64,000 nucleotides of DNA from Mesonia phycicola (GTDB taxonomy: Bacteria > Bacteroidota > Bacteroidia > Flavobacteriales > Flavobacteriaceae), in the NCBI RefSeq assembly GCF_900141885.1, contig NZ_FQYY01000007.1, forward strand, positions 62,001 through 126,000, written 5' to 3'. How positions within the stretch are numbered: the first letter of the stretch is position 1; every line of letters begins with the position of its first letter. The notes beneath the pieces were generated by a model. It made no database searches and was not told where the DNA came from. It saw only the letters and a program-made list of their open reading frames with translations. Positions 1-64,000 of the stretch are shown piece after piece. Both the position numbers and the translations under genes were made by a program.

Positions 1-611
1 TTAGACGTAAAGCTAAGGTAAAGGAAGATTTAGAGTTTTACTCGGTAATGCGTAGTGTAAGAGCTATAGAACACTCAGATGTTTGTATTTTAATATTAGA
101 TGCAACTCGTGGTTTTGATGGGCAAGTTCAAAATATTTTTTGGCTAGCACAGCGTAACAGAAAAGGAATTGTAATTCTTGTAAATAAATGGGATTTGGTA
201 GAGAAAGAAACCAATACCATGAAAAAAATAGAAGCAGATATTAGAAGAGAAATTGAGCCATTTACAGATGTGCCAATTGTATTTATTTCTGTTTTAGAAA
301 AGCAAAGAATATTTAAAGCGATAGAAACGGCTGTAGAGGTTTATAAAAACAGAAGTAAAAAGATTAAAACAAGTGAGTTAAATGATACTTTACTTCCTTT
401 AATAGAAAACTATCCGCCACCAGCATATAAAGGTAAATTTGTAAAAATTAAGTTTATCACGCAATTACCTACTCCGCAACCACAATTTGCATTTTTCTGT
501 AACTTACCACAATATGTAAGAGAACCATACAAAAGGTTTTTAGAGAATAAATTAAGAGAGAAATTCGATTTTAACGGAGTTCCGGTTTCTGTTTATATGC
601 GTAAAAAGTAA
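1..611 (+). CDS. der: Ribosome-associated GTPase Der (EngA), 3' part
   Basis: Der is a double-GTPase needed for 50S subunit maturation. Only the last ~202 codons are here; the reading frame is open from base 3, so the gene starts before the window. I see the switch region of the second G domain ([12 protein letters not shown]), the G4 motif NKWD that reads guanine, the G5 region, and then the KH-like C-terminal domain that binds rRNA, ending at a TAA. The N-terminal G domain is outside the window. A hairpin with a T-run follows about 30 bases downstream, so it is probably the last gene of its unit. Confidence 0.95.
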
Positions 612-642
612 ACAAACCCACTTTTAAAATTTTATAATAAAG

Positions 643-684
643 ATCACACTAGATATAATTGTTTATATTTAGAGTGATTTTTTT
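643..684 (+). terminator. Intrinsic terminator after der
   Basis: Imperfect inverted repeat (ATCAC...GTGAT outer arms, extended by A/T pairs with mismatches) followed directly by a run of seven T. It lies 30 bases past the der stop codon. Confidence 0.6.
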
Positions 685-780
685 ATACCCAAAGGTTATA
701 TCTAGAAGTGGTTTGTAATTTTGGAATAAAAAATCAAGTGTCTAACTTTATTAATCTTCTTTAATTAAATTTTAAATCTT

Positions 781-1245
781 ATGAGGTTATTTATTTTTAT
801 TTGTTGTTTTTGTATTTATAATTTAGGTAATGCTCAACAAGCTGTTGCAGAGAAAGTTTCTGGAGAGTGGGTGCTCAAAAATCAAGATTCCTTGAAAAAA
901 GTGGTAAATAAACTTTTTATAAAAGATAGTGTACAGCCTAATTTTCATAACATATTCGTTCATCAAAATATAACGTTAGCAGAAAAACAAGAAAGTTATC
1001 ACTGTGTAATTTTAGAGGATACCATCCAGAAAATAAGAGTGGCAAGAATTTTTGTAGAAGAGGAGGAAAAGCTGTTTTTTAAAGAAGATGGTAGTTTTTA
1101 TAGCATGTATATGATTTGTGTTGGGGTAGATGATTGTTACCCTAATATAGCAATAATGGAAGGTAAAAAATATTGGGGTTGTGGTGAAACACTTTACTGT
1201 GATACCACTAAAAAATGTAAAAGCATGAAAATTATTTCCTATTGA
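781..1245 (+). CDS. Secreted cysteine-rich protein of unknown function
   Basis: I do not recognise this 154-residue protein. The N-terminus is a clear Sec signal peptide (hydrophobic core FIFICCFCIYNLG, then NAQQ, a typical Flavobacteria cleavage end), so the product should be periplasmic or secreted. The mature part holds six cysteines, clustered in the second half (MIC, DDC, WGC, LYC, KKC), an even number that would suit three disulfides. No lipobox, no membrane segment after the signal and no enzyme motif is visible. It stands alone between a terminator upstream and the outer-membrane protein gene 61 bases downstream. Confidence 0.7.
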   Translation: MRLFIFICCFCIYNLGNAQQAVAEKVSGEWVLKNQDSLKKVVNKLFIKDSVQPNFHNIFVHQNITLAEKQESYHCVILEDTIQKIRVARIFVEEEEKLFFKEDGSFYSMYMICVGVDDCYPNIAIMEGKKYWGCGETLYCDTTKKCKSMKIISY

Positions 1246-1263
1246 AGTTAAACTATTAAGATT

Positions 1264-1297
1264 TTGAGTAGTCTAAGCATATAACTTAACTACTCAA
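1264..1297 (+). other. Hairpin in the leader of the outer-membrane protein gene
   Basis: Perfect 9-bp inverted repeat TTGAGTAGT / ACTACTCAA with a 16-base loop, ending 10 bases before the start codon at 1307. No T-run follows, so it is not a terminator; it may be a 5' UTR structure or a protein-binding site. Confidence 0.4.
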
Positions 1298-1306
1298 TAT
1301 TAACTT

Positions 1307-4120
1307 ATGAAATTCTACCCTAGAGTAATCTTTACTTTATTAATCGCCCTTTTTTATTCCTTTACAGGAAATGCTCAAGACTTTGAAATAAAAGGAAAAG
1401 TAATAGACAACGAGCAAACCCCATTAGAGTCTGCTACTGTTTATATAGAAAAAGTGAAAGACAGCACCCTTGTTACTTACACTATTTCTGATATCGCAGG
1501 TAATTTTATTTTAGAAGGAGACACAGATGCAGATTTAGTAAATATCTTTATTAGTTATACAGGTTTTAATACTTACCAAAAACAATTAAGCCTAAAAGAA
1601 AATTCTTCTATAGATTTAAAAAACATTCTTTTAGAATTTTCAACCAATAGTTTAGAAGAAGTTTTGGTAAAAGCAGATAGAGCTCCTGTAACCATCAAAA
1701 AAGATACCTTAGAGTTTAATGCAGCATCTTTTAAAACTAGACCAGATGCAAATTTAGAAGAAACCTTAAAACAATTGCCAGGGGTAGATGTAGACTCAGA
1801 TGGTAATATTACCGTTAACGGGAAAACAGTATCTAGAATTTTAGTGAACGGAAAAGAGTTTTTTGGTGACGACCCACTAATTGCTACTAAAAACTTGCCA
1901 AAAGAAATTATAGATAAAATTCAAGTAGTAGATACCAAAACTAAAGCCCAAGAATTTACAGGTAAAGAGGGAGACTCAGAAAATAAAACCATAAACATAA
2001 CCATACAGAAAGATAAAAATGAAGGTTATTTTTCTAGACTAACTGCCGGTGGAGGTACAGATGAGCGTTATGAGTTAAGCGGAATTGCTAATTACTTTAA
2101 AGAAGATTTAAGGTTAAGTGTGTTAGGTAGTTCTAATAATATAAACTCTTCTGGTTTTACTTTTGATGAGGTTTTTGATGCAATGGGCCGTAGTGCTTAT
2201 TCTATTTCAAGAAATAGTGATGGTTCAGATTCTGGAGGTAGTAGTGGAGTAACTAAAGCAGAAAACGGAGGTTTAAATTTTGCTAACGAGTGGAATGATA
2301 AAATAGAAGTAAATGCCAACTATTTTTATAACAGAGCAGATAACCAAACTGCTACGAAGTTAGAAAGAGAAAATATTTTACCAGATAGCAGGTATTTTAA
2401 CAATTCAGTTTCTTCTTCAGATAAAGTAAACAATAACCACAGAGCAGGATTAAATTTTGAATATAGGTTAGACACCTTAACTAGAATCTCTTTTAGACCA
2501 AATTTAACCGTAAATAATGGTTACTCTAGCAGTAATTCTTTTACAGAATCTTTTTTAGAAGATGGATCTCCAATTAACAATGCTACCACCAACGAGTCTA
2601 CAGATATTGTAAGTTCAGACTTTAGCAACCAATTAGATGTTACAAGAAGGTTTGGGAGCAAAGGTGCTTATGTAAGAGTAGGTTTTAATAATAGTAATAC
2701 AGATTCTAGAGAAGATCAGATATATAACTCTACCACAGAAATTTATGAAGATGGAAATTTAAACGAAACCCTTCTTCAAGATCAGTTTATAGAGCAAGAT
2801 ACAAGAGAAGATGAGTATGAATTAGAGTTAGAGTCCCGTCTTCCTTTAACAGATGAGCTTTCGCTAGATGTAGAATACTCTTACGCTAAAGCAGATAGAA
2901 CTAGTAGCCGTTTAGTATATAATAAAGATCAAAACACAGAAAGCTATGATGTATTAGACAATAGTTTAAGTAGTGATTTTATTTCAGAAACGTTTACACA
3001 TCAACCACAATTAGGTTTAGTGTTTGAAAATGATAAATTAAGAGGAAGTGTTTCTGGAGGTTTACAAAATATAAGAATTAAAAATGAAGATATCTTCACT
3101 AGTAGCTCTTTTGATAATACTTACAATAATTTATTTGTGAATTCTTATTTAAGGTATAGAATTACCAAAACAAAATCTCTTTATGTAAATTATAGAAACT
3201 CAAGAAACACACCTTCTATTACTCAGTTACAGCCAGTAACTAATACCACTAACCCATTAAATATTGTAACTGGTAATCCAAATCTAGACCCTACATTAAC
3301 CCATAGCTTTTATACGAATTTTAATAACTACGATTTTAGATCAAGAACAGGATTTTACTTGTATTTAGGTGGTAGTTTTTATAACGATCAAATAGTGTCT
3401 TTTACAACTACAGATGAAGATTTGGTAAGAACAACAACTTATACTAATGTAAACGGAGCTTATAACTTATATAGTGGTTTTAATTTTACAAAAAGTTACG
3501 AGCTTCAAAATGAGAATACTTTAAAACCAAAATTAGGTTTTAGAGCGAGTGTAAATAGAAGTGTTGGTTTTTCTAACGCACAGCAATATGATGCAGAAAC
3601 ATACACACTAACACCACAATTATCTTTAAGGTATGAAATAGGTGATTTATTTGTTTTTGATCCTAGTTACCAATTAACTTACAATCAAGCAGAATATAGT
3701 TTAAGTACAGGCTTAGATCAAAATTATACCAACCATAGTTTAGGGTTAGAAATAACCTCTTATTGGCCAGAAAAATTTATTATTGGTAGTGATTTAAGTT
3801 ACCAACATTTAGGTAATATTTCTCCTGGATTTAAAAATAACTATGTATTATGGAATTTAAGTCTAGGGTATGAGTTGCTAGGAGAAGACGGAATAATAAA
3901 AGTTAAAGTTTTTGATGTGTTAGATGAAAACTTATCAACCTCAAGATATACTGGAGAAGATTATATACAAGATACAGAGCAGTTAGTTTTAAAGCAGTAT
4001 GTAATGTTTAGTTTTACCTACAAGTTTAGCCAATTTGGAGGTAGTAAAACCGCTCCAACCAGAAGAGGAGGACCTGGAGGCCGAGGAGGCGGCGGAAGAG
4101 GTCGAGGAGGAAGATTTTAA
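1307..4120 (+). CDS. TonB-receptor-like outer-membrane beta-barrel protein
   Basis: A 937-residue outer-membrane protein. In order: signal peptide (about 1-23, ending in NAQD), a carboxypeptidase-regulatory-like Ig domain (about 26-115), a plug-like region (about 125-230, with LKQLPGVDVDSDGNITVNG) and a long beta-strand-rich barrel to the end. This is the architecture of the Bacteroidota OMP_b-brl_3 / TonB-dependent receptor families. No SusD-like partner is next to it and I see no clear TonB box, so the substrate is unknown. The C-terminus is odd: instead of a normal last strand ending in Phe it has a Gly/Arg tail (RRGGPGGRGGGG then RGRGGRF). Confidence 0.85.
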   Translation: MKFYPRVIFTLLIALFYSFTGNAQDFEIKGKVIDNEQTPLESATVYIEKVKDSTLVTYTISDIAGNFILEGDTDADLVNIFISYTGFNTYQKQLSLKENSSIDLKNILLEFSTNSLEEVLVKADRAPVTIKKDTLEFNAASFKTRPDANLEETLKQLPGVDVDSDGNITVNGKTVSRILVNGKEFFGDDPLIATKNLPKEIIDKIQVVDTKTKAQEFTGKEGDSENKTINITIQKDKNEGYFSRLTAGGGTDERYELSGIANYFKEDLRLSVLGSSNNINSSGFTFDEVFDAMGRSAYSISRNSDGSDSGGSSGVTKAENGGLNFANEWNDKIEVNANYFYNRADNQTATKLERENILPDSRYFNNSVSSSDKVNNNHRAGLNFEYRLDTLTRISFRPNLTVNNGYSSSNSFTESFLEDGSPINNATTNESTDIVSSDFSNQLDVTRRFGSKGAYVRVGFNNSNTDSREDQIYNSTTEIYEDGNLNETLLQDQFIEQDTREDEYELELESRLPLTDELSLDVEYSYAKADRTSSRLVYNKDQNTESYDVLDNSLSSDFISETFTHQPQLGLVFENDKLRGSVSGGLQNIRIKNEDIFTSSSFDNTYNNLFVNSYLRYRITKTKSLYVNYRNSRNTPSITQLQPVTNTTNPLNIVTGNPNLDPTLTHSFYTNFNNYDFRSRTGFYLYLGGSFYNDQIVSFTTTDEDLVRTTTYTNVNGAYNLYSGFNFTKSYELQNENTLKPKLGFRASVNRSVGFSNAQQYDAETYTLTPQLSLRYEIGDLFVFDPSYQLTYNQAEYSLSTGLDQNYTNHSLGLEITSYWPEKFIIGSDLSYQHLGNISPGFKNNYVLWNLSLGYELLGEDGIIKVKVFDVLDENLSTSRYTGEDYIQDTEQLVLKQYVMFSFTYKFSQFGGSKTAPTRRGGPGGRGGGGRGRGGRF

Positions 4121-4144
4121 ATTAGTGTTTATATAAATGTTGGT

Positions 4145-4183
4145 AAAAGCCACTTCTTAATTTTTAGAAGTGGCTTTTTAGTT
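4145..4183 (+). terminator. Intrinsic terminator after the barrel gene
   Basis: Perfect 13-bp stem AAAAGCCACTTCT / AGAAGTGGCTTTT with an 8-base loop and a following T-run, 25 bases past the stop codon of the barrel gene. Confidence 0.85.
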
Positions 4184-4194
4184 TTTTTAAAATA

Positions 4195-4236
4195 AAAAAG
4201 CTAAAACTTAAAATCTAAATTAAATTTTAGCTTTTT
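4195..4236 (-). terminator. Intrinsic terminator for the TPM/LemA unit
   Basis: Stem AAAAAGCTAAAA / TTTTAGCTTTTT with an A/T-rich loop. It lies just past the stop codon of the minus-strand TPM gene and reads into a T-run on that strand, so together with the preceding hairpin it closes two converging units. Confidence 0.75.
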
Positions 4237-4256
4237 AAATAATATTAAGATATTTT

Positions 4257-5087
4257 TTACCAGCTTCCGCTAGCGCCGCCGCCGCCAAAGCCGCCGCCGC
4301 CAAAACCACCACCAAAGCCGCCGCCAAAACCGCCACCGCTACTACCAAAACCACCACCAGAAGAACCTCCGCCAAACATACCTCGGCCTAGGCTACTTAA
4401 AATAAGAGCGTCTAAAATAGTGTCAGATCCAGTTCTACTTCTACGGCCACCATTGCTGCCACCGCCGCCATTATTTTTCTTTATAACAGAAATAATAATA
4501 ACAATAAAAATGATGAAGATGATAATTAAAGGAAACGGATTAAAATCTATATTTTTTTGATTACGATTAGCTTCAAAAGTACCGTTTAAAACTTGCATAA
4601 TAGCTGTAGTTCCTTCATCTAAACCACGGTAATAGCTTCCGCTTCTAAACTCGGGTAAAATAACTTGATCAATAATGGTTTTGGTTACCGCATCTGTCAT
4701 GTATTCTTCTAAGCCATAACCATTTGCAATCGATATTTCTCTATCGTTTTTAGATAGTAATATCAATAAGCCATTATCTTTCCCCTTTTGCCCAATACCC
4801 CACTTGTGTGCCCATTCTGTTGCATAAGTAGCAATATACTCTCCATTTAAAGTTGGGATAGTAGCAATTACAATTTGGGTAGAGGTAGTATCAGCATAAC
4901 GTACTAATTTTTGCGTTAAAGCATTTTTTTCTGAAGTACTTAAAACACTAGCACCATCATAAACACTAGTTTCTTCAGATGGTTTCTCTGGTATATTTAA
5001 TTGAGCAAAACTGGTAAAGCTTACCAGTAATAAAAACAATAGAATAAGTGGATGTTGAATTTTTTTAACTGAAATCTTACTATGCAT
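4257..5087 (-). CDS. TPM-domain membrane protein with Gly-rich tail
   Basis: A 276-residue protein: signal peptide or first helix (about 10-28), a TPM (YgcG/DUF477) domain (about 33-165, with YDGASVLS, WGIGQKGKDNGLLIL and the EYMTDA region), one transmembrane helix (about 186-202) and a low-complexity tail of GGGFGG repeats ending GGASGSW. This is the classic layout of the family; its biochemical role is not settled. It is the last gene of the lemA group: its ATG overlaps the TAA of the upstream TPM gene by one base (TAATG), indicating translational coupling. Confidence 0.85.
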   Translation of the reverse strand: MHSKISVKKIQHPLILLFLLLVSFTSFAQLNIPEKPSEETSVYDGASVLSTSEKNALTQKLVRYADTTSTQIVIATIPTLNGEYIATYATEWAHKWGIGQKGKDNGLLILLSKNDREISIANGYGLEEYMTDAVTKTIIDQVILPEFRSGSYYRGLDEGTTAIMQVLNGTFEANRNQKNIDFNPFPLIIIFIIFIVIIISVIKKNNGGGGSNGGRRSRTGSDTILDALILSSLGRGMFGGGSSGGGFGSSGGGFGGGFGGGFGGGGFGGGGASGSW

Positions 5088-5524
5088 TATCCTCTAGATA
5101 TTTCGTCAGAAAGTTCGTTCACATCATCTGAAGCCCAAGGAAAATGATATTTCAGTTGGTCTCCTGCCTTTAAAATGCCGTCTACTAATCCTTGTTTAAA
5201 GTTTCCTTTTCTAAAATGTGCTTGCATCACATCTTTGGTGCTTTGCCAAAAATCATCTGCAACCACGTCATTAATTCCTTGATCTCCCATAATATAAAAT
5301 TTATGGTCGTCTATAGCTAAATAGATAAGTACCCCGTTTTTAAGTTTAGTTTGATCCATTTTTAGCTCGTAAAAAACTTCTTTAGCACGCTCTAAAATAT
5401 CTTTAGTACATCTACTTTCTATATGCACCCTAATTTCTCCAGAGGTGTTTTTTTCAGAAGTTTTTATAGCTTCAATTACTTCTTCTTCCTCTAGATGTGA
5501 AATAAAATTGTTAGGGTTGCTCAT
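5087..5524 (-). CDS. Soluble TPM-domain protein
   Basis: A 145-residue TPM (DUF477) domain without signal peptide or membrane helix. Family features seen: EEEEVIEAIKTSEKNTSGEIRV at the start of the domain, LKNGVLIYLAIDDHKFYIMGD in the core, and the FRKGNFKQGLVDGI segment near the end. It lies 9 bases downstream of lemA and overlaps the membrane-bound TPM gene by one base, so the three should be made from one mRNA. lemA plus two TPM genes is a common Bacteroidota arrangement thought to act at the envelope; the function is not known. Confidence 0.85.
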   Translation of the reverse strand: MSNPNNFISHLEEEEVIEAIKTSEKNTSGEIRVHIESRCTKDILERAKEVFYELKMDQTKLKNGVLIYLAIDDHKFYIMGDQGINDVVADDFWQSTKDVMQAHFRKGNFKQGLVDGILKAGDQLKYHFPWASDDVNELSDEISRG

Positions 5525-5533
5525 AATTTTTAA

Positions 5534-6124
5534 TTAAAATTCTACAGTTGGTGCATTTTCAGCTCCTTCATCAGCCGTGAAAGATGCCATTTTCTCAAAG
5601 CCAAACATTCCTGCAAAAATATTATTAGGAAATTTTCTAATGTAGGTGTTGTATTCCCTTACCGTTTCATTAAAACGATTACGCTCTACATTTATTCTAT
5701 TTTCTGTACCTTCTAATTGAGATTGTAAGTTAGAGAAGTTTTGTGTAGCGGTTAACTGTGGGTATCTCTCTACACTAACCATTAATTTACTTAATGCAGA
5801 AGAAAGGCCGCTTTGCGCTTGCTGAAATTTCTGTAGAGATTCGCTATCTAAGTTATCTGCGTTAATATTTACAGAGGTTGCTTTTGCTCTTGCTTCTATT
5901 ACACCTGTTAAGGTTTCTTGTTCAAAATCTGCAGCACCTTTTACGGTACTTACTAAATTAGGTATAAGGTCTGTTCTACGTTGGTAGGCACTTTCTACGT
6001 TAGCCCAAGAGGCTTTTACATTTTCATCTAATTCTACCGCGGTATTATTTACACCTGCGGTTAAACTGTAACCTATAATACCTATAACTACTATTATAAT
6101 TACTGGGATAAGCCATTTTTTCAT
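5534..6124 (-). CDS. lemA: LemA family protein
   Basis: A 196-residue membrane-anchored coiled protein: one N-terminal helix (about 4-24, outside-facing C-terminal part) and a long helical LemA domain with family motifs NVESAYQRRTDLIPNLV and, near the end, NRFNETVREYN followed by FGF(E). Length is normal. It heads the lemA-TPM-TPM run and follows the MerR gene by 11 bases, so the whole minus-strand block from the M23 peptidase may be one operon. Its cellular role is not established. Confidence 0.9.
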   Translation of the reverse strand: MKKWLIPVIIIVVIGIIGYSLTAGVNNTAVELDENVKASWANVESAYQRRTDLIPNLVSTVKGAADFEQETLTGVIEARAKATSVNINADNLDSESLQKFQQAQSGLSSALSKLMVSVERYPQLTATQNFSNLQSQLEGTENRINVERNRFNETVREYNTYIRKFPNNIFAGMFGFEKMASFTADEGAENAPTVEF

Positions 6125-6135
6125 TGCAAAATATT

Positions 6136-6465
6136 TTAAAGTTGATTTTTTATGTTGATTAGTTCAGATTTAATATGCTCTAATTTACGAATTATCTCAA
6201 AGTTGTTCAACGTTTCTGCTTTTTCTTCTTTTAAATGAGTTTTAGCTCCCTCTAAAGTAAATCCACGTTCTTTTACTAAATGATAAATTAATTCTAAATT
6301 TTTGATGTCTTCTTTGGTAAATTTCCGGTTGCCTTTTGCATTTTTCTTTGGCTTAATTACATCAAATTCTTTCTCCCAAAATCTTATTAAAGAAGCGTTT
6401 ACCTGAAATGCTTTAGATACTTCACCTATGCTGTAATAAAGTTTATCTGGTAGGTTTACGTGCAT
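6136..6465 (-). CDS. Small MerR-family DNA-binding protein
   Basis: A 109-residue regulator. The N-terminal winged helix (about 8-75) has the MerR pattern YYSIGEVSKAFQV, then LIRFWEKEFDVI and GNRKFTKEDI; the rest is a short coiled segment for dimerisation. There is no effector domain and no cysteine sensor, so the ligand is unknown. The ATG overlaps the stop codon of the M23 peptidase gene by one base (TAATG), so the two are translationally coupled; this pairing suggests a cell-envelope target. Confidence 0.85.
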   Translation of the reverse strand: MHVNLPDKLYYSIGEVSKAFQVNASLIRFWEKEFDVIKPKKNAKGNRKFTKEDIKNLELIYHLVKERGFTLEGAKTHLKEEKAETLNNFEIIRKLEHIKSELINIKNQL

Positions 6466-7439
6466 TAATCTAAAGATTGATTCTCCAGAGAAGATTGGTT
6501 AAGCATAATATCATACTCTTCTGCAGTAAGGTCACCGTGGTAAAAGTTAATTGGGTTTACAACTTTTCCGTTTTTATGTACTTCGTAATGTAAATGTGCC
6601 CCTGTAGATAAGCCTGTACTTCCTACTTCACCAATTATTTCTCCACGTTTTATTTTGTCACCCTTTTTTACTTTAAATTTACTTAGGTGGGCATAGTAAG
6701 TTTCGTAGCCAAACCCATGATCTAGAATAATCAAGTTTCCAAACCCGGTAGATCTAGAAGCTTTTTTTACCACTGCATCTCCTGTAGCATAAACTTCTGT
6801 TCCTTTTTTTGCAGTAAAATCCATACCATTATGCATTTTTCTGTATTTTAAAATAGGGTGCATACGCATTCCGTAACCAGAAGCCATTCGTTTTAAATTT
6901 TCATTTTTAACGGGTTGTATAGCAGGGATAGCAGTAAGTAGTTTTTCTTTTTCTTCGGCTAGTTTGGCAATTTCGTCAAGAGATTTAGATTGTACTACAA
7001 TTTGTTTTAGTAGCACATCTAATTTTTTGCTAGTTTCAATAATTAATTGAGAATTGTCATAACCCTCTAAATCTTTATAACGGTTTATACCCCCAAACCC
7101 AGCTTTACGTTGCTCTTCTGGTATTGGGTTAGTTTCAAAATAAACTCTGTAAATATTGTTGTCTCTATTTTCTACTTCTGCAAGTACTTTTTGAGCTTGA
7201 GTCATTTTTTTGTTAAGCACATTGTATTGTAATTTAGTGTGCTCTAGCTCTCGCTTCATTGCTTTTTCTTTAGGTGTTTCTATTTGCGGAAGGTTTAAAT
7301 ATACCAACAGTAATAAAAAACCAGCTAAGAAAGATGCAGTAATACCTAAAAGTGCAAAGCCTAACTTTCTACCTTTCTTACGTTCAATTTTTCGGTAAGA
7401 AAGTGTTTCGCTATCGTAATAATATTTAACCTTCGACAT
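6465..7439 (-). CDS. M23 (LytM-type) zinc metallopeptidase
   Basis: A 324-residue murein hydrolase or divisome regulator. In order: a basic cytoplasmic start, one transmembrane helix (about 27-49), a coiled coil (about 55-180) and a C-terminal LytM domain (about 185-300) with the zinc-binding pattern HNGMDF (HxxxD) and the GAHLHYEV (HxH) motif, so the catalytic residues look complete. The layout resembles membrane-bound LytM proteins of Flavobacteria. It is divergent from alaS and is the first gene of the minus-strand block with merR and lemA. Confidence 0.9.
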   Translation of the reverse strand: MSKVKYYYDSETLSYRKIERKKGRKLGFALLGITASFLAGFLLLLVYLNLPQIETPKEKAMKRELEHTKLQYNVLNKKMTQAQKVLAEVENRDNNIYRVYFETNPIPEEQRKAGFGGINRYKDLEGYDNSQLIIETSKKLDVLLKQIVVQSKSLDEIAKLAEEKEKLLTAIPAIQPVKNENLKRMASGYGMRMHPILKYRKMHNGMDFTAKKGTEVYATGDAVVKKASRSTGFGNLIILDHGFGYETYYAHLSKFKVKKGDKIKRGEIIGEVGSTGLSTGAHLHYEVHKNGKVVNPINFYHGDLTAEEYDIMLNQSSLENQSLD

Positions 7440-7561
7440 TGTAGTAAATTATGCTATTTTTGCGTTCAACTTATTAAGCGCTTTTGCTTAGTAAGACGAA
7501 CAAATATAAAAATTGTTTCAATAGTAACATAATTTAACATTTCAGTCTAGAAATACCGTAT

Positions 7562-10174
7562 ATGAAATCTAAAGAAATCAGAGCTCAATTCCTTACTTTT
7601 TTTGAATCTAAGAAACATGAAATTGTTTCTTCTGCACCTATGGTGATGAAAAATGACCCTACATTGATGTTTACCAATGCAGGGATGAATCAGTTTAAAG
7701 AATATTTTTTAGGTAATGCTACTCCAAAAAATGCTAGGGTTACAGATACTCAAAAGTGTTTAAGAGTTAGCGGAAAGCATAACGATTTAGAAGAAGTTGG
7801 TAAAGATACCTACCACCATACAATGTTTGAGATGCTAGGTAACTGGAGTTTTGGTGATTATTTTAAGAAAGAAGCAATTGCATGGGCTTGGGAGTTATTA
7901 ACTGAAGTGTATAAAATTAACCCAGATAATCTTTATGTAACCGTATTTGAAGGAGACGATGCAGATGGTACTGGGAAAGATGAAGAAGCTTATAATTTTT
8001 GGAAAGCAATTGTCCCTGAAAATCAAATTTTGTTAGGTAATAAAAAAGACAATTTTTGGGAAATGGGAGATCAAGGCCCTTGCGGTCCTGCTTCAGAAAT
8101 TCATATAGATATTCGTTCAGAAGAAGAAAAAGCTAAAATCTCTGGTAAAGAATTAGTAAACCAAGATCACCCACAAGTAGTAGAAATCTGGAACTTGGTG
8201 TTTATGCAATACAACAGAAAGGCAGATGGCTCTTTAGTAGAGTTACCAAACAAGCATATAGATACAGGTATGGGGTTTGAGCGTTTATGTATGGTAATGC
8301 AAGGCGTACAATCTAATTATGATACAGATGTATTTACACCACTAATTAGAGAGATAGAAACTATTACCAACTCTACCTACGGTAAAGAAGAAGAAACAGA
8401 TATTGCAATTAGAGTAATTGCAGATCACGTTAGAGCAGTAGCATTTGCTATAGCAGATGGTCAGTTACCAAGCAATAACGGTGCAGGTTACGTAATTAGA
8501 AGAATTTTACGTCGTGCTATACGTTATGGTTTTACATTTTTAAATACTAAAGAACCTTTTATTTATAAGCTAGTAGAAACACTAAGTTTACAAATGAAAG
8601 AGACTTTTCCTGAAATACAAAAACAAAAAAATCTTTGTGAAAATGTAATTAAAGAAGAAGAAAATTCATTTTTAAGAACTTTAGATCAAGGTTTAGTATT
8701 GTTAGATCAAATTATACAAAATGCAGATAGCAAAGAGATTTCTGGTAAAAAAGCTTTTGAGTTGTATGATACTTACGGATTTCCTATAGATTTAACTGCT
8801 TTAATTTTAAGTGAACGTGGTTTAGATTTAAATGAAACTGAATTTGAGAAAGAACTGCAAAAACAAAAAGACCGTTCTCGTTCTGCAGCACAAACCAAAG
8901 CAGAAGATTGGCAAATTTTAAGAGAAGATGACGAAGAAGAATTTGTAGGTTACGATCGTCTAGAAACTTCTGTAAAAATTACCAAGTTTAGAAAAGTTGA
9001 AAGTAAAAAAGATGGTGCTTTATTTCAATTAGTATTCAATTTAACTCCATTTTACGCAGAAGGAGGCGGGCAAGTAGGAGATAAAGGTTACTTAGAAAGT
9101 GCCAATGGTAATGTTACTTACATTATAGATACCAAAAAAGAGAATAATCAAATTATTCATATTACTAAAAATTTACCAGAAAATTTACCAGGTACATTTA
9201 GAGCAGTAGTAGACAAAAAACAAAGAAATAGATCTGCTTCTAACCACTCTGCTACCCATTTATTACATCAAGCGTTACGTAGTATTTTAGGTACACACGT
9301 AGAGCAAAAAGGATCTATGGTACATAGCGGTTATTTACGTTTTGATTTTTCTCATTTCAGTAAAGTTTCTGCAGAAGAATTAAAACAAGTAGAAAACTTT
9401 GTAAATGCTCGTATTCAAGAACAACTTCCGTTAGAAGAAAATAGAAGATTGCCTTATAATGAAGCTATAGAACAAGGTGCAATTGCTTTATTTGGAGAGA
9501 AATATGGCGATGCGGTAAGAACCATTCGTTTTGGAGATTCTATGGAACTTTGCGGAGGTACTCACGTGTCTAACACATCAGAAATTTGGCATTTTAAAAT
9601 TACTGCTGAAAGCGCTGTAGCTTCTGGAGTAAGAAGAATTGAAGCAATTACAGGAGATGCAGCTAAAGACTTTTTTACTCAACAGAGTGAAAGTTTTAAT
9701 CAAGTAAAATCTCTACTTAAAAACCCGAAAGATACTATCAAAGCAGTAACCGATTTACAAGAAGAGAATACTGCTTTAAAAAAGGAAATAGAGGCATTGC
9801 TTAAAGAAAAAGCGAAAAATGTAAAAGGCGATTTAAAAAATGCAATTACAGAAGTAAACGGAGTTCAGTTTTTAGCTACAGAAGTAGATTTAGATGCTGG
9901 AGCAATGAAAGATTTGTCTTTTCAAATAGGTGGCGAGGTAGAAAATCTATTCATGATTTTAGGTTCTAAACAAAACGGTAAAGCGTTACTTTCTGTTTAT
10001 ATTGATAAGCAATTAGCAGAAGAAAAAAGCTTAAATGCTGGGCAAATGGTAAGAGAGCTAGGTAAACATATTCAAGGTGGCGGTGGCGGCCAGGCATTTT
10101 TTGCAACTGCAGGTGGTAAAAACCCTGATGGTATTGCTAAAGCTTTAGAAGAAGGGAAAAAGTACGTTGGTTAG
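7562..10174 (+). CDS. alaS: Alanyl-tRNA synthetase
   Basis: Charges tRNA-Ala with alanine. The 870 residues contain all expected parts: the class II catalytic core ([30 protein letters not shown]), the tRNA-recognition region, the editing domain with the HSATHLLH and CGGTH zinc-site motifs, and the C-Ala domain with the GGGGGQ stretch near the end. The length is normal for the family and no key motif is missing. It starts with ATG and is the only gene on this mRNA as far as I can see. Confidence 0.97.
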
Positions 10175-10256
10175 TGAGTTTTTAATTTTTTTCAACTCGT
10201 CAAACTGAGGTTGTCAAAGTTTTGTTTTTGACAAGGTGGTAGAATAGTAGAATGCG

Positions 10257-10277
10257 ATCCCGGATCAAGTCCGGGAT
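10257..10277. repeat. Palindromic intergenic repeat (CCCGG type)
   Basis: ATCCCGGA / TCCGGGAT, a perfect 8-bp stem with a five-base loop, followed by TGACGC. It is GC-rich unlike its surroundings. It forms one part of a cluster of small palindromes between alaS and the GSCFA gene. Confidence 0.7.
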
Positions 10278-10300
10278 GACGCTTTTAATATTAAATTATC

Positions 10301-10328
10301 GTCATGCTGAACTTGATTCAGCATCTCA
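10301..10328. repeat. Palindromic intergenic repeat (GCTGAA type)
   Basis: GTC followed by ATGCTGAA / TTCAGCAT (perfect 8-bp stem, loop CTTGA) and CTCA. The same GTC-A-GCTGAA...TTCAGCATCTCA pattern recurs near 14980, 16318 and, inverted and decayed, near 17740. Another degraded palindrome (ATGCTGAGCATTTCGA) follows at about 10353. Confidence 0.75.
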
Positions 10329-10433
10329 TTATCTTAGTAATTTTTAGATTTTTATGCTGAGCATTTCGATACCGTTCAAGATAGCTTCGTTAAAGTAACT
10401 CAATTTCAGCTTCAATTTCAACTTTAAAAATTT

Positions 10434-11381
10434 ATGCAACTTCAAACCCATATTAATATACCAGAAGAGAAACCTAAAATAGACTACTCGTCTAAGGTTT
10501 TATTGTTGGGTTCTTGTTTTTCAGAAAATATAGGAGAGAAGTTCGCGTATTATCAATTTCAGCAATTACAAAATCCATTCGGAATTTTATTTCATCCATT
10601 TGCAATAGAAAGTTTTATCAAAAAAGTAGTTTCTCAGCAAAAATATACCGAACAAGAAATTTTTGAACACCAAGAAATATTTAGCTGTTTTGATGCTCAC
10701 TCTAGGTTAAATGCACTTTCTAAAGAAGAATTGCTAAGTAATCTAAATTCTGCTTTGGTAGAAACGTTTCAGTTTTTAAAAAAAGCAACTCACATAACAA
10801 TCACCTTGGGTACTGCTTGGATTTATAAACATATTGAGCAAAATAAATATGTTGCAAATTGCCATAAAATTCCGCAGAAAAATTTTCAAAAAGAACTTTC
10901 TTCCGTAGAAGGTATAGAAAAAAGTTTACAGAATATAATAGCTTACATTCAGCAAATAAATACTAATGGTAAATTTATTTTTACCATTTCTCCCGTTAGA
11001 CACGCTAAAGATGGTTTGGTAGAAAATCAGCAAAGTAAGGCGCATCTAATTGCAGCACTTCATCAAATACGCAAAAAGCTAGAAAACTTGTATTATTTTC
11101 CTTCTTATGAGATTATGATGGATGAGCTGAGAGATTACCGTTTTTATGCGGCAGATTTGTTACATCCCAACCAAATAGCTGTAGATTATATCTGGGATAA
11201 ATTTGTAGATACTTGGTTTTCTTCTTCTACACTTGCAGTGATGAAAGAGGTAAAGCAAATTCAGCAAGGTTTAGCGCATAAACCTTTTAATGCACATTCT
11301 GATGCGCATCAAAAATTTCAGAAAAAACTTCAACAAAAAGTAGAAAAACTTCAGCAGCAATTTTCCTTTTTCAAATTTTAA
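10434..11381 (+). CDS. GSCFA-domain protein (SGNH-hydrolase-like)
   Basis: A 315-residue protein of the GSCFA family. The name motif is present near the N-terminus (LLGSCFSENIGEKF), placing a Ser where SGNH esterases have their nucleophile, and a later block (AADLLHPNQIAVDYIW) holds the Asp/His that would complete the triad. No signal peptide, so it is probably cytoplasmic. The substrate is unknown for the family. It stands alone between the repeat cluster and the DUF4230 gene. Confidence 0.85.
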   Translation: MQLQTHINIPEEKPKIDYSSKVLLLGSCFSENIGEKFAYYQFQQLQNPFGILFHPFAIESFIKKVVSQQKYTEQEIFEHQEIFSCFDAHSRLNALSKEELLSNLNSALVETFQFLKKATHITITLGTAWIYKHIEQNKYVANCHKIPQKNFQKELSSVEGIEKSLQNIIAYIQQINTNGKFIFTISPVRHAKDGLVENQQSKAHLIAALHQIRKKLENLYYFPSYEIMMDELRDYRFYAADLLHPNQIAVDYIWDKFVDTWFSSSTLAVMKEVKQIQQGLAHKPFNAHSDAHQKFQKKLQQKVEKLQQQFSFFKF

Positions 11382-11474
11382 TCACGCTGGTTAAAGTTGT
11401 AAAACTGTTAATCTAATTTCAAATAAGCTTAAATTGAAAAGCATTCATGTATTTTAGAAATAAATTTTAAATTC

Positions 11475-12089
11475 ATGAAAAAATTTTTACTTGGGGTAGT
11501 TGTAGCATTAGTGTGTTTGTTGGGTTACCAATATTTTAAAAATGAGTGGCAAGAAAAAGAAGATTTACTAGAGGCTTCTAATTTAATAGAGCAAGAAATT
11601 AAAAATGTGAGTAAGCTAGTAGTTTCTGAAGGGAGTTATGCTAAAATTTACAATTATGAAAACAAAGAAAGCTTTGTTTTTAAATTTCTATCTGCACGTA
11701 AAAAAGCACTAATCTTAGTTAATGCAAAAGCAACTGTAAGTTACGATTTAAGAGCGCTAACTTACCATATAGATCAAGAAAATAAAACACTTACCATTAC
11801 CTCTATACCAGAGCCAGAATTAAGTATTAATCCAGATATCAAGTATTATGATGTAACTCAAGATTACCTAAACCAGTTTGATGAGAAAGATTATAATAAA
11901 ATTAAAACAAGAATTAATACCGATTTAAAAAAACAAATTAATAATTCTGTACTTGTAAAAAATGCAGAAAACCGATTAATATCTGAGTTACAAAAATTGT
12001 TTGTGCTTACCAATTCTATGGGGTGGACAATAAAATATAACCAAGAGCAGCTAAATTCTCAAGAAGATTTTAAGTCTATAAAAGACTAG
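11475..12089 (+). CDS. DUF4230 family protein
   Basis: A 204-residue protein with one N-terminal hydrophobic helix (about 3-21) and a DUF4230 domain (about 45-195), recognised from the pattern LVVSEGSYAKIYNYE, then KALILVNAKATVSYDL and the beta-rich ITSIPEPELSINPDI segment. It should be anchored in the inner membrane facing the periplasm. The function of the family is unknown. It lies 39 bases upstream of the first tetR gene on the same strand, but the phenylacetate genes start only after the operator at 12738. Confidence 0.8.
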   Translation: MKKFLLGVVVALVCLLGYQYFKNEWQEKEDLLEASNLIEQEIKNVSKLVVSEGSYAKIYNYENKESFVFKFLSARKKALILVNAKATVSYDLRALTYHIDQENKTLTITSIPEPELSINPDIKYYDVTQDYLNQFDEKDYNKIKTRINTDLKKQINNSVLVKNAENRLISELQKLFVLTNSMGWTIKYNQEQLNSQEDFKSIKD

Positions 12090-12128
12090 TGTTTACAACA
12101 GCTAAAAAAATATTATCTTGCTTTGTCT

Positions 12129-12704
12129 ATGAAAATAACAGACAGAAAATCAGAAATAATAGTTACAGCAGCCAAACTTTTTAAAAAAAGAGGTTACAAC
12201 GCTGTTTCTATGCGTGATATAGCACAAGAGCTAGGTATAAAAGCAGCTAGTTTATACAACCATATTAAGTCTAAGCAAGAAATTCTTTCAGACATTGTGC
12301 TTAATGTAGCAGAAAGTTTTACCAACCATATGGAGCAAATTTATCCGCAATCTATAAACTCCATTCAAAAATTAGAAGCTATTATTCAAAATCATATAGA
12401 TATAACGGTGCAAAAAACAGATTTTTTAGCTTGTATGAATAATGATTGGATGCACTTAGATGAAGAAAATTTAGCTACTTATCTAAAGTTACGTAATGCT
12501 TACGAGGCCTCTTTTAGAAAAATTTTGCAAGAGGGAATAGCTAAAAATGAGCTTGAAAACCAAAATTCAGAAATTGTTATATTCTCAATACTTACTACAT
12601 TAAGAGCTCTTTATTTGTGGTATTCTAAAAAATCATCGGTAGAGGTTGAGGTATTAAAAAAAGACTTGCCAAAAACCTTACTTCACGGCATAGTAAAAAA
12701 TTAG
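12129..12704 (+). CDS. TetR-family regulator 1 of the phenylacetate cluster
   Basis: A 191-residue TetR/AcrR repressor. Helix-turn-helix at about 20-45 (GYNAVSMRDIAQELGIKAAS then LYNHIKSKQEIL), followed by an all-helical ligand domain with no recognised ligand motif. I chose the ATG at 12129; an in-frame TTG two codons earlier is possible. It sits directly before the operator at 12738 and the paaE promoter, and its DNA-binding helix is very close to that of the regulator at 27611, so both probably bind ACTAAC-N4-GTTAGT. By analogy with PaaR proteins the inducer could be phenylacetyl-CoA; that is inference. Confidence 0.85.
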   Translation: MKITDRKSEIIVTAAKLFKKRGYNAVSMRDIAQELGIKAASLYNHIKSKQEILSDIVLNVAESFTNHMEQIYPQSINSIQKLEAIIQNHIDITVQKTDFLACMNNDWMHLDEENLATYLKLRNAYEASFRKILQEGIAKNELENQNSEIVIFSILTTLRALYLWYSKKSSVEVEVLKKDLPKTLLHGIVKN

Positions 12705-12727
12705 AAAAAATAATTTAACAAGATAGG

Positions 12728-12759
12728 TTTGTAAATTAAACTAACAATCGTTAGTTTTG
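12728..12759 (+). promoter_or_regulatory. paaE promoter with TetR operator (site 1)
   Basis: The palindrome AAACTAAC-AATC-GTTAGTTT (12738-12757) is perfect over 8-bp arms. A -33 TTTG (12728-12731) and a -7 box TAGTTTTG (12752-12759, matching TAnnTTTG) are 20 bases apart, and the right arm of the palindrome forms part of the -7 box. A bound repressor would block the promoter. The paaE start codon is at 12781. Confidence 0.8.
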
Positions 12760-12780
12760 TTAGGTAACAAATAAATATTA

Positions 12781-13854
12781 ATGGCAAAATTTCACACATT
12801 AACTGTAAAAGAGGTTTATAAAGAAACAAAAGATTGTACAGTTATAGAATTTGATGTTCCGGAGAATTTAAAAGAAGATTTTAAATATGAACAAGGGCAG
12901 CATTTAACTTTAAAAAAAGATATAAATGGTGAGGATGTAAGAAGATCTTATTCTTTATGCTCTAGCCCTATAGAAAATAAATGGAAGGTTGCGGTAAAGC
13001 AAATACCAACCGGTAAGTTTTCTTCATTTGTGAATGAAGAATTAAAGAGTGGAGACCAACTAGAAGTGATGGTGCCTAGTGGTAAATTTGGAGTGAAAAA
13101 CGAAGCAAATTTACCTAAAAATTATATCGTTTTCGCAGCAGGAAGTGGTATAACGCCAATTCTTTCTATGATTAAGACCCATTTAGCAAAAGAGCCAGAA
13201 AGTACTTTTAAGTTATTTTATCTTAATAAAAACGCTAAATCTATCATCTTTAAAGAAGAGTTAGAGCAATTAAGAAATAAATATTTTGGGCGTTTTGAAA
13301 TTTTCTATTTCTTAACGAGAGAGCAAAGAGATATTCCTTTATTTAATGGAAGATTTGATGAAGAAAAAATAAATCTACTTACCAAAAGTTTGATTGATGT
13401 AGAGCAGATAGATGAGTGTTTTATCTGCGGACCAGAAAAAATGATTTTTATGTTGAGAGATGAGCTAGAAAAAGCAGGACTTTCTCGAAATAAAATTCAT
13501 TATGAATTATTTGTTACCGGTATTTCTGAAGAAGATAAAAAGAAAGCCGCTAAAATTATAGAAAACAAAGTAGAAGGTACACAAGTTACCATTGTAGATG
13601 GTGGTAAAGAGTTTCATTTTGGTATGACAGAAGAGTACGATAATATTTTAGATGCTGCTTTAGGTGCAGGTGCAGATTTACCATTTGCTTGCAAAGGTGG
13701 AGTTTGTAGTACTTGTAAATGTCAAGTGATAGAGGGTAGCGTAGAAATGAAAATAAATTATGCTTTAGAAGATGATGAGGTAACTAATAATTTTGTATTG
13801 AGTTGCCAATCTGTACCAACTTCAGAAAAGCTGGTAGTAGATTTTGATGTTTAA
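12781..13854 (+). CDS. paaE: Phenylacetyl-CoA epoxidase reductase subunit PaaE
   Basis: Passes electrons from NADPH to the PaaABC di-iron oxygenase. The 357 residues show a flavin-binding domain (RRSYS at 54-58), a pyridine-nucleotide domain (GSGITP at 121-126; CGPEKMI later) and a C-terminal plant-type ferredoxin domain whose four cluster ligands are visible as C304, C309, C312 (CKGGVCSTC) and C342. It is the first gene after operator site 1, ahead of paaABCD, whereas in E. coli paaE comes after paaABCD. The order does not affect the assigned role. Confidence 0.95.
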   Translation: MAKFHTLTVKEVYKETKDCTVIEFDVPENLKEDFKYEQGQHLTLKKDINGEDVRRSYSLCSSPIENKWKVAVKQIPTGKFSSFVNEELKSGDQLEVMVPSGKFGVKNEANLPKNYIVFAAGSGITPILSMIKTHLAKEPESTFKLFYLNKNAKSIIFKEELEQLRNKYFGRFEIFYFLTREQRDIPLFNGRFDEEKINLLTKSLIDVEQIDECFICGPEKMIFMLRDELEKAGLSRNKIHYELFVTGISEEDKKKAAKIIENKVEGTQVTIVDGGKEFHFGMTEEYDNILDAALGAGADLPFACKGGVCSTCKCQVIEGSVEMKINYALEDDEVTNNFVLSCQSVPTSEKLVVDFDV

Positions 13855-13931
13855 TAAAGAGCGTTAAAATTTTCATTATCAATTAAATAATGATTAATTT
13901 TTAAGTGTTCTTTTAATTAAAAAAATGAATT

Positions 13932-14888
13932 ATGAGTGAGAAAGAAGTAAAAAATTTAGAAGAAATCTTTGAGCAAAAAATTGCTAGAGATGAAAAAATA
14001 GAACCTAAAGATTGGATGCCTGAGAAGTATAGAAAAACGCATATTAGGCAAATGTCTCAACACGCGCATTCAGAAATTGTAGGGATGTTGCCAGAAGGTA
14101 ACTGGATAACTCGCGCCCCTTCTTTAAGAAGAAAAGTAGCATTGTTAGCAAAAGTACAAGATGAGGCTGGGCACGGTCTTTATTTGTATAGTGCTTGTGA
14201 AACTTTAGGCGTTTCTAGAGAAGAATTGTACGATCAGTTACACTCAGGGAAAGCAAAATACTCTAGTATTTTTAATTACCCAACCATTACTTGGGCAGAT
14301 ATTGGAGCTATTGGTTGGTTAGTAGATGGTGCGGCAATTATTAACCAAGTTCCGCTTTGTAGCACTTCTTACGGGCCCTATGCAAGAGCTATGGTACGAG
14401 TTTGTAAAGAAGAAAGTTTCCATCAGCGTCAAGGGTATGAGATTATGCTAACGCTTTGTCGTGGTACAGAAGAGCAAAAACAAATGGCGCAAGATGCATT
14501 AAACCGTTGGTGGTGGCCAGCGTTAATGATGCTTGGGCCAACAGATGATGCTTCTGTACACACTGCACAATCTATGAAATGGAAATTAAAACGTAAAACT
14601 AACGATGAATTACGTCAGCAATTTATAGATCAAACCATTCCGCAAGCAGATATTTTAGGAATCACTGTTCCAGATCCAGACTTAAAATGGAACGAAGAAA
14701 CTGGTCATTACGATTTTGGAGAAATTAACTGGGATGAGTTTTGGCAAGTAGTAAAAGGCCAAGGTCCTTGTAATAAAGAACGTTTAGAAACTAGAGTGAA
14801 CGCTTGGGAAGGTGGCGCTTGGGTAAGAGATGCAGCAATGGCTTATGCAGAAAAACAAGCCGCTAAAAAAGTTCAGAAAGCAAGCTAG
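13932..14888 (+). CDS. paaA: Phenylacetyl-CoA epoxidase catalytic subunit PaaA
   Basis: The di-iron subunit that inserts oxygen into the ring of phenylacetyl-CoA to give the 1,2-epoxide. The 318-residue sequence has both ferritin-type ExxH iron motifs, EAGH (in [15 protein letters not shown]) and ESFH (in [14 protein letters not shown]), and the [11 protein letters not shown] block of the family. Length is normal. It follows paaE by 77 bases and is separated from paaB by a 236-base gap holding repeats and a hairpin, which is long for genes of one complex. Confidence 0.97.
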
Positions 14889-14978
14889 ATAAAAGAATTT
14901 GAATTCGAAAATGAAGCTCACCCTAAGCTGAGTCAAAGGGTCTTCATTCAATTTGAAATATTATAAATAACAATTCGA

Positions 14979-15010
14979 ATCGTCGTGCTGAATTTGATGC
15001 AGCATCTCAC
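14979..15010. repeat. Palindromic intergenic repeat (GCTGAA type)
   Basis: CGTCGTGCTGAA...GCAGCATCTCAC, a mutated copy of the repeat at 10301 with TGCTG/CAGCA arms. About 60 bases upstream, from 14920, the stretch CACCCTAAGCTGAGTCAAAGGGT looks like a second, decayed palindrome of a CACCCT...AGGGT type. Confidence 0.65.
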
Positions 15011-15063
15011 GCGATTGGGATTTTAAGAAGTTTTTTTAAACTGAAAAATAACAGAAAATAAAA

Positions 15064-15112
15064 TTAGTGAGTATAGCAAGTTGGAGTTACTCATCTCTAA
15101 ATACTCACTATT
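15064..15112 (+). other. Hairpin in the paaA-paaB gap
   Basis: TAGTGAGTAT / ATACTCACTA, a perfect 10-bp inverted repeat with a 27-base loop, ending 15 bases before the paaB start. There is no T-run, so it may be an mRNA processing or stability structure between paaA and paaB. Confidence 0.45.
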
Positions 15113-15124
15113 AATTACAATATA

Positions 15125-15418
15125 ATGGCAGACAAGAAAAAAAATTGGCCTCTTTGGGAAGTATTTGTAAGAAGTAAAAACGGACTAGAACATCGTCATT
15201 TTGGTAGCTTACACGCAGCAGATGAAGATATGGCACTAGAAAATGCACGAGATGTGTATACTAGAAGAAAAGAGGGAGTGAGCATTTGGGTGGTAGAGTC
15301 TAAACATATAAAAGCTTCTAATCCAGATGAAAACGGAGAGATGTTTGAGCCTGCAGAAGATAAAGTTTATCGTCATCCTACTTTTTACGATTTACCAGAC
15401 GAGGTAAAACATATGTAA
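15125..15418 (+). CDS. paaB: Phenylacetyl-CoA epoxidase subunit PaaB
   Basis: Small bridging subunit of the PaaABCE complex that holds PaaA-PaaC heterodimers together; it has no catalytic site. The 97-residue sequence matches the family closely: WPLWEVFVRSKNGLEHRHFG at the start, then HAADEDMALENARDVYTRR and EGVSIWVV. Length is normal. It lies between paaA and paaC on the same strand, so the complex genes keep the usual A-B-C-D order. Confidence 0.95.
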   Translation: MADKKKNWPLWEVFVRSKNGLEHRHFGSLHAADEDMALENARDVYTRRKEGVSIWVVESKHIKASNPDENGEMFEPAEDKVYRHPTFYDLPDEVKHM

Positions 15419-15498
15419 TTCATTTCTGCGGAAGTGGAAATATTAGTTAGAAACCGAGCTATAAAAAAAATACGGCTCGATAATTTCAATTTCATACA

Positions 15499-16254
15499 AT
15501 GAATAAAGAAAATTTAATAAAATATATATTAGGTATTGCAGACAACTCTTTGATTTTAGGTCAACGTTTAGGAGAGTTAACTGGTCACGGACCTAGTCTA
15601 GAAGTAGATATTGCACTTACCAATATTTCTTTAGATTTATTTGGTCAAGTTCGTAGTTACTTTCAATACGCAGCACAAATTTCAGAAGAAGAGAAAACAG
15701 AAGATGATTTTGCTTTTTTACGTACAGAAAGAGAATATGTAAACGTATTGTTGGTAGAGCAAACCAATAAAGATTTTGCATACGTAATAGGACGCCAATT
15801 TTTGTTTGATCATTTTCATTTTTTATTGCTGAATGAATTACAAAAGAGTAAAGATGAAACCTTAGTAGCAATAGCTAAAAAGAGTTTAAAAGAAGTAAGT
15901 TACCACAAGCGTTTTTCTTCAGATTGGGTAAAGCGTCTTGGTGATGGTACAGAAGAAAGTAAGCAAAAAATGCAAACTGCTATAAATGATTTATGGAGGT
16001 TTACAGAAGAATTGTTTGAAACTACAGAAGCAGATCAAGAAGCAATTGAAGCAGGTATTGGGGTAAATGTAACTGCGTTGAAAGATACTTATTTAGCTAA
16101 TGTTTCAGAAGTTTTAACAGAAGCTACGCTAGAAAAACCAGAACTTCAGTTTTTTCAAAGCGGAGGTAAAAAAGGAATACACTCAGAGCAAATGGGCTAT
16201 TTGTTAAGTGATATGCAATTTATGCAACGTACCTACCCAGGTATGAAGTGGTAA
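15499..16254 (+). CDS. paaC: Phenylacetyl-CoA epoxidase structural subunit PaaC
   Basis: Ferritin-fold partner of PaaA that has lost the iron site and supports the active subunit. The 251 residues show the family landmarks ADNSLILGQRLGELTGHGP, the EVSYHKRFSSDWV segment and the C-terminal GKKGIHSEQMGYLLSDMQF block. Length is normal. It starts 80 bases after paaB; the short gap contains only a weak inverted repeat and no promoter I can recognise. Confidence 0.95.
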   Translation: MNKENLIKYILGIADNSLILGQRLGELTGHGPSLEVDIALTNISLDLFGQVRSYFQYAAQISEEEKTEDDFAFLRTEREYVNVLLVEQTNKDFAYVIGRQFLFDHFHFLLLNELQKSKDETLVAIAKKSLKEVSYHKRFSSDWVKRLGDGTEESKQKMQTAINDLWRFTEELFETTEADQEAIEAGIGVNVTALKDTYLANVSEVLTEATLEKPELQFFQSGGKKGIHSEQMGYLLSDMQFMQRTYPGMKW

Positions 16255-16317
16255 ATTTTATTTAGGTAGCAATCCTAATATTATTAAGCTTATTGAAGTA
16301 TAAATATTTAGTTAGAA

Positions 16318-16346
16318 CGTCACGCTGAACTCGTTTCAGCATCTCA
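16318..16346. repeat. Palindromic intergenic repeat (GCTGAA type)
   Basis: CGTCAC followed by GCTGAA / TTCAGC (6-bp perfect stem, five-base loop) and ATCTCAT. It lies in the paaC-paaD gap and has the same flanks as the copy at 10301. Confidence 0.75.
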
Positions 16347-16364
16347 TCAGTGTAAAGACATAAA

Positions 16365-16865
16365 ATGACAGAAGAAAAAGTACATATTTCAGAAGAATTA
16401 GAACCGATTTTAAAACAAATTTCGGATCCAGAAATTCCTGTACTTTCTATTCTAGATCTAGGTGTTGTTCGTTCAGCAGAAATTATCGATAATGTTGCTC
16501 AAATTAAAATAACTCCAACTTATAGCGGTTGTCCCGCAATGGATGTTATAGGAGATGATATTGAGCAAGCTTTAAAAGAAGCAGGTTATGCCTCTAAAGT
16601 AAATTTAATTTTATCGCCAGCCTGGTCTACCGAGTGGATTACAGAAGAAGGTAAAAATGCTTTACGAGAATATGGTATAGCTCCACCTATGGATGCTACT
16701 TCAGATAAAAAAGCATTATTAGGAGAAGAAAAAATTGTAAAGTGCACAAATTGTGGGTCTACCAATACCCATTTAGTAAGTCAGTTTGGTTCTACGGCTT
16801 GCAAAGCATTATTTAAGTGTAATGACTGCCAAGAACCGTTTGATTATTTTAAATGTTTAATATAA
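16365..16865 (+). CDS. paaD: Phenylacetate degradation Fe-S maturation factor PaaD
   Basis: PaaD is required for an active epoxidase, most likely by helping Fe-S or di-iron assembly. The 166-residue protein has an N-terminal SufT/MIP18-type domain (about 5-95, with SDPEIPVLSILDLGVVR and the TPTYSGCPAMDVI cysteine motif) and a C-terminal four-cysteine module (CTNCGS...CNDCQEPFDYFK) with SQFGSTACK between the cysteine pairs. All expected cysteines are present. A GC-rich hairpin with a T-run follows the stop codon directly. Confidence 0.95.
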   Translation: MTEEKVHISEELEPILKQISDPEIPVLSILDLGVVRSAEIIDNVAQIKITPTYSGCPAMDVIGDDIEQALKEAGYASKVNLILSPAWSTEWITEEGKNALREYGIAPPMDATSDKKALLGEEKIVKCTNCGSTNTHLVSQFGSTACKALFKCNDCQEPFDYFKCLI

Positions 16866-16892
16866 TTCCTGCCTTGGCGGGAATCTTTTTTT
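16865..16892 (+). terminator. Terminator-like hairpin between paaD and paaG
   Basis: ATTCCTGCC / GGCGGGAAT (one G-T pair, very tight loop) followed by CTTTTTTT. It begins at the last base of the paaD stop codon and ends 9 bases before the paaG start. As it lies inside an apparent operon it may attenuate rather than end transcription, or it may be another mobile palindrome. Confidence 0.5.
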
Positions 16893-16901
16893 ATAAAAAA
16901 A

Positions 16902-17684
16902 ATGAGTAAATCGATAGCTGTAGAAATTATTAATAATGTAGCAAAAATTAGTCTTAACCGACCAGAGGTTTTTAATAGCTTTAATCGAGAAATGGCATTT
17001 GCATTACAAGACCAATTAAAAGAGTGTGCATCTAATAAAGAAGTACGTGCTATTTTGTTAACTGGTAATGGCAAAGCATTTTGTGCAGGACAAGACTTAA
17101 AAGAAGTTACAGATCCAGAATTAAACCCAGGCTTCAAATCTATATTAGAAGAGCATTATAATCCTATAATTCAACTTATAAGAAGTATAGAAAAACCAAT
17201 TGTTGCAGCAGTAAATGGTGTAGCAGCAGGTGCAGGAGCAAATATTGCTTTAGCTTGTGATGTAGTGGTAGCAACACAAAACGCTGCATTTATACAGGCG
17301 TTTAGTAAAATTGGTTTAGTACCAGATAGCGCAGGTACTTTCTTTTTACCAAGATTAATTGGTTTTCAAAAAGCATCTGCTTTAGCTATGCTGGGAGACA
17401 AAATTTCAGCGGAAGAAGCAGAGCGTTTAGGGATGATTTACAAATATTTCACTACAGAAGAGTTTGAAGAAGAAAGCATGAAACTTGCAGAAAAACTTGC
17501 TAAAATGCCAACCAAAGCATTAGCATTAACTAAGGCTGCGCTTAATAAATCATTAACTAATAATCTAGAAGAGCAATTAAATTTAGAATCTCAATACCAA
17601 ATAGAAGCCGCTTCTACAGCAGATTATAAAGAAGGTGTAAATGCTTTTATAGAAAAAAGAAAACCAAATTTTAAAGGAGAGTAA
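16902..17684 (+). CDS. paaG: Epoxyphenylacetyl-CoA isomerase PaaG
   Basis: Converts ring-1,2-epoxyphenylacetyl-CoA to oxepin-CoA and can move double bonds later in the pathway. This is a 260-residue crotonase-fold protein. Motifs shared with known PaaG include GKAFCAGQDL (oxyanion hole), NGVAAGAGANIALACD (second oxyanion hole) and AFSKIGLVPDSAGT, where the Asp replaces a hydratase Glu. These favour PaaG over a hydratase. It lies 36 bases after paaD and before paaH. Confidence 0.9.
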   Translation: MSKSIAVEIINNVAKISLNRPEVFNSFNREMAFALQDQLKECASNKEVRAILLTGNGKAFCAGQDLKEVTDPELNPGFKSILEEHYNPIIQLIRSIEKPIVAAVNGVAAGAGANIALACDVVVATQNAAFIQAFSKIGLVPDSAGTFFLPRLIGFQKASALAMLGDKISAEEAERLGMIYKYFTTEEFEEESMKLAEKLAKMPTKALALTKAALNKSLTNNLEEQLNLESQYQIEAASTADYKEGVNAFIEKRKPNFKGE

Positions 17685-17698
17685 CTAATAAGATTTTT

Positions 17699-17773
17699 GT
17701 CACCCTAAACTTGATTCAAGGTAGCATCAATAAAATATGATGATGAGATGCAGAATAAAGTTCAGCATGACGA
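17699..17773. repeat. Pair of decayed palindromic repeats between paaG and paaH
   Basis: First a degenerate CACCCT...TTCAAGG unit (about 17700-17722), then an inverted and mutated copy of the GCTGAA-type repeat, readable on the minus strand as TCGTCATGCTGAACTT then ATTCTGCATCTCAT (about 17742-17773). The mismatched stem shows this copy is no longer a clean palindrome. Confidence 0.55.
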
Positions 17774-17836
17774 TTTTTAAACCAAAAAACACAGTTTCAA
17801 TTTTTTAGTTGAATTTGAAAAAAAATTAAGATCAAT

Positions 17837-19006
17837 ATGACCATCGGAATTATAGGTAGCGGAACAATGGGTAGCGGTATTGCACAAGTGGCAGCAACTG
17901 CTGGTTGTCAAGTAAAAGTTTATGATACCAATCAAGAAGCCTTGCAAAAAAGTGAAGCGAAATTAGAACAAGTAATGCTTCGCTTAATTGAAAAAGGTAA
18001 AATTGATACTACAGAAAAAGACAGAATTCAATCTAATATTTCTTACGTAAATACGATACAAGAATTAGCAGGTGCCAATCTAACTATAGAAGCCATTATT
18101 GAAAATCTAGAAATAAAACAAAAGGTTTTTCAAGAGTTAGAAGCTTGCCAAAATGAAGATGCCATTATAGCTTCTAACACCAGTTCTTTATCTATAGCTT
18201 CTATTGCTTCAGCATTAAAAAAACCAAGCCGAGTAATTGGTATTCATTTTTTTAATCCAGCACCATTAATGCCATTGGTAGAAATTATACCAGCGGTACA
18301 AACTTCAGAAGAAGTAAAAAATAAAGTAGTTCAAATTATAGCCGATTGGAAAAAAGTAGGGGTTCTTGCAAAAGATACTCCTGGTTTTATTGTTAACCGT
18401 GTTGCTAGACCGTTTTATGGAGAAGCGCTTAGAATTTATGAAGAAGGTAAAGCCGATATTTCTACTATAGACAATGCTTTAAAAGATTTAGGTGGTTTTA
18501 GAATGGGGCCTTTTCAGTTAATGGATTTTATTGGTCACGATGTAAATTATACCGTTACAGAAACTGTTTTTAAAGAGTTCTATTACGACCCGCGTTACAA
18601 ACCATCTTTCACACAAAAACGTCTAAAAGAAGCAGGTTATTTAGGACGCAAAACAGGAAAAGGTTTTTACGATTATAAAGACGGAAAGCCTGTCGCTTCA
18701 AGCGAAGTCGAGAAATTTAGTAATTCAGAGCTTTCTCAACAAATTCTAGATCGTGTTTTAGTAATGCTTATTAATGAGGCAGCAGATGCTTTATTTTTAA
18801 ACATTGCTACCGCAAAAGATATAGATTTAGCAATGACCAAAGGAGTTAATTACCCTAAAGGTTTACTTGCTTGGGCAAATGAAAAAGGAATTGATTGGTG
18901 TGTAGAAAAATTAGACGCACTTTACAACGAGTATCACGAAGATCGTTACCGTTGCAGTCCTTTATTACGTAAAATGAAACTAGAAAAAAACCAATTTCAA
19001 TTATGA
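17837..19006 (+). CDS. paaH: 3-hydroxyadipyl-CoA dehydrogenase PaaH
   Basis: Oxidises 3-hydroxyadipyl-CoA to 3-oxoadipyl-CoA with NAD. The 389-residue protein has an N-terminal Rossmann domain (IGSGTMGSGIAQVAA at the start), the catalytic His in IGIHFFNPAPLMPLVEI, the DTPGFIVNRVARPFYGEA hinge, and two C-terminal 3HCDH dimerisation modules, the second ending near CSPLLRKM. Its stop codon overlaps the paaI start (ATGA), so the two are translationally coupled. Confidence 0.93.
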   Translation: MTIGIIGSGTMGSGIAQVAATAGCQVKVYDTNQEALQKSEAKLEQVMLRLIEKGKIDTTEKDRIQSNISYVNTIQELAGANLTIEAIIENLEIKQKVFQELEACQNEDAIIASNTSSLSIASIASALKKPSRVIGIHFFNPAPLMPLVEIIPAVQTSEEVKNKVVQIIADWKKVGVLAKDTPGFIVNRVARPFYGEALRIYEEGKADISTIDNALKDLGGFRMGPFQLMDFIGHDVNYTVTETVFKEFYYDPRYKPSFTQKRLKEAGYLGRKTGKGFYDYKDGKPVASSEVEKFSNSELSQQILDRVLVMLINEAADALFLNIATAKDIDLAMTKGVNYPKGLLAWANEKGIDWCVEKLDALYNEYHEDRYRCSPLLRKMKLEKNQFQL

Positions 19007-19410
19007 TAAAAGGAACTGAAATTCCCCAAAAAATGCTCGAGCTAGATGGCTTTAGTCAATGGTTAGGCATAGAGTTGGTAGAAGTAAAAGAAGGTTATTG
19101 CAAAGTACAAATGACTATTCGTAAAGAAATGCTCAACAGTATGGGCAAGGCGCACGGCGGCATTACATTTTCTTTAGCAGACACCGCATTTGGCTTTGCT
19201 TCTAATACTCACGGCAGAAAAGCCGTTTCCATAGACTGTAGTATAAATCACATAGAAGCCTTAAACGAAGGTGATGTAATTACCGCAGAGTCAGAAGTAA
19301 AAACACTCAAAAACAAAGTCGGTTTTTATTTAGTAGAAGTAAAAAAAGGCGAAGAGTTGGTAGCCTTATTTAAAGGCGTGGTTTATAGAACAAGCGCTGT
19401 GTGGGAGTAG
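19003..19410 (+). CDS. paaI: Hydroxyphenylacetyl-CoA thioesterase PaaI
   Basis: Hotdog-fold thioesterase that frees CoA from dead-end hydroxyphenylacetyl-CoA esters. The 135 residues include the family block MGKAHGGITFSLADTAFGFA, with the HGG turn and the Asp that acts in catalysis, and then SIDCSINHIEAL. Length is normal. The ATG overlaps the paaH stop by four bases. A structured intergenic element follows the gene. Confidence 0.9.
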   Translation: MIKGTEIPQKMLELDGFSQWLGIELVEVKEGYCKVQMTIRKEMLNSMGKAHGGITFSLADTAFGFASNTHGRKAVSIDCSINHIEALNEGDVITAESEVKTLKNKVGFYLVEVKKGEELVALFKGVVYRTSAVWE

Positions 19411-19448
19411 TTTTTCAAGTTATATCTTTTCTTATTTCAAAATAATTA

Positions 19449-19555
19449 GGGCGCAACCTTTAAAAAAAGGTCGGGCTATTCGCTATATCTTTTTATTTTT
19501 GAAGCAACTAACGCTTGTGCAAAAATAAAAAGGATGCCGCTGCTATCCCTTGCGC
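19449..19555 (-). repeat. Structured inverted-repeat element, copy 1
   Basis: Read on the minus strand: GCGCAAGGGATAGCAGCGGC, a CATCC block, a stem arm, a loop, the opposite arm, then GATATAGCGAATAGCCCGACC and TTGCGC. The ends pair (GCGCAA / TTGCGC) and the inner arms pair (TTTTTATTTTTG / CAAAAATAAAAA). Copies at 24520 and 37924 keep the layout and conserved blocks but have other arm sequences. Confidence 0.7.
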
Positions 19556-19573
19556 AAAACACACACTTGTATT

Positions 19574-20437
19574 ATGAAATGGAAAGGAAGAAGAAAAAGC
19601 GACAACCTTAAAGATCAACGCGGAGTAAGCACTAAAGGTAAAGTAGTAGCCGGAGGAGGTATTATTGGGATAATAGTTATTCTATTGCAAGTATTTGGCG
19701 GAGAAACAGGTCAGGCCATAGCACCAGTTTTAGATCAAATAAATACAGGGCAACAAACCGCTACACAAGTTAGAGAAAGAGAACTTACAGCAGAAGAAAA
19801 AGAATTAGGAGATTTTATGGCTACTGTCTTAGCAGATACAGAAGATGTGTGGAATGCTATTTTTAGAGAAAATAACTTAGGTAATTATGAAGAGCCAGAA
19901 ATGATACTATTTACAGATGCAGTACAAACAGCTTGCGGTAACGCTACATCTGCATCAGGTCCTTTTTATTGTCCTGCAGATAAAAATGTTTATATGGATT
20001 TAGCATTTTTTAATGAGCTTTATAGCCGTTACGGAGCTAAAAAAGGAGACTTTGCCATGGCGTATGTAACCGCTCATGAGGTTGGGCATCACGTACAAAC
20101 CATTTTAGGTACTTCTTTAAAAGTTAGACAAGCACAACAAAACTTAAGTCAAACAGAGGCAAACAAACTATCTGTTGCCTTAGAGTTACAAGCAGATTTT
20201 TATGCAGGTTTATGGGCGCATTACAACAAAGAATATTTAGAAGAAGGAGATATAGAAGAGGCGCTGAGTGCAGCCAATGCAGTGGGAGATGATGCTATTC
20301 AAAAAAGAGTACAAGGCCACGTAAACCCAGACTCATTTACACACGGTACTTCACAGCAACGTATAGATTGGTTTTTAAAAGGATATCAATCTGGAGATTT
20401 AAGTCAACACGATACGTTTTCGGCGCTTACTAGATAA
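19574..20437 (+). CDS. Neutral zinc metallopeptidase (YpfJ family)
   Basis: A 287-residue membrane-anchored protein of the YpfJ / putative neutral zinc metallopeptidase family. It starts with the family pattern MKWKGRRKSDN, which fixes the start at 19574 (an ATG-like start eight codons earlier would fall in the repeat). Then come one hydrophobic helix (about 27-43) and the protease domain with the zincin motif HEVGHH followed by the third ligand region ELQADFYAGLW. No link to phenylacetate is known; it is inserted between paaI and paaJ and ends at a good terminator. Confidence 0.88.
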   Translation: MKWKGRRKSDNLKDQRGVSTKGKVVAGGGIIGIIVILLQVFGGETGQAIAPVLDQINTGQQTATQVRERELTAEEKELGDFMATVLADTEDVWNAIFRENNLGNYEEPEMILFTDAVQTACGNATSASGPFYCPADKNVYMDLAFFNELYSRYGAKKGDFAMAYVTAHEVGHHVQTILGTSLKVRQAQQNLSQTEANKLSVALELQADFYAGLWAHYNKEYLEEGDIEEALSAANAVGDDAIQKRVQGHVNPDSFTHGTSQQRIDWFLKGYQSGDLSQHDTFSALTR

Positions 20438-20462
20438 AAGAATGCACCTAAAATTATTCATC

Positions 20463-20501
20463 AAAACTCCTTAGAATCTTTATTCTGAAGGAGTTTTTTT
20501 A
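20463..20501 (+). terminator. Intrinsic terminator before the paaJ unit
   Basis: AAAACTCCTTAGAAT / ATTCTGAAGGAGTTTT stem (one mismatch), four-base loop, then seven T. It lies between the peptidase gene and operator site 2 and so separates the paaE-paaI unit from the paaJ unit. Confidence 0.8.
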
Positions 20502-20550
20502 TGAAATAATACAAGCTTCACATAACTCCATTTTGCGATTTTATCAGTTT

Positions 20551-20581
20551 TTTGCATTCAAACTAACACTTATTAGTTTTA
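20551..20581 (+). promoter_or_regulatory. paaJ promoter with TetR operator (site 2)
   Basis: AAACTAAC-ACTT-ATTAGTTT (20560-20579), a palindrome with one mismatched pair. A -33 TTTG (20551-20554) and a -7-like TAGTTTTA (20574-20581, one base off TAnnTTTG) are 19 bases apart, with the palindrome's right arm inside the -7 box, the same geometry as at paaE. Confidence 0.72.
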
Positions 20582-20652
20582 ACAGTCCAATTATTGTAAA
20601 TTTCAAATAGTTTTACTTATTTTTAAGAATTGAAAATCAATAAAAATAAGAA

Positions 20653-21867
20653 ATGGACGCATATATAATAGACGGAATTAGAACTCCAATAGGTAATTAT
20701 AAAGGAACTTTATCTCCCGTTAGAACAGACGATTTAGGTGCTTTAGTAATCAAAGAAATAGTAAAAAGAAATCCAAATATTCCTAAAGAAGCTTATGCAG
20801 ATGTTATTATGGGTTGTGCTAACCAAGCAGGAGAAGATAACCGTAATGTTGCTAGAATGTGTTCATTACTAGCAGGTTTACCATATACCGTTCCTGGAGA
20901 AACCGTAAATAGATTATGTAGTAGTGGTCTTTCTGCAATTATTCACGCTAACAGAGCTATAAAAGCAGGTGATGGAGATGTATTTATTTCTGGCGGAGTA
21001 GAACATATGACGCGCGGGCCGTACGCTATTGCAAAACCTTCTAGTGCTTTTGGTAACGATGCTAAAATGTACGACACTAGTTTTGGGTGGCGTTTTGTAA
21101 ATCCTAAAATGCACGATGCTTACGGTACAGACGGAATGGGTAACACTGCAGAAAATTTAGTAGATAAGTATAATATTTCTAGAGAAGATCAAGATGCTTT
21201 TGCATATTGGAGTCAAACAAAAGCTTCAGAAGCACAAAAAAACGGACGTCTAGCTAAAGAAATTGTGACGGTAGAAATTCCGCAGCGAAAAAAAGATCCT
21301 ATTCAGTTTAGTAAAGACGAGTTTATAAAACCTACTACCACCAAAGAAATTTTAGCAAAACTACGCCCAGCTTTTCGTAAAGAAGGTGGTAGTGTGACTG
21401 CAGGAAATTCTTCTGGTTTAAACGATGGTGCAGCAGCAACAATTATAGCTTCAGATAGCGCTGTAAAAAAATACGGATTGCAACCAATGGCAAAAATTTT
21501 AAGTTCTGCTGTGGTTGGGGTAGAACCAAGAATAATGGGTATTGGTCCGGTACAAGCTTCTAATAAAGCTTTAGAAAAAGCGGGTTTAACCATGGACGAT
21601 ATGGATATTATCGAGTTAAATGAAGCCTTTGCTGCACAAGCTTTAGCTTGTATTAGAGAATGGGGGTTAAAAGACAACGATCCTAGACTTAATCCAAATG
21701 GAGGAGCTATTGCTTTAGGTCATCCGTTAGGAGTTACAGGTGCTAGACTAGCTCATACCGCAGCTTTACAATTACAACTTACAGGTAAAAAATATGCTTT
21801 AATTACTATGTGTGTGGGGGTAGGGCAAGGTTATGCCGCAGTAATAGAAAATGTTTCTGATAAATAG
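20653..21867 (+). CDS. paaJ: 3-oxoadipyl-CoA thiolase PaaJ
   Basis: Cleaves 3-oxoadipyl-CoA and 3-oxo-5,6-dehydrosuberyl-CoA with CoA, releasing acetyl-CoA and in the end succinyl-CoA. The 404-residue thiolase has the nucleophilic C89 in VNRLCSSGLSA, the NEAFAAQAL block, the catalytic His in GGAIALGHPLGVTGAR and the second Cys in TMCVGVGQG. The close PcaF/PaaJ-like sequence and its place after operator site 2 and before paaZ fix the assignment. Confidence 0.93.
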   Translation: MDAYIIDGIRTPIGNYKGTLSPVRTDDLGALVIKEIVKRNPNIPKEAYADVIMGCANQAGEDNRNVARMCSLLAGLPYTVPGETVNRLCSSGLSAIIHANRAIKAGDGDVFISGGVEHMTRGPYAIAKPSSAFGNDAKMYDTSFGWRFVNPKMHDAYGTDGMGNTAENLVDKYNISREDQDAFAYWSQTKASEAQKNGRLAKEIVTVEIPQRKKDPIQFSKDEFIKPTTTKEILAKLRPAFRKEGGSVTAGNSSGLNDGAAATIIASDSAVKKYGLQPMAKILSSAVVGVEPRIMGIGPVQASNKALEKAGLTMDDMDIIELNEAFAAQALACIREWGLKDNDPRLNPNGGAIALGHPLGVTGARLAHTAALQLQLTGKKYALITMCVGVGQGYAAVIENVSDK

Positions 21868-21897
21868 AAAATCTAAAAATCGAATATTATGCTGAAT

Positions 21898-21924
21898 GTC
21901 ACCTCTAGCATAGTCGAGAGGTAG
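21898..21924. repeat. Palindromic intergenic repeat (ACCTCT type)
   Basis: GTC followed by ACCTCT / AGAGGT arms around AGCATAGTCG. The AGTCGAG core resembles the GCGGAGTCGAG core of the palindrome at 37970. It lies in the paaJ-paaZ gap, 20 bases before the paaZ start. Confidence 0.65.
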
Positions 21925-21943
21925 TTAGCAAAATAAAATAAAT

Positions 21944-24460
21944 ATGCAAAAAACACAACATTATATACAAGGGCAATGGGTAGATGGAAAAGGAGAAGGA
22001 ACTCCGATTCTAGATTCTGTTACTGGAGAGCATTTTACCAATATCACTGCTGAAGGAATAGACGTTCCTGAAGTATTGCAATACGGAAGAACAAAAGGAG
22101 ATGCATTAAGAAAAATGACATTTCAAGAACGTGGTTTAATGCTTAAAAAACTAGCATTTCACTTGCAAAAGCACAAACGTTCTTTTTATGAAGTAAGTTT
22201 TAAAACAGGAGCTACTAAAATTGATAGTTGGGTAGATATAGAAGGTGGTTTTGGTAATTTATTTGCCAATGCTTCTCTAAGAAAATTATTCCCAAATCAA
22301 CCTTATCACGTAGAGGGAGATCCTATAGATCTATCTAGAGGTGGGCGTTTTATGGCGCATCACATTATGGTGCCAAAGCAAGGAGTAGCGGTACATATTA
22401 ATGCATTTAACTTTCCTGTTTGGGGAATGTTAGAAAAATGTGCTGTTAACTGGATGGCGGGTGTTCCAGCAGTAGTTTTGCCAGCACCGCAAAGTGCTTA
22501 TTTAACAGAAGCAGTAGTAAAAGTAATTATTGCTTCAGGTATTTTACCAGAAGGTGCATTGCAGTTAATTAGTGGTACTAGAAAAGATATACTAGATACA
22601 GTAGAGTCTCAAGATATTGTAACTTTTACAGGTTCTGCAGCTACAGGTAGAAAATTAAAAACGCATCCAAGATTAATAGAAGAGTCGGTGCCATTTACGA
22701 TGGAAGCAGATTCTTTAAACGCTTCTATTCTAGGCGAAGATGCTGTGCCAGGTACTCCAGAGTTTGATTTGTTTATTAAAGAGGTAAGAAATGAAATGAC
22801 TACCAAGTGCGGACAAAAATGTACGGCAATTAGAAGAGTAGTGGTTCCAGAAAACCTAATGGAAGATGTGCAAATTGCTTTAGGCAAAGCTTTAGATAAA
22901 GTAACCTACGGAGATCCTCGTTTAAAAGAGGTGAGAATGGGCTCTTTAATAGATAAAAAACAAGTAGAGTCAGTTAAAAATCAAGTAAGAGAAATAGCAA
23001 AGACAGCACAAATTGTCTATGGCGATTTTGATAAAGGGGAGGCAATAGGAGCAGATTTTGAAAAAGGTGCATTTATAAAACCAATCTTGCTAAGAGAAGA
23101 TGATCCTTTTAATAATGAAGCGGCTCACGTAACAGAAGCTTTTGGGCCAGTAAGTACTTTAATGCCTTATAAAAATTTAGATGAAGCTATTCAGTTGGCT
23201 AGAATGGGTAAAGGTTCTTTAGTAAGTTCTATTACCACCAACGACGATAAAATAGCGAAAGATTATACCGTAAATGCAGCTACGCACCACGGAAGAATTT
23301 TGGTTTTAAATCGTGAAAGTGCTAAACAAAGTACTGGTCATGGTTCGCCATTACCAAGCTTGGTACACGGAGGGCCAGGTCGTGCAGGAGGCGGAGAAGA
23401 AATGGGTGGCGTTCGTGGTATAAAACACTATTTACAACGTTGTGCTATTCAAGGTTCTCCAACTACGCTTACAGAAATTACAGGTATTTATCAGCCTAAT
23501 GCAGCTTACAAAGAAGCAGAGAAACATCCGTTTGCTTATCATTGGGAAGATATTCAGCCGGGTATGTCTTTAAAAACGCATAACAGAACAATTACAGATA
23601 CAGATATTGTTAACTTCGGAAACCTTACTTGGGATCATTTTTATGCGCATACAGATATCACTTCTTTAGAAGGAAGTATTTTTGAACAAAGAACTGCACA
23701 CGGTTACTTTATTATTTCTGCAGCAGCAGGCTTGTTTGTATATCCAAATAAAGGTCCGGTTGCGGCAAATTATGGTTTAGAAGAAATTAGATTTTTACGT
23801 CCGTTATACCACAACGATACCGTAAATGTTAGATTAACTTGTAAGCAAAAAGTAGATCGTGACCAAAAAGGAAAAGAACTACCTAGCGGAATAGTAAAAT
23901 GGTATGTAGAAGTTTTTGATGTAAATGCTACAGAAGACGAAGATAAGTTAGTTGCTATTGCTACTATTTTAACAATGGTACAAAAAAAGCAAACTACTTT
24001 TACAGAAATTACAGACGAAGTATTTGATAATGCATTGGCAAAACTAACTACAGATACGAAAGCATCTTGGGGTAATATGACACCACAGCATATGCTAGAG
24101 CATATTGAGTTAAGTTATAGAATTGCAGCTAATGAGATACAAGATTTTGAAATAGCTACACCAGAAGAGCATTTGGAGAAGGTGCAAGAAACACTTTGGA
24201 ATTATAAAGAAATGCCTAAAAATTACAATTTTCCGTTATACAAAGAAGGAGAGATATTTGAGTTGAAGCACGAAGATTTAGCGACGGCAAAATTAAAATT
24301 GAAAGAAGCTAGAAAGCAATACCAAGAATTTTTTAGAGAAAACCCAAAAGCGATTACCAAAAATGCAGTGTTTGGAGAGATGACCAAATACGAATGGTAT
24401 TTACTAGATAGAAAACATCTGAATCATCATTTTAATCAGTTTGGATTGTTAGATCAATAA
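21944..24460 (+). CDS. paaZ: Bifunctional PaaZ with extra C-terminal DinB/DUF1569-like domain
   Basis: Opens the oxepin-CoA ring and oxidises the resulting aldehyde to 3-oxo-5,6-dehydrosuberyl-CoA. Residues about 1-510 are the NADP aldehyde dehydrogenase domain with E254 (FTMEADSL) and catalytic C293 (GQKCTAIRR). Residues about 530-678 are the MaoC-type hydrolase with D564 and H569 (TWDHFYAHTD). E. coli PaaZ ends here at about 681 residues; this protein goes on for 160 more. That part has WGNMTPQHMLEHI (H716, H720) and HLNHHFNQFG (H825, H829), the His pattern of DUF1569/DinB-fold proteins. The first two activities are secure; the third domain's role is unknown. Confidence 0.93.
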   Translation: MQKTQHYIQGQWVDGKGEGTPILDSVTGEHFTNITAEGIDVPEVLQYGRTKGDALRKMTFQERGLMLKKLAFHLQKHKRSFYEVSFKTGATKIDSWVDIEGGFGNLFANASLRKLFPNQPYHVEGDPIDLSRGGRFMAHHIMVPKQGVAVHINAFNFPVWGMLEKCAVNWMAGVPAVVLPAPQSAYLTEAVVKVIIASGILPEGALQLISGTRKDILDTVESQDIVTFTGSAATGRKLKTHPRLIEESVPFTMEADSLNASILGEDAVPGTPEFDLFIKEVRNEMTTKCGQKCTAIRRVVVPENLMEDVQIALGKALDKVTYGDPRLKEVRMGSLIDKKQVESVKNQVREIAKTAQIVYGDFDKGEAIGADFEKGAFIKPILLREDDPFNNEAAHVTEAFGPVSTLMPYKNLDEAIQLARMGKGSLVSSITTNDDKIAKDYTVNAATHHGRILVLNRESAKQSTGHGSPLPSLVHGGPGRAGGGEEMGGVRGIKHYLQRCAIQGSPTTLTEITGIYQPNAAYKEAEKHPFAYHWEDIQPGMSLKTHNRTITDTDIVNFGNLTWDHFYAHTDITSLEGSIFEQRTAHGYFIISAAAGLFVYPNKGPVAANYGLEEIRFLRPLYHNDTVNVRLTCKQKVDRDQKGKELPSGIVKWYVEVFDVNATEDEDKLVAIATILTMVQKKQTTFTEITDEVFDNALAKLTTDTKASWGNMTPQHMLEHIELSYRIAANEIQDFEIATPEEHLEKVQETLWNYKEMPKNYNFPLYKEGEIFELKHEDLATAKLKLKEARKQYQEFFRENPKAITKNAVFGEMTKYEWYLLDRKHLNHHFNQFGLLDQ

Positions 24461-24472
24461 TAAAGTATAAAC

Positions 24473-24511
24473 TATAAAAGTTCCCTTTCATTTAAAAAAG
24501 GGAACTTTATA
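24473..24511 (+). terminator. Hairpin after paaZ
   Basis: AAAGTTCCCTTT / AAAGGGAACTTT with an A/T-rich loop, 13 bases past the paaZ stop. It has a strong stem but only a short A/T tail, so read-through to the following genes is likely. Confidence 0.55.
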
Positions 24512-24519
24512 AAGCGGTT

Positions 24520-24616
24520 GTGTTAGGGATAGTAGCGGCATCCTTTTTTGCTTTCTACAGAAGTAGAACTAATAAGCAAAAAGATATAGCGAATAGCCCG
24601 ACCCAAAGGGAAACAC
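24520..24616 (+). repeat. Structured inverted-repeat element, copy 2
   Basis: GTGTTAGGGATAGTAGCGGC, CATCC, arm TTTTTTGCTT, loop, arm AAGCAAAAAG, then ATATAGCGAATAGCCCGACCC and AACAC. The outer GTGTT/AACAC and the inner arms pair with each other although both differ from copy 1. It fills the paaZ to enoyl-CoA hydratase gap. Confidence 0.7.
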
Positions 24617-24641
24617 CATAATAAATAGAAAAAGTAATTTT

Positions 24642-25400
24642 ATGAGTACAGAAGAAGCATACGTAAAAAAACATATAGAAAATAAAGTAGCTACAATAGA
24701 ATTTTTTCATCCAGCGCATAATTCTTTACCAGGAAATATCTTGGAAAAATTAGCCAATACTATTTCAGAAGTTGGGCAAGATGATGAGGTATTGGTAATT
24801 GTTTTAAAATCTGGAGGAGAACGTACTTTTTGTGCGGGAGCTAGTTTTACAGAATTAATCTCTATTCAAGATGAAGAAGAAGGAGAGAAGTTTTTTAGCG
24901 GTTTTGCTAATGTTATCAATGCAATGCGTAAATGCCCTAAATTTATTATTGGGCGTATACAAGGTAAAACTGTAGGTGGTGGTGTAGGTTTAGCTTCTGC
25001 AGTAGATTATTGTATGGCAACTAAATTTGCCTCTGTAAAATTAAGTGAGTTAAATTTAGGTATTGGTCCGTTTGTAGTTGGTCCTGCGGTAGAGCGTAAA
25101 TTGGGAGTAAGTGGGATGACGCAAATAGCTATAGATGCGAATACCTTCTACTCGCCAGAATGGGCAAAGCAAAAAGGATTGTATGCTAATGTTTACGATT
25201 CTACAGAAGAGTTAGATGAGGCTGTTGCTAGCTTTGCTAAAAATCTTTGTGAGTACAACCCAGAAGCAGTAAAAGAAATGAAGCAGATGTTTTGGAGAGG
25301 TACAGAAGATTGGGACGAGCTTTTACAAGAGCGTGCAAAAATTAGCGGACGCCTAGTACTTTCTACTTTTACTAAAGAAAAGTTGGAGCGTTTTAAATAA
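24642..25400 (+). CDS. Enoyl-CoA hydratase/isomerase family protein, probable PaaF role
   Basis: A 252-residue crotonase-fold protein. By position and elimination it should hydrate 2,3-dehydroadipyl-CoA (the PaaF step). Oxyanion-hole motifs are seen in RTFCAGASF and KTVGGGVGLASAVDYC. The pair of hydratase glutamates is incomplete: G116 takes the place of the first Glu, while E136 (KLSELNLGIGP) keeps the second. That leaves its exact reaction uncertain; an isomerase or another hydratase-like step is possible. It is followed 70 bases later by paaY. Confidence 0.8.
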   Translation: MSTEEAYVKKHIENKVATIEFFHPAHNSLPGNILEKLANTISEVGQDDEVLVIVLKSGGERTFCAGASFTELISIQDEEEGEKFFSGFANVINAMRKCPKFIIGRIQGKTVGGGVGLASAVDYCMATKFASVKLSELNLGIGPFVVGPAVERKLGVSGMTQIAIDANTFYSPEWAKQKGLYANVYDSTEELDEAVASFAKNLCEYNPEAVKEMKQMFWRGTEDWDELLQERAKISGRLVLSTFTKEKLERFK

Positions 25401-25420
25401 ATAAAATAGAATTATAAAGT

Positions 25421-25447
25421 GAGATTCTGAATTAATTTCAGAATCTC
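25421..25447 (+). repeat. Hairpin between the paaF-like gene and paaY
   Basis: Perfect 11-bp stem GAGATTCTGAA / TTCAGAATCTC with a 5-base loop. No T-run. It resembles the GAGATGCTGAA form of the small palindromic repeats seen elsewhere in the cluster. Confidence 0.6.
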
Positions 25448-25470
25448 AAACTTCTCAAATACTACTCTCT

Positions 25471-26067
25471 ATGATCTATTCTTTTAAAGGCCATATTCCT
25501 GTGGTTCATGAAACGAGTTTTGTACATCCTTTTGCAGCAGTAACTGGTAATGTTATTATTGGTAAAAACTGTTATATAGGTCCGGGTGCAGCTATACGTG
25601 GAGATTGGGGTGAAATTATTTTACAAGATGGTGTTAATGTACAAGAAAATTGTACGGTACATATGTTTCCTGGCAAAAGTATAGTACTTAAAAAGGGAGC
25701 ACACGTTGGTCACGGAGCAATTATACACGGTGCTAATCTAGGTGAAAATTGCTTGATTGGGATGAATTCTGTAATTATGGATGATGCCGAAATTGGTGAC
25801 GAATGTATTGTTGGAGCAATGGCATTTGTAAGAGCAGAAACTAAAATAGAAAGAAGAAGTTTAGTAGTAGGTAATCCCGCTAAAGTAATAAAGCAAGTTT
25901 CTGATGAGATGATAGCTTGGAAAACTGCAGGAACAAAACTATATCAACGCTTACCAAAAGATTGTCACGAAAGTTTACAAGAGGTAGAACCGTTACGAGA
26001 AATACCAAAAAATAGACCTACGCAAGAAGATTTTTATAAAACCTTACGAGAGTTTCAGAAAGAATAA
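25471..26067 (+). CDS. paaY: PaaY, left-handed beta-helix thioesterase
   Basis: A 198-residue gamma-carbonic-anhydrase-like protein; PaaY of other bacteria is a thioesterase that removes stalled ring-hydroxylated CoA esters. The hexapeptide repeat region (about 10-145) is clear, with GNVIIGKNCYIGPGAAIRGD, VGHGAIIHGANLGENCLIGM and VGAMAFVRAE; the metal-binding His residues are at HMF, HVGHG and HG. The C-terminal part (KTAGTKLYQRLPKDC) matches PaaY. It is the last gene before a terminator and operator site 3. Confidence 0.88.
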   Translation: MIYSFKGHIPVVHETSFVHPFAAVTGNVIIGKNCYIGPGAAIRGDWGEIILQDGVNVQENCTVHMFPGKSIVLKKGAHVGHGAIIHGANLGENCLIGMNSVIMDDAEIGDECIVGAMAFVRAETKIERRSLVVGNPAKVIKQVSDEMIAWKTAGTKLYQRLPKDCHESLQEVEPLREIPKNRPTQEDFYKTLREFQKE

Positions 26068-26072
26068 ATATG

Positions 26073-26111
26073 TTTTTATATGAAATTGAAGTTATCAATT
26101 TCATATAAAAA
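26073..26111 (+). other. Long hairpin after paaY
   Basis: Perfect 17-bp A/T-rich stem, TTTTTATATGAAATTGA and its complement, with a 5-base loop, starting 6 bases past the paaY stop. It has no T-run after it and may protect the 3' end of the mRNA. Confidence 0.55.
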
Positions 26112-26151
26112 GTGCTTATAAAATTCTATACTTGTTAAAAAACAAGCTTTA

Positions 26152-26190
26152 AAATGAGAGTTTATTGATTTTAACTCTCATTTTTTATTA
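26152..26190 (+). terminator. Intrinsic terminator before the paaK unit
   Basis: AAATGAGAGTT / AACTCTCATTT stem, 10-base loop, then six T. It isolates the paaJ-paaY unit from the paaK promoter. Confidence 0.8.
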
Positions 26191-26212
26191 AATTCATTTA
26201 TATTTTATTATA

Positions 26213-26241
26213 TTTGACTAACAAACGTTAGTTAATGTTTG
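26213..26241 (+). promoter_or_regulatory. paaK promoter region with TetR operator (site 3)
   Basis: ACTAAC-AAAC-GTTAGT (26217-26232), a perfect 6-bp-arm palindrome. A TTTG (26213-26216) lies directly before it and a TAATGTTTG (26233-26241, one base longer than TAnnTTTG) directly after it. The promoter is less canonical than at sites 1 and 2. Confidence 0.7.
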
Positions 26242-26262
26242 TTTTTTAAAACCTACTAAAAT

Positions 26263-27597
26263 ATGTTTAATAAAGAAATAGAAACACTGCCTATACCTCA
26301 ACTACGTAAATTACAAAGCGAACGTTTGATAAAACTAGTAGAGAGAGTTTATGCTAAAGTTCCATTTTACAAAAAAGCTTTAGATGAAAAAGGAGTAAAA
26401 CCTTCTGATATTAAATCTATAGAAGATTTACACAAACTTCCTTTCACCAAGAAAACCGATTTAAGAGATCAATATCCATTTGGGTTTTTAACTTTACCCG
26501 AAAACGATTTAGCTAGAATTCATTGTTCTAGCGGTACTACCGGAAAACCAACAGTAGTAGCTTATACACAAAAAGATTTAGATATTTTTTCTGAAGTTGT
26601 AGCAAGATCTTTAGCTGCAGGAGGAGCAACTTCTAAAATGAAATTGCATAACTCTTACGGTTACGGTTTATTTACTGGCGGAATAGGGCTTCATTACGGA
26701 GCAGAAAAACTAGGTATGTCTGTAATTCCTGTTTCTGGCGGAAGAACAGATAGACAAATTCAGCTTCTTAAAGATTTTCAGTCAGAAGTAATTTGCTGCA
26801 CTCCATCTTACGCACAAACCATTGCTTTTGAATTGGAGAAGCAAGGAATACCGCTTTCAGATTTAAATTTAAAATACGCAGTACTTGGTGCAGAACCTTG
26901 GACAGATGCAATTAGAAAAGATATAGAAAAATCTTTGGGAGTAAAAGCTACTAATATTTATGGTTTAAGCGAGGTGATTGGGCCTGGCGTTTCTCAAGAA
27001 GCTTTTGATGAGCAAAATACAGGAAGCTATATTTGGGAAGATCATTTTTTTCCAGAAGTAGTAGATAAAGATACCGGTGAACCTTTACCTTATGGAGAAG
27101 AGGGTGTTTTGGTATTTACCACTCTAACCAAAGAGGCTATGCCAATGTTACGTTATTGGACCAATGATATTTGTAGCATTTATTATGATGAAAGTAAGTC
27201 TAGAACGCATATCAAAATGAGTCAGATTAAAGGACGCGCAGATGATATGTTAATTATTCGCGGTGTAAATCTTTTTCACACACAAGTAGAAGAAGTATTT
27301 AAAGATTGCCCTAAATTAACACCTAACTATCAATTAATTGTTACCAAAGAAGGAGTGACAGATAGAGTAGAAGTAAAAGTAGAAACCTCTTTAGATTTTC
27401 AAAAAGAAATTGCTTTATCTAATGGCTTTACAGATGAAGAAGCTTTAACTCATGAAAGTTTGTTATCTTTAAATCGAGAATTATGTAAAAAAATTAGAGA
27501 CTGTACGGGTTTAGGCATGAAACTAAGTTTAAAAGCTTATGGAGAAATACCTAAAAGTGAAGGAGGTAAACTTCAACGTATTTTAGATCTTAGATAA
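26263..27597 (+). CDS. paaK: Phenylacetate-CoA ligase PaaK
   Basis: Activates phenylacetate with ATP and CoA, the entry step of the pathway. The 444 residues are the usual length and hold the AMP-binding P-loop C88-SSGTTGKP, the YGLSEVIGPGVSQEA block that binds the adenylate, YWTNDIC, and the hinge GRADDMLIIRGVN before the C-terminal lid domain. It is the first gene behind operator site 3 and is followed 13 bases later by the second tetR gene. Confidence 0.96.
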   Translation: MFNKEIETLPIPQLRKLQSERLIKLVERVYAKVPFYKKALDEKGVKPSDIKSIEDLHKLPFTKKTDLRDQYPFGFLTLPENDLARIHCSSGTTGKPTVVAYTQKDLDIFSEVVARSLAAGGATSKMKLHNSYGYGLFTGGIGLHYGAEKLGMSVIPVSGGRTDRQIQLLKDFQSEVICCTPSYAQTIAFELEKQGIPLSDLNLKYAVLGAEPWTDAIRKDIEKSLGVKATNIYGLSEVIGPGVSQEAFDEQNTGSYIWEDHFFPEVVDKDTGEPLPYGEEGVLVFTTLTKEAMPMLRYWTNDICSIYYDESKSRTHIKMSQIKGRADDMLIIRGVNLFHTQVEEVFKDCPKLTPNYQLIVTKEGVTDRVEVKVETSLDFQKEIALSNGFTDEEALTHESLLSLNRELCKKIRDCTGLGMKLSLKAYGEIPKSEGGKLQRILDLR

Positions 27598-27610
27598 GCT
27601 AAAATAAAGA

Positions 27611-28210
27611 ATGACCAATACCAAACCAGAAGAACAAACACTTAGTAAAAGAGAATTTATTTTAGAAGAAGCAGCAAAGCTATTTGTGGTAAAAGGTTTT
27701 AAAGCCACTTCTATGAAAGATATAGCTGCAGTAATAGGTGTAGAAGCTGCAAGTTTATATAACCACATAAAAAATAAACAAGAGATTTTAGTGGTGTTGT
27801 TAGGTGGTTTAGCAGATAGCTTTAGTATTGGTATTCACGAAATTGTAATCAAAAAAGCTTCTTCTAGAGACAAACTAGAAGAAGCTATTAGAATGCATAT
27901 TCAAGTTTCTTTAGAAAATAGAAATAAAACCCACCTTATTCTTGAAGATTGGAAACATTTAGAAGAACCAGAGCTTACAAGGTACCTTATGTTAAGAAAA
28001 GAATATCAAGATCTTTTTAAGGGTTTAGTTATAGACGCAATCAACTCTGGAGCAATCAAAAAAGGAAACCCAGAATTAATACTTAATCATATTCTATCTT
28101 CTGTGCGCTCCATTTACAATCAATATTTATATAGCAATACCTCAAAAATATCTGCACAAGAGTATGAAGAAAGTATCATAGATTTTATTTTTCAAGGTAT
28201 TTCAGGTTAA
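27611..28210 (+). CDS. TetR-family regulator 2 of the phenylacetate cluster
   Basis: A 199-residue TetR repressor with its helix-turn-helix in GFKATSMKDIAAVIGVEAAS then LYNHIKNKQEIL (about 30-60). The recognition helix is nearly the same as that of regulator 1 at 12129, so both should read the same operator. It shares an mRNA with paaK behind operator site 3 and so is probably autoregulated. The ligand domain differs more from regulator 1 than the DNA-binding part, which would allow two inducers. Its stop codon abuts the end of the converging Lrp gene. Confidence 0.87.
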   Translation: MTNTKPEEQTLSKREFILEEAAKLFVVKGFKATSMKDIAAVIGVEAASLYNHIKNKQEILVVLLGGLADSFSIGIHEIVIKKASSRDKLEEAIRMHIQVSLENRNKTHLILEDWKHLEEPELTRYLMLRKEYQDLFKGLVIDAINSGAIKKGNPELILNHILSSVRSIYNQYLYSNTSKISAQEYEESIIDFIFQGISG

Positions 28211-28687
28211 TTATTCTAAACTTTCCAAATCTAAGTGATGTGTTTGTTTTCCTTGAGAAAGTGAAATAAGACTTTGCACACTACCCAAATACGGAATTAA
28301 AGTAAGCTTAGTCAATATAAAATTTTCATAAGCTTCAATATCTTTTACTATCAGTTTTAGTAAGTAATCAAAATTACCAGAAACTCGGTGACATTCTACC
28401 ACCTCTGGAAAGCTATTAATTTGATTTACAAATTTTTCTAAATAACTTCTAGTATGTCCTTGTATAGTTATGCCAATAAATACAGTTTGCTTAAAACCTA
28501 AACGTTGTGCATCTAGCAAAGCAGCATATTGTTTAATGTAACCAGCTTTTTCTAATTTCTTTATACGTTCAAAAACGGGAGTGGTAGAGAGGTTTAATTC
28601 TTCGGCTAAACTTTTAGTGGTTCTATTACTATTGTCTTGCAATAACTTAAGAATTTTTAAATCTATTTTATCTAATTTTAATGGCAT
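28211..28687 (-). CDS. Lrp/AsnC-family transcriptional regulator
   Basis: A 158-residue feast/famine regulator: N-terminal winged helix (about 1-60, LDKIDLKILKLLQDNSNRTTK and LSTTPVFERIKKLE) and a RAM ligand domain (about 68-150, with HRVSGNFDYLLKLIV). Such proteins usually sense amino acids. It is divergent from the 2-oxoacid dehydrogenase genes across a 172-base gap, so it most likely controls them, consistent with branched-chain or aromatic amino-acid breakdown. The effector is not deducible from sequence. Confidence 0.9.
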   Translation of the reverse strand: MPLKLDKIDLKILKLLQDNSNRTTKSLAEELNLSTTPVFERIKKLEKAGYIKQYAALLDAQRLGFKQTVFIGITIQGHTRSYLEKFVNQINSFPEVVECHRVSGNFDYLLKLIVKDIEAYENFILTKLTLIPYLGSVQSLISLSQGKQTHHLDLESLE

Positions 28688-28859
28688 TTACCTAATTTTT
28701 ATACAGAATAAGAGATTATTTCGCTTTAAAAAGAATAAAAGTAAACTAAAATTAACTTTTAAAGAATAATTTTCTATAATAAAACCATAAGGTAAACAAA
28801 CCCAATAGATTTGATAGTGTAAGTGTTATATTCGTTCTGTTAGTAATAAAAATTTAAAT

Positions 28860-30170
28860 ATGTCTACTTTAGAAATAAAATTGCCCCGAATGGGAGAAAG
28901 TATTTCAGAAGCCACCATTATTAATTGGTTGGTGAATGAAGGTGATGAGGTTACGCAAGACCAAGTTATTTTAGAAGTAGCTACAGATAAAGTAGATTCT
29001 GAAGTACCTGCACCAGCTTCTGGTAAAATCACCAAACTTATGGTACAAGCCAATGAAGTAGTGCAAGTTGGTCAAGTAATGGCAACTATGGAAGCTTCAG
29101 AAAATCAATCTGCTAGTGTTACAAAACCTGCGGAAGAAAAAGCTTCTTCAAAAGTTGATTCAAAAAAAGAAAAAGTAACTCTTCCGAAGGTAAAAACCTC
29201 TGCGGCACAAAAATCAACTTCAAAAAGTTATACCCTAAACGAAAATCAAAATACCTTTTTTTCACCTTTAGTAGTAAGTATAGCAAAAGAACATCATATT
29301 AGTTTTGAAGAATTAGCAAGAATACCTGCTACAGGAAATGAAGGCCGACTAAGAAAAAGTGATATTTTTAAATACATAGAAGAGGGTCGCCCTGCACAGT
29401 TTGCACAATCAATACCAGAACCTTCTGGCTTTCAAGTACCAGACTTAAAATTAGATAAAGGAAAAGGTAGAATTGTAGAGATGGATCGTATGCGCCAAAT
29501 GATTGCAGATCACATGGTGTACTCCAAACATACTTCTCCGCACGTAACAGCATATGTAGAAGCAGATTTAACAGAAATGGTAAATTGGCGTAATGCTAAC
29601 AAAAATGCTTTTCAAGAAAAATATGGGCAACGATTAACTTTTACCCCGCTTTTTGTAGAAGCAGTAGCCAAGGCGGTAAAAGATTTCCCAATGATTAATG
29701 TTTCTGTTGATGGTAAAAACATCATTGTAAAAGATCAAATTAATATTGGTATGGCAACCGCTTTACCTAGCGGAAATTTAATTGTACCAGTAGTAAAAAA
29801 TGCAGATCAAAAAGATCTTCCAACCATTGCTGCAGAGGTAAATAGTTTGGCAGAAAAAGCAAGAAACAACAAGTTAAAGCACGATGAAACTAGCGGAAGC
29901 TCTTTTACCATATCTAACGTAGGTACGTTTGGTAGCATAATGGGTACGCCTATTATTAATCAGCCAGAAGTAGCTATTCTTGCTACAGGAATTATAAAAA
30001 AACGTGCAGAAGTGATGGAGTATGAAGACGGAGATAAAATTGAAATTAGACAAATGATGTACCTGTCATTATCTTTTGATCATAGAGTTGTAGATGGTTT
30101 TCTAGGCGGAAGCTTTCTTCGTCGCGTAGCAGATTATTTTGAAGATTTTGATATGAATAGGACTTATTGA
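28860..30170 (+). CDS. bkdB: 2-oxoacid dehydrogenase E2, dihydrolipoyl acyltransferase
   Basis: Moves the acyl group from lipoate to CoA in a 2-oxoacid dehydrogenase complex, most like the branched-chain type. The 436 residues have one lipoyl domain (K44 in ATDKVDSEV is the lipoylated Lys), a linker rich in Ala/Lys/Ser, a peripheral E1/E3-binding domain (about 136-178) and the catalytic domain ending in SFDHRVVDGFLGG with the active His and Asp. The stop codon forms the start of an inverted repeat that flanks the inserted four-helix gene. Confidence 0.93.
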   Translation: MSTLEIKLPRMGESISEATIINWLVNEGDEVTQDQVILEVATDKVDSEVPAPASGKITKLMVQANEVVQVGQVMATMEASENQSASVTKPAEEKASSKVDSKKEKVTLPKVKTSAAQKSTSKSYTLNENQNTFFSPLVVSIAKEHHISFEELARIPATGNEGRLRKSDIFKYIEEGRPAQFAQSIPEPSGFQVPDLKLDKGKGRIVEMDRMRQMIADHMVYSKHTSPHVTAYVEADLTEMVNWRNANKNAFQEKYGQRLTFTPLFVEAVAKAVKDFPMINVSVDGKNIIVKDQINIGMATALPSGNLIVPVVKNADQKDLPTIAAEVNSLAEKARNNKLKHDETSGSSFTISNVGTFGSIMGTPIINQPEVAILATGIIKKRAEVMEYEDGDKIEIRQMMYLSLSFDHRVVDGFLGGSFLRRVADYFEDFDMNRTY

Positions 30171-30193
30171 GACAAGATATTTTGAAACAAGAT
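30169..30193. repeat. Left inverted repeat flanking the IVP gene
   Basis: GAGACAAGATATTTTGAAAC followed by AAGAT. It matches the reverse complement of 30596-30620 at 21 of 25 positions by eye. It begins inside the E2 stop codon. Confidence 0.55.
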
Positions 30194-30207
30194 AAATAAG
30201 GTTTTTG

Positions 30208-30573
30208 ATGAGAAGACATAACTTTAAAAAATTGCAAATCTGGATTGAAGCTATGGATTTAATAGATGAAAATTATCTGTTAACTTCAAAATTGCCTGAT
30301 TATGAAAAGTTTGGTTTGCAAACACAAATGAATCGCTCTTCAGTATCAATTGCATCAAATATTTCTGAAGGCTCTAGTAAACGAACAAATAAACATTTTA
30401 TAAAATATTTAGATGACAGTTTAGGTTCAGCATTTGAGTGGGAAACTCAATTAAATGTTTGTTTTCGACAAAATTTTATTTCAGAAGATAATTTTCAAAA
30501 TCTTGAAAAGAAAGTTCAAAAGTTACAAAGTAAAATTTCAAATTTCATCGATTCACTAGATGTGAATAACTAA
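30208..30573 (+). CDS. Four-helix-bundle protein (23S rRNA IVS / S23 family)
   Basis: A 121-residue helical protein of the TIGR02436 / S23 family, related to proteins encoded in 23S rRNA intervening sequences and to Avd of diversity-generating retroelements. The family signature MNRSSVSIASNISEGSSK is intact, as is the opening NFKKLQIWIEAMDLI. ATG at 30208 is preferred over the TTG just before it. No reverse transcriptase or rRNA gene is near. It splits the E2 and E1 genes and lies between imperfect inverted repeats, so it looks like an insertion. Its function is unknown. Confidence 0.88.
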   Translation: MRRHNFKKLQIWIEAMDLIDENYLLTSKLPDYEKFGLQTQMNRSSVSIASNISEGSSKRTNKHFIKYLDDSLGSAFEWETQLNVCFRQNFISEDNFQNLEKKVQKLQSKISNFIDSLDVNN

Positions 30574-30595
30574 TTATTAATTTAGTGCAGTAAGC

Positions 30596-30620
30596 ATCCT
30601 GTTTCAAAAAATCATGTTTC
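30596..30620. repeat. Right inverted repeat flanking the IVP gene
   Basis: ATCCTGTTTCAAAAAATCAT followed by GTTTC, the partner of 30169-30193. The first possible ATG of the E1 gene (30614) lies inside it. Confidence 0.55.
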
Positions 30621-32698
30621 CTGCCTCCAATAAAGATTCAATGATAAACAAAGATATATTTAAAAAGGCTTTTTCTAACCTGTGTAAAGCAAAGGCGTTA
30701 ACAGAATTGTATGAAGATAATTTTAAAACAGTTTCTAAATACGTGCACGCCACTTCTAGAGGTCACGAAGTAATACAAACTGCAGTAGGAATGCAATTGT
30801 TACCGCAAGATTATGCATTTCCGTATTATAGAGACGATTCTATTTTATTAGCAATTGGGATGGAGCCAAAAGATTTAATGTTGCAATTATTGGCTAAAAA
30901 AGACGATCCTTTTTCTGGCGGAAGAAGTTATTATTCTCACCCAAGTTTAAAAGACGAAGATAAACCAAAAATACCGCATCAAAGTTCTGCAACAGGTATG
31001 CAAGCTATTCCTGCAACGGGAGTAGCAATGGGTATGTGGTATAAAGAAAATGAAGATATTAGTCATAATTCAGCCTCCCCAGAAAAGCCAATAGTAGTTT
31101 GTTCTTTAGGAGATGCCTGTGTGACGGAAGGAGAAATTTCTGAAGCCTTTCAAATGGCAGCGTTAAAGCAACTTCCAATTTTATATTTGGTACAAGATAA
31201 TGGTTGGGATATTTCTGCAAATGAAGCAGAAACAAGAGCGCAAAGTGCTTATGAGTATGCTCGTGGTTTTAATGGATTAGAAGCTATTACTATAGATGGT
31301 ACAGATTTTATAGAAAGCTATACTACGCTTAATAAAGCTATTAAAACTATACGCGAAGAACGTAGACCAATTTTAGTACACGCTAAAGTACCTTTATTAA
31401 ATCACCATACTTCTGGAGTAAGAATGGAATGGTACAGAGATGATTTAGAGGAAGCTAGATCTAGAGATCCGTATCCTAAAATGAAACAACAACTTGCAGA
31501 AAACGGATTTACAGAAGACGAAATCGAAGCAATTGAAGTTTTAGCAAGAGTAAAAGTAAAAGAAGATTTTATAGAAGCTCAAAAAGCAGAAAATCCCACA
31601 CCAGCAGATTTATTTACACACGATTTTGCTCCAACACCTGTTACAGAAGAGGTAGGAGAACGTACTCCTGCAAATGCAGAAAAAGTAGTAATGGTAGATT
31701 GTGCATTACATGCTATTGAAGAAATTATGCGTAACGATAAAACCAGCTTGCTCTACGGGCAAGATGTAGGTGGTCGATTAGGAGGTGTTTTTAGAGAAGC
31801 AGCAACTCTAGCGCAAAAATTTGGAGATAACCGAGTATTTAATACACCTATTCAAGAAGCATTTATCGTAGGTTCTACCGTTGGTATGTCTGCGGTTGGC
31901 TTAAAACCAATTGTAGAGGTACAGTTTGCAGATTATATCTGGCCAGGACTTAATCAGTTATTTACAGAAGTAAGTAGAAGCTGTTATTTGAGTAATGGTA
32001 AATGGCCGGTTTCTATGGTGTTACGTGTGCCAATTGGGGCGTACGGTAGTGGTGGTCCTTACCATTCTTCCTCTGTAGAAAGTGTAGTAAGTAATATTCG
32101 CGGACTAAAAATTGCTTATCCAAGTAACGGAGCAGATTTAAAAGGGTTAATGAAAGCAGCTTATTTAGACCCAAATCCTGTAGTAATTTTTGAGCATAAA
32201 GGTTTATATTGGAGTAAAGTTCCTGGTACAAGCGGAGCAACCTCTGTAGAGCCAGCAGAAGACTATGTATTGCCTTTTGGTAAAGCTTGGGTGTTACAAG
32301 AAATCTGGAAGCAAGAAGAAAAAGAAACCATATCTATTGTTACTTATGGTATGGGTGTGCATTGGGCAATGAATGCTTCCGAAGAATTAGGTATGCAAGA
32401 TCAGATTGAAATAATAGATCTTAGAACGCTTGCTCCGCTAGATGAAGCAACGGTAATGAAATCGGTTAAAAAAACAGGAAAATGTTTAGTAGTTACAGAA
32501 GAGCCATCTAACAATACCTTTGCAAGAGCACTTTCAGGAAAGATACAAGAAGAATGCTTTAAGTATTTAGACGCTCCAGTAATGACAATAGGTTCAGAAA
32601 ATATGCCGGCAATTCCGTTAAACTCCACCTTAGAGCAAACGATGATTCCTTCAACAGAAAAAGTAAAAAAGAAGATAGAAGAACTCTTCAGTTATTAA
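30614..32698 (+). CDS. 2-oxoacid dehydrogenase E1, fused alpha and beta subunits
   Basis: Thiamine-diphosphate enzyme that decarboxylates a 2-oxoacid and loads the acyl group on E2. The 694 residues fuse the alpha part (about 10-340; TPP-binding GDACVTEGEISEAF and NGWDIS) with the beta part (about 345-694; YGQDVGGRLGG, IQEAFIVGSTVGMSA, and VPIGAYGSGGPYHSSS). This is the branched-chain (2-oxoisovalerate) type. The ATG at 30614 lies in the inverted repeat; ATG at 30641 (MINKDIFKKAF) is a likely original start. E2 is just upstream; no E3 gene is in the window. Confidence 0.92.
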   Translation: MFPASNKDSMINKDIFKKAFSNLCKAKALTELYEDNFKTVSKYVHATSRGHEVIQTAVGMQLLPQDYAFPYYRDDSILLAIGMEPKDLMLQLLAKKDDPFSGGRSYYSHPSLKDEDKPKIPHQSSATGMQAIPATGVAMGMWYKENEDISHNSASPEKPIVVCSLGDACVTEGEISEAFQMAALKQLPILYLVQDNGWDISANEAETRAQSAYEYARGFNGLEAITIDGTDFIESYTTLNKAIKTIREERRPILVHAKVPLLNHHTSGVRMEWYRDDLEEARSRDPYPKMKQQLAENGFTEDEIEAIEVLARVKVKEDFIEAQKAENPTPADLFTHDFAPTPVTEEVGERTPANAEKVVMVDCALHAIEEIMRNDKTSLLYGQDVGGRLGGVFREAATLAQKFGDNRVFNTPIQEAFIVGSTVGMSAVGLKPIVEVQFADYIWPGLNQLFTEVSRSCYLSNGKWPVSMVLRVPIGAYGSGGPYHSSSVESVVSNIRGLKIAYPSNGADLKGLMKAAYLDPNPVVIFEHKGLYWSKVPGTSGATSVEPAEDYVLPFGKAWVLQEIWKQEEKETISIVTYGMGVHWAMNASEELGMQDQIEIIDLRTLAPLDEATVMKSVKKTGKCLVVTEEPSNNTFARALSGKIQEECFKYLDAPVMTIGSENMPAIPLNSTLEQTMIPSTEKVKKKIEELFSY

Positions 32699-32717
32699 TA
32701 ATATATATAATTCTCAT

Positions 32718-32748
32718 AAAAGCTCTTAAAATTTTTAAGAGCTTTTTG
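32718..32748 (+). terminator. Intrinsic terminator after the E1 gene
   Basis: AAAAGCTCTTAA / TTAAGAGCTTTT stem with a 5-base loop and a short T-run, 20 bases past the E1 stop. Confidence 0.75.
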
Positions 32749-32840
32749 TTTTTCGTTAATCTTCATTAAAATCGTTGTTAAGCTTCGTTAATCTGTTTAG
32801 TTACAATTGCATAAGTTTCTATCTTTAAAATAAAAAAGTT

Positions 32841-33284
32841 ATGAAATTTACAGAAGAAGTATCAAAAAGTTTAAATGAATTACTAGAGAAAAACTATGAC
32901 GCAGAAAAAGGATATAAAGATGCGGCAGAAAGAGTAGAAAACTCTACAATGAAAGATTTTCTCGAGCAACAAGCGCAAGATCGTTATGATTTTGGACATG
33001 AGTTGAAAGATGAAATTAGAAACTTTGGAGAAGAGCCAGATAAAGGAGGAAGTGTAAAAGGAGCACTTCACAGAAGTTGGATGGATTTAAAAGCCGCAGT
33101 ATCTTCAGATAGTAACGAAAAAGTAATGGAAGAAGTGCAACGCGGTGAACAAGCAGCCATTAATGAATACGATGATATCTTAAAAAAAGATTTGCCACCA
33201 ACAACTACAAGCATATTAAATAGGCAAAGAAATAAAATTGCCAAGGCTCAGCAAAGCGCCAAAAATTTTGAAATTATTTCTTAA
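32841..33284 (+). CDS. PA2169-family four-helix-bundle protein (DUF2383)
   Basis: A 147-residue ferritin-like helical protein. The first helix pair (NELLEKNYDAEKGYKDAAE ... LEQQAQDRYDFGHEL) and the second (GEQAAINEYDDILKKDLPP) are typical of the PA2169/DUF2383 family. A few conserved Glu and His residues are present but I cannot say that it binds metal. No signal peptide. It has its own terminator and no clear tie to its neighbours; members of this family are often linked with stress response, which is only a general hint. Confidence 0.8.
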   Translation: MKFTEEVSKSLNELLEKNYDAEKGYKDAAERVENSTMKDFLEQQAQDRYDFGHELKDEIRNFGEEPDKGGSVKGALHRSWMDLKAAVSSDSNEKVMEEVQRGEQAAINEYDDILKKDLPPTTTSILNRQRNKIAKAQQSAKNFEIIS

Positions 33285-33313
33285 TAAAGAAGAACAGACT
33301 AATTTAATTATAG

Positions 33314-33343
33314 GCCGTCAAATACAAATTTGACGGCTTTTTT
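33314..33343 (+). terminator. Intrinsic terminator after the DUF2383 gene
   Basis: GCCGTCAAAT / ATTTGACGGC perfect 10-bp stem, loop ACAA, then six T. Confidence 0.85.
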
Positions 33344-33491
33344 CATGAGTTATTTTGAGCATTAATGGCGGTATATTTTTTCTATTAAAAATATTATATC
33401 AGAATTTATTTACCTCGAAAAATGATTATATAATAAAATTTTTTACAAAAAAATATAGAATTATCACTTTTGTATGTTTCTAAATATTATA

Positions 33492-33523
33492 TTTGATACT
33501 CTAACTAACGTTTGTTAGTAAAT
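33492..33523 (+). promoter_or_regulatory. Promoter region of barrel/MHS transporter with TetR operator (site 4)
   Basis: ACTAAC-GTTT-GTTAGT (33504-33519), a perfect 6-bp-arm palindrome identical in arms to sites 1 and 3. A -33-like TTTG (33492-33495) is 20 bases before a TAGTAAAT (33516-33523) at the -7 position. This site is over 5 kb beyond paaK-tetR2 and links the downstream pair to the phenylacetate regulon. Confidence 0.72.
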
Positions 33524-33560
33524 TTATGAAGGTATTTTACTATCAAATAAACTATAACTT

Positions 33561-34892
33561 ATGAAAAAAAAATATTTATTAATTCTAACGATTTTTGCTT
33601 CATCGGTGTTTTCTAAAGCCTTTGCTCAGCAAAATTTTCCTAAACAAAAACAGTCAGATTCACTTACCCTTGCAGAAAAAGTAGAAGTTCCAGCAAATAA
33701 AAATGTGACTGTAGATTTTTATGGTTTTATAAGGCATGATGCTTTTTTTGATTCAAGACAAGTAATAGGCGCTGGAGAAAATATAGTGCCTCTTTACCCT
33801 GCAGATGAGGTAAAAGATGTAAATGGCGAAGATATTAATGCAGCTTCTCAATTTCATATGCTTTCTGTTTTATCTAGAGCAGGAATTAAATTAAAAGGTC
33901 CAGATGTTTTAAATGCTAAAACTTCTGGAATTTTAGAAGGCGAGTTTTTTGGTTCTAGCGAGGCTGGGATTAATCAATTTAGAGTAAGGCACGCATACGT
34001 TACATTAGATTGGGAGAACACACAACTAGGTATTGGTCAGTTTTGGCACCCAATGGTAGTTTTAGAATGTTTACCAAATGTGGTAAATTATAGTACAGGC
34101 TCACCCATATTTGCCTTAAATAGGAATCCGCAAGTTAGACTTACGCAGAAGCTAAATTCTAAATTTAAAGTAATGGCAGCAGCTATTTCTCAGCGAGATT
34201 TTACACCAGATAATACTGCTTATCGTAATGCAAGTATGCCTTCTATGCATTTGCAATTTCAGTATAAATCTGAAAAGTTTGTAGCAGGTATAGCTCAGCA
34301 GTATGAAAATTTACGTCCTCAACTTTCTACTACTTCAGGAGAAATTCTATTGGCTTCTAATGAGCGAGTACATAGCTTTACCACGATGGCTTATGCGTCA
34401 TTAAAAACAAAACCATTAAAAATTAGTTCTGCCGTAATGTTGGCTCAAAATGCAGCGTCATTAGTAATGTTGGGTGGTTATGTAGGCTATTCTAGACCTG
34501 GTGAGGTAGATGTTTTTGAAACGATGAATACTCGAAGTGCATGGATAGATTTTCAGCAATTAACTACTAAAAAAATAGCTTTAGGTCTATATCTAGGAGG
34601 CGTAAAAAATGCTGGAGTAAGCAATCCGGTAGAAGGAGCAATAGCAACTACTTACGGAGTAACTTCTGCTTGGGGTGCAGTTTCTGCTACAGAAGGAGAC
34701 AGAACCATAAATCATTTGTATAGAGTAGTGCCTAGAATAGATTTTAACCTGAATAAATCTTTCAAATTTAGATTTGAAGTAGAACGAACTGCCGCAGAAT
34801 GGGCAGATGCGCAAATAGATGCTACTGGTGTTGGTAATGAGATTACCGCTACCAATTATCGCGTGCATCTAGCTACATTTTTTACTTTCTAA
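33561..34892 (+). CDS. Outer-membrane beta-barrel (porin-like) protein
   Basis: A 443-residue outer-membrane protein: signal peptide (about 1-22, ending FAQQN), then alternating beta-strand sequence to a terminal aromatic residue (HLATFFTF). Recognisable pieces are YGFIRHDAFFDSRQV near the start and RVRHAYVTLDWENTQLGIGQFWHPM, which resembles DcaP-like porins. No plug domain, so passive diffusion is likely. It is 46 bases upstream of the MHS transporter and behind operator site 4. I infer that it admits phenylacetate or a related aromatic acid through the outer membrane. Confidence 0.75.
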   Translation: MKKKYLLILTIFASSVFSKAFAQQNFPKQKQSDSLTLAEKVEVPANKNVTVDFYGFIRHDAFFDSRQVIGAGENIVPLYPADEVKDVNGEDINAASQFHMLSVLSRAGIKLKGPDVLNAKTSGILEGEFFGSSEAGINQFRVRHAYVTLDWENTQLGIGQFWHPMVVLECLPNVVNYSTGSPIFALNRNPQVRLTQKLNSKFKVMAAAISQRDFTPDNTAYRNASMPSMHLQFQYKSEKFVAGIAQQYENLRPQLSTTSGEILLASNERVHSFTTMAYASLKTKPLKISSAVMLAQNAASLVMLGGYVGYSRPGEVDVFETMNTRSAWIDFQQLTTKKIALGLYLGGVKNAGVSNPVEGAIATTYGVTSAWGAVSATEGDRTINHLYRVVPRIDFNLNKSFKFRFEVERTAAEWADAQIDATGVGNEITATNYRVHLATFFTF

Positions 34893-34938
34893 AAAAACGA
34901 AAACGATTTAGTTATTAACCTTTAAAAAACCAATTTTT

Positions 34939-36315
34939 ATGAATACAAATACTACAGAAATACAGCCCCAAAAGAAGAACGATATTTTAACCGTAATTAT
35001 AGCTTCTTCTGCAGGAACTTTAATTGAATGGTACGATATGTTTTTGGCTATCATTATGGCAAGTACCTTATCTGTCAACTTTTTTCAGGCAGATGGTTCT
35101 CACTTTTTAGAAACTTTAGCGGTGGTTGCTTCTTCTTTTATGATTAGACCAATTGGTTCTCTTTTGTTTGGAAGTATAGGAGATAGAGTAGGTAGAAAAT
35201 ATTCATTTTTACTTTCTTTAATAATTATGGGAGCTTCAACCTTTTTAATAGGGTGTATTCCAAACTTTGCCACCATTGGTTGGGCAGCGCCTATACTATT
35301 ATTAGTGTTTAGGTTATTACAAGGTCTTGCAATTAGTGGCGAGTATGCTGGTGCTGTAATTTATGTAGCAGAACACGCACCAAAAGAAAAACGTGGTTTT
35401 TATACTGGTTTTATTCAAGCAACGGTACCTATTGGTTTACTAATTTGTTTGTTGGTAGTGTATATTGTAAGAAGCTCTATGAGTGCAGAAGATTTTGTTA
35501 GTTACGGTTGGAGAATTCCCTTTTTACTAAGTTCAGTTTTAGTAATATTGAGTTATTTTGCTAGAAAAAAATTACATGAAAGTCCTGTTTTTGAAGAGTT
35601 AAAAAGCAAAGGAAAAACCAGCAAATCTCCAATTAAAGATGCCTTTAAAGCAAAAGGTAATATTGCTTTAATTTTTAAAGCAATTTTTGGAGGTAACGCA
35701 GCACAAAGTACAGTAATGCAAACCAGTTTGTTTGTCACTCTATTTTTCTTACAAAGAACAGTTCTGTTACCAGAAACTACTGTTTTATTAATTACTACTA
35801 TTGTAACTTTTTGTAGCGCTTATTTTTATCAATATTTTGGAGCCATAAGTGACAGGTTAGGGAGAAAGCCAGTTCTTTTAGGTGGGTTAATAGCCAGCTT
35901 AATACTTATTCCATTATCATTTTACTTATTTATTCAAATAGGAAATCCAGATGGTTTAAATGAAATTCATGAAATTAGTACTACTGCAACCATGCAGCTA
36001 ATAGGGGTTAGTTTTATGTTATCTGTAGCAGGAGCAGCAACTTACGGACCTTTAGGTGCATTTATGTTAGAGTTATTTCCTACTAAAATTCGTTATACCA
36101 GTATGGGCTTTGCTCAAAATACAGGTAATGGTTTAGTTGGTGGTGCAACTACTTTTGTAACCGAGCTTATAAAATCATCTTTTGTGGTAAGCGCAGTAAT
36201 GGCACCATATATAGGTTTAATTTATCCTGTGGGTATTGTAGTAATTGCAATTATTGTAAATGCTTTCTTTGTACCAGAAACTTATAAAAGAGATCTTACA
36301 GAAGATATAGAATAG
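34939..36315 (+). CDS. MHS-family major facilitator, probable aromatic-acid transporter
   Basis: A 458-residue inner-membrane transporter with 12 predicted helices. It belongs to the metabolite:H+ symporter (MHS) group, seen in GTLIEWYDMF in helix 1, the loop GSIGDRVGRKYSF between helices 2 and 3, and the repeated ISDRLGRKP loop in the second half. MHS members carry organic acids with protons. No substrate can be read from sequence; the shared mRNA with the porin and operator site 4 make phenylacetate the best guess. It ends at a strong terminator. Confidence 0.85.
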   Translation: MNTNTTEIQPQKKNDILTVIIASSAGTLIEWYDMFLAIIMASTLSVNFFQADGSHFLETLAVVASSFMIRPIGSLLFGSIGDRVGRKYSFLLSLIIMGASTFLIGCIPNFATIGWAAPILLLVFRLLQGLAISGEYAGAVIYVAEHAPKEKRGFYTGFIQATVPIGLLICLLVVYIVRSSMSAEDFVSYGWRIPFLLSSVLVILSYFARKKLHESPVFEELKSKGKTSKSPIKDAFKAKGNIALIFKAIFGGNAAQSTVMQTSLFVTLFFLQRTVLLPETTVLLITTIVTFCSAYFYQYFGAISDRLGRKPVLLGGLIASLILIPLSFYLFIQIGNPDGLNEIHEISTTATMQLIGVSFMLSVAGAATYGPLGAFMLELFPTKIRYTSMGFAQNTGNGLVGGATTFVTELIKSSFVVSAVMAPYIGLIYPVGIVVIAIIVNAFFVPETYKRDLTEDIE

Positions 36316-36342
36316 AAATAAAGCAAAAGTAAACATCATATA

Positions 36343-36379
36343 AAATCTGCTAATTATTATTTATTAGCAGATTTTTTTA
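36343..36379 (+). terminator. Intrinsic terminator after the MHS transporter
   Basis: AAATCTGCTAAT / ATTAGCAGATTT perfect 12-bp stem, 8-base loop and a run of T. Confidence 0.85.
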
Positions 36380-36437
36380 TTTCTAGATAATTACTGTATT
36401 TTAAAAGAAATAATTAACCTTCCTATTTCTTTTAATT

Positions 36438-37322
36438 ATGACAAAAATAAAAAGTAGTGCATACCAAGCTAAGGGTTCTATAGATTTAGCTCAATTTAAA
36501 ACCGAAGCAGATTTTCAATTATCTGATAAAAAGTTAGAGAAAAAACTAGAAAAAAAGAGAGTGCAACTGGCAGATTTTCAAAACACCATGTACGCTCATG
36601 GTAAATATGCGGTTCTTATTTGCATACAGGGTATGGATACTGCAGGAAAAGATAGCTTAATAAGAGAGGTTTTTAAAGATTTAAACGCAAGAGGAGTAGT
36701 GGTGCACAGTTTTAAAACACCATCAAAAAAAGAATTAAGCCATAATTACCTTTGGAGGCATTACATAGCTCTACCAGAACGAGGAAAATTTGGAGTGTTC
36801 AATCGTACGCATTACGAAAATGTACTGGTAACAAAAGTGCATCCAGAATATATTCTTTCAGAAAATTTACCGCATATAAATAGCGTAAGTGATATTACAG
36901 AAGAATTTTGGGAGCAGCGTTATAACGAAATAAATAATTTTGAAAAAGATATTTCGGATAACGGAACCAAAATTTTTAAATTTTTTCTTCACATATCTAA
37001 AAAAGAACAAGGGAAAAGACTATTAAGACGACTAGAAAAACCTAGTAAAAACTGGAAATTTTCTGCAGGAGACTTAAAAGAACGTGCTTTATGGGAAAAT
37101 TACCAAGAATGTTACGCAGAAGCCATTAGTAAAACCTCTACAGAAAAAGCACCGTGGTACATTGTACCCTCAGATAACAAAAAGGAAAGCCGCTTAATTT
37201 TAACAGAAATTCTTTTAGAAGAATTAACCAAACTTAAAGATGTGCAAGAACCAGAGTTAGATGAAAAAACAAAAGCTAATATAGAGCAGTACAAAGAACA
37301 GCTAATTAAAGAAATTAGTTAA
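36438..37322 (+). CDS. Polyphosphate kinase 2 (PPK2) family protein
   Basis: A 294-residue enzyme that moves phosphate between polyphosphate and nucleotides. Walker A is seen as GMDTAGKDS (about 62-70), followed by the FKTPSKKELSHNYLWRHY segment and the lid region FNRTHYENVLVTKVHPEY, typical of single-domain PPK2. I cannot tell from sequence whether AMP, ADP or GDP is the preferred acceptor. Monocistronic, closed by a bidirectional terminator. Confidence 0.9.
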   Translation: MTKIKSSAYQAKGSIDLAQFKTEADFQLSDKKLEKKLEKKRVQLADFQNTMYAHGKYAVLICIQGMDTAGKDSLIREVFKDLNARGVVVHSFKTPSKKELSHNYLWRHYIALPERGKFGVFNRTHYENVLVTKVHPEYILSENLPHINSVSDITEEFWEQRYNEINNFEKDISDNGTKIFKFFLHISKKEQGKRLLRRLEKPSKNWKFSAGDLKERALWENYQECYAEAISKTSTEKAPWYIVPSDNKKESRLILTEILLEELTKLKDVQEPELDEKTKANIEQYKEQLIKEIS

Positions 37323-37328
37323 AATCAA

Positions 37329-37364
37329 AAAAAAATCCTCTTCAACAGAAGAGGATTTTTTTTT
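37329..37364. terminator. Bidirectional terminator
   Basis: AAATCCTCTTC / GAAGAGGATTT stem, loop AACA, with A-run on the left and T-run on the right, between the converging PPK2 and DUF4136 genes. Confidence 0.85.
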
Positions 37365-37366
37365 AA

Positions 37367-37909
37367 TTATTTCTTATAGCTTCCCGGCGGATATCGAGCA
37401 ATAATCTCTTTTACAATTTCATTAATGCGTTCAATTTTATCATTCATATCCATTGTTAGCGCACCAGTACCCATACCTTGCCAAACCAATTCCATAGATT
37501 TAGCATCAATTAAATCTATATATAAAGTACCTTCTGTGGTTCTAGAAACCGTATTATACCCATTACCCCAATACCAAGGATTCCATCCCCAACCATAACC
37601 GTAACCAAAATTATTCTGGTAAACATTTACATTCTCTTTCGTCTTCGTAAAAATACTAACCAACAAATCTGGATTTGCCATTTTAGAAAAACCTTTAGCA
37701 GTTAATTCTGCCTCAATAGCTCTTAAAATTCGCTTTTTATCTAGGTCAGACACATCTGCTTTATCAATACCAGGTTTATAAAAAGCAAAACTTTTGTACT
37801 GATTAAAATCTACTTCTCGGTCATAATCTGTAGCCACTTTTACAGAGCTACACGAACTAAGCACTAATAAAAATGCTAATGGTGCAAAAAAGTTTTTTAA
37901 CTTCATCAT
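37367..37909 (-). CDS. DUF4136 lipoprotein
   Basis: A ~180-residue lipoprotein: signal peptide with lipobox LSSC (MKLKNFFAPLAFLLVLSSC) and a DUF4136 domain (ATDYDREVDFNQYKSFAF, then TAKGFSKMANPDLLVSI, and the YGYGWGWNPWYWG aromatic stretch). I chose ATG at 37909/37906, since the in-frame extension to 38026 is encoded by repeat DNA (copy 3 of the structured element) and would bury the lipobox. The function of the family is unknown. It converges with PPK2. Confidence 0.85.
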   Translation of the reverse strand: MMKLKNFFAPLAFLLVLSSCSSVKVATDYDREVDFNQYKSFAFYKPGIDKADVSDLDKKRILRAIEAELTAKGFSKMANPDLLVSIFTKTKENVNVYQNNFGYGYGWGWNPWYWGNGYNTVSRTTEGTLYIDLIDAKSMELVWQGMGTGALTMDMNDKIERINEIVKEIIARYPPGSYKK

Positions 37910-37923
37910 ATAAAATTGTATTA

Positions 37924-38035
37924 GGGCGTTCGGGCGGGCTCTCGCGAGTCGCTTTTTTATTTTGTTATAATTTCTCGACTCCGCTCGAAATGACAAAATA
38001 AAAAGAGCTCCAACAAATCGCTCCATCCCTAACGC
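37924..38035 (-). repeat. Structured inverted-repeat element, copy 3
   Basis: Read on the minus strand: GCGTTAGGGATGGAGC, an arm ending in TTTTTATTTTGT, a loop holding a nested palindrome, the opposite arm ACAAAATAAAAA, then GCGAGAGCCCGCCCG and AACGC. Ends GCGTT/AACGC pair. The nested palindrome replaces the loop of copies 1 and 2. It lies between hutU and the DUF4136 gene. Confidence 0.7.
37970..37994. repeat. Palindromic repeat nested in structured element copy 3
   Basis: ATTTCTCGACTCCGCTCGAA then ATGAC, i.e. GTCATTTCGAGCGGAGTCGAGAAAT on the other strand in two parts (arms ATTTCTCGA / TCGAAAT). It carries the same GTC-flanked form as the other small palindromes. Confidence 0.65.
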
Positions 38036-38038
38036 GGG

Positions 38039-40021
38039 TTAACTCAGCAAATTTGGGTCTACTTTATTAGGCAGAGTAACTTTCAAATTAGGCTCTTTTT
38101 CCATCGCTCTTTTAATAGCAAAAATAGCTTCATCATTTCTTGCCCAAGATCTTCTAGAAATTCCGTTGTTTACATCCCAAAAAAGCATTGACTCTAAGCG
38201 CCTTGCTGCTTCTTTACTACCATCAAGAAGCATACCAAAACCACCATTAATAACTTCTCCCCAGCCAACACCGCCGCCATTGTGAATACTTACCCAAGTT
38301 GCGCCTCTAAAACTATCACCAATAACATTTTGTATAGCCATATCTGCAGTAAAACGACTACCATCATAAATATTAGAAGTTTCACGGTAAGGAGAATCTG
38401 TACCCGATACATCATGATGATCTCTACCTAATACTACCGGGCCAATCTTACCAGCTTCAATAGCTTCGTTAAAAGCCTTGGCAATTTCTATTCTTCCTTC
38501 AGCATCTGCATATAAAATTCGTGCTTGAGAACCAACCACGAGTTTGTTTTCTTGCGCACCTTTAATCCAAGTAATATTATCTTGCATTTGCTGCTGTATT
38601 TCTTCCGGTGCTTCTTTTTTCAATTCTTCAAGAACCGAAGTTGCAATTTCATCGGTTTTCAGTAAATCTTCAGCTTTCCCAGAAGCGCACACCCATCTAA
38701 ACGGTCCAAAACCATAATCAAAACACATTGGCCCCATAATGTCTTGTACGTAACTTGGGTACTTAAAGTTTTTGCCGTCTTCACTCATAATATCTGCTCC
38801 GGCGCGAGAGGCTTCTAGCAAGAAAGCATTTCCGTAGTCAAAAAAGTAAGTTCCTTTAGCAGTATGTTTATTAATTGCATCTGCTTGTCGTTTTAGACTA
38901 CGCTGCACTTCTTTTTTAAACTGCTCGGGATTGTTAGCCATCATCTCGTTAGCTTCTTCATAAGAAAGACCAACTGGATAATAACCCCCTGCCCAAGGGT
39001 TGTGTAATGAGGTTTGATCGCTTCCTAAGTCGATATGCAGATTTTCTTCATCAAACTTTTCCCAAACGTCGACAATATTTCCAGCATAAGCGATAGAAAT
39101 AGTTTCTTTATCTTCCTGTGCTTTTCTAACACGAGTAACTAATTGATTTACATCTTTAATTACTTCTTTTACCCAACCTTGAGAATGGCGAGTTTTTGTT
39201 GCTTTTAAATTTACTTCTGCACAAACTGTTACACAACCTGCTATGTCGCCAGCTTTTGGTTGCGCTCCACTCATACCGCCTAAACCAGAGGTAACAAAAA
39301 GACCGCCTTTAGGTTCTTTTTTAATTTTTCTAAATCCGTTAAGTACAGTAATGGTAGTCCCGTGAACAATACCTTGCGGACCGATATACATATAGCTACC
39401 CGCAGTCATTTGTCCGTATTGAGTAACGCCAAGAGCATTAAACTTTTCCCAATCGTCAGGTTGAGAGTAATTTGGGATCATCATACCGTTAGTTACTACA
39501 ACTCGTGGAGCATCTTTATGAGACGGAAATAAACCCATTGGGTGGCCGCTATACATGGCAAGCGTCTGCTCATCGGTCATCTCTGCTAAATACTTCAAAG
39601 TTAATAAATACTGCGCCCAGTTTTGGAAAACTGCTCCGTTACCGCCGTAAGTAATTAATTCATGCGGATGTTGGGCCACTGCATAATCCAGATTATTCTG
39701 AATCATTAACATAATGGCTTTGGCTTGTTGAGATTTACCAGGATATTCTTCTATTGGTCGCGCATACATTTTATAATCTGGACGAAAACGGTACATGTAA
39801 ATTCTTCCGTAGTTATTTAATTCTTCTTTAAATTCAGGAAGTAATGTAGCGTGGTGTTGAGGTTCAAAATAACGTAATGCATTTTGCAGCGCTAATTTTT
39901 TATCGTCTTCAGATAAAATTTCCTTTCTTTTGGGAGCGTGATTTATAGTGGTATCGTATTCTTTTTTGGGAGGTAACTCGTTAGGTATTCCTTGTAGTAT
40001 CGTCTGTTTAAAGTCTAACAT
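38039..40021 (-). CDS. hutU: Urocanate hydratase
   Basis: Second enzyme of histidine breakdown: urocanate to 4-imidazolone-5-propionate, with tightly bound NAD used as electrophile. The 660 residues contain the NAD-binding GLGGMSGAQPKAGDIAG, the active-site region FDYGFGPFRWVCASG with its Cys, and GRDHHDVSGTDSPYRET. The protein is about 100 residues longer than the ~555-residue enzymes of Proteobacteria, with extra sequence at the N-terminus (about 1-75) and in insertions. No other hut gene is beside it. Its stop codon lies just outside the repeat element. Confidence 0.95.
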   Translation of the reverse strand: MLDFKQTILQGIPNELPPKKEYDTTINHAPKRKEILSEDDKKLALQNALRYFEPQHHATLLPEFKEELNNYGRIYMYRFRPDYKMYARPIEEYPGKSQQAKAIMLMIQNNLDYAVAQHPHELITYGGNGAVFQNWAQYLLTLKYLAEMTDEQTLAMYSGHPMGLFPSHKDAPRVVVTNGMMIPNYSQPDDWEKFNALGVTQYGQMTAGSYMYIGPQGIVHGTTITVLNGFRKIKKEPKGGLFVTSGLGGMSGAQPKAGDIAGCVTVCAEVNLKATKTRHSQGWVKEVIKDVNQLVTRVRKAQEDKETISIAYAGNIVDVWEKFDEENLHIDLGSDQTSLHNPWAGGYYPVGLSYEEANEMMANNPEQFKKEVQRSLKRQADAINKHTAKGTYFFDYGNAFLLEASRAGADIMSEDGKNFKYPSYVQDIMGPMCFDYGFGPFRWVCASGKAEDLLKTDEIATSVLEELKKEAPEEIQQQMQDNITWIKGAQENKLVVGSQARILYADAEGRIEIAKAFNEAIEAGKIGPVVLGRDHHDVSGTDSPYRETSNIYDGSRFTADMAIQNVIGDSFRGATWVSIHNGGGVGWGEVINGGFGMLLDGSKEAARRLESMLFWDVNNGISRRSWARNDEAIFAIKRAMEKEPNLKVTLPNKVDPNLLS

Positions 40022-40143
40022 TTTGTTTTTTGTTTTAGTTTGTAATTAAATTTTAGATTAAAATTTAATAGACTAAGGGTATCTTATGTCAACCCGATGC
40101 CGACTAGTAACTATGGCGATTTTAAAAAATAATACTAAATGCT

Positions 40144-40314
40144 TCATTGGTCATTTTTAAAACTATCGGTTTTTTTATCGTAACCATAAGGGCAGTGTCG
40201 GCATCCACTTTTGCAGCAATAACCTCTTTTTAAATGGTATTGCTCAGTAAAGCAACGATAGCCTTCTGGAGTTAGATAATAATCACCTTCTTCTATAGGA
40301 ATGCGTTTTTTCAT
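40144..40314 (-). CDS. DUF5522 small cysteine-rich protein
   Basis: A short gene of 56 codons. The product opens MKKRIPIEEGDYYLTPEGYR and contains CFTEQYHLKRGYCC followed by KSGCRHCPYGYD, the form of DUF5522, a small conserved protein of Bacteroidota and others. Five cysteines (C21, C33, C34, C38, C41) suggest a metal or Fe-S site; this is inference. It lies upstream of hutU in the same direction but 122 bases away, so a separate promoter is possible. The rest of the 370-base gap shows nothing else. Confidence 0.85.
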   Translation of the reverse strand: MKKRIPIEEGDYYLTPEGYRCFTEQYHLKRGYCCKSGCRHCPYGYDKKTDSFKNDQ

Positions 40315-40385
40315 ATAATTCTCAAAAATAAGGATTATATATTGGAAATTTTAAAATAAAATAGCCTTTCAATTTGTATAAATCC

Positions 40386-40393
40386 TAATTTTG
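40386..40393 (+). promoter_or_regulatory. -7 promoter box of the PLP deaminase gene
   Basis: TAATTTTG matches the Bacteroidota -7 consensus TAnnTTTG, with a TTG element about 20 bases upstream. It overlaps an in-frame TTG at 40391 and therefore argues for the ATG at 40412 as the true start. Confidence 0.6.
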
Positions 40394-40411
40394 CCTTTCA
40401 ACTGTAACAAC

Positions 40412-41332
40412 ATGCTAAGTAGTAGAATTGAAAAAATTGAGAATCCAATTAAAGATTCTAGTGTAGAGATTTTTATTAAGAGAGAAGATTTGCTACATCC
40501 GTTTGTGTCTGGTAATAAATTTAGAAAACTAAAGTATAATTTAGAAGCAGCAGAGCAATTAAAAGCTAAAACTATAGTGACGTTTGGAGGAGCATTTTCT
40601 AACCATATTGCAGCTACCGCAGCTGCTTGTCATGAAAAAGGGCTGCAAAGTGTAGGGATTATAAGAGGAGAAGAGCTAGGTGAAGATCTAGTAAAAACTT
40701 TAAAAGGAAACGATACTTTAAGGTTTGCTCAACAAATGGGAATGCGTTTTAAGTTTATTTCTAGAGAAGCATATAGAAAAAAAGATGACAGCCTATTTTT
40801 AGAACAATTACAAAATGAATATATAAATAGTTATATTATACCAGAAGGAGGGACAAATCACTTAGCAGTTATAGGTTGTGAAGAAATACTCACCAAGAAA
40901 GATGAGCAATTTGATGTGATTTGTTGCGCAGTAGGCACAGCAGGTACTATATCTGGTATAATCAATGCTTCTGCAGATCATCAAGAAGTTTGGGGTTTTC
41001 CTGCTTTAAAAGGTGATTTTTTAAAGAAAGAAATAAGTAAATTTGCAAAAAAAAAGAACTACCAACTTATAATAGATTATCATTTTGGTGGTTATGCTAA
41101 GGTTAATGATGAGCTTGTAGAGTTTTTAAATGAATTTTATAAGCAAAATCAAATTCCGTTAGACCCTATATACACAGGTAAAATGGCATTTGGTATCTTT
41201 GATTTAATTAGACGAAAAAAAATTACTAACAAAAAAATATTATTGATTCATACAGGAGGATTACAAGGTATAAAAGGAATGAATCAAAAATTGATAAAGA
41301 AAAAAAAGTCTATACTAACTTATGAAGGCTAA
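40412..41332 (+). CDS. ACC deaminase / D-cysteine desulfhydrase family PLP enzyme
   Basis: A 306-residue fold-type II PLP enzyme. The Lys that holds the cofactor is in SGNKFRKLKYN and the phosphate-binding region is TFGGAFSNHIAATAAACHE; EGGTNHLAV and AVGTAGTISG follow. Members act on 1-aminocyclopropane-1-carboxylate or D-cysteine; the sequence alone does not decide. The start at 40412 is set by the promoter box at 40386. Its last 11 bases overlap the next gene, so they are coupled. Confidence 0.88.
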   Translation: MLSSRIEKIENPIKDSSVEIFIKREDLLHPFVSGNKFRKLKYNLEAAEQLKAKTIVTFGGAFSNHIAATAAACHEKGLQSVGIIRGEELGEDLVKTLKGNDTLRFAQQMGMRFKFISREAYRKKDDSLFLEQLQNEYINSYIIPEGGTNHLAVIGCEEILTKKDEQFDVICCAVGTAGTISGIINASADHQEVWGFPALKGDFLKKEISKFAKKKNYQLIIDYHFGGYAKVNDELVEFLNEFYKQNQIPLDPIYTGKMAFGIFDLIRRKKITNKKILLIHTGGLQGIKGMNQKLIKKKKSILTYEG

Positions 41333-42191
41333 ATTAATTGTAATAACTGTAATTATTGGGCTAATTTTTTCTGCCTGTGGTTCAAAGAAAAAGGTAAATA
41401 CTTATAATAAAAGAGCAGGAGAGGTAACTGTAGAAAAACCTGTAAAACCAAAAGATACAAAGCAACCAAAAACAGAAAAAGTTGTTGAAGATAACAAAGC
41501 TAATGAGACTAGTGTAAAAACAGAAAAATCTGCAACACCAGTTTTTAAAGATAATGTAGAGAGGTATATCTATAATTTTTCAGATATCGCTAAAGAAGAA
41601 ATGAAGCTTTACGGTATTCCTGCAAGTATTACATTAGCACAAGGGGTTTTAGAAAGTAGTGCGGGGCAAGGAGAACTTACCTTAAAATCTAACAATCACT
41701 TTGGTATAAAATGTAATGGTTGGGAAGGTGAAACGGTGTATCACGATGACGATGCGTTAGATGAGTGTTTCAGAAAATATAACAATCCAAAATACTCATT
41801 TAGAGACCATTCTTTGTTTTTAAAAGATAGAAGGCGTTATGCTTCTCTTTTTGAATTAGATAAAGATGATTACAAATCTTGGGCATCGGGTTTAAAATCT
41901 GCAGGTTATGCAACAGATCCTAAATACCCAGCTAAATTAATTAGTATTATAGAAAGATATGAACTGCATAAATATGATAATGAAGTTTTAGGAGATGGAG
42001 ATAGAAAAGGAAATAAAAGAGAAGAGTTAAAAGTAGATTTTACAAGTATTAGATATACGGTAAAAAAAGGAGACACATTATATAGTATTGCAGAAGAATA
42101 TAACCTAACAATAGATGAGTTAAAACAACTTAATAATTTAAGTAGTGATACCTTGTCTATAGGTCAAAAACTATACGTAAAGTCTTTATAA
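41322..42191 (+). CDS. Glucosaminidase-LysM lipoprotein
   Basis: A 289-residue cell-wall hydrolase: lipobox FSACG (signal about 1-19), a Lys/Glu/Pro-rich linker, a mannosyl-glycoprotein endo-beta-N-acetylglucosaminidase domain (about 88-215, with GIPASITLAQGVLESSAG and SNNHFGIKC, whose Glu is the expected catalytic acid) and a C-terminal LysM domain (about 243-288, YTVKKGDTLYSIAEEYNL) that binds peptidoglycan. It should cut the glycan strand from the periplasmic face of a membrane. It overlaps the PLP enzyme gene and precedes hemL by 25 bases. Confidence 0.9.
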   Translation: MKAKLIVITVIIGLIFSACGSKKKVNTYNKRAGEVTVEKPVKPKDTKQPKTEKVVEDNKANETSVKTEKSATPVFKDNVERYIYNFSDIAKEEMKLYGIPASITLAQGVLESSAGQGELTLKSNNHFGIKCNGWEGETVYHDDDALDECFRKYNNPKYSFRDHSLFLKDRRRYASLFELDKDDYKSWASGLKSAGYATDPKYPAKLISIIERYELHKYDNEVLGDGDRKGNKREELKVDFTSIRYTVKKGDTLYSIAEEYNLTIDELKQLNNLSSDTLSIGQKLYVKSL

Positions 42192-42215
42192 TAAAATATA
42201 AAAAGAGAATTATTT

Positions 42216-43505
42216 ATGATTTATGAAAGAAGTAGTCAACTTTTTAAGGAGGCAAAAAAATATATTCCTGGGGGAGTAAACTCTCCTGTTAGAGCATTTA
42301 ATGCAGTAGGTGGAGATCCTATTTTTATTAAAGAAGCGAAAGGAGCGTATTTGTATGATGAAGATGGAAATAAGTTGATAGATTACATAAACTCTTGGGG
42401 ACCTATGATTTTAGGGCACGCTCACGAGCCTGTAATTAATGCGGTTATAGAGAAAACTAAAAAAGGGACTTCTTTTGGCACACCAACAGAAATAGAGACA
42501 GAAATTGCAAAACTAGCAATCTCTATGGTGCCAAACATAGATAAAATAAGAATGGTAAACAGTGGTACAGAAGCTTGTATGAGTGCTGTGCGTTTAGCTA
42601 GAGGTTTTACCGGAAAAGATAAAATAATAAAATTTGCAGGTTGTTATCACGGACATAGTGACTCATTTTTAATACAAGCAGGTAGTGGTGCTGTAACTTT
42701 TGGTACCCCTAATAGCCCTGGAGTTACTAAAGGTACTGCGCAAGATACTTTACTAGCTCAATACAATAATTTACTTTCTGTAGAAGAGCTAATAGCTTCT
42801 AATAAAAATGAAATAGCTTGTATTATTTTAGAGCCTGTTGCAGGTAATATGGGATGTATTCCTCCACAAGAAGGCTTTTTAGAAGGTTTACGTAAACTTT
42901 GTGATGAAAATGAAATTCTCTTAATTTTTGATGAGGTAATGACTGGTTTTCGTCTGGCTGCTGGTGGCGCACAAGAATTATTAGGCGTAAATGCAGATAT
43001 TGTGACCTTTGGCAAAGTTATAGGCGGCGGTTTACCTGTAGGGGCTTTTGCTGCACGTAATGAAATTATGGATTATTTAGCACCAAACGGACCTGTTTAT
43101 CAAGCGGGAACTTTAAGTGGTAATCCTTTAGCAATGGCAGCCGGTTTGGCAATGCTTACAGAGTTGAATGAAAAACGTGAAATTTTTAATAGCATTAATA
43201 CTAAAACAACGTATTTACGTGATGGAATTAGTAATGTGTTGAATAGAAATAAAATAGATTATACCATTAATCAAATAGGATCTATGATTTCGGTGCATTT
43301 TGCTAAAGAACCTGTAATAGATTTTGAGTCTGCTGCTCTAGGGAATAATGATAGATTTAAAAAGTTTTTCCACGGGATGTTAGATAATGGAGTGTACATT
43401 GCTCCTAGTTCCTTTGAAACTTGGTTTATTTCTGAAGCACTTTCAACTGCAGATCTAGATGCTACTATTCAAGCGGTAGATAAAGTGACTTATAAAAATT
43501 TTTAG
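42216..43505 (+). CDS. hemL: Glutamate-1-semialdehyde 2,1-aminomutase
   Basis: Makes 5-aminolevulinate for heme from glutamate-1-semialdehyde using PLP. The 429-residue class III aminotransferase has [12 protein letters not shown] at the start, [17 protein letters not shown] for phosphate binding, [11 protein letters not shown] with the PLP-pairing Asp and the Schiff-base K267 in [13 protein letters not shown]. Length and motifs are normal. It is likely co-transcribed with the genes before and after it. Confidence 0.95.
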
Positions 43506-43530
43506 CGATTAGTTTGTTTTTTATTTAGTT

Positions 43531-43974
43531 ATGAGTATAGATTCTACATTAGAGTTTTGCGTATTAAACTCCTCAGATATTTCTAAAATTGTACCCTTAG
43601 GGCATCAATTAAATCCGAAATTATCTAAAATAGAAATAGAAGATTATTTAAAGCAAATGTTTCAATTTTCTACCTACCACTGCTTTGGCTTAAAAAAACA
43701 AGGAAAATTGGTAGGGCTTTCTAGCGGATGGATTACTATTAGGTTTTATTCTGGTAAACAATTAGAGGTAGATAATGTAATTATAGATCAAGATATTCAA
43801 TCTAAAGGCTACGGAAAGTATTTTTTTGAAAAAATAGAAGAATGGGCAATAAAGAATGAATGTAATTCTGTAGAGTTAAATACATATCTAGAGAATAAGC
43901 GTTCTCATAAATTTTATTACACTAATAATTATTCTGTTTTAGGTTTTCATTTTTGTAAAAACTTAAAAAAATAG
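43531..43974 (+). CDS. GNAT-family N-acetyltransferase
   Basis: A 147-residue acetyltransferase of the GNAT fold. The acetyl-CoA motif A is seen in LEVDNVIIDQDIQSKGYGKYFFEKIEEWA, where Q-S-K-G-Y-G stands for the R/Q-x-x-G-x-G/A loop, followed by the C-terminal NKRSHKFYYTNNY strand. The acceptor is unknown. It follows hemL by 25 bases and is closed by a bidirectional terminator. Confidence 0.85.
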   Translation: MSIDSTLEFCVLNSSDISKIVPLGHQLNPKLSKIEIEDYLKQMFQFSTYHCFGLKKQGKLVGLSSGWITIRFYSGKQLEVDNVIIDQDIQSKGYGKYFFEKIEEWAIKNECNSVELNTYLENKRSHKFYYTNNYSVLGFHFCKNLKK

Positions 43975-44011
43975 ATTTTATTAATCTTAACGTTATTAAA
44001 ATAATTTACTT

Positions 44012-44057
44012 ACTAAAAACCCATCTGTATTAATTTAAAATAAGATGGGTTTTTAGT
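44012..44057. terminator. Bidirectional terminator
   Basis: ACTAAAAACCCATCT / AGATGGGTTTTTAGT perfect 15-bp stem between the converging GNAT and GH3 genes. Confidence 0.85.
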
Positions 44058-44077
44058 GTTTATAGGAAGTATTTTAA

Positions 44078-45598
44078 TTATAAACTATTATTAATTTCTA
44101 ACAATTCTTCCAGATAAGTTCTTTTGTTAGAAAGTCTAGGTATTTTATGTTGACCGCCTAATTTATCGTGTTTTTTAGACCATTGGTAAAACAAACCAGA
44201 CTTTGCTTGATTCACTTTTAGTAGGTTTAAAGTAGTATTGTTATGTCTTTTAGCTTCGTAATCACTGTTTAAAGTTTGTAATATTTGATCTAAAGACTTT
44301 TCAAAGTGGTTTAGGTTTTCTGGCGGAGTTTTAAACTCTATAATCCACTCGTGAGCCCCTTTGGTATTACCATCCATAAAAATTGGTCCAGCAGTATAAT
44401 CTACTATTTCACAATCGGTGAGTTTAGATACTTTTTTCAAAGCTTCTTCTGCATTTTCAATAATTAATTCTTCTCCAAAAACATTAATATGATGTTTGGT
44501 ACGCCCTGTTACTTTAATTCTGAATGGACTTAGAGAGGTAAATCTAATAGTATCGCCAATTTTGTAACGCCATAAACCTGCGTTAGTAGTAATTACTACA
44601 GCATAGTTTTTACCCATTTCTACTTCACTTAGCGGAATTATTTTTTCTTCGTGACTACCATAAGAATCCATAGGAATAAACTCATAGAAAATTCCGTAAT
44701 CAAGCATTAGTAACAACTCATTACTATAGTTTTGGTCTTGCACCGCAAAAAATCCTTCTGAAGCATTATAAATTTCATAGTATTTAAATTTACTATGCGG
44801 AATTATTTTTTTGTATTGCTCTTTATAAGGCTCAAAACTTACCCCTCCGTGAAAATACACTTCTAAGTCTGGCCAAACTTCTGTTAAGCTTTTCTTTTGG
44901 GTAGTTTCCATCACATTATTAAGTAAAACTAACATCCAAGAAGGTACACCTGCAATACTGGTAACATTTTCTTTAATTGTAAAATCTACTACCGCTTGCA
45001 TTTTCTTTTCAAAATCACTCATTAAAGAAATTTCGTTATTTGGCGTACTACTGTAAGTAGCCCAAAAAGGCATGTTGTCTATTAAGATGGCAGATAAATC
45101 TCCAAAAACAGTTCCGTTTTCTCGGTAAAGTTCTTTACTGCCTCCTAAGCGCAAACTTTTACCAGTAAATAATTGTGAGTTTTCGTTATTATTTAAGTAT
45201 AAACAAAGTAAATCTTTACTAGCGGCATAATGGCAATCTTCTAAAGACTCTGGACTTACAGGTATAAATTTGCTTTTAGCATTAGTAGTACCGCTAGATT
45301 TAGCAAACCATTTTATGGGAGTTGGCCAAAAAATATTTTCTTCTCCTAAACGAGCTCTTTCAATTAAAGGTTCTACATCTTCATAACTTTGTATAGGTAC
45401 TTGCTCTGCAAAATCTTTGTAATTTTTAATAGAGCTAAAGCCGTATTTTTTTCCTATTTCTGTATATTTTGCTTTTTCAATTAGATGATGTAGAAGTTCT
45501 GTTTGTACTTCTTGCGGGTACTTAATAAAAAGTTCCATTTGATGAATACGCTTCTTAAGAAACCAAGTAGCAATAGAATTTACGATAGGAATTGGCAT
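44078..45598 (-). CDS. GH3 auxin-responsive-promoter family adenylating enzyme
   Basis: A 506-residue member of the GH3 family, the acyl-acid amido synthetase group best known in plants (conjugating indole-acetic, jasmonic or benzoic acids to amino acids). The ATP loop is seen in KSSGTTNAKSKFIPVS, the adenylate site in YNASEGFFAVQD, and the hinge in KVTGRTKHHINVFGEELI. Bacterial members are common in Bacteroidota but their substrates are unknown. It stands alone; nearby phenylacetate genes are over 15 kb away, so no direct link is claimed. Confidence 0.9.
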   Translation of the reverse strand: MPIPIVNSIATWFLKKRIHQMELFIKYPQEVQTELLHHLIEKAKYTEIGKKYGFSSIKNYKDFAEQVPIQSYEDVEPLIERARLGEENIFWPTPIKWFAKSSGTTNAKSKFIPVSPESLEDCHYAASKDLLCLYLNNNENSQLFTGKSLRLGGSKELYRENGTVFGDLSAILIDNMPFWATYSSTPNNEISLMSDFEKKMQAVVDFTIKENVTSIAGVPSWMLVLLNNVMETTQKKSLTEVWPDLEVYFHGGVSFEPYKEQYKKIIPHSKFKYYEIYNASEGFFAVQDQNYSNELLLMLDYGIFYEFIPMDSYGSHEEKIIPLSEVEMGKNYAVVITTNAGLWRYKIGDTIRFTSLSPFRIKVTGRTKHHINVFGEELIIENAEEALKKVSKLTDCEIVDYTAGPIFMDGNTKGAHEWIIEFKTPPENLNHFEKSLDQILQTLNSDYEAKRHNNTTLNLLKVNQAKSGLFYQWSKKHDKLGGQHKIPRLSNKRTYLEELLEINNSL

Positions 45599-45689
45599 TT
45601 AATCGAGTATATTTAAACCTAATTGTCTAACTATAAAAATAAGATTATTTTAGGCTCTTCAAAGGCTTTCAATTAAAAATTATACAATT

Positions 45690-46490
45690 ATGCTATTTAA
45701 AGGTGTGCTAAAAAAAATGAAGACAGAATTATCTTCTCAAGTTCAGTATTTTATGGATTTTGAAGATGATTTTATTCATATGAATCAATTATTAGATAAA
45801 GAGATAAGCATCACTTTTATTGGGTACCAATGTTTAAATTGTGGTAAAGACAAGAAGATTTATAGACAAGGTTTTTGTTACGATTGTTTTTATGAAACTC
45901 CATTAGCTGGAGATTGGATTATGAAACCTGAATTAAGTAAGGCTCATTTAGATGAAGAAGATCGAGATTTAGAATATGAAAAAAGAGTGCAGCTACAACC
46001 ACACATTGTTTATTTAGCAAACTCTAGCAATGTAAAAGTAGGAGTTACAAGAAAAACCCAAGTGCCAACGCGTTGGATAGATCAAGGTGCGCACGAGGCT
46101 ATAGAAATTGTAGAAGTACCAAATCGTTATTTAGCTGGTATTGCAGAGGTTGCTTTAAAGCCTTACATATCTGACAAAACTAATTGGCGTACCATGTTGA
46201 AAAATGAAATTGAAGATATAAATCTTGAAGAGAAGCGTGATGAGTTAAAACAGTATTTACCAGAAGAAGTACAGCAATATTTTTTAGCCTCTAATAAAGA
46301 AACAGAAATAAACTTTCCTGTTTTAGCATACCCTACTAAGCTTAAAAGCCTTAATTTAGATAAAACTCCAGACTTTAAAGCGGTTTTAAAAGGTATAAAA
46401 GGCCAGTATTTAATTTTTGAAGACAATACAGTTTTTAACGTACGTAGTAATGAAGGTTATAAAGTAAACTTAGAAATACTAGCTAATTAA
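45690..46490 (+). CDS. DUF2797 protein
   Basis: A 266-residue protein of the DUF2797 family. A zinc-ribbon-like module is present (CLNCGKDKKIYRQGFCYDC, about 49-67) and then VYLANSSNVKVGVTRKTQVP, a stretch resembling a GIY-YIG-like strand arrangement, followed by ARW-like TRWIDQGA. No catalytic role is known to me. A second ATG nine codons in (45717) is an alternative start. No signal peptide or membrane segment. It is divergent from the GH3 gene. Confidence 0.82.
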   Translation: MLFKGVLKKMKTELSSQVQYFMDFEDDFIHMNQLLDKEISITFIGYQCLNCGKDKKIYRQGFCYDCFYETPLAGDWIMKPELSKAHLDEEDRDLEYEKRVQLQPHIVYLANSSNVKVGVTRKTQVPTRWIDQGAHEAIEIVEVPNRYLAGIAEVALKPYISDKTNWRTMLKNEIEDINLEEKRDELKQYLPEEVQQYFLASNKETEINFPVLAYPTKLKSLNLDKTPDFKAVLKGIKGQYLIFEDNTVFNVRSNEGYKVNLEILAN

Positions 46491-46521
46491 TTTCAAATTA
46501 TACTTTAGATAAATAAAAAAG

Positions 46522-46558
46522 TACACTTTTATATCAATTAAAAAGTGTATTTTTTTTA
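46522..46558 (+). terminator. Intrinsic terminator after the DUF2797 gene
   Basis: TACACTTTT / AAAAGTGTA stem with a 10-base loop, followed by eight T. Confidence 0.75.
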
Positions 46559-46609
46559 TTTCATAGAAAATTAAAAATTCAAAAAAATATTTAGCTTGAT
46601 ATAAGCACT

Positions 46610-46655
46610 AAAAACCGGAACATAACCAAGTTTATTTTTGGATGTTCCGGTTTTT
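46610..46655. terminator. Bidirectional terminator before rpsU end
   Basis: AAAAACCGGAACAT / ATGTTCCGGTTTTT perfect 14-bp stem with an 18-base loop. It can end the converging rpsU mRNA from the right and act as a second stop for the DUF2797 gene. The rest of the gap 46491-46775 shows nothing more. Confidence 0.75.
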
Positions 46656-46775
46656 ATTTATGAATTCCTAAAATCTATTTTAGGGTATGTTCTTCTATCT
46701 CTATATACACTTAACGTGTTTATAAAGACTTATCATTTATACAGAAATCTTAAAATGATAAAAGATATTTGTGGC

Positions 46776-46970
46776 TTATATATCTTCTTTCTCTCTTAAA
46801 GACTGGATATAAGTAGCTTTTTGAATTTGCTTTCTTCTTGCAACAGAAGGCTTAGTAAAGTGCTTGTTGTCTCTTAGCTTCTGTAATGTTTTAGTGTCTC
46901 TATATTTTCTCTTTAATCTTTTTAGAGCACGTTCTATTTTTTCTCCGTCTTTTACTTTTATAATAAGCAT
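46776..46970 (-). CDS. rpsU: 30S ribosomal protein S21
   Basis: A 64-residue basic protein of the small ribosomal subunit. The family pattern IIKVKDGEKIERALKRLKRK is at the start, followed by KHFTKPSVARRKQIQKA. Length is normal for S21 of Bacteroidota. In Bacteroidota S21 has a part in how the anti-Shine-Dalgarno end of 16S rRNA is presented. It lies downstream of rpoD in the same direction, with a 173-base gap that could hold a promoter. Confidence 0.95.
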   Translation of the reverse strand: MLIIKVKDGEKIERALKRLKRKYRDTKTLQKLRDNKHFTKPSVARRKQIQKATYIQSLREKEDI

Positions 46971-47143
46971 TAATACGTATTTAAAGGATTATTTTTTCTA
47001 GAACCTTTCTAGAAAAAACTGAAATATTTTTAAGTCTAAATAAAATGATTCTGAGTTAATCTCAGGTACATTTATAAATTCAGTTTGCAAATTTATAAAA
47101 TAACTTGTAGAAAATAACAGAATTTAAAAGTTTTTCTTGAAAT

Positions 47144-48010
47144 TTAACCTAGATAGTTCTTCAAGACCTTGTTTTTCGAGCTACTTCTAAGTTTTCTAAT
47201 TCCTTTTTCACGAATTTGTCTAACTCTTTCTCTTGTTAATCCAAAAGTGCTTCCAATTTCTTCTAAGCTCATTGGGCGCTCTCCATTAAGACCGTAAAAA
47301 AGTTTTAAAACATCTGCTTCTCTAGTGTTTAAAGTGTCTAAAGCTCTATTAATTTCTGTGTTTAAAGACTCTAATATTAAATTGTCATCTGGGTTTGGTG
47401 ATTCTCCAGATTTTACTACATCATATAGGTTAGAGCTATTTTCTCCTTCTTTTAATGGCGCATCCATAGATAGGTGCTTACCAGAATTTTTTAGAGATTG
47501 CTTTACTTCTGTTACCGTCATATCTAACTCTGCAGAAAGTTCTTCTGGAGTAGGAGGTCTTTGGTAAGTTTGTTCTAAAGTAGCAAAAGCTTTATTAATT
47601 TTACTAATGCTACCAATTTTGTTTAGAGGTAAACGTACAATTCTAGACTGTTCTGCTAATGCTTGTAAGATAGATTGTCTAATCCACCAAACGGCATAAG
47701 AAATAAATTTAAAACCACGAGTTTCATCAAAACGTTTAGCTGCTTTTACTAAACCAACATTACCTTCATTAATTAAATCTGGTAATTTTAAACCTTGGTT
47801 TTGGTATTGCTTAGCCACAGAAACTACAAAACGTAAATTTGCTTTGGTAAGTTTTTCTAGTGCTATTTGGTCTCCTTGTCTTATTCGTTGTGCAAGTTCT
47901 ACTTCTTCATCTGCTGTAATTAACTCTTCTTTACTAATATCTTGTAGATACTTGTCTAAAGAGACAGATTCTCTATTGGTAACTTGTTTGGTTATTTTTA
48001 GCTGTCTCAT
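47144..48010 (-). CDS. rpoD: Primary sigma factor RpoD (sigma-A, Bacteroidota type)
   Basis: The housekeeping sigma factor. At 288 residues it is the short Bacteroidota form, without region 1.1. Region 1.2/2.1 begins at [20 protein letters not shown], region 2.2-2.4 is clear in [20 protein letters not shown] and [19 protein letters not shown], region 3 in [16 protein letters not shown], and region 4.2 in [20 protein letters not shown]. This sigma reads the TTG/TAnnTTTG promoters seen elsewhere in the window. It follows the AsmA gene by 30 bases. Confidence 0.96.
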
Positions 48011-48040
48011 TTACTTTTTTTTCTTCATTATTAATTCTTT

Positions 48041-50665
48041 CTATTTCTTGCCAAATAACCCATTTAGAACATCGCTTGCAGCATCTTTAATTTGTTCTTC
48101 TTTTGTTTTTGGCTCTTCTGTATTAGTAGAGTCTTGTGCAGTGCTACTGTCACTGCCGCCACTCAGTAAATCTTTTATTTTATCTTTTACCTCTTCTTTT
48201 GCTTTATCTTTTTGAGTTTCTATAATCTGTTTACTCAAATCTGAAATAGCATTTTTCATATTCAATTGAATATTTGGGCTTGCAAATGTACCGCTTAATC
48301 CGATAGGAAGCTCAACTTTTGTGCTTTCTAAATTAGTTTGAGTTAAATTTGCTAGTCCGCTACTCAATTCAGATCCTAAATATTTAGCAGGTATGTCTAA
48401 GTCTAAGCTGTAGTTCATGTTGTTGTCAAATCCGTGTGAACCCCCTGCAGTTATTGCAATATCTTTAATATTAAAGCTAAATGGAGAGACTTCTATTTGT
48501 CCGTTATTAAACTTTAAATTAGTAGCTAAGTCTTTTATATTTAGATTGTTCAAATCTATGAAATTTAATTGACCATCTAGCTTAGAAAGTAAAGGGGTTT
48601 CTGTTGTGGTTACTTTTGCGTTTAAAATTTCTGCAAATGCGGTTCCGCCAAGAGAGTTCATAATTGGAGTTAAATCGTCATTTAATTGCCCTTTTAATGT
48701 TAAGTTGGTAGTTAATAACCCTTGTAAGGCTTTGGCTAATGGAGCTAAATTTTGAAGTAACTCTAAGTCTTTAAAAGATTCTACTATATCTATTCTGTTT
48801 AAATTTAGTTTCATATCAAAAACAGGAGTTTCTGCTTTTGTAGATACGCTTCCATTTATCCCTATATTACCTCCAAATATATCTGAGGTTATGTTTTCTA
48901 GAGTAGCAGTTTCATCTTTTATGATTAACGCTCCTTTAGCATTGGTTAGTGTAAGGTTGTCGTATAAAATTTTATTAGCAGTGAAATCTAAACGCGCATC
49001 TAAAAATGAAGGTATTTTTATGGCTTCTTCTCCAGTAGTAGTGGTTACTGTTTTTTCTGAAGAAGTATTTTCTTCTGCAGTTACTTCTACGGTTTCTGCC
49101 ACCATAAAATCACTTACGGCAAATGTGTTAGATTTTACGTTAAATCTTCCTTTTAGTACTTGGTCTGAAAAGAAATAACCCATAAAATTATCTAAAGTAC
49201 CTGTAAGATTAGCATCTGTTTGCCCAGACTGAACTTGCATCTCTTCTAGGGTTACTTTAGTTGTATTAAAGTTTAAGCTAGCTTTAGAGATGTTAACCTC
49301 GTTAGGAATTTCTGGTGAATTGTATTTAAAATTAGAAATACTTGCGCTACCGCTACTTTTTACATTTTGATATTGTTCTTTTTCTATAGAATTCATATCA
49401 AAATTGGTAGTAAAATTAGCATTCAATATTCCGTTAAGATCCATATCTAATTCTAACGGATAGGCTTGCTCTAAATTAGCAAGGTTTAATCTACCATTTG
49501 CGGTAAGATTAACTAGCATGTTTTCTGTGACGTTTTTAAAACTTCCGTTAGCTGCAAACGTGTCTTGATCTATTTTAAAATTTAATTTATTCAAATTTAA
49601 ATAAGTGTCTGCTAATAATCCTGTTTCATTTTTTAGAGACGCGTCAATACTTATATTTTCTACTTTTTTAGGTAAATCTGGATATTTAAAAGAAGCATTG
49701 TTACTTAAAACAGATATATCTAAAGTAGGTATATGTTCTTCATCTACAATACCTTTTACAAGACCTTTAATTTCAAAATCTCCGCTGGTTTCAACGCCGT
49801 CAAGATTTTTAGCGTAGGTTTCTGGTACTATGGCTAAAAAGTTTTTAAAATCTGAAGAAGGTGTATTAAATGTAATATCTACTTCTTGATTGGTTTCATT
49901 AATTTTTACATAACCATCAAAAATTAATGGTAGTTGGTTTACTAATAACTTATTATCTAAAAAAGTATATTTTTGGTTAGCTAAATCCATTTCAAAATCA
50001 GCATCTAGCTTTAAACTGTTATTGTTTAAGTAGTTTACGCCATCTAATTCAAAAGAAATTATTGCTTCTGTATTTGTTTCTAGCGTAGTTTTATCTGCTG
50101 TAAAGTCTCCATTTCCGTAATGAGTGAAGTCTGTTATTCTTAAAAATGTTTTAGTGCTTTCATCTAAGTAGTTAATCTTAGAATCATTGATTTCGTAATG
50201 TTGAATGTCAAGAGATAAAGCACTTTCTGTTTCTTCTTCTGTAGTATTGGTTTCTTCTGTAGTAGCAGTTTCTTTAGCAATATCATAATTTGCATTTCCT
50301 AAAGAGTCTACTTTTACATTAATATATGCTTTTTGTACACTTAACTCATTAATGCTGTAAGAGTCGCCTTTAAAAAGTTGAGGGATCCCTAGACTTAAAC
50401 CTAATTCTTCTGTAGTAGCAAGAGTGTCTCCTTCAAAAGGAGCTTTGTTAATTACGCTAAGATTTTTAAGTTTTAGTTCGGCATCTGGAAAACTACTAAT
50501 TAAACTAAGGTCTAGGTCTTCCCATTCTACTGTTGCGTTAATATTTTGGTTAATAGATTTTTTTACTGCTCTTTCAATTGGACCTTTAAATAAAAAAGGA
50601 GCTGCAATAATAATTATTACTAATACTAAAAGGGTGATACCTAATATTTTGAAAAACTTTTTCAT
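48041..50665 (-). CDS. AsmA-family protein
   Basis: An 874-residue envelope protein: one N-terminal transmembrane helix (about 7-27) and a long beta-rich periplasmic part made of AsmA / DUF748-like repeats (for example LKLKNLSVINKAPFEGDTL near the start and LNAKVTTTETPLLSKLDG late), with a charged Ser/Glu/Lys-rich C-terminus. AsmA-like proteins form bridges that carry phospholipid between the membranes; which member this is I cannot tell. The start codon is one base after the stop of the queuosine transporter gene and rpoD follows, so the three look co-transcribed. Confidence 0.88.
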   Translation of the reverse strand: MKKFFKILGITLLVLVIIIIAAPFLFKGPIERAVKKSINQNINATVEWEDLDLSLISSFPDAELKLKNLSVINKAPFEGDTLATTEELGLSLGIPQLFKGDSYSINELSVQKAYINVKVDSLGNANYDIAKETATTEETNTTEEETESALSLDIQHYEINDSKINYLDESTKTFLRITDFTHYGNGDFTADKTTLETNTEAIISFELDGVNYLNNNSLKLDADFEMDLANQKYTFLDNKLLVNQLPLIFDGYVKINETNQEVDITFNTPSSDFKNFLAIVPETYAKNLDGVETSGDFEIKGLVKGIVDEEHIPTLDISVLSNNASFKYPDLPKKVENISIDASLKNETGLLADTYLNLNKLNFKIDQDTFAANGSFKNVTENMLVNLTANGRLNLANLEQAYPLELDMDLNGILNANFTTNFDMNSIEKEQYQNVKSSGSASISNFKYNSPEIPNEVNISKASLNFNTTKVTLEEMQVQSGQTDANLTGTLDNFMGYFFSDQVLKGRFNVKSNTFAVSDFMVAETVEVTAEENTSSEKTVTTTTGEEAIKIPSFLDARLDFTANKILYDNLTLTNAKGALIIKDETATLENITSDIFGGNIGINGSVSTKAETPVFDMKLNLNRIDIVESFKDLELLQNLAPLAKALQGLLTTNLTLKGQLNDDLTPIMNSLGGTAFAEILNAKVTTTETPLLSKLDGQLNFIDLNNLNIKDLATNLKFNNGQIEVSPFSFNIKDIAITAGGSHGFDNNMNYSLDLDIPAKYLGSELSSGLANLTQTNLESTKVELPIGLSGTFASPNIQLNMKNAISDLSKQIIETQKDKAKEEVKDKIKDLLSGGSDSSTAQDSTNTEEPKTKEEQIKDAASDVLNGLFGKK

Positions 50666-50666
50666 A

Positions 50667-51356
50667 CTAATCTAAAATTAATTCTTCTGCTTGCTGGAGG
50701 TTAAATTTTTTTCTCATTAAATGCACACCTAAATATAGTAAAGGTGTGTCTATTACAGCTATCATAATTTTAAATAAAAAACCACTTAGTAGCAAACTAC
50801 CAAAAATTTCCCATTTTAAAATATTAAAGCTGCACAATAAAAACAATACACTAAAAGTATCTACAAACTGTGATAAAAATGTAGAAAAATTATTACGTAA
50901 CCATAGGTGTTTGCCTTTTGTTAACTTTTTCCAGAAATGATAAATCTGAATGTCAATATATTGCGCCAATAAGTATGCCATCATTGAAGCAAAAACTGCA
51001 ATGGCAGTATTTCCGAAAACTTTTATGAATAATGCGTCATTAATGGGAGAGTTTTCTATAGCAGGCACGTAGCTAGAAATGTAGATAATTATTAGTGAAA
51101 ATAAAGAAGCGAAGATACCTGTGGTGACAATTTGGTTAGCTTTCTTTTTACCATAAATTTCACTAATTAAATCTGTGATTAAAAAGGTAATAGGGTATGG
51201 TAATATTCCTACAGAAATTTCAAATCTATATAAATCAAAAAAATCCCAATAGAAAAACTTTTGAAATATTAGATTAGAGACTACCAATGAGGTGATAAAT
51301 AAAGAAGCCAATATTAAGTAAATCTTATAGGCTAATAATTTTTGATTAGATTTCAA
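50667..51356 (-). CDS. Queuosine precursor transporter (YhhQ/DUF165)
   Basis: A 229-residue inner-membrane protein with about six helices; YhhQ proteins take up queuosine precursors (preQ0/preQ1). Family features are GILPYPITFLITDLISEIYGKK in the first third and the FLSQFVDTFSVLFLLC segment later. The start appears to be TTG (51356), as no ATG is available near the expected N-terminus. It is divergent from folK-dNK and next to the AsmA gene. Confidence 0.88.
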   Translation of the reverse strand: MKSNQKLLAYKIYLILASLFITSLVVSNLIFQKFFYWDFFDLYRFEISVGILPYPITFLITDLISEIYGKKKANQIVTTGIFASLFSLIIIYISSYVPAIENSPINDALFIKVFGNTAIAVFASMMAYLLAQYIDIQIYHFWKKLTKGKHLWLRNNFSTFLSQFVDTFSVLFLLCSFNILKWEIFGSLLLSGFLFKIMIAVIDTPLLYLGVHLMRKKFNLQQAEELILD

Positions 51357-51456
51357 TATAGAAAATTTGTTAATACTCTTTTACACAAAAATAAGTCTAT
51401 CTGCTTTTCTTTTACTTAATTTGTTCAAAAATTCTGAAACTTTATTTGTTAATTTT

Positions 51457-52581
51457 TTGAAAAAATCTACTCTAGCATATTTAGCCCTAGGGAGTAATCA
51501 GGGCGATAAACTACAAAACCTGCAAAATGCGGTTAACCATATTTTTAAAAAAGTAGGAGGTATTGTGCAAATTTCACCAATTTATAAAACTCCAGCTTGG
51601 GGTTTTGAGGGTGAAGATTTTTACAATGCTTGTTTAGTGATAGAAACTAGATTTTCTCCTGAAGCAGTACTTTCTAAGCTATTGTTGATAGAAGAATTAT
51701 TAGGTAGAGCAAAAAAAACAAAATTTGGTTATGAAAATAGGTTAATAGATATTGATCTTCTTTTTTATGGCGACGAGATTTTAACTTCACAACAATTAAT
51801 TTTACCACACCCGCGTATTGCAGAGCGTAAATTTGTATTGTACCCTTTAAGAGATATTGCAGCAGAATTTTTACACCCTGTATTAAAAAAAACAATTCAA
51901 GTTTTAGCTGAAGAAACTACAGATGCTTCTAAAATAACAGCGGTAAGTGATTTACTAGAAACTCCAAAATTCAATTTTAAAAATTTTAAGTATTTAGCAA
52001 TAGAGGGGAATATTGGTGCTGGTAAAACAAGTTTGGCTACTATGATTTCTGAAGATTTTAAAGCTAAATTAATAACAGAGCGTTTTAAAGACAATCCCTT
52101 TCTTCCTAAATTTTATAAAGATCAAACAAGATACGCTTTCCCTTTAGAGATGTCTTTTTTGGCAGATCGTTATCAGCAATTATTAGACGATATCTCTCAA
52201 TACGATTTGTTTAGCGATTTTATGGTGGCAGATTATGATGTTTATAAATCGCTAATTTTTGCAAAAGTTACTTTGCAAGAAGAAGAATATAATCTTTATA
52301 AAAAGCTATTTAGTATTATGTATAAAGATTTGGCTAAGCCAGATTTATATGTGTACCTCTACCAAAATACCGAGCGATTATTAGAAAATATTAAAAAGCG
52401 AGGCAGAAATTACGAACAAGAAATTCCTGCAGATTACTTAGAAAATATTAATAGAGGGTATTTAGAGTTTATTAAAAATCAGCATCACTTAAATGTGAAA
52501 GTTATTGATATTTCTGAACTTGATTTTGTAAACTATAGAGAAGATTATTTACAAGTACTAGAAGCAATTAATAACAGCTAG
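51457..52581 (+). CDS. folK: Fused HPPK (FolK) and deoxynucleoside kinase
   Basis: Two enzymes in one chain of about 374 residues. The N-terminal part (about 1-150) is 6-hydroxymethyl-dihydropterin pyrophosphokinase for folate synthesis (YLALGSNQGDKLQNLQ, then the ENRLIDIDLLFYGD and LPHPRIAERKFVL metal and ATP site). The C-terminal part (about 170-374) is a deoxynucleoside kinase with P-loop EGNIGAGKTSLA and the ERF and FLADRYQQ motifs. I place the start at TTG 51457; an earlier in-frame TTG at 51367 adds 30 residues unlike FolK. The fusion is common in Flavobacteria. Confidence 0.9.
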   Translation: MKKSTLAYLALGSNQGDKLQNLQNAVNHIFKKVGGIVQISPIYKTPAWGFEGEDFYNACLVIETRFSPEAVLSKLLLIEELLGRAKKTKFGYENRLIDIDLLFYGDEILTSQQLILPHPRIAERKFVLYPLRDIAAEFLHPVLKKTIQVLAEETTDASKITAVSDLLETPKFNFKNFKYLAIEGNIGAGKTSLATMISEDFKAKLITERFKDNPFLPKFYKDQTRYAFPLEMSFLADRYQQLLDDISQYDLFSDFMVADYDVYKSLIFAKVTLQEEEYNLYKKLFSIMYKDLAKPDLYVYLYQNTERLLENIKKRGRNYEQEIPADYLENINRGYLEFIKNQHHLNVKVIDISELDFVNYREDYLQVLEAINNS

Positions 52582-52589
52582 AGTAAGTA

Positions 52590-53126
52590 TTATTTCTTCA
52601 TTTTAGCAAAAATATCCCAAACCACAACTCCTGTACTTACAGAAATGTTTAAAGAATGCTTGCTACCATATTGCGGAATTTCTATTACTTGATTGCTAGT
52701 AGAAACTACTTCTTGCTGTACACCTTTTACTTCATTACCAAGAACAATAGCATATGTAGTGCTTTTCTGCGGAACAAAATTATTTAACATCACCGAGTTT
52801 TCTGCCTGCTCAATAGCTAAAATTTCTACTTTTTCTTGTTGTAGTTTTTTTACCACAGTAAGCGTGTTTTCTGCATACTCCCAATTAACAGTGTCTGTAG
52901 CTCCTAAAGCGGTTTTATGGATGTCTTTGTGTGGAGGGGTAGCGGTAATACCGCAAAGAAATATTTTTTCAATTAAAAAAGCATCTGCAGTTCTAAAAAC
53001 AGAACCAATATTGTTTAGACTTCTAATATTATCTAAAATTATTATTAGTGGAGTTTTCTCTGCCGTTTTAAATTCTTCTACAGATTTACGGTCTAGTTCG
53101 CTGTTTTTTAATTTTCTATTTTCCAT
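52590..53126 (-). CDS. TrmH/SpoU-family RNA 2'-O-methyltransferase
   Basis: A 178-residue knotted methyltransferase. The three SpoU motifs are present: motif 1 ILDNIRSLNNIGSVFRTADA, motif 2 AIVLGNEVKGVQQ and motif 3 IPQYGSKHSLNISVSTGV, which form the SAM-binding trefoil knot. The ATG at 53126 is chosen since a promoter box lies just upstream; the longer frame to 53174 would run across it. The RNA target (tRNA or rRNA) is not known. It converges with folK-dNK, 9 bases apart. Confidence 0.92.
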   Translation of the reverse strand: MENRKLKNSELDRKSVEEFKTAEKTPLIIILDNIRSLNNIGSVFRTADAFLIEKIFLCGITATPPHKDIHKTALGATDTVNWEYAENTLTVVKKLQQEKVEILAIEQAENSVMLNNFVPQKSTTYAIVLGNEVKGVQQEVVSTSNQVIEIPQYGSKHSLNISVSTGVVVWDIFAKMKK

Positions 53127-53131
53127 AGTTG

Positions 53132-53159
53132 CAAAAGTATCAAAAAAGAAAATGCAGCC
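53132..53159 (-). promoter_or_regulatory. Promoter of the TrmH gene
   Basis: On the minus strand TTG, 20 bases, then TACTTTTG (53139-53132), a match to TAnnTTTG. The ATG at 53126 lies only six bases past the -7 box, so the mRNA would be nearly leaderless. Confidence 0.6.
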
Positions 53160-53269
53160 CAATGAAAGCTGCATTTAAAGATTTTTATAGTCGAATTAAA
53201 AATGAAATTGTCATCTAGATTAGGTCTATAAAAAAACTTCGTTTCTTGTCTTTTAGACCTTTTTTGTGA

Positions 53270-54289
53270 TTATAATTCTCTGTCTACTTTAGTGCGGTCT
53301 AGCATCCAACCTGGATATTCTCTTTCTAATTTACTTACTTTATCTAATTTAACTAAGTCTTCTTTAGAAAACTCAATAATAGATGCATTTAAGTTTTCTT
53401 GTAGTTGGTGCGGTTTTTTAGCACCTACAATTACTGTAGAAACAGCTTTTTGTTTTAATAACCAAGCAATAGATAATTGTGCTATAGAAACTCCATTTTC
53501 TTTAGCCATTGGTCTTAATACATCTAAAATATTAAATGCTCTGTCTTGGTTAACCGGAGGAAAATCAAAATTATCTCTTCTGCCTCCAGATTTTTTCTTG
53601 TTATCTCTGTCGTATTTACCAGTTAATAAGCCTCCTGCTAAAGGGCTCCAAACCATTAAACCAACTTGTTGGTCTTGTAATAATGGTATAATTTCTCTTT
53701 CTAAATCTCTTCCTGCAAGAGTGTAATATGCTTGTAGAGAATTAAAACGCTCTAAATTATTGTAATAGCTATAATCTAAAGATTTCATTAGTTGCCAGGC
53801 AGCAACATTACTTGCACCAATATACCTTACTTTTCCACTTCTTACTAAATCATCTAAAGTTCTTAGAGTTTCATCAATAGGTGTAAGCGGATCGTTAGAG
53901 TGAATTTGATATAAATCTATGTAATCTGTACCTAATCTTTTTAGGCTAGCCTCTACTTGATCCATAATGTGTTTGCGGCTAAGTCCCTTTTGGTTGGGTT
54001 TATCTCCCATAGAGCCTCTTACTTTAGTAGCTAGTACCAACTCGTCTCTAGAAATACCTAAGTGTTTGATAGCTTTTCCTGTCATTTCTTCAGAAATCCC
54101 TTCAGAGTAAATATTAGCAGTATCAATAAAGTTTACACCAGCATCAATAGCTTGTGTTACTAACTCATCGGCGCCTTTTTGGTCTACACCGCCAACCGCT
54201 GCAAATTTTCCTTTGGTACCAAATGTCATTGTTCCTAGGCAGATCTCAGAAACCCAAAGACCTGTTTTACCTAATAGATTGTATTTCAT
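53270..54289 (-). CDS. Aldo/keto reductase
   Basis: A 339-residue NADPH-dependent oxidoreductase of the AKR superfamily. The catalytic tetrad is visible: Asp and Tyr in FIDTANIYSEG, Lys in LATKVRG and His in DLYQIHSND; the cofactor end is in STVIVGAKKPHQLQENL. The SLKRLGTDYIDLYQIH block is typical of the YajO/Tas-like branch. The substrate is unknown. It is divergent from mutS. Confidence 0.92.
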   Translation of the reverse strand: MKYNLLGKTGLWVSEICLGTMTFGTKGKFAAVGGVDQKGADELVTQAIDAGVNFIDTANIYSEGISEEMTGKAIKHLGISRDELVLATKVRGSMGDKPNQKGLSRKHIMDQVEASLKRLGTDYIDLYQIHSNDPLTPIDETLRTLDDLVRSGKVRYIGASNVAAWQLMKSLDYSYYNNLERFNSLQAYYTLAGRDLEREIIPLLQDQQVGLMVWSPLAGGLLTGKYDRDNKKKSGGRRDNFDFPPVNQDRAFNILDVLRPMAKENGVSIAQLSIAWLLKQKAVSTVIVGAKKPHQLQENLNASIIEFSKEDLVKLDKVSKLEREYPGWMLDRTKVDREL

Positions 54290-54426
54290 AAAAAAAAGGT
54301 TTGCGCAAAAATAATTATTTTGAAGTAATAGTTTTAAGATGTTAAGAAGTTTCCATAAGTTTTTGCAGTTGTGTTTATCAAAATAAGCAGAATTATTATT
54401 TTTACCTTTATCTAAAACCTATCAAA

Positions 54427-57054
54427 TTGTCTGCAAAAAAAGCCGCAAAAGTTACTCCGTTAATGAAACAGTACAACACAATAAAAGTGAAGTACCCAGA
54501 TGCATTATTGTTATTTAGAGTAGGAGATTTTTATGAAACCTTTGGAGAAGATGCTGTAAAAACGGCAAAAATTTTGAATATAGTGCTTACCCAACGTAAT
54601 AACGGTGGGGAGCGTAAAGAGTTGGCAGGTTTTCCTCATCATTCTTTAAATACGTATTTACCTAAGTTGGTAAAAGCAGGAGAAAGAGTGGCTATTTGTG
54701 ATCAGTTAGAAGACCCAAAACAAACTAAAACTATTGTAAAGCGTGGGGTAACAGAGTTGGTTACACCAGGAGTAGCGCTTAACGATGAAGTTTTGCAGAG
54801 TAAAACAAATAACTTTTTGTGTGCTATTCATTTTGGTAAAAAAATGAATGGTATTTCTTTTTTAGATGTGTCTACCGGAGAGTTTTTAACCGCACAGGGA
54901 GATGTAGAGTATTTAGATAAATTATTGCAAAATTTTAATCCGAGTGAGGTTTTAATTCCGAAGAAATTTAAAAAACAATTTGCAGAGCAATTAGGTCAAG
55001 ATTACCATACGTTTTATTTAGAAGATTGGGTTTTTAAACCAGATTATGCTTTTGAAACTTTACAAGAACATTTTTCTGTAAGCTCTTTAAAAGGTTTTGG
55101 TGTAGACCACTTAGAAGAAGGCGTGATAGCCTCTGGGGCAATTCTTTATTATTTAGGAGAAACCCAACACCACCAGCTAAAACATATAACTTCTATTTCT
55201 AGAATTGCAGAAGAAGAATATGTGTGGATGGATAGGTTTACTATACGTAATTTAGAGTTGTATCATGCAAATGCTCAAAATGCAGTTACTTTATTAGATG
55301 TAATAGATAAAACTATTTCTCCTATGGGAGGAAGAATGTTAAAACGTTGGTTGGCTTTACCATTAAAAAATACAGAGAAGATAGCCAAGCGTCATGAAGT
55401 GGTAAGTTATTTTTTAAATAATCATTCGCTTCAACAAAAAGTACAGCAACAAATAGAAAAAATAGGAGACTTAGAGCGACTTATCTCTAAAGTAGCGACA
55501 CAAAAAATTAACCCAAGAGAGGTTGTTCAGTTAAAAAATTCTTTAGAAGCTATTATTCCTATAAAAAAAGAGATTTCAAAATCTAATAATGATCCCTTAA
55601 AAGTATTAGGTGAAAATTTACACGGTTGTGATTTGCTTCGTCAAAAAATATCAGAATGTTTAGCAGAAGAAGCTCCTGTAAATATTGTGAAAGGAAATGC
55701 TATTGCTACAGGTTTTTCTGAAGAACTAGATGAGTTAAGAAAAATTGCATTCTCAGGAAAAGATTACCTAGATAAAATGCTGGAACGAGAAGTAGAAGCT
55801 ACTGGCATTACAAGTTTAAAAATAGCTAGTAATAATGTGTTTGGTTATTATATAGAGGTAAGAAACTCTCATAAAAGCAAAGTGCCAGAAAGCTGGATAC
55901 GTAAACAAACCCTAGTAAATGCAGAGCGCTATATTACAGAAGAGTTAAAAGAATATGAAGCTAAAATTTTAGGAGCAGAAGAAAAGATACATGTTTTAGA
56001 GCAAGAGATTTTTCAGAAATTAATTATTTGGATTAACGATTATATAAAATCTGTACAACAAAATGCTAACCTAATTGGTAGGCTAGATTGTTTATGCGCA
56101 TTTGCTCAATTAGCATTACAAGAAAATTACAGTAAGCCAATAATTACAGATGGTTACCATTTAGATATACAAGATGGAAGACACCCTGTTATAGAAAAGC
56201 AATTACCAGTTGGAGAGGCTTATATCACAAATACGATACAATTAGATAGAGACGAGCAGCAAATAGTAATGATTACTGGGCCAAATATGAGTGGTAAATC
56301 TGCTATTTTAAGACAAACAGCTCTAATTGTACTTTTAGCACAAATGGGAAGTTTTGTGCCTGCAAAATCTGCAGAAATAGGTTTAGTAGATAAAATTTTT
56401 ACTAGAGTAGGAGCTAGCGATAACATTAGTATGGGGGAGTCTACCTTTATGGTAGAAATGAATGAAACTGCCAACATTTTGAATAACATATCAGATCGTA
56501 GTTTGGTTTTGTTAGATGAAATAGGTAGAGGTACCAGCACCTATGATGGTATTTCTATAGCTTGGGCAATTAGTGAGTACTTACACGAGCATCCTGCAAA
56601 ACCCAAAACTCTCTTTGCTACACATTACCATGAGTTAAATGAGATGACGCAAACATTTAAACGTATTAAAAATTACAACGTATCTGTAAAAGAGCTGAAA
56701 GATAATGTACTATTTCTGCGTAAACTGGTGCCTGGAGGAAGCGAACATAGTTTTGGTATTCATGTAGCTAAAATGGCAGGTATGCCACAGCAAGTTTTGC
56801 ACCGAGCCAACAAAATACTTAAAAAGCTAGAAAAGTCTCACGGAAGCGAAGAATTGAGCGGAAAATTAAAACAAGCCACAGAAGAAGAGCCACAACTAAG
56901 TTTTTTTAAATTAGACGATCCGTTGTTAGAAGAAATAAAACAAGAAATATTATTAACTGATATAGATATACTTACGCCAGTTGAGGCTTTAATGAAGCTA
57001 AATGAAATAAAGCGTATGCTAATGCCTGCAAAAGAAGAAGTGAAAAAAAAGTAA
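54427..57054 (+). CDS. mutS: DNA mismatch repair protein MutS
   Basis: Finds base mismatches and starts repair. The 875 residues show the mismatch-reading FYETF in domain I ([11 protein letters not shown]), the connector, core and clamp domains, and the C-terminal ABC ATPase with Walker [16 protein letters not shown], Walker [18 protein letters not shown] and the ATHYHEL switch His. The apparent start is TTG at 54427, as the conserved [14 protein letters not shown] begins right after it and there is no nearby ATG. Single gene, before the tRNA pair. Confidence 0.95.
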
Positions 57055-57072
57055 ATTTTTTTTCAAAAAAAG

Positions 57073-57103
57073 TTGTGTGGTAGGTAGAAAAAGAATACAT
57101 TTG
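57073..57103 (+). promoter_or_regulatory. Promoter of the tRNA-Gly/tRNA-Leu unit
   Basis: TTG (57073-57075), a 20-base spacer and TACATTTG (57096-57103), an exact TAnnTTTG box, 43 bases before tRNA-Gly. Confidence 0.75.
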
Positions 57104-57145
57104 CAACCGCATTTGAGTACAAACGTTCTTAAACATAAACTTAAC

Positions 57146-57218
57146 GCGAAAATAGCTCAGCTGGTAGAGCGCCACCTTGCCAAGGTGGAGGTCGCGGGTT
57201 CGAATCCCGTTTTTCGCT
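57146..57218 (+). tRNA. tRNA-Gly (anticodon GCC)
   Basis: Cloverleaf of 73 bases without encoded CCA: acceptor GCGAAAA / TTTTCGC, D arm with AGCTCAGCTGGTAGAGC, anticodon arm CCACC-TTGCCAA-GGTGG giving GCC, T arm GCGGGTTCGAATCCCGT. Confidence 0.95.
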
Positions 57219-57257
57219 CTGAGTAGACAAGTCTAAATATCTTATGAAAATATATAG

Positions 57258-57341
57258 GCTCGGGTGGTGGAATTGGTAGACACGTTGGACTTAAAATCCA
57301 ATGAACATTAGTTCGTACGGGTTCAAGTCCCGTCCCGAGTA
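57258..57341 (+). tRNA. tRNA-Leu (anticodon TAA)
   Basis: Class II tRNA of 84 bases: acceptor GCTCGGG / CCCGAGT (one G-T pair), anticodon loop CTTAAAA giving TAA, a long variable arm (TGAACATTAGTTCGT), T arm ACGGGTTCAAGTCCCGT. It is 39 bases after tRNA-Gly on the same unit. Confidence 0.95.
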
Positions 57342-57345
57342 CAAG

Positions 57346-57384
57346 AACCCTCTTAATCTTTTGATTTTGAGGGTTTTTTATTTT
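57346..57384 (+). terminator. Intrinsic terminator of the tRNA unit
   Basis: AACCCTC / GAGGGTT stem with a 16-base A/T loop and a T-run, four bases after tRNA-Leu. Confidence 0.8.
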
Positions 57385-57449
57385 GTATAGGTTACGGTAA
57401 TTCTGTTTTTAAATCTAAAAACATTTTTTATTTCTATAAATTTTAAGAG

Positions 57450-57900
57450 TACAGGGAAAAATATTTAATTAATTGCATAGTTTTCTAAGAGCAATTGCTT
57501 TACATTTTACTTTTCTTATTCAGAAAGAAATAAAGCTTCATTTACAACGTAATCAAAAAACCTGATACTTTTTCATGGTTTTAGCTAAATGGGTGTTCTA
57601 CAAAAATATCGGGGTGTATTAATAGTAACCAGCCCTTAGGTTTATGTATTCTGATATATTTCAATTTTCAACACTTGATTAGGGGAAATAAAAGATGAAG
57701 TCTCTTCATTAAAATACTATTTCTTTTGCATGTAATTAAATTTTCTATTTCAGTTTTTCATTTTAAAACCTTGTGAAGTCGCTAAAGGTTGATTTTTCTG
57801 TAAGGCAATTTGAATAGTATCTATCTTTACTTTGGCATAGTTGGTTATATCTATTTCTAGAGGTAAGAAGCTTTCGTTGGCTTCGCTAATTTACACTCAT
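57450..57900 (-). pseudogene. Decayed AraC-family regulator gene
   Basis: No intact frame exists here, but pieces of one protein can be read on the minus strand in changing frames: DTIQIALQKNQP, then SSFISPNQVLKIEIYQNT, then PKGWLLLIHPDIFVEHPF, KTMKKYQVF, and FDYVVNEALFLSE. In this order they match the ligand-binding N-terminal part of Flavobacteria AraC-type regulators. At least three stop codons or frameshifts interrupt it and the helix-turn-helix end is missing. It fills most of the 670-base gap between tRNA-Leu and the two-component genes; no integrase or repeat is seen. Confidence 0.6.
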
Positions 57901-57993
57901 TAAATATTTTTCACTTTTTTGATAATCTGGCTAAAAAGTAATTTGATTAATTGTTAAAATACTGATTTCAAGTTAGCTATAGGAGTGAGGTAT

Positions 57994-58033
57994 AAAGCAA
58001 AAAGCCAACTCTAGAGAGTTGGCTTTTTGCTTT
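57994..58033 (-). terminator. Intrinsic terminator of the two-component unit
   Basis: AAAGCAAAAAGCCAACT / AGTTGGCTTTTTGCTTT perfect 17-bp stem with a 6-base loop, 18 bases past the response-regulator stop. Confidence 0.85.
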
Positions 58034-58050
58034 AAATTTGGTTTTGTTAA

Positions 58051-58446
58051 CTAAATTGTAGGTAATAATTCTTGTAAACTCTCTAAAGTAATGGGTTTAA
58101 CTACGTAATTTTTTATTGCAGAAAACTTTTTAGCTTTATCTCTATCTTCTTGTGTCTCTGAAGAAGTAACTAAAAATATTTTTAAAGTTTCAGAAATATC
58201 TATTTTAGTGATTTCTTCTAAAAACTGCCATCCGTCCATTACAGGCATATTAATATCTAGAAATATAATATCTGGAATTGGTTTTTTTTCTATTAAGATT
58301 ACACTTAAATGATCTAAAGCTTCTTTTCCGTTTTTAAATATTAAAAATGTATCACAAAAACCTGTGTATTGCATCATTTTTTTTGTGCCAAATACAAAGA
58401 TTGGATCGTCATCAATAATACAAGCTAATTTAATTTTTTCTGCCAC
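58051..58446 (-). CDS. Single-domain response regulator
   Basis: A 131-residue CheY-like receiver. Acidic pocket DDD at 12-14, phospho-acceptor D64 (IIFLDINMPVMDG), Thr/Ser switch in FLVTSSE and K117 in VVKPIT are all present. There is no output domain, so it acts by binding a partner. It starts at GTG (58446), whose first base is the last base of the kinase TAG stop, so the pair is translationally coupled. Confidence 0.92.
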   Translation of the reverse strand: MAEKIKLACIIDDDPIFVFGTKKMMQYTGFCDTFLIFKNGKEALDHLSVILIEKKPIPDIIFLDINMPVMDGWQFLEEITKIDISETLKIFLVTSSETQEDRDKAKKFSAIKNYVVKPITLESLQELLPTI

Positions 58447-59915
58447 TATTTTTTAAATTTTATTATAAACTTAGAACCTTTGTTAACTTCACTCTGTACA
58501 TCAATAGAACCACCCATGGCTTCAATTTGATTTTTTGTGATAAATAAGCCAATACCTCGTGATTCTTTATGATTATGAAATGTTTTATACATTCCAAAGA
58601 TTTTAGATCTATGCTTGTTTAAGTCAATACCAAGTCCGTTATCTATTACTTGTAAAGTTACAAATTCGTCATCTATAAATGTTAAAATTTGAATGATTAA
58701 TTTTCTGTTAGGTGATTTATATTTGATAGCATTAGAAAGTAAGTTAAGCAAAACACTTTCTAAATATGCAGGAATAGCCTTTATGTTTAAATTCATATCT
58801 ACTTCTAAATGCATTCCAACATCTTCAAGTTTAATTAAGGCTGATAAGCTTTCTATAGTTTTAGATATATACTTATATAAATTAAGAGATTGAAAGCTTT
58901 TCTTGTCTGAAGTATGTACCATAACTACTTCATTTAAATGCTTAACCGTATCAGATAGACTATCTACGGCTTGAGAAAATAGAGGTATTAATTCATTTTC
59001 ATTCAACTCCGGATACTCAATATTTATTAGTTCTAGTAACATTTTTAAGTTACCAGAATGGCTTTTAAGGTTATGCGATACTATGTGAGCAAAGTTTAAA
59101 AGACGTTGATTTTGATCTTTTGTAATATTGAGGTAAGAGGTTAACTCTTGTTTACTTTTATATTGATCGGTTAAATCTATTACTTGACCTAGAAGTTGTA
59201 TAGGTTGCTTATTTCTATCTAGAATTGAGCTTAATACAAGAAAAGCATAAGCAGTTTCTCCATTTTTTTTAATATATCTTTTTTCAGTAGAAAAACTTTT
59301 AACTTCTCCTAAAATAAGCTTTTGCATACCTTTAATAGAAGTTTGTAAATCATCTGGGTGAGTAAAATCTTTAAAAGTTAGGTTTTTTAATTCACTAATG
59401 GTGTAACCCAATGTTTTTGCTAATCCTTTATTAACCTTTATAATTTTTCCGTCCAATTCACAAATAACAATACCAATACTTGTATTTAAAAATATATCGT
59501 TAGTGATTTGAATTTGCTTATCTAATTCTTGTTGTTTAATTTCTGTGTCATCAATATCTTGAAATAAACCGTATACAGATGTACATTTGTCTTTCTCAAA
59601 TACAGGAATACCAATAGCTCTTACCCATTTAGTTTTATTGGTTGCTGTGGTTATTTTCAACTTTACATCAAAATTTATTTTTTTCTCAATGGCTTCGTTA
59701 AGGCTGTGAGTTATTAGCTCTCTAGAATAAGGGTCTTTATAAAAATTGATAGCTTCATTTACATCGCAGGTATAGTTTTGGTCTACTTCATGAATTTTTT
59801 TGGTAACATCACTCCAATAGACAGTATTATTAGCAATGTTTAACTCCCAACTACCCATTTTGGTGTGAATAGCTGTTTTCTGAAGAAGATTTTTGTAATC
59901 TTGAAGATAAGGCAT
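58446..59915 (-). CDS. PAS sensor histidine kinase
   Basis: A 489-residue kinase without membrane segments, so cytoplasmic. Two PAS domains (about 15-125 and 130-250, the second with PDDLQTSIKGMQKL), a DHp helix pair with the phospho-accepting H281 in HIVSHNLKSHSGN, and a HATPase domain with N box NLLSNAIKYKS, DNGLGID and RGIGLFITKNQIEAMGG. The signal is unknown; no ligand-binding Cys or His for heme or flavin is obvious. It is coupled to the response regulator gene downstream. The 270-base gap before it (59916-60184) shows nothing I can name. Confidence 0.92.
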   Translation of the reverse strand: MPYLQDYKNLLQKTAIHTKMGSWELNIANNTVYWSDVTKKIHEVDQNYTCDVNEAINFYKDPYSRELITHSLNEAIEKKINFDVKLKITTATNKTKWVRAIGIPVFEKDKCTSVYGLFQDIDDTEIKQQELDKQIQITNDIFLNTSIGIVICELDGKIIKVNKGLAKTLGYTISELKNLTFKDFTHPDDLQTSIKGMQKLILGEVKSFSTEKRYIKKNGETAYAFLVLSSILDRNKQPIQLLGQVIDLTDQYKSKQELTSYLNITKDQNQRLLNFAHIVSHNLKSHSGNLKMLLELINIEYPELNENELIPLFSQAVDSLSDTVKHLNEVVMVHTSDKKSFQSLNLYKYISKTIESLSALIKLEDVGMHLEVDMNLNIKAIPAYLESVLLNLLSNAIKYKSPNRKLIIQILTFIDDEFVTLQVIDNGLGIDLNKHRSKIFGMYKTFHNHKESRGIGLFITKNQIEAMGGSIDVQSEVNKGSKFIIKFKK

Positions 59916-60184
59916 GGTGGGGTGTTTTATTATAACTACGAGAAGAATACAGCCATAGTTTTATTTTAAAAACAACTTTTTTAATCAGATGTTTTTAAGG
60001 CAATTGGCATAATTACAATTACAAACATAATAAAATATTCTAAAGCATTTAGTAGCATAATAAATGGTATTAAATTTATGTGAATTTAACTTTAGAATAG
60101 CTCGTGGTAACTTTAAATCGATATTAAGTTTTAAAGTGTCGACGAATCATTAAAATGGTAAGATGAAGCGAATTTAATAAAATG

Positions 60185-61015
60185 TTATTTGTTTGTAGAT
60201 AATTGTTCTATCACTCGCTCCGGGTAATCTGTAATTATACCATCTACTTGAAATTTTATCATTTCTTTTATAGCTTCTGGTTGGTTTACCGTCCAAGGAA
60301 TAAGTTTCATATTTAACTTTTTAACCTGATTTACATATTCTTCATTTAAAATCATTTTGTAAAACGGACTAAAAATATTTGGAGTAAAACTTAATAAATT
60401 TAAGTTCTCTTCTAAAGATTTTTCTTCTACTAAATAAGATAGTTGTATTGCAGGATACTTTTTATGTAATATTTCTAATATTGCAGGATCAAAAGATTGT
60501 AAAATCACTCGGTTAGTGAGTTTCTTTTGTTCTATCACTTCTGTAACTAATGTAACAAATTCTTCTGGTGCAGGTTGAGATTTGTGATATTCTATTGCTT
60601 CAGATTTAATTTCAATATTATATTGAATAGAATCTATTTTTTCTTCTTTTAAAAAATCTTCTACAGTATCTAAAACTTCAGAAAGTAATGGTTTGTATGT
60701 TTTTATTTTTTTTTGCTGAAGAAAATTAGGGTTGCCTTTAGAGCCGCTATCAAATTGCTTTATTAAATGATAAGGCATTTTATATAAATTAAAAGACAGT
60801 TCTTCTTCTTTGGTAATTTCTTTCCCGTTGGGCTGAAGCATATATAAAGAAGACATAAAAGGCTCGTGAGATACTACTACCTTATTATCTTGAGAAATAA
60901 CCACATCCATTTCTAGAACATCTACTCCTTTTTTTAAAGCACTTAAAAAAGCAGGAATACTATTTTCAGGAAAATTACCTCTATCTCCACGGTGACCTTG
61001 AACTTGAATTTTCAT
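60185..61015 (-). CDS. Glycerophosphodiester phosphodiesterase
   Basis: A 276-residue GDPD-fold enzyme that splits glycerophosphodiesters to glycerol-3-phosphate and an alcohol. The catalytic and metal residues are seen in QGHRGDRGNFPENSIPAF (His, Arg, Glu, Asn), VLEMDVV (Glu, Asp) and VVVSHEP (His). It has no signal peptide, unlike many secreted members. It lies downstream of the acyl-CoA dehydrogenase-like gene, 27 bases apart, in what looks like one unit with the LacI gene. Confidence 0.92.
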   Translation of the reverse strand: MKIQVQGHRGDRGNFPENSIPAFLSALKKGVDVLEMDVVISQDNKVVVSHEPFMSSLYMLQPNGKEITKEEELSFNLYKMPYHLIKQFDSGSKGNPNFLQQKKIKTYKPLLSEVLDTVEDFLKEEKIDSIQYNIEIKSEAIEYHKSQPAPEEFVTLVTEVIEQKKLTNRVILQSFDPAILEILHKKYPAIQLSYLVEEKSLEENLNLLSFTPNIFSPFYKMILNEEYVNQVKKLNMKLIPWTVNQPEAIKEMIKFQVDGIITDYPERVIEQLSTNK

Positions 61016-61042
61016 ATTTATTTTTTTATAGATGAAATATAA

Positions 61043-62128
61043 TTATAAATAATTTCTAAAAATCATGTGTTGATATGCGGTTTGTAAATCTTGATATTTC
61101 TGTTGAATAATATTAGTTTTATGTAAAACCTGCATGCCTAATTGAGGAATTATTTTACCCACTTCAGAATAATTGAAATCTGCCAAAGCTCTACCAGAAT
61201 TAATTACTTCTTCTTCGTTATTTTCTTTGTTATTAAGATGGTTTTTCCAACTTTTATCTAAGTTGGTGTAAAAATGTAATATTAACTCCGCTTGTTTTTG
61301 CTGAAAGGTGTCCATTTTTTCTACTAAATAACTATAGCGTTGTGGTTGGTGTTTTTGCCAAGTATCTTTTTTTTGAGCGATAAATTTTTCAATTTCAGCA
61401 CATAAACCTTGTGTTATACCACTAATTACTGGAGCAAAACAAGCCATTGCAAATGCTAAAAACGAGTAAGAAGAAATAGGATACTTATTTTGTCTTGGAG
61501 CTTTCTCTAAATCAAAAAAATAATGATTAGGGATAATGGCTTTTTTAGCAACAATAGTGTGGCTACAGGTTAATGGTAAGCCAATAGCATTCCAATCTTT
61601 TTTAATTTTGCCTAATTTGGTAGGGAGTATAAAGGCAGTAATTTTATTGTTTTTTTGTACTACAGCGGTAAATAGTGAAGCTTGTTCTGAGCCACTACAA
61701 TAATTCCATTCTCCGCTAATCAAAAAATTTGAACCTTGTTTTTCTATAGAAGAAGTAGGTTTACCGCTACCTGCGACAAGAGCTTCTGGAGGAGAGAAAA
61801 ATTTTTGAGCTGTTTTTGGTTCGCAATAATCAGCAAAATAAGCACCGCCAACCCCAATACCCAACAGCCAACCCCAATTAGAATCTAATATTGAGGCATT
61901 TTCTATAATTTTAGCTCCTTTAGTTAAAGGTAAAGCTAGGCCGTTATAGTTTTCAGGTAAAAAAAGCTTGAATAATTTTTCTTGGTAATGTGCTTGAAGC
62001 GCTTCTGTAGAAAGTTTACCTGTTGGTTTTACATTTTCGCTTATAAAGAATTTAGAGAATTCACTCTGGTGTTTAAAAATCCAATCTTTGTCATTGTTTT
62101 TAATGGCGGCGATGGCATTTTTCCACAT
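61043..62128 (-). CDS. Acyl-CoA dehydrogenase-like flavoprotein
   Basis: A 361-residue protein with the acyl-CoA dehydrogenase / HsaA-type monooxygenase fold: FLPENYNGLALPLTKG in the N-terminal helical domain, then SGKPTSSIEKQGSNFLISGEW and WNYCSGSEQASLF for the flavin-facing beta domain, and a C-terminal helix bundle. I cannot find the usual active-site Glu or the full adenine-binding Arg region, and it is shorter than typical dehydrogenases (~380 or more). It may be a flavin-dependent oxygenase partner or a degenerate family member. Located 9 bases after lacI. Confidence 0.75.
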   Translation of the reverse strand: MWKNAIAAIKNNDKDWIFKHQSEFSKFFISENVKPTGKLSTEALQAHYQEKLFKLFLPENYNGLALPLTKGAKIIENASILDSNWGWLLGIGVGGAYFADYCEPKTAQKFFSPPEALVAGSGKPTSSIEKQGSNFLISGEWNYCSGSEQASLFTAVVQKNNKITAFILPTKLGKIKKDWNAIGLPLTCSHTIVAKKAIIPNHYFFDLEKAPRQNKYPISSYSFLAFAMACFAPVISGITQGLCAEIEKFIAQKKDTWQKHQPQRYSYLVEKMDTFQQKQAELILHFYTNLDKSWKNHLNNKENNEEEVINSGRALADFNYSEVGKIIPQLGMQVLHKTNIIQQKYQDLQTAYQHMIFRNYL

Positions 62129-62137
62129 AAAAGAAAT

Positions 62138-63148
62138 TTATTTAGAAGTGTCTTTTACAACAATTTCTGTTTTAATAACCTCTTGCTGAATAATTTTTTG
62201 TTCTTCTTTTAAGTTTTTAATTAGTAACTCTACCGCTTTTTCTCCAACTTTTTCTGGAAACTGATTAATATAAGATACTCTAGGGTATTGTAGCTCATTA
62301 TGGTTTTTATCTACATAACCAATAAGTGAAATTCTATCTATTAACGGAATATTATTTTTGGCTATAGAGGCGTTAGAAATTAAAGTAGACTCAATATCTG
62401 CTCCTAAAATAGCGTCTATTTTAGGTAAAGAAGTATCTGTTATTCTGTCTTCTATTTTTTTACGAAGCTCTTCTAAATTGTGTTCTTCTATAGTTTCTCC
62501 GTTTAAAGAAGCTTCTCCTTCTATAAAAGTATTAAAGGTTCTTCTTCTGGTTTTACCTACAGATAGCCAACCAATAGAAGATACAAATAATATATTTTTT
62601 GCTTGTGTAGATTGAAAGTGAGCACAAGCTTTTAAAATACTTTGGTCATCATCTACAGAAACAGAATTAAAATTTAATTCTTTATGAATTCTATCAAAAG
62701 TTACTAGAGGGGTAGTTTCTGCTATATTTTTAAAATGATTAAATTCTTTTTCTACAAAAGTTTCTTCACAAGGGCAAACAATAATACCTTCTACCATTCC
62801 ATTAGATAAAATGTTTAAGCTTTCTCTTTCTTCTTTTAGTTTTTCACCAGTAAAAAAGGTGATAATACGGTACCCATTTTTTTTAGCGTGTACTTCTATA
62901 TTTTTTAAAACTTCTGCTAAAAAAGAGTTTTGTATATCTGGAATAATAACCCCAATATTAAAAGTAGATTGATTTTTTAAACTTACTGCTATGTGGTTAG
63001 GTACATACCCGTAAAATTTAGCCAATTCTTTTACTTTCTTTTTTGTTTTTTCGCTAATTTCTGGACTATCATTCATTGCTTTTGATACGGTAGATACAGA
63101 GACCATTAAAATTTTTGCAATTTCTTTGATGGTTATTTTTTTCTTCAT
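62138..63148 (-). CDS. LacI-family transcriptional regulator
   Basis: A 336-residue repressor: N-terminal helix-turn-helix (TIKEIAKILMVSVSTVSKAM, then NDSPEISEKT and the hinge) and a periplasmic-binding-like effector domain (about 60-335). It is divergent from the AEC transporter gene across 233 bases; the palindrome at 63337 is a candidate operator. The effector is unknown; the family usually binds sugars or nucleosides. It heads the unit with the flavoprotein and GDPD genes. Confidence 0.93.
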   Translation of the reverse strand: MKKKITIKEIAKILMVSVSTVSKAMNDSPEISEKTKKKVKELAKFYGYVPNHIAVSLKNQSTFNIGVIIPDIQNSFLAEVLKNIEVHAKKNGYRIITFFTGEKLKEERESLNILSNGMVEGIIVCPCEETFVEKEFNHFKNIAETTPLVTFDRIHKELNFNSVSVDDDQSILKACAHFQSTQAKNILFVSSIGWLSVGKTRRRTFNTFIEGEASLNGETIEEHNLEELRKKIEDRITDTSLPKIDAILGADIESTLISNASIAKNNIPLIDRISLIGYVDKNHNELQYPRVSYINQFPEKVGEKAVELLIKNLKEEQKIIQQEVIKTEIVVKDTSK

Positions 63149-63336
63149 AGCTAATCAATACTTTAAATCCAGAATAGTTAATCTCCAAAAATACTAAAAT
63201 CAATTTTTATAATATGATTTATATGTTATTTAAGTGAAATATTAATGTTATAAAATAAGCGTAATACATTTCTTGTATGATGAATTTGATTTACTTTCGC
63301 AAAAAAATAAGCTTTTTAAAAACTTTGTTTTGAAAA

Positions 63337-63350
63337 AATGATACGTCATT
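63337..63350. promoter_or_regulatory. Candidate LacI operator
   Basis: AATGATACGTCATT, a palindrome with 5-bp arms (AATGA/TCATT) around a mismatched TACG centre, 31 bases before the AEC start and inside the lacI-AEC gap. Confidence 0.35.
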
Positions 63351-63381
63351 CATTATTTCAAAAGTAATTATTGTTTGAAAA

Positions 63382-64000
63382 ATGGATGTATTTATTAATT
63401 TATATAAAACCTTATTTCCTTTTTTATTGTGTATTCCTATAGGTTACATTATAGCGAAGAAAAATATAATTCCTAAAAATATAGTATCTAAACCTTTACT
63501 GTATTTTTTTGTGCCTGTATTGGTAATAAATCATGTGTTAGAAGCTTCTGTAGAAAATTTAACTATTTTACCTATTTTATCTTTTGCTTTATCGCTAGGT
63601 ATGATAATACCTGCAGTTTGGGTACACAAAAAAATTGCAAAAAATGAAAGTAAAAGCTTATTAAAAAGTGCTTTTTCTTTTTACAATTTAGCTTTTTTTG
63701 GAATACCAGTAATTGATGCTCTTTTTGGTAAAGACGCTATTACAATACTAATTTGTATTTATTTAGGTGGAGCTCTTTATGGAAATGTAATAGGTTATTT
63801 TCAGGTAGCAAGAACAAGGTATAGTGCCAAACGTGCTATTACAGAAATATTTAAAGTACCTTTTATATATGTATTTGTTTTAGCAATTGTTTTAAAAGTT
63901 TCTGGGTTTCACTCTCCAGAAGAACTAAAACCTGTAGTAAGTGTATTTGGACTTATAGTATCTGTCGCTGGTATGTTAATTATCGGTATTAATATTCAGC
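63382..64000 (+). CDS. AEC-family transporter (auxin efflux carrier type), 5' part
   Basis: The first 206 codons of a membrane transporter; the rest lies beyond the window. The frame opens MDVFINLYKTLFPFLLCIPI and shows repeated hydrophobic helices with the AEC-like features FYNLAFFGIPVIDALFG, then LGGALYGNVIGYF and GLIVSVAGMLIIGINI. Such carriers export organic acids or auxin-like molecules in bacteria; the substrate is unknown. It is divergent from lacI. Confidence 0.82.
   Translation, partial: MDVFINLYKTLFPFLLCIPIGYIIAKKNIIPKNIVSKPLLYFFVPVLVINHVLEASVENLTILPILSFALSLGMIIPAVWVHKKIAKNESKSLLKSAFSFYNLAFFGIPVIDALFGKDAITILICIYLGGALYGNVIGYFQVARTRYSAKRAITEIFKVPFIYVFVLAIVLKVSGFHSPEELKPVVSVFGLIVSVAGMLIIGINIQ

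Follow-up and report, generated by a model that had tools for sequence, protein, structure and literature searches.

A predicted PaaR-type TetR regulon for phenylacetyl-CoA catabolism in Mesonia phycicola

Described phenylacetate repressors and the Mesonia operator

In Escherichia coli, the paa operon is repressed by PaaX, which is relieved by phenylacetyl-CoA, as proposed below for the Mesonia phycicola regulator, but which is a GntR-type protein with the operator TGATTC-N27-GAATCA (PMC9493321, accessible portion). According to the same portion of PMC9493321, PaaR of Burkholderia cenocepacia is likewise a TetR-type protein that represses several paa promoters and is released by phenylacetyl-CoA. 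Its operator (ACCGACCGGTCGGTT) differs in sequence from that of Mesonia and, by reading, has a 2-bp spacing. The site bound by PaaR (TTHA0973) of Thermus thermophilus HB8 is CNAACGNNCGTTNG, and phenylacetyl-CoA again causes release of the protein (PMC9493321, same portion). By operator and by description, this PaaR can be likened to the Mesonia protein TetR1: it is a TetR-type regulator of paa genes, as TetR1 would be, and the half-site CNAAC/GTTNG and the 4-bp spacing are shared. The form CNAAC-N4-GTTNG fits Mesonia sites 1, 3, and 4 in full, and site 2 departs from it by a single right-arm base; by reading, sites 1, 3, and 4 match 9 of the 10 fixed bases of the Thermus PaaR site, and site 2 matches 7. 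The geometry of the Mesonia operator is that of the T. thermophilus PaaR operator, a known kind, and the Thermus REPSA consensus (AACnAACGTTnGTT) is contained exactly in sites 3 and 4. Over 60 genomes, the REPSA pattern was not enriched (17 matches versus 16 for the reversed control).

Thermus paaR is the first gene of one of its regulated operons, whereas no operator with 0 or 1 mismatch was found before Mesonia tetR1. Mesonia also differs in having a second TetR and an operator within a Bacteroidota-type promoter. TTHB023, a second Thermus TetR that we take to be PfmR, can act on phenylacetate genes; PfmR has a link to fatty-acid genes as well. The T. thermophilus PfmR structure (3VPR) is the best PDB match of the TetR1 model (TM 0.89, 25% identity), a likeness that is structural. 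The open-access literature, to which our searches were mostly confined, yielded no description of a PaaR operator in Bacteroidota. To our knowledge, few specific regulators have been mapped in Flavobacteriia, and the Mesonia result supplies, for one catabolic regulon of this class, an operator motif that is ready for use, along with the layout of the promoter.

Judged from the sequence of a 64-kb window (the whole stretch of DNA of the marine bacterium M. phycicola that was analyzed) and from its relatives, TetR1 probably acts on ACTAAC-N4-GTTAGT as a PaaR-type repressor released by phenylacetyl-CoA, in a regulon with an optional double-operator module (Table 1).

Table 1 Features of the M. 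phycicola paa region, in window coordinates
Feature	Position	Strand	Evidence
tetR1, putative PaaR-type TetR repressor gene	12129..12704	+	ATG at 12129; TetR_N and TetR_C_24
paaE promoter, TTTG-N20-TAGTTTTG	12728..12759	+	Sequence and column conservation over best 79 loci; operator between the two elements
Operator 1 (single class), upstream of paaE	12740..12755	+	Exact; matrix score 38.6
paaE, paaA, paaB (15125-15418), paaC, paaD, paaG, paaH, paaI	12781..19410	+	NCBIfam; paaG, paaH, and paaI models under curated cutoffs
Hairpin terminator before paaJ unit	20463..20497	+	Fold -16.8 kcal/mol, z -4.61
Operator 2 (single class), upstream of paaJ	20562..20577	+	One mismatch; matrix score 14.5
paaJ, paaZ, enoyl-CoA hydratase-like gene, paaY	20653..26067	+	NCBIfam; paaY and enoyl-CoA hydratase-like matches under cutoffs
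Hairpin terminator before paaK unit	26151..26184	+	Fold -12.4 kcal/mol, z -4.23
Operator 3 (overlapping double class), upstream of paaK	26217..26236	+	Contains AACAAACGTTAGTT
paaK, phenylacetate-CoA ligase	26263..27597	+	TIGR02155, 568.2 bits (curated cutoff 646.3)
tetR2, second TetR	27611..28210	+	35% identical to TetR1
2-Oxoacid dehydrogenase E2 (28860-30170) and fused E1 (30614-32698)	28860..32698	+	Candidate phenylpyruvate-to-phenylacetyl-CoA step
Operator 4 (overlapping double class), upstream of dcaP	33500..33519	+	Contains AACTAACGTTTGTT
dcaP-type outer-membrane porin and MFS metabolite/H+ symporter	33561..36315	+	PF19577; TIGR00883 under cutoff

Conserved palindromic sites at paa promoters co-occur with TetR1

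With ACTAAC-N4-GTTAGT as the reference motif, the four sites described in an earlier note on this DNA were all recovered, three of them exact (the paaE site and those at 26217-26232 and 33504-33519) and the paaJ site with one mismatch; as that note stated, the window holds no further copy with 0 or 1 mismatch. Sites 1 to 4 lie 25, 75, 30, and 41 bases before the starts of paaE, paaJ, paaK, and a barrel gene, within the range of 20 to 75 bases claimed. Profile matches bear out the names paaE, paaJ, and paaK (the last under its curated cutoff), and the barrel gene encodes a DcaP-type porin and is followed by an MFS transporter gene. The terminators proposed at 20463 and 26152 both fold, though a simple scanner lists neither. 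Over the window, this scanner found 11 terminator-like sites versus 9.2 expected, and one of its calls is a + strand terminator in the paaD-paaG interval, at 16865-16884.

Among 400 simulated 64-kb sequences, 398 contained no exact copy and 2 contained one. The loose motif (up to three mismatches) was not enriched in the window (40 found versus 46.45 expected), and therefore only near-exact copies are meaningful. M. phycicola's own genome (3.28 Mb) has four exact copies, three in the paa cluster and the fourth within a reading frame, in agreement with the expectation that the motif is not frequent away from paa genes. This fourth copy (C25) was ruled out as a fifth target by its position in the frame and by its score (-6.1) on a matrix trained on 72 non-Mesonia loci. 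The matrix ranks all four window sites above every unrelated place: the unrelated maximum in the window was -1.2, and ten simulations gave 5.6 or less. The other one-mismatch copies in the genome lie inside frames (C19, score -7.7; C22, outside the three best scores of its stretch and therefore below -15.0) or in an intergenic region (C26, for which the score of -4.0 is the only ground against the copy), and the C37 copy of the REPSA consensus scores 5.0. Copies with up to two mismatches numbered 173 versus 139 for the control. When the pattern was widened to include TTTG with the operator, at up to three mismatches, the genome yielded 10 forward and 6 reverse matches versus 8 and 4 for the control, and none was convincing as a new target; apart from the four sites and two reverse strands, it gave three-mismatch matches only.

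The inclusion of the paaJ unit in the regulon is supported by promoter context, as captured by the matrix, and not by conservation. No counterpart of site 2 precedes paaJ in the nearest relative (G010), and none was found at up to two mismatches in the other Mesonia stretches holding paaJ. These absences, together with the mismatch and the long distance from the start codon, would fit a regulon of only three promoters, with the near-match at paaJ due to chance and transcription of paaJ starting elsewhere. We regard this as unlikely, given that the paaJ site outscores sites 3 and 4 on a matrix trained outside Mesonia and that it is preceded by a terminator, so that paaJ probably needs its own promoter here.

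TetR1 carries PF00440 and PF17932, and its model has a TetR fold (pLDDT 93.2) that also resembles AibR, an isovaleryl-CoA-binding TetR. Strong TetR1 homologs (E value of 1.2e-28 or better) were found in 24 of 60 genomes, and all 24 have both paaA and the exact motif. The exact motif occurred in none of the 8 genomes with paaA but without a strong TetR1, and in 1 of the remaining 28, where it is off target. Over the 60 genomes, 31 of 35 exact matches precede paaE (22), paaK (3), dcaP (2), paaZ (1), an E2 gene (1), or an E1 gene (2), and 4 are off target. In G025, tetR1 and the paa cluster are on different contigs, yet three exact operators are kept there. This co-occurrence links the core site to TetR1.

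Loci with tetR1 and paaE were fetched by TetR1 similarity, and the best of a longer list, close relatives included, were compared. paaE lay within the fetched flank of tetR1 in 79 of the 80 best loci, and the operator was present before paaE in all 79 of the best tetR1-paaE loci (78 exact and 1 with one mismatch). The promoter layout was derived from column conservation over these loci, in which TTTG and TAGTTTTG flank the paaE operator at a fixed distance. TTTG was complete in 68 of the 79 loci, TAnnTTTG in 42, and both in 33; TAnnTTTG is the flavobacterial -7 consensus (PMC9723704, accessible portion). A sigma-70-type promoter scanner was uninformative in the window (59 found versus 62.0 expected). 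The earlier note had put a TTTG at -33 of each site and a TAG-starting -7 box at sites 1, 2, and 4. The TTTG is indeed found 20, 19, and 20 bases before the right-arm TAG at these three sites; at site 3 it adjoins the operator, on whose far side the nearest -7-like box (AATGTTTG, 26234-26241) is located, so the description is not equally valid there. The -7 box is a full TAnnTTTG at site 1, is one base off at site 2, and is weak at site 4 (TAGTAAAT).

The operator is enclosed by the -33 and -7 elements, a position most naturally read as repression by occlusion. A TetR1 dimer, the likely binder, would occupy the palindrome in the paaE promoter, and also those at paaJ, paaK, and dcaP in the M. 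phycicola genome, and would exclude RNA polymerase until released by phenylacetyl-CoA, the presumed inducer. It is very improbable that the palindrome is no operator but a hairpin or an element of general promoter or nucleoid function. Its right arm does supply the first bases of the -7 box, and the sites at the E1 genes of G040 and G053 form part of long hairpins with T runs behind them, without TTTG and with matrix scores of -4.9 and -5.9, and may therefore be terminators; against such a general role, the own genome has one off-target exact copy only, the presence of the motif tracks TetR1 and not paaA, and the half-site and spacing equal those of the measured PaaR operator.

Double operators and the second TetR

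At paaK and dcaP, the operator consists of two overlapping palindromes with a 4-bp offset, and it is single at paaE and paaJ. The offset palindrome (up to two mismatches) was detected in 0 of the 79 best paaE sites versus 7 of 8 Mesonia paaK/dcaP sites, the latter from 6 related genomes and with the double class noticed before counting. At two mismatches, no double operator is seen at paaK in G003. Shifted palindromes with 2 and 3 mismatches precede paaK in G053 and G040, respectively, where only a TetR1-like protein was matched. The REPSA 14-mer fails as a marker of the double class, being present also in 7 of the 79 single paaE sites (spacer AAAC, best loci) and in the G027 paaE site. The double operator may explain why the two published Thermus consensus sequences differ.

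All five Mesonia paaK-tetR2 loci examined have the paaK operator (exact in 3, with one mismatch in 2; one locus has only a short paaK frame). Among 21 genomes searched, dcaP was found in three, and all three have the dcaP operator, exact in two and with one mismatch in the third. Within the genus, full-length paaK (E value of 1e-40 or better) was found in 4 of 16 genomes and not in the other 12, and tetR2 was found in 6 of 16, the G010 copy being a contig-end fragment only. Together, paaK, dcaP, and tetR2 give the impression of an optional module, in which the double operators would serve uptake and activation under a TetR paralog of its own. tetR2 starts 13 bases after paaK and is therefore probably in the unit that TetR2 would repress; it would be autoregulated via site 3. 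A recent duplication of TetR1 as the origin of TetR2 was ruled out by the tree, in which TetR2 forms a clade separate from the sampled TetR1s.

The earlier note had envisaged one TetR operator repressing four units of one pathway. The location of three of the four exact copies in the paa cluster and the invariable operator before paaE sustain the core of this proposal; its single operator gives way to two classes of sites and two TetRs. The classes could represent two regulons with one half-site, TetR1 acting on single operators (paaE and paaJ) and TetR2, alone or with TetR1, on double ones (paaK and dcaP-mfs). We hold this to be possible, with the balance tilting somewhat against it: the class split, the adjacency of tetR2 to paaK, its presence in every genus genome in which paaK or dcaP was found, and its separate clade all point this way, whereas the region of the second HTH helix is near-identical in TetR1 and TetR2 (KAASLYNHI and EAASLYNHI), so that cross-binding is likely, and the split itself is tempered by its small, related sample, by the G003 site, and by the shifted palindromes of G053 and G040.

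A 2-oxoacid dehydrogenase beside the paa genes

To speak of a phenylacetate regulon, as the earlier note did, understates the 2-oxoacid dehydrogenase, considering in how many genus genomes no full-length paaK was found and that the operator stands at dehydrogenase genes in some relatives. It precedes the E2 or E1 gene in G020, G025, G040, and G053, and a variant precedes the E1 gene in two Saprospira plasmids; in the window, no operator was found at either gene. Several relatives seem to use the operator without the usual phenylacetate-activating enzyme, which suggests that many paa clusters work without PaaK. Published surveys starting from PaaK (PMC13186573, accessible portion) would therefore miss such clusters.

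Phenylacetyl-CoA may be formed from external phenylacetate by PaaK or, perhaps, from phenylpyruvate by the neighboring dehydrogenase, with phenylpyruvate as its putative substrate. In a search mostly limited to open-access literature, no description of a phenylpyruvate dehydrogenase feeding phenylacetyl-CoA was found. A tentative and rather doubtful joint reading is that an ancestral regulon of this branch of Bacteroidota burns phenylacetyl-CoA derived from phenylpyruvate via the cluster-linked dehydrogenase, without paaK, and that a later paaK/porin/transporter module came with a TetR of its own and with a double operator shared by two repressor dimers, one inducer thus being read via two repressors of different cooperativity. 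If this reading is true, the published Thermus REPSA consensus may represent the overlap of two such dimer sites.

Operator sites, their promoters and the link to TetR1

The operator that the earlier note placed before paaE, paaJ, paaK and a barrel gene, here dcaP (sites 1 to 4), was found at all four positions, three copies being exact and one having a single mismatch. Exact copies are unexpected by chance in 64 kb, since 398 of 400 simulated sequences held none (the other 2 held one each). Frequent occurrence away from paa genes, which would have refuted the note's regulon claim, was not seen in the own genome, where 3 of the 4 exact copies were window sites and 1 lay outside the paa cluster. 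This fourth copy, on contig C25, was rejected as a target because it is inside a reading frame and scored poorly with the promoter matrix.

Across 60 genomes (the own genome and 59 relatives), 35 exact copies occurred in 25 genomes. A reversed control pattern gave 28 copies in the same genomes, so copy number alone is unremarkable and the striking feature is placement. On the basis of annotation of the fetched stretches, the copies lay upstream of paaE (22), paaK (3), dcaP (2), paaZ (1), and the 2-oxoacid dehydrogenase genes E2 (1) and E1 (2); four were off target (G000 C25, G008 C23, G014 C32, and G021). TetR1 homologues (E value of 1e-10 or better) were detected in 26 genomes. Excluding two weak matches (G037 and G048), the other 24 (1.2e-28 or better) all carried paaA and had the motif next to paa, dcaP or dehydrogenase genes. 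The exact motif was absent from all eight genomes with paaA but without a strong TetR1 (in one of them, G059, the sole match was a sub-cutoff fragment), and occurred in one of the remaining 28, off target. The motif thus tracks TetR1, not the pathway. In G025, tetR1 and the paa cluster (L089/L090) were on separate contigs; exact operators were kept at paaE, paaZ and the E2 gene despite the unlinked tetR1.

When the genome collection was scanned with an alignment of TetR1, the best 80 of at least 541 confirmed stretches were retained. In 79 of these, paaE was downstream of tetR1, with an operator upstream of paaE (78 exact, 1 with one mismatch); as the loci were fetched via TetR1 and include kindred species and many MAGs, they represent a footprint, not 79 independent trials. 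The locus without paaE (L176) had no operator site. Flavobacterial-type tetR1-paaE loci also occurred in the MAG records L157 and L161, whose titles, Bifidobacterium breve and Rhizobium, are probably wrong.

TTTG at -33 is a Bacteroidota promoter element. When the 79 loci were aligned on the operator without gaps, a TTG ending 8 bases upstream was conserved base by base in 79, 79, and 78 loci, and the most frequent sequence at the operator right end was TAGTTTTG, to which the right arm supplies TAGT. The spacing was TTTG-N20-TAnnTTTG; TTTG was complete in 68 of the 79 promoters, TAnnTTTG in 42, and both in 33. TAnnTTTG is given as the flavobacterial -7 consensus (PMC9723704). A promoter matrix built from 72 non-Mesonia loci scored sites 1, 2, 4, and 3 at 38.6, 14.5, 13.8, and 12.7, respectively; the only other window places above -1.2 were sites 1, 2, and 4 read on the reverse strand. 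It is chiefly its score, against -1.2 for the top unrelated place and a maximum of 5.6 in ten Markov simulations, that argues for site 2 as a genuine operator. Upstream of paaJ, site 2 had no counterpart in the relative closest in TetR1 (G010) or, at up to two mismatches, in the remaining Mesonia stretches holding paaJ.

The operator is conserved, lies at promoters and co-occurs with TetR1, which would be the protein that binds it and represses by promoter occlusion. By analogy with PaaR of Thermus and Burkholderia (PMC9493321; PMC4424350), phenylacetyl-CoA would be the inducer. The co-occurrence of PaaR and PaaY in Flavobacteria has been noted previously, in a source whose available portion has no match for "operator" or "binding site" (PMC13186573). 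We recognized no description of a Bacteroidota PaaR operator among the papers listed in an open-access library.

Two TetR regulators and double operators

TetR1 and TetR2 share 35% identity and are almost alike around the second HTH helix. In a midpoint-rooted tree of 35 proteins with several long branches, all 26 TetR1 rows grouped next to a single clade of the five TetR2 rows (support, 100/99 for each group and 87/74 for their join); TetR2 therefore did not arise recently from any TetR1 sampled. The TetR1 structure model (pLDDT, 93.2) best matched PfmR of T. thermophilus and also matched the isovaleryl-CoA-binding AibR. No near-exact operator was found upstream of tetR1 in the window. tetR2, starting 13 bases downstream of paaK, is probably within the unit governed by site 3, and its product may have a regulatory part.

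Of 16 genus genomes, 4 had full-length paaK (1e-40 or better) and 6 had tetR2; full-length paaK was also present in G040 and G053. G011 has merely a short, perhaps decayed, paaK-like frame; the G010 contig ends within tetR2, and its paaK may be missing through assembly. All 3 genomes with dcaP, of 21 searched, also have tetR2.

Sites 3 and 4 are double, with a second palindrome overlapping the first at a 4-bp offset. Allowing two mismatches, a second palindrome was found in none of the 79 paaE sites and in 7 of 8 Mesonia paaK/dcaP sites (paaK of the window, G005, G009, and G011; dcaP of the window, G003, and G010), a comparison in which the offset was spotted before counting and the eight sites come from six kindred genomes. 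The exception, the G003 paaK site, has three mismatches.

The core of these double operators, exact in sites 3 and 4, equals AACnAACGTTnGTT, the consensus obtained for Thermus PaaR by in vitro selection (REPSA; PMC6651687). By arithmetic, overlapping two CNAAC-N4-GTTNG palindromes at a 4-bp shift yields this 14-mer, and the REPSA consensus and the earlier CNAACGNNCGTTNG could be reconciled in this way. We place little weight on this reading, since 7 of the 79 single paaE sites (those with the spacer AAAC) hold the 14-mer too and since, as a plain pattern, it is not enriched (17 matches versus 16 for the control in 60 genomes; 5 of the 17 at paaK, dcaP or paaE). The Thermus study interprets its PaaR data in terms of a homodimer; with the shorter palindromic probe it also saw a minor band that it leaves unexplained (PMC6651687). 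An ancestral dehydrogenase-fed regulon without paaK, joined later by a module with its own TetR and a two-dimer double operator, is an unlikely combination, and slightly more so given the 14-mer in single sites.

Gene content and the 2-oxoacid dehydrogenase

From paaE, the window order is paaA, B, C, D, G, H, I, a ypfJ-type peptidase gene, paaJ, paaZ, a hydratase-like gene, paaY, paaK, tetR2, an Lrp-type gene (opposite strand), dehydrogenase E2, a four-helix-bundle gene, fused E1, and DUF2383, DcaP-type porin, and MFS transporter genes. The hairpin after paaD could split or attenuate the first transcription unit. The Lrp-type gene adjoins the E2 gene in G010 and G024 too.

Features of the window and of loci from relatives
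Feature	Location	Strand	Context
tetR1	window 12129-12704		directly upstream of paaE
Site 1	window 12740-12755		paaE, single
Terminator-like hairpin	window 16865-16884		between paaD and paaG
Site 2	window 20562-20577		paaJ, single
Site 3	window 26217-26236		paaK, double
tetR2	window 27611-28210		
Lrp/AsnC-type regulator gene	window 28211-28687	minus	divergent from dehydrogenase E2 gene
2-oxoacid dehydrogenase (E2 and fused E1)	window 28860-32698		beside paa cluster
Site 4	window 33500-33519		dcaP, double
Short paaK-like frame	L085 6961-7230		G011, upstream of tetR2
tetR1	L082 17668-18240		G025
Dehydrogenase with operator	L235 6657-8735; L089 5389-5404		relatives
Exact motif upstream of E1 gene	L091 2881-2896; L092 3220-3235		G040, G053

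Among 22 tetR1-bearing family genomes, 16 had E1 and/or E2 genes beside paa genes in the stretches fetched, counting G010, whose dehydrogenase genes share a contig with the tetR2 fragment; in the other six, the stretch was too short or showed no E1/E2. No operator was found at the dehydrogenase genes within the window. G025 has an exact operator before its E2 gene, and G020 has one with a single mismatch. The copies before the E1 genes of G040 and G053 are the sole exact motifs of those genomes and are within long hairpins followed by T runs; they are possibly terminators, a reading that competes with that of operators. Of three Saprospira plasmids listed with the best TetR matches, the two examined have the order TetR, E1, paaE, paaA, paaB, with ACGAACNNNNGTTCGT exact twice in each, upstream of E1 and of paaA. 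As it adjoins paa genes and carries the operator in some relatives, the enzyme, a putative phenylpyruvate dehydrogenase, is a candidate source of phenylacetyl-CoA and may feed it into the pathway. Tempering this, a further fused E1 (32% identity) is encoded in the own genome.
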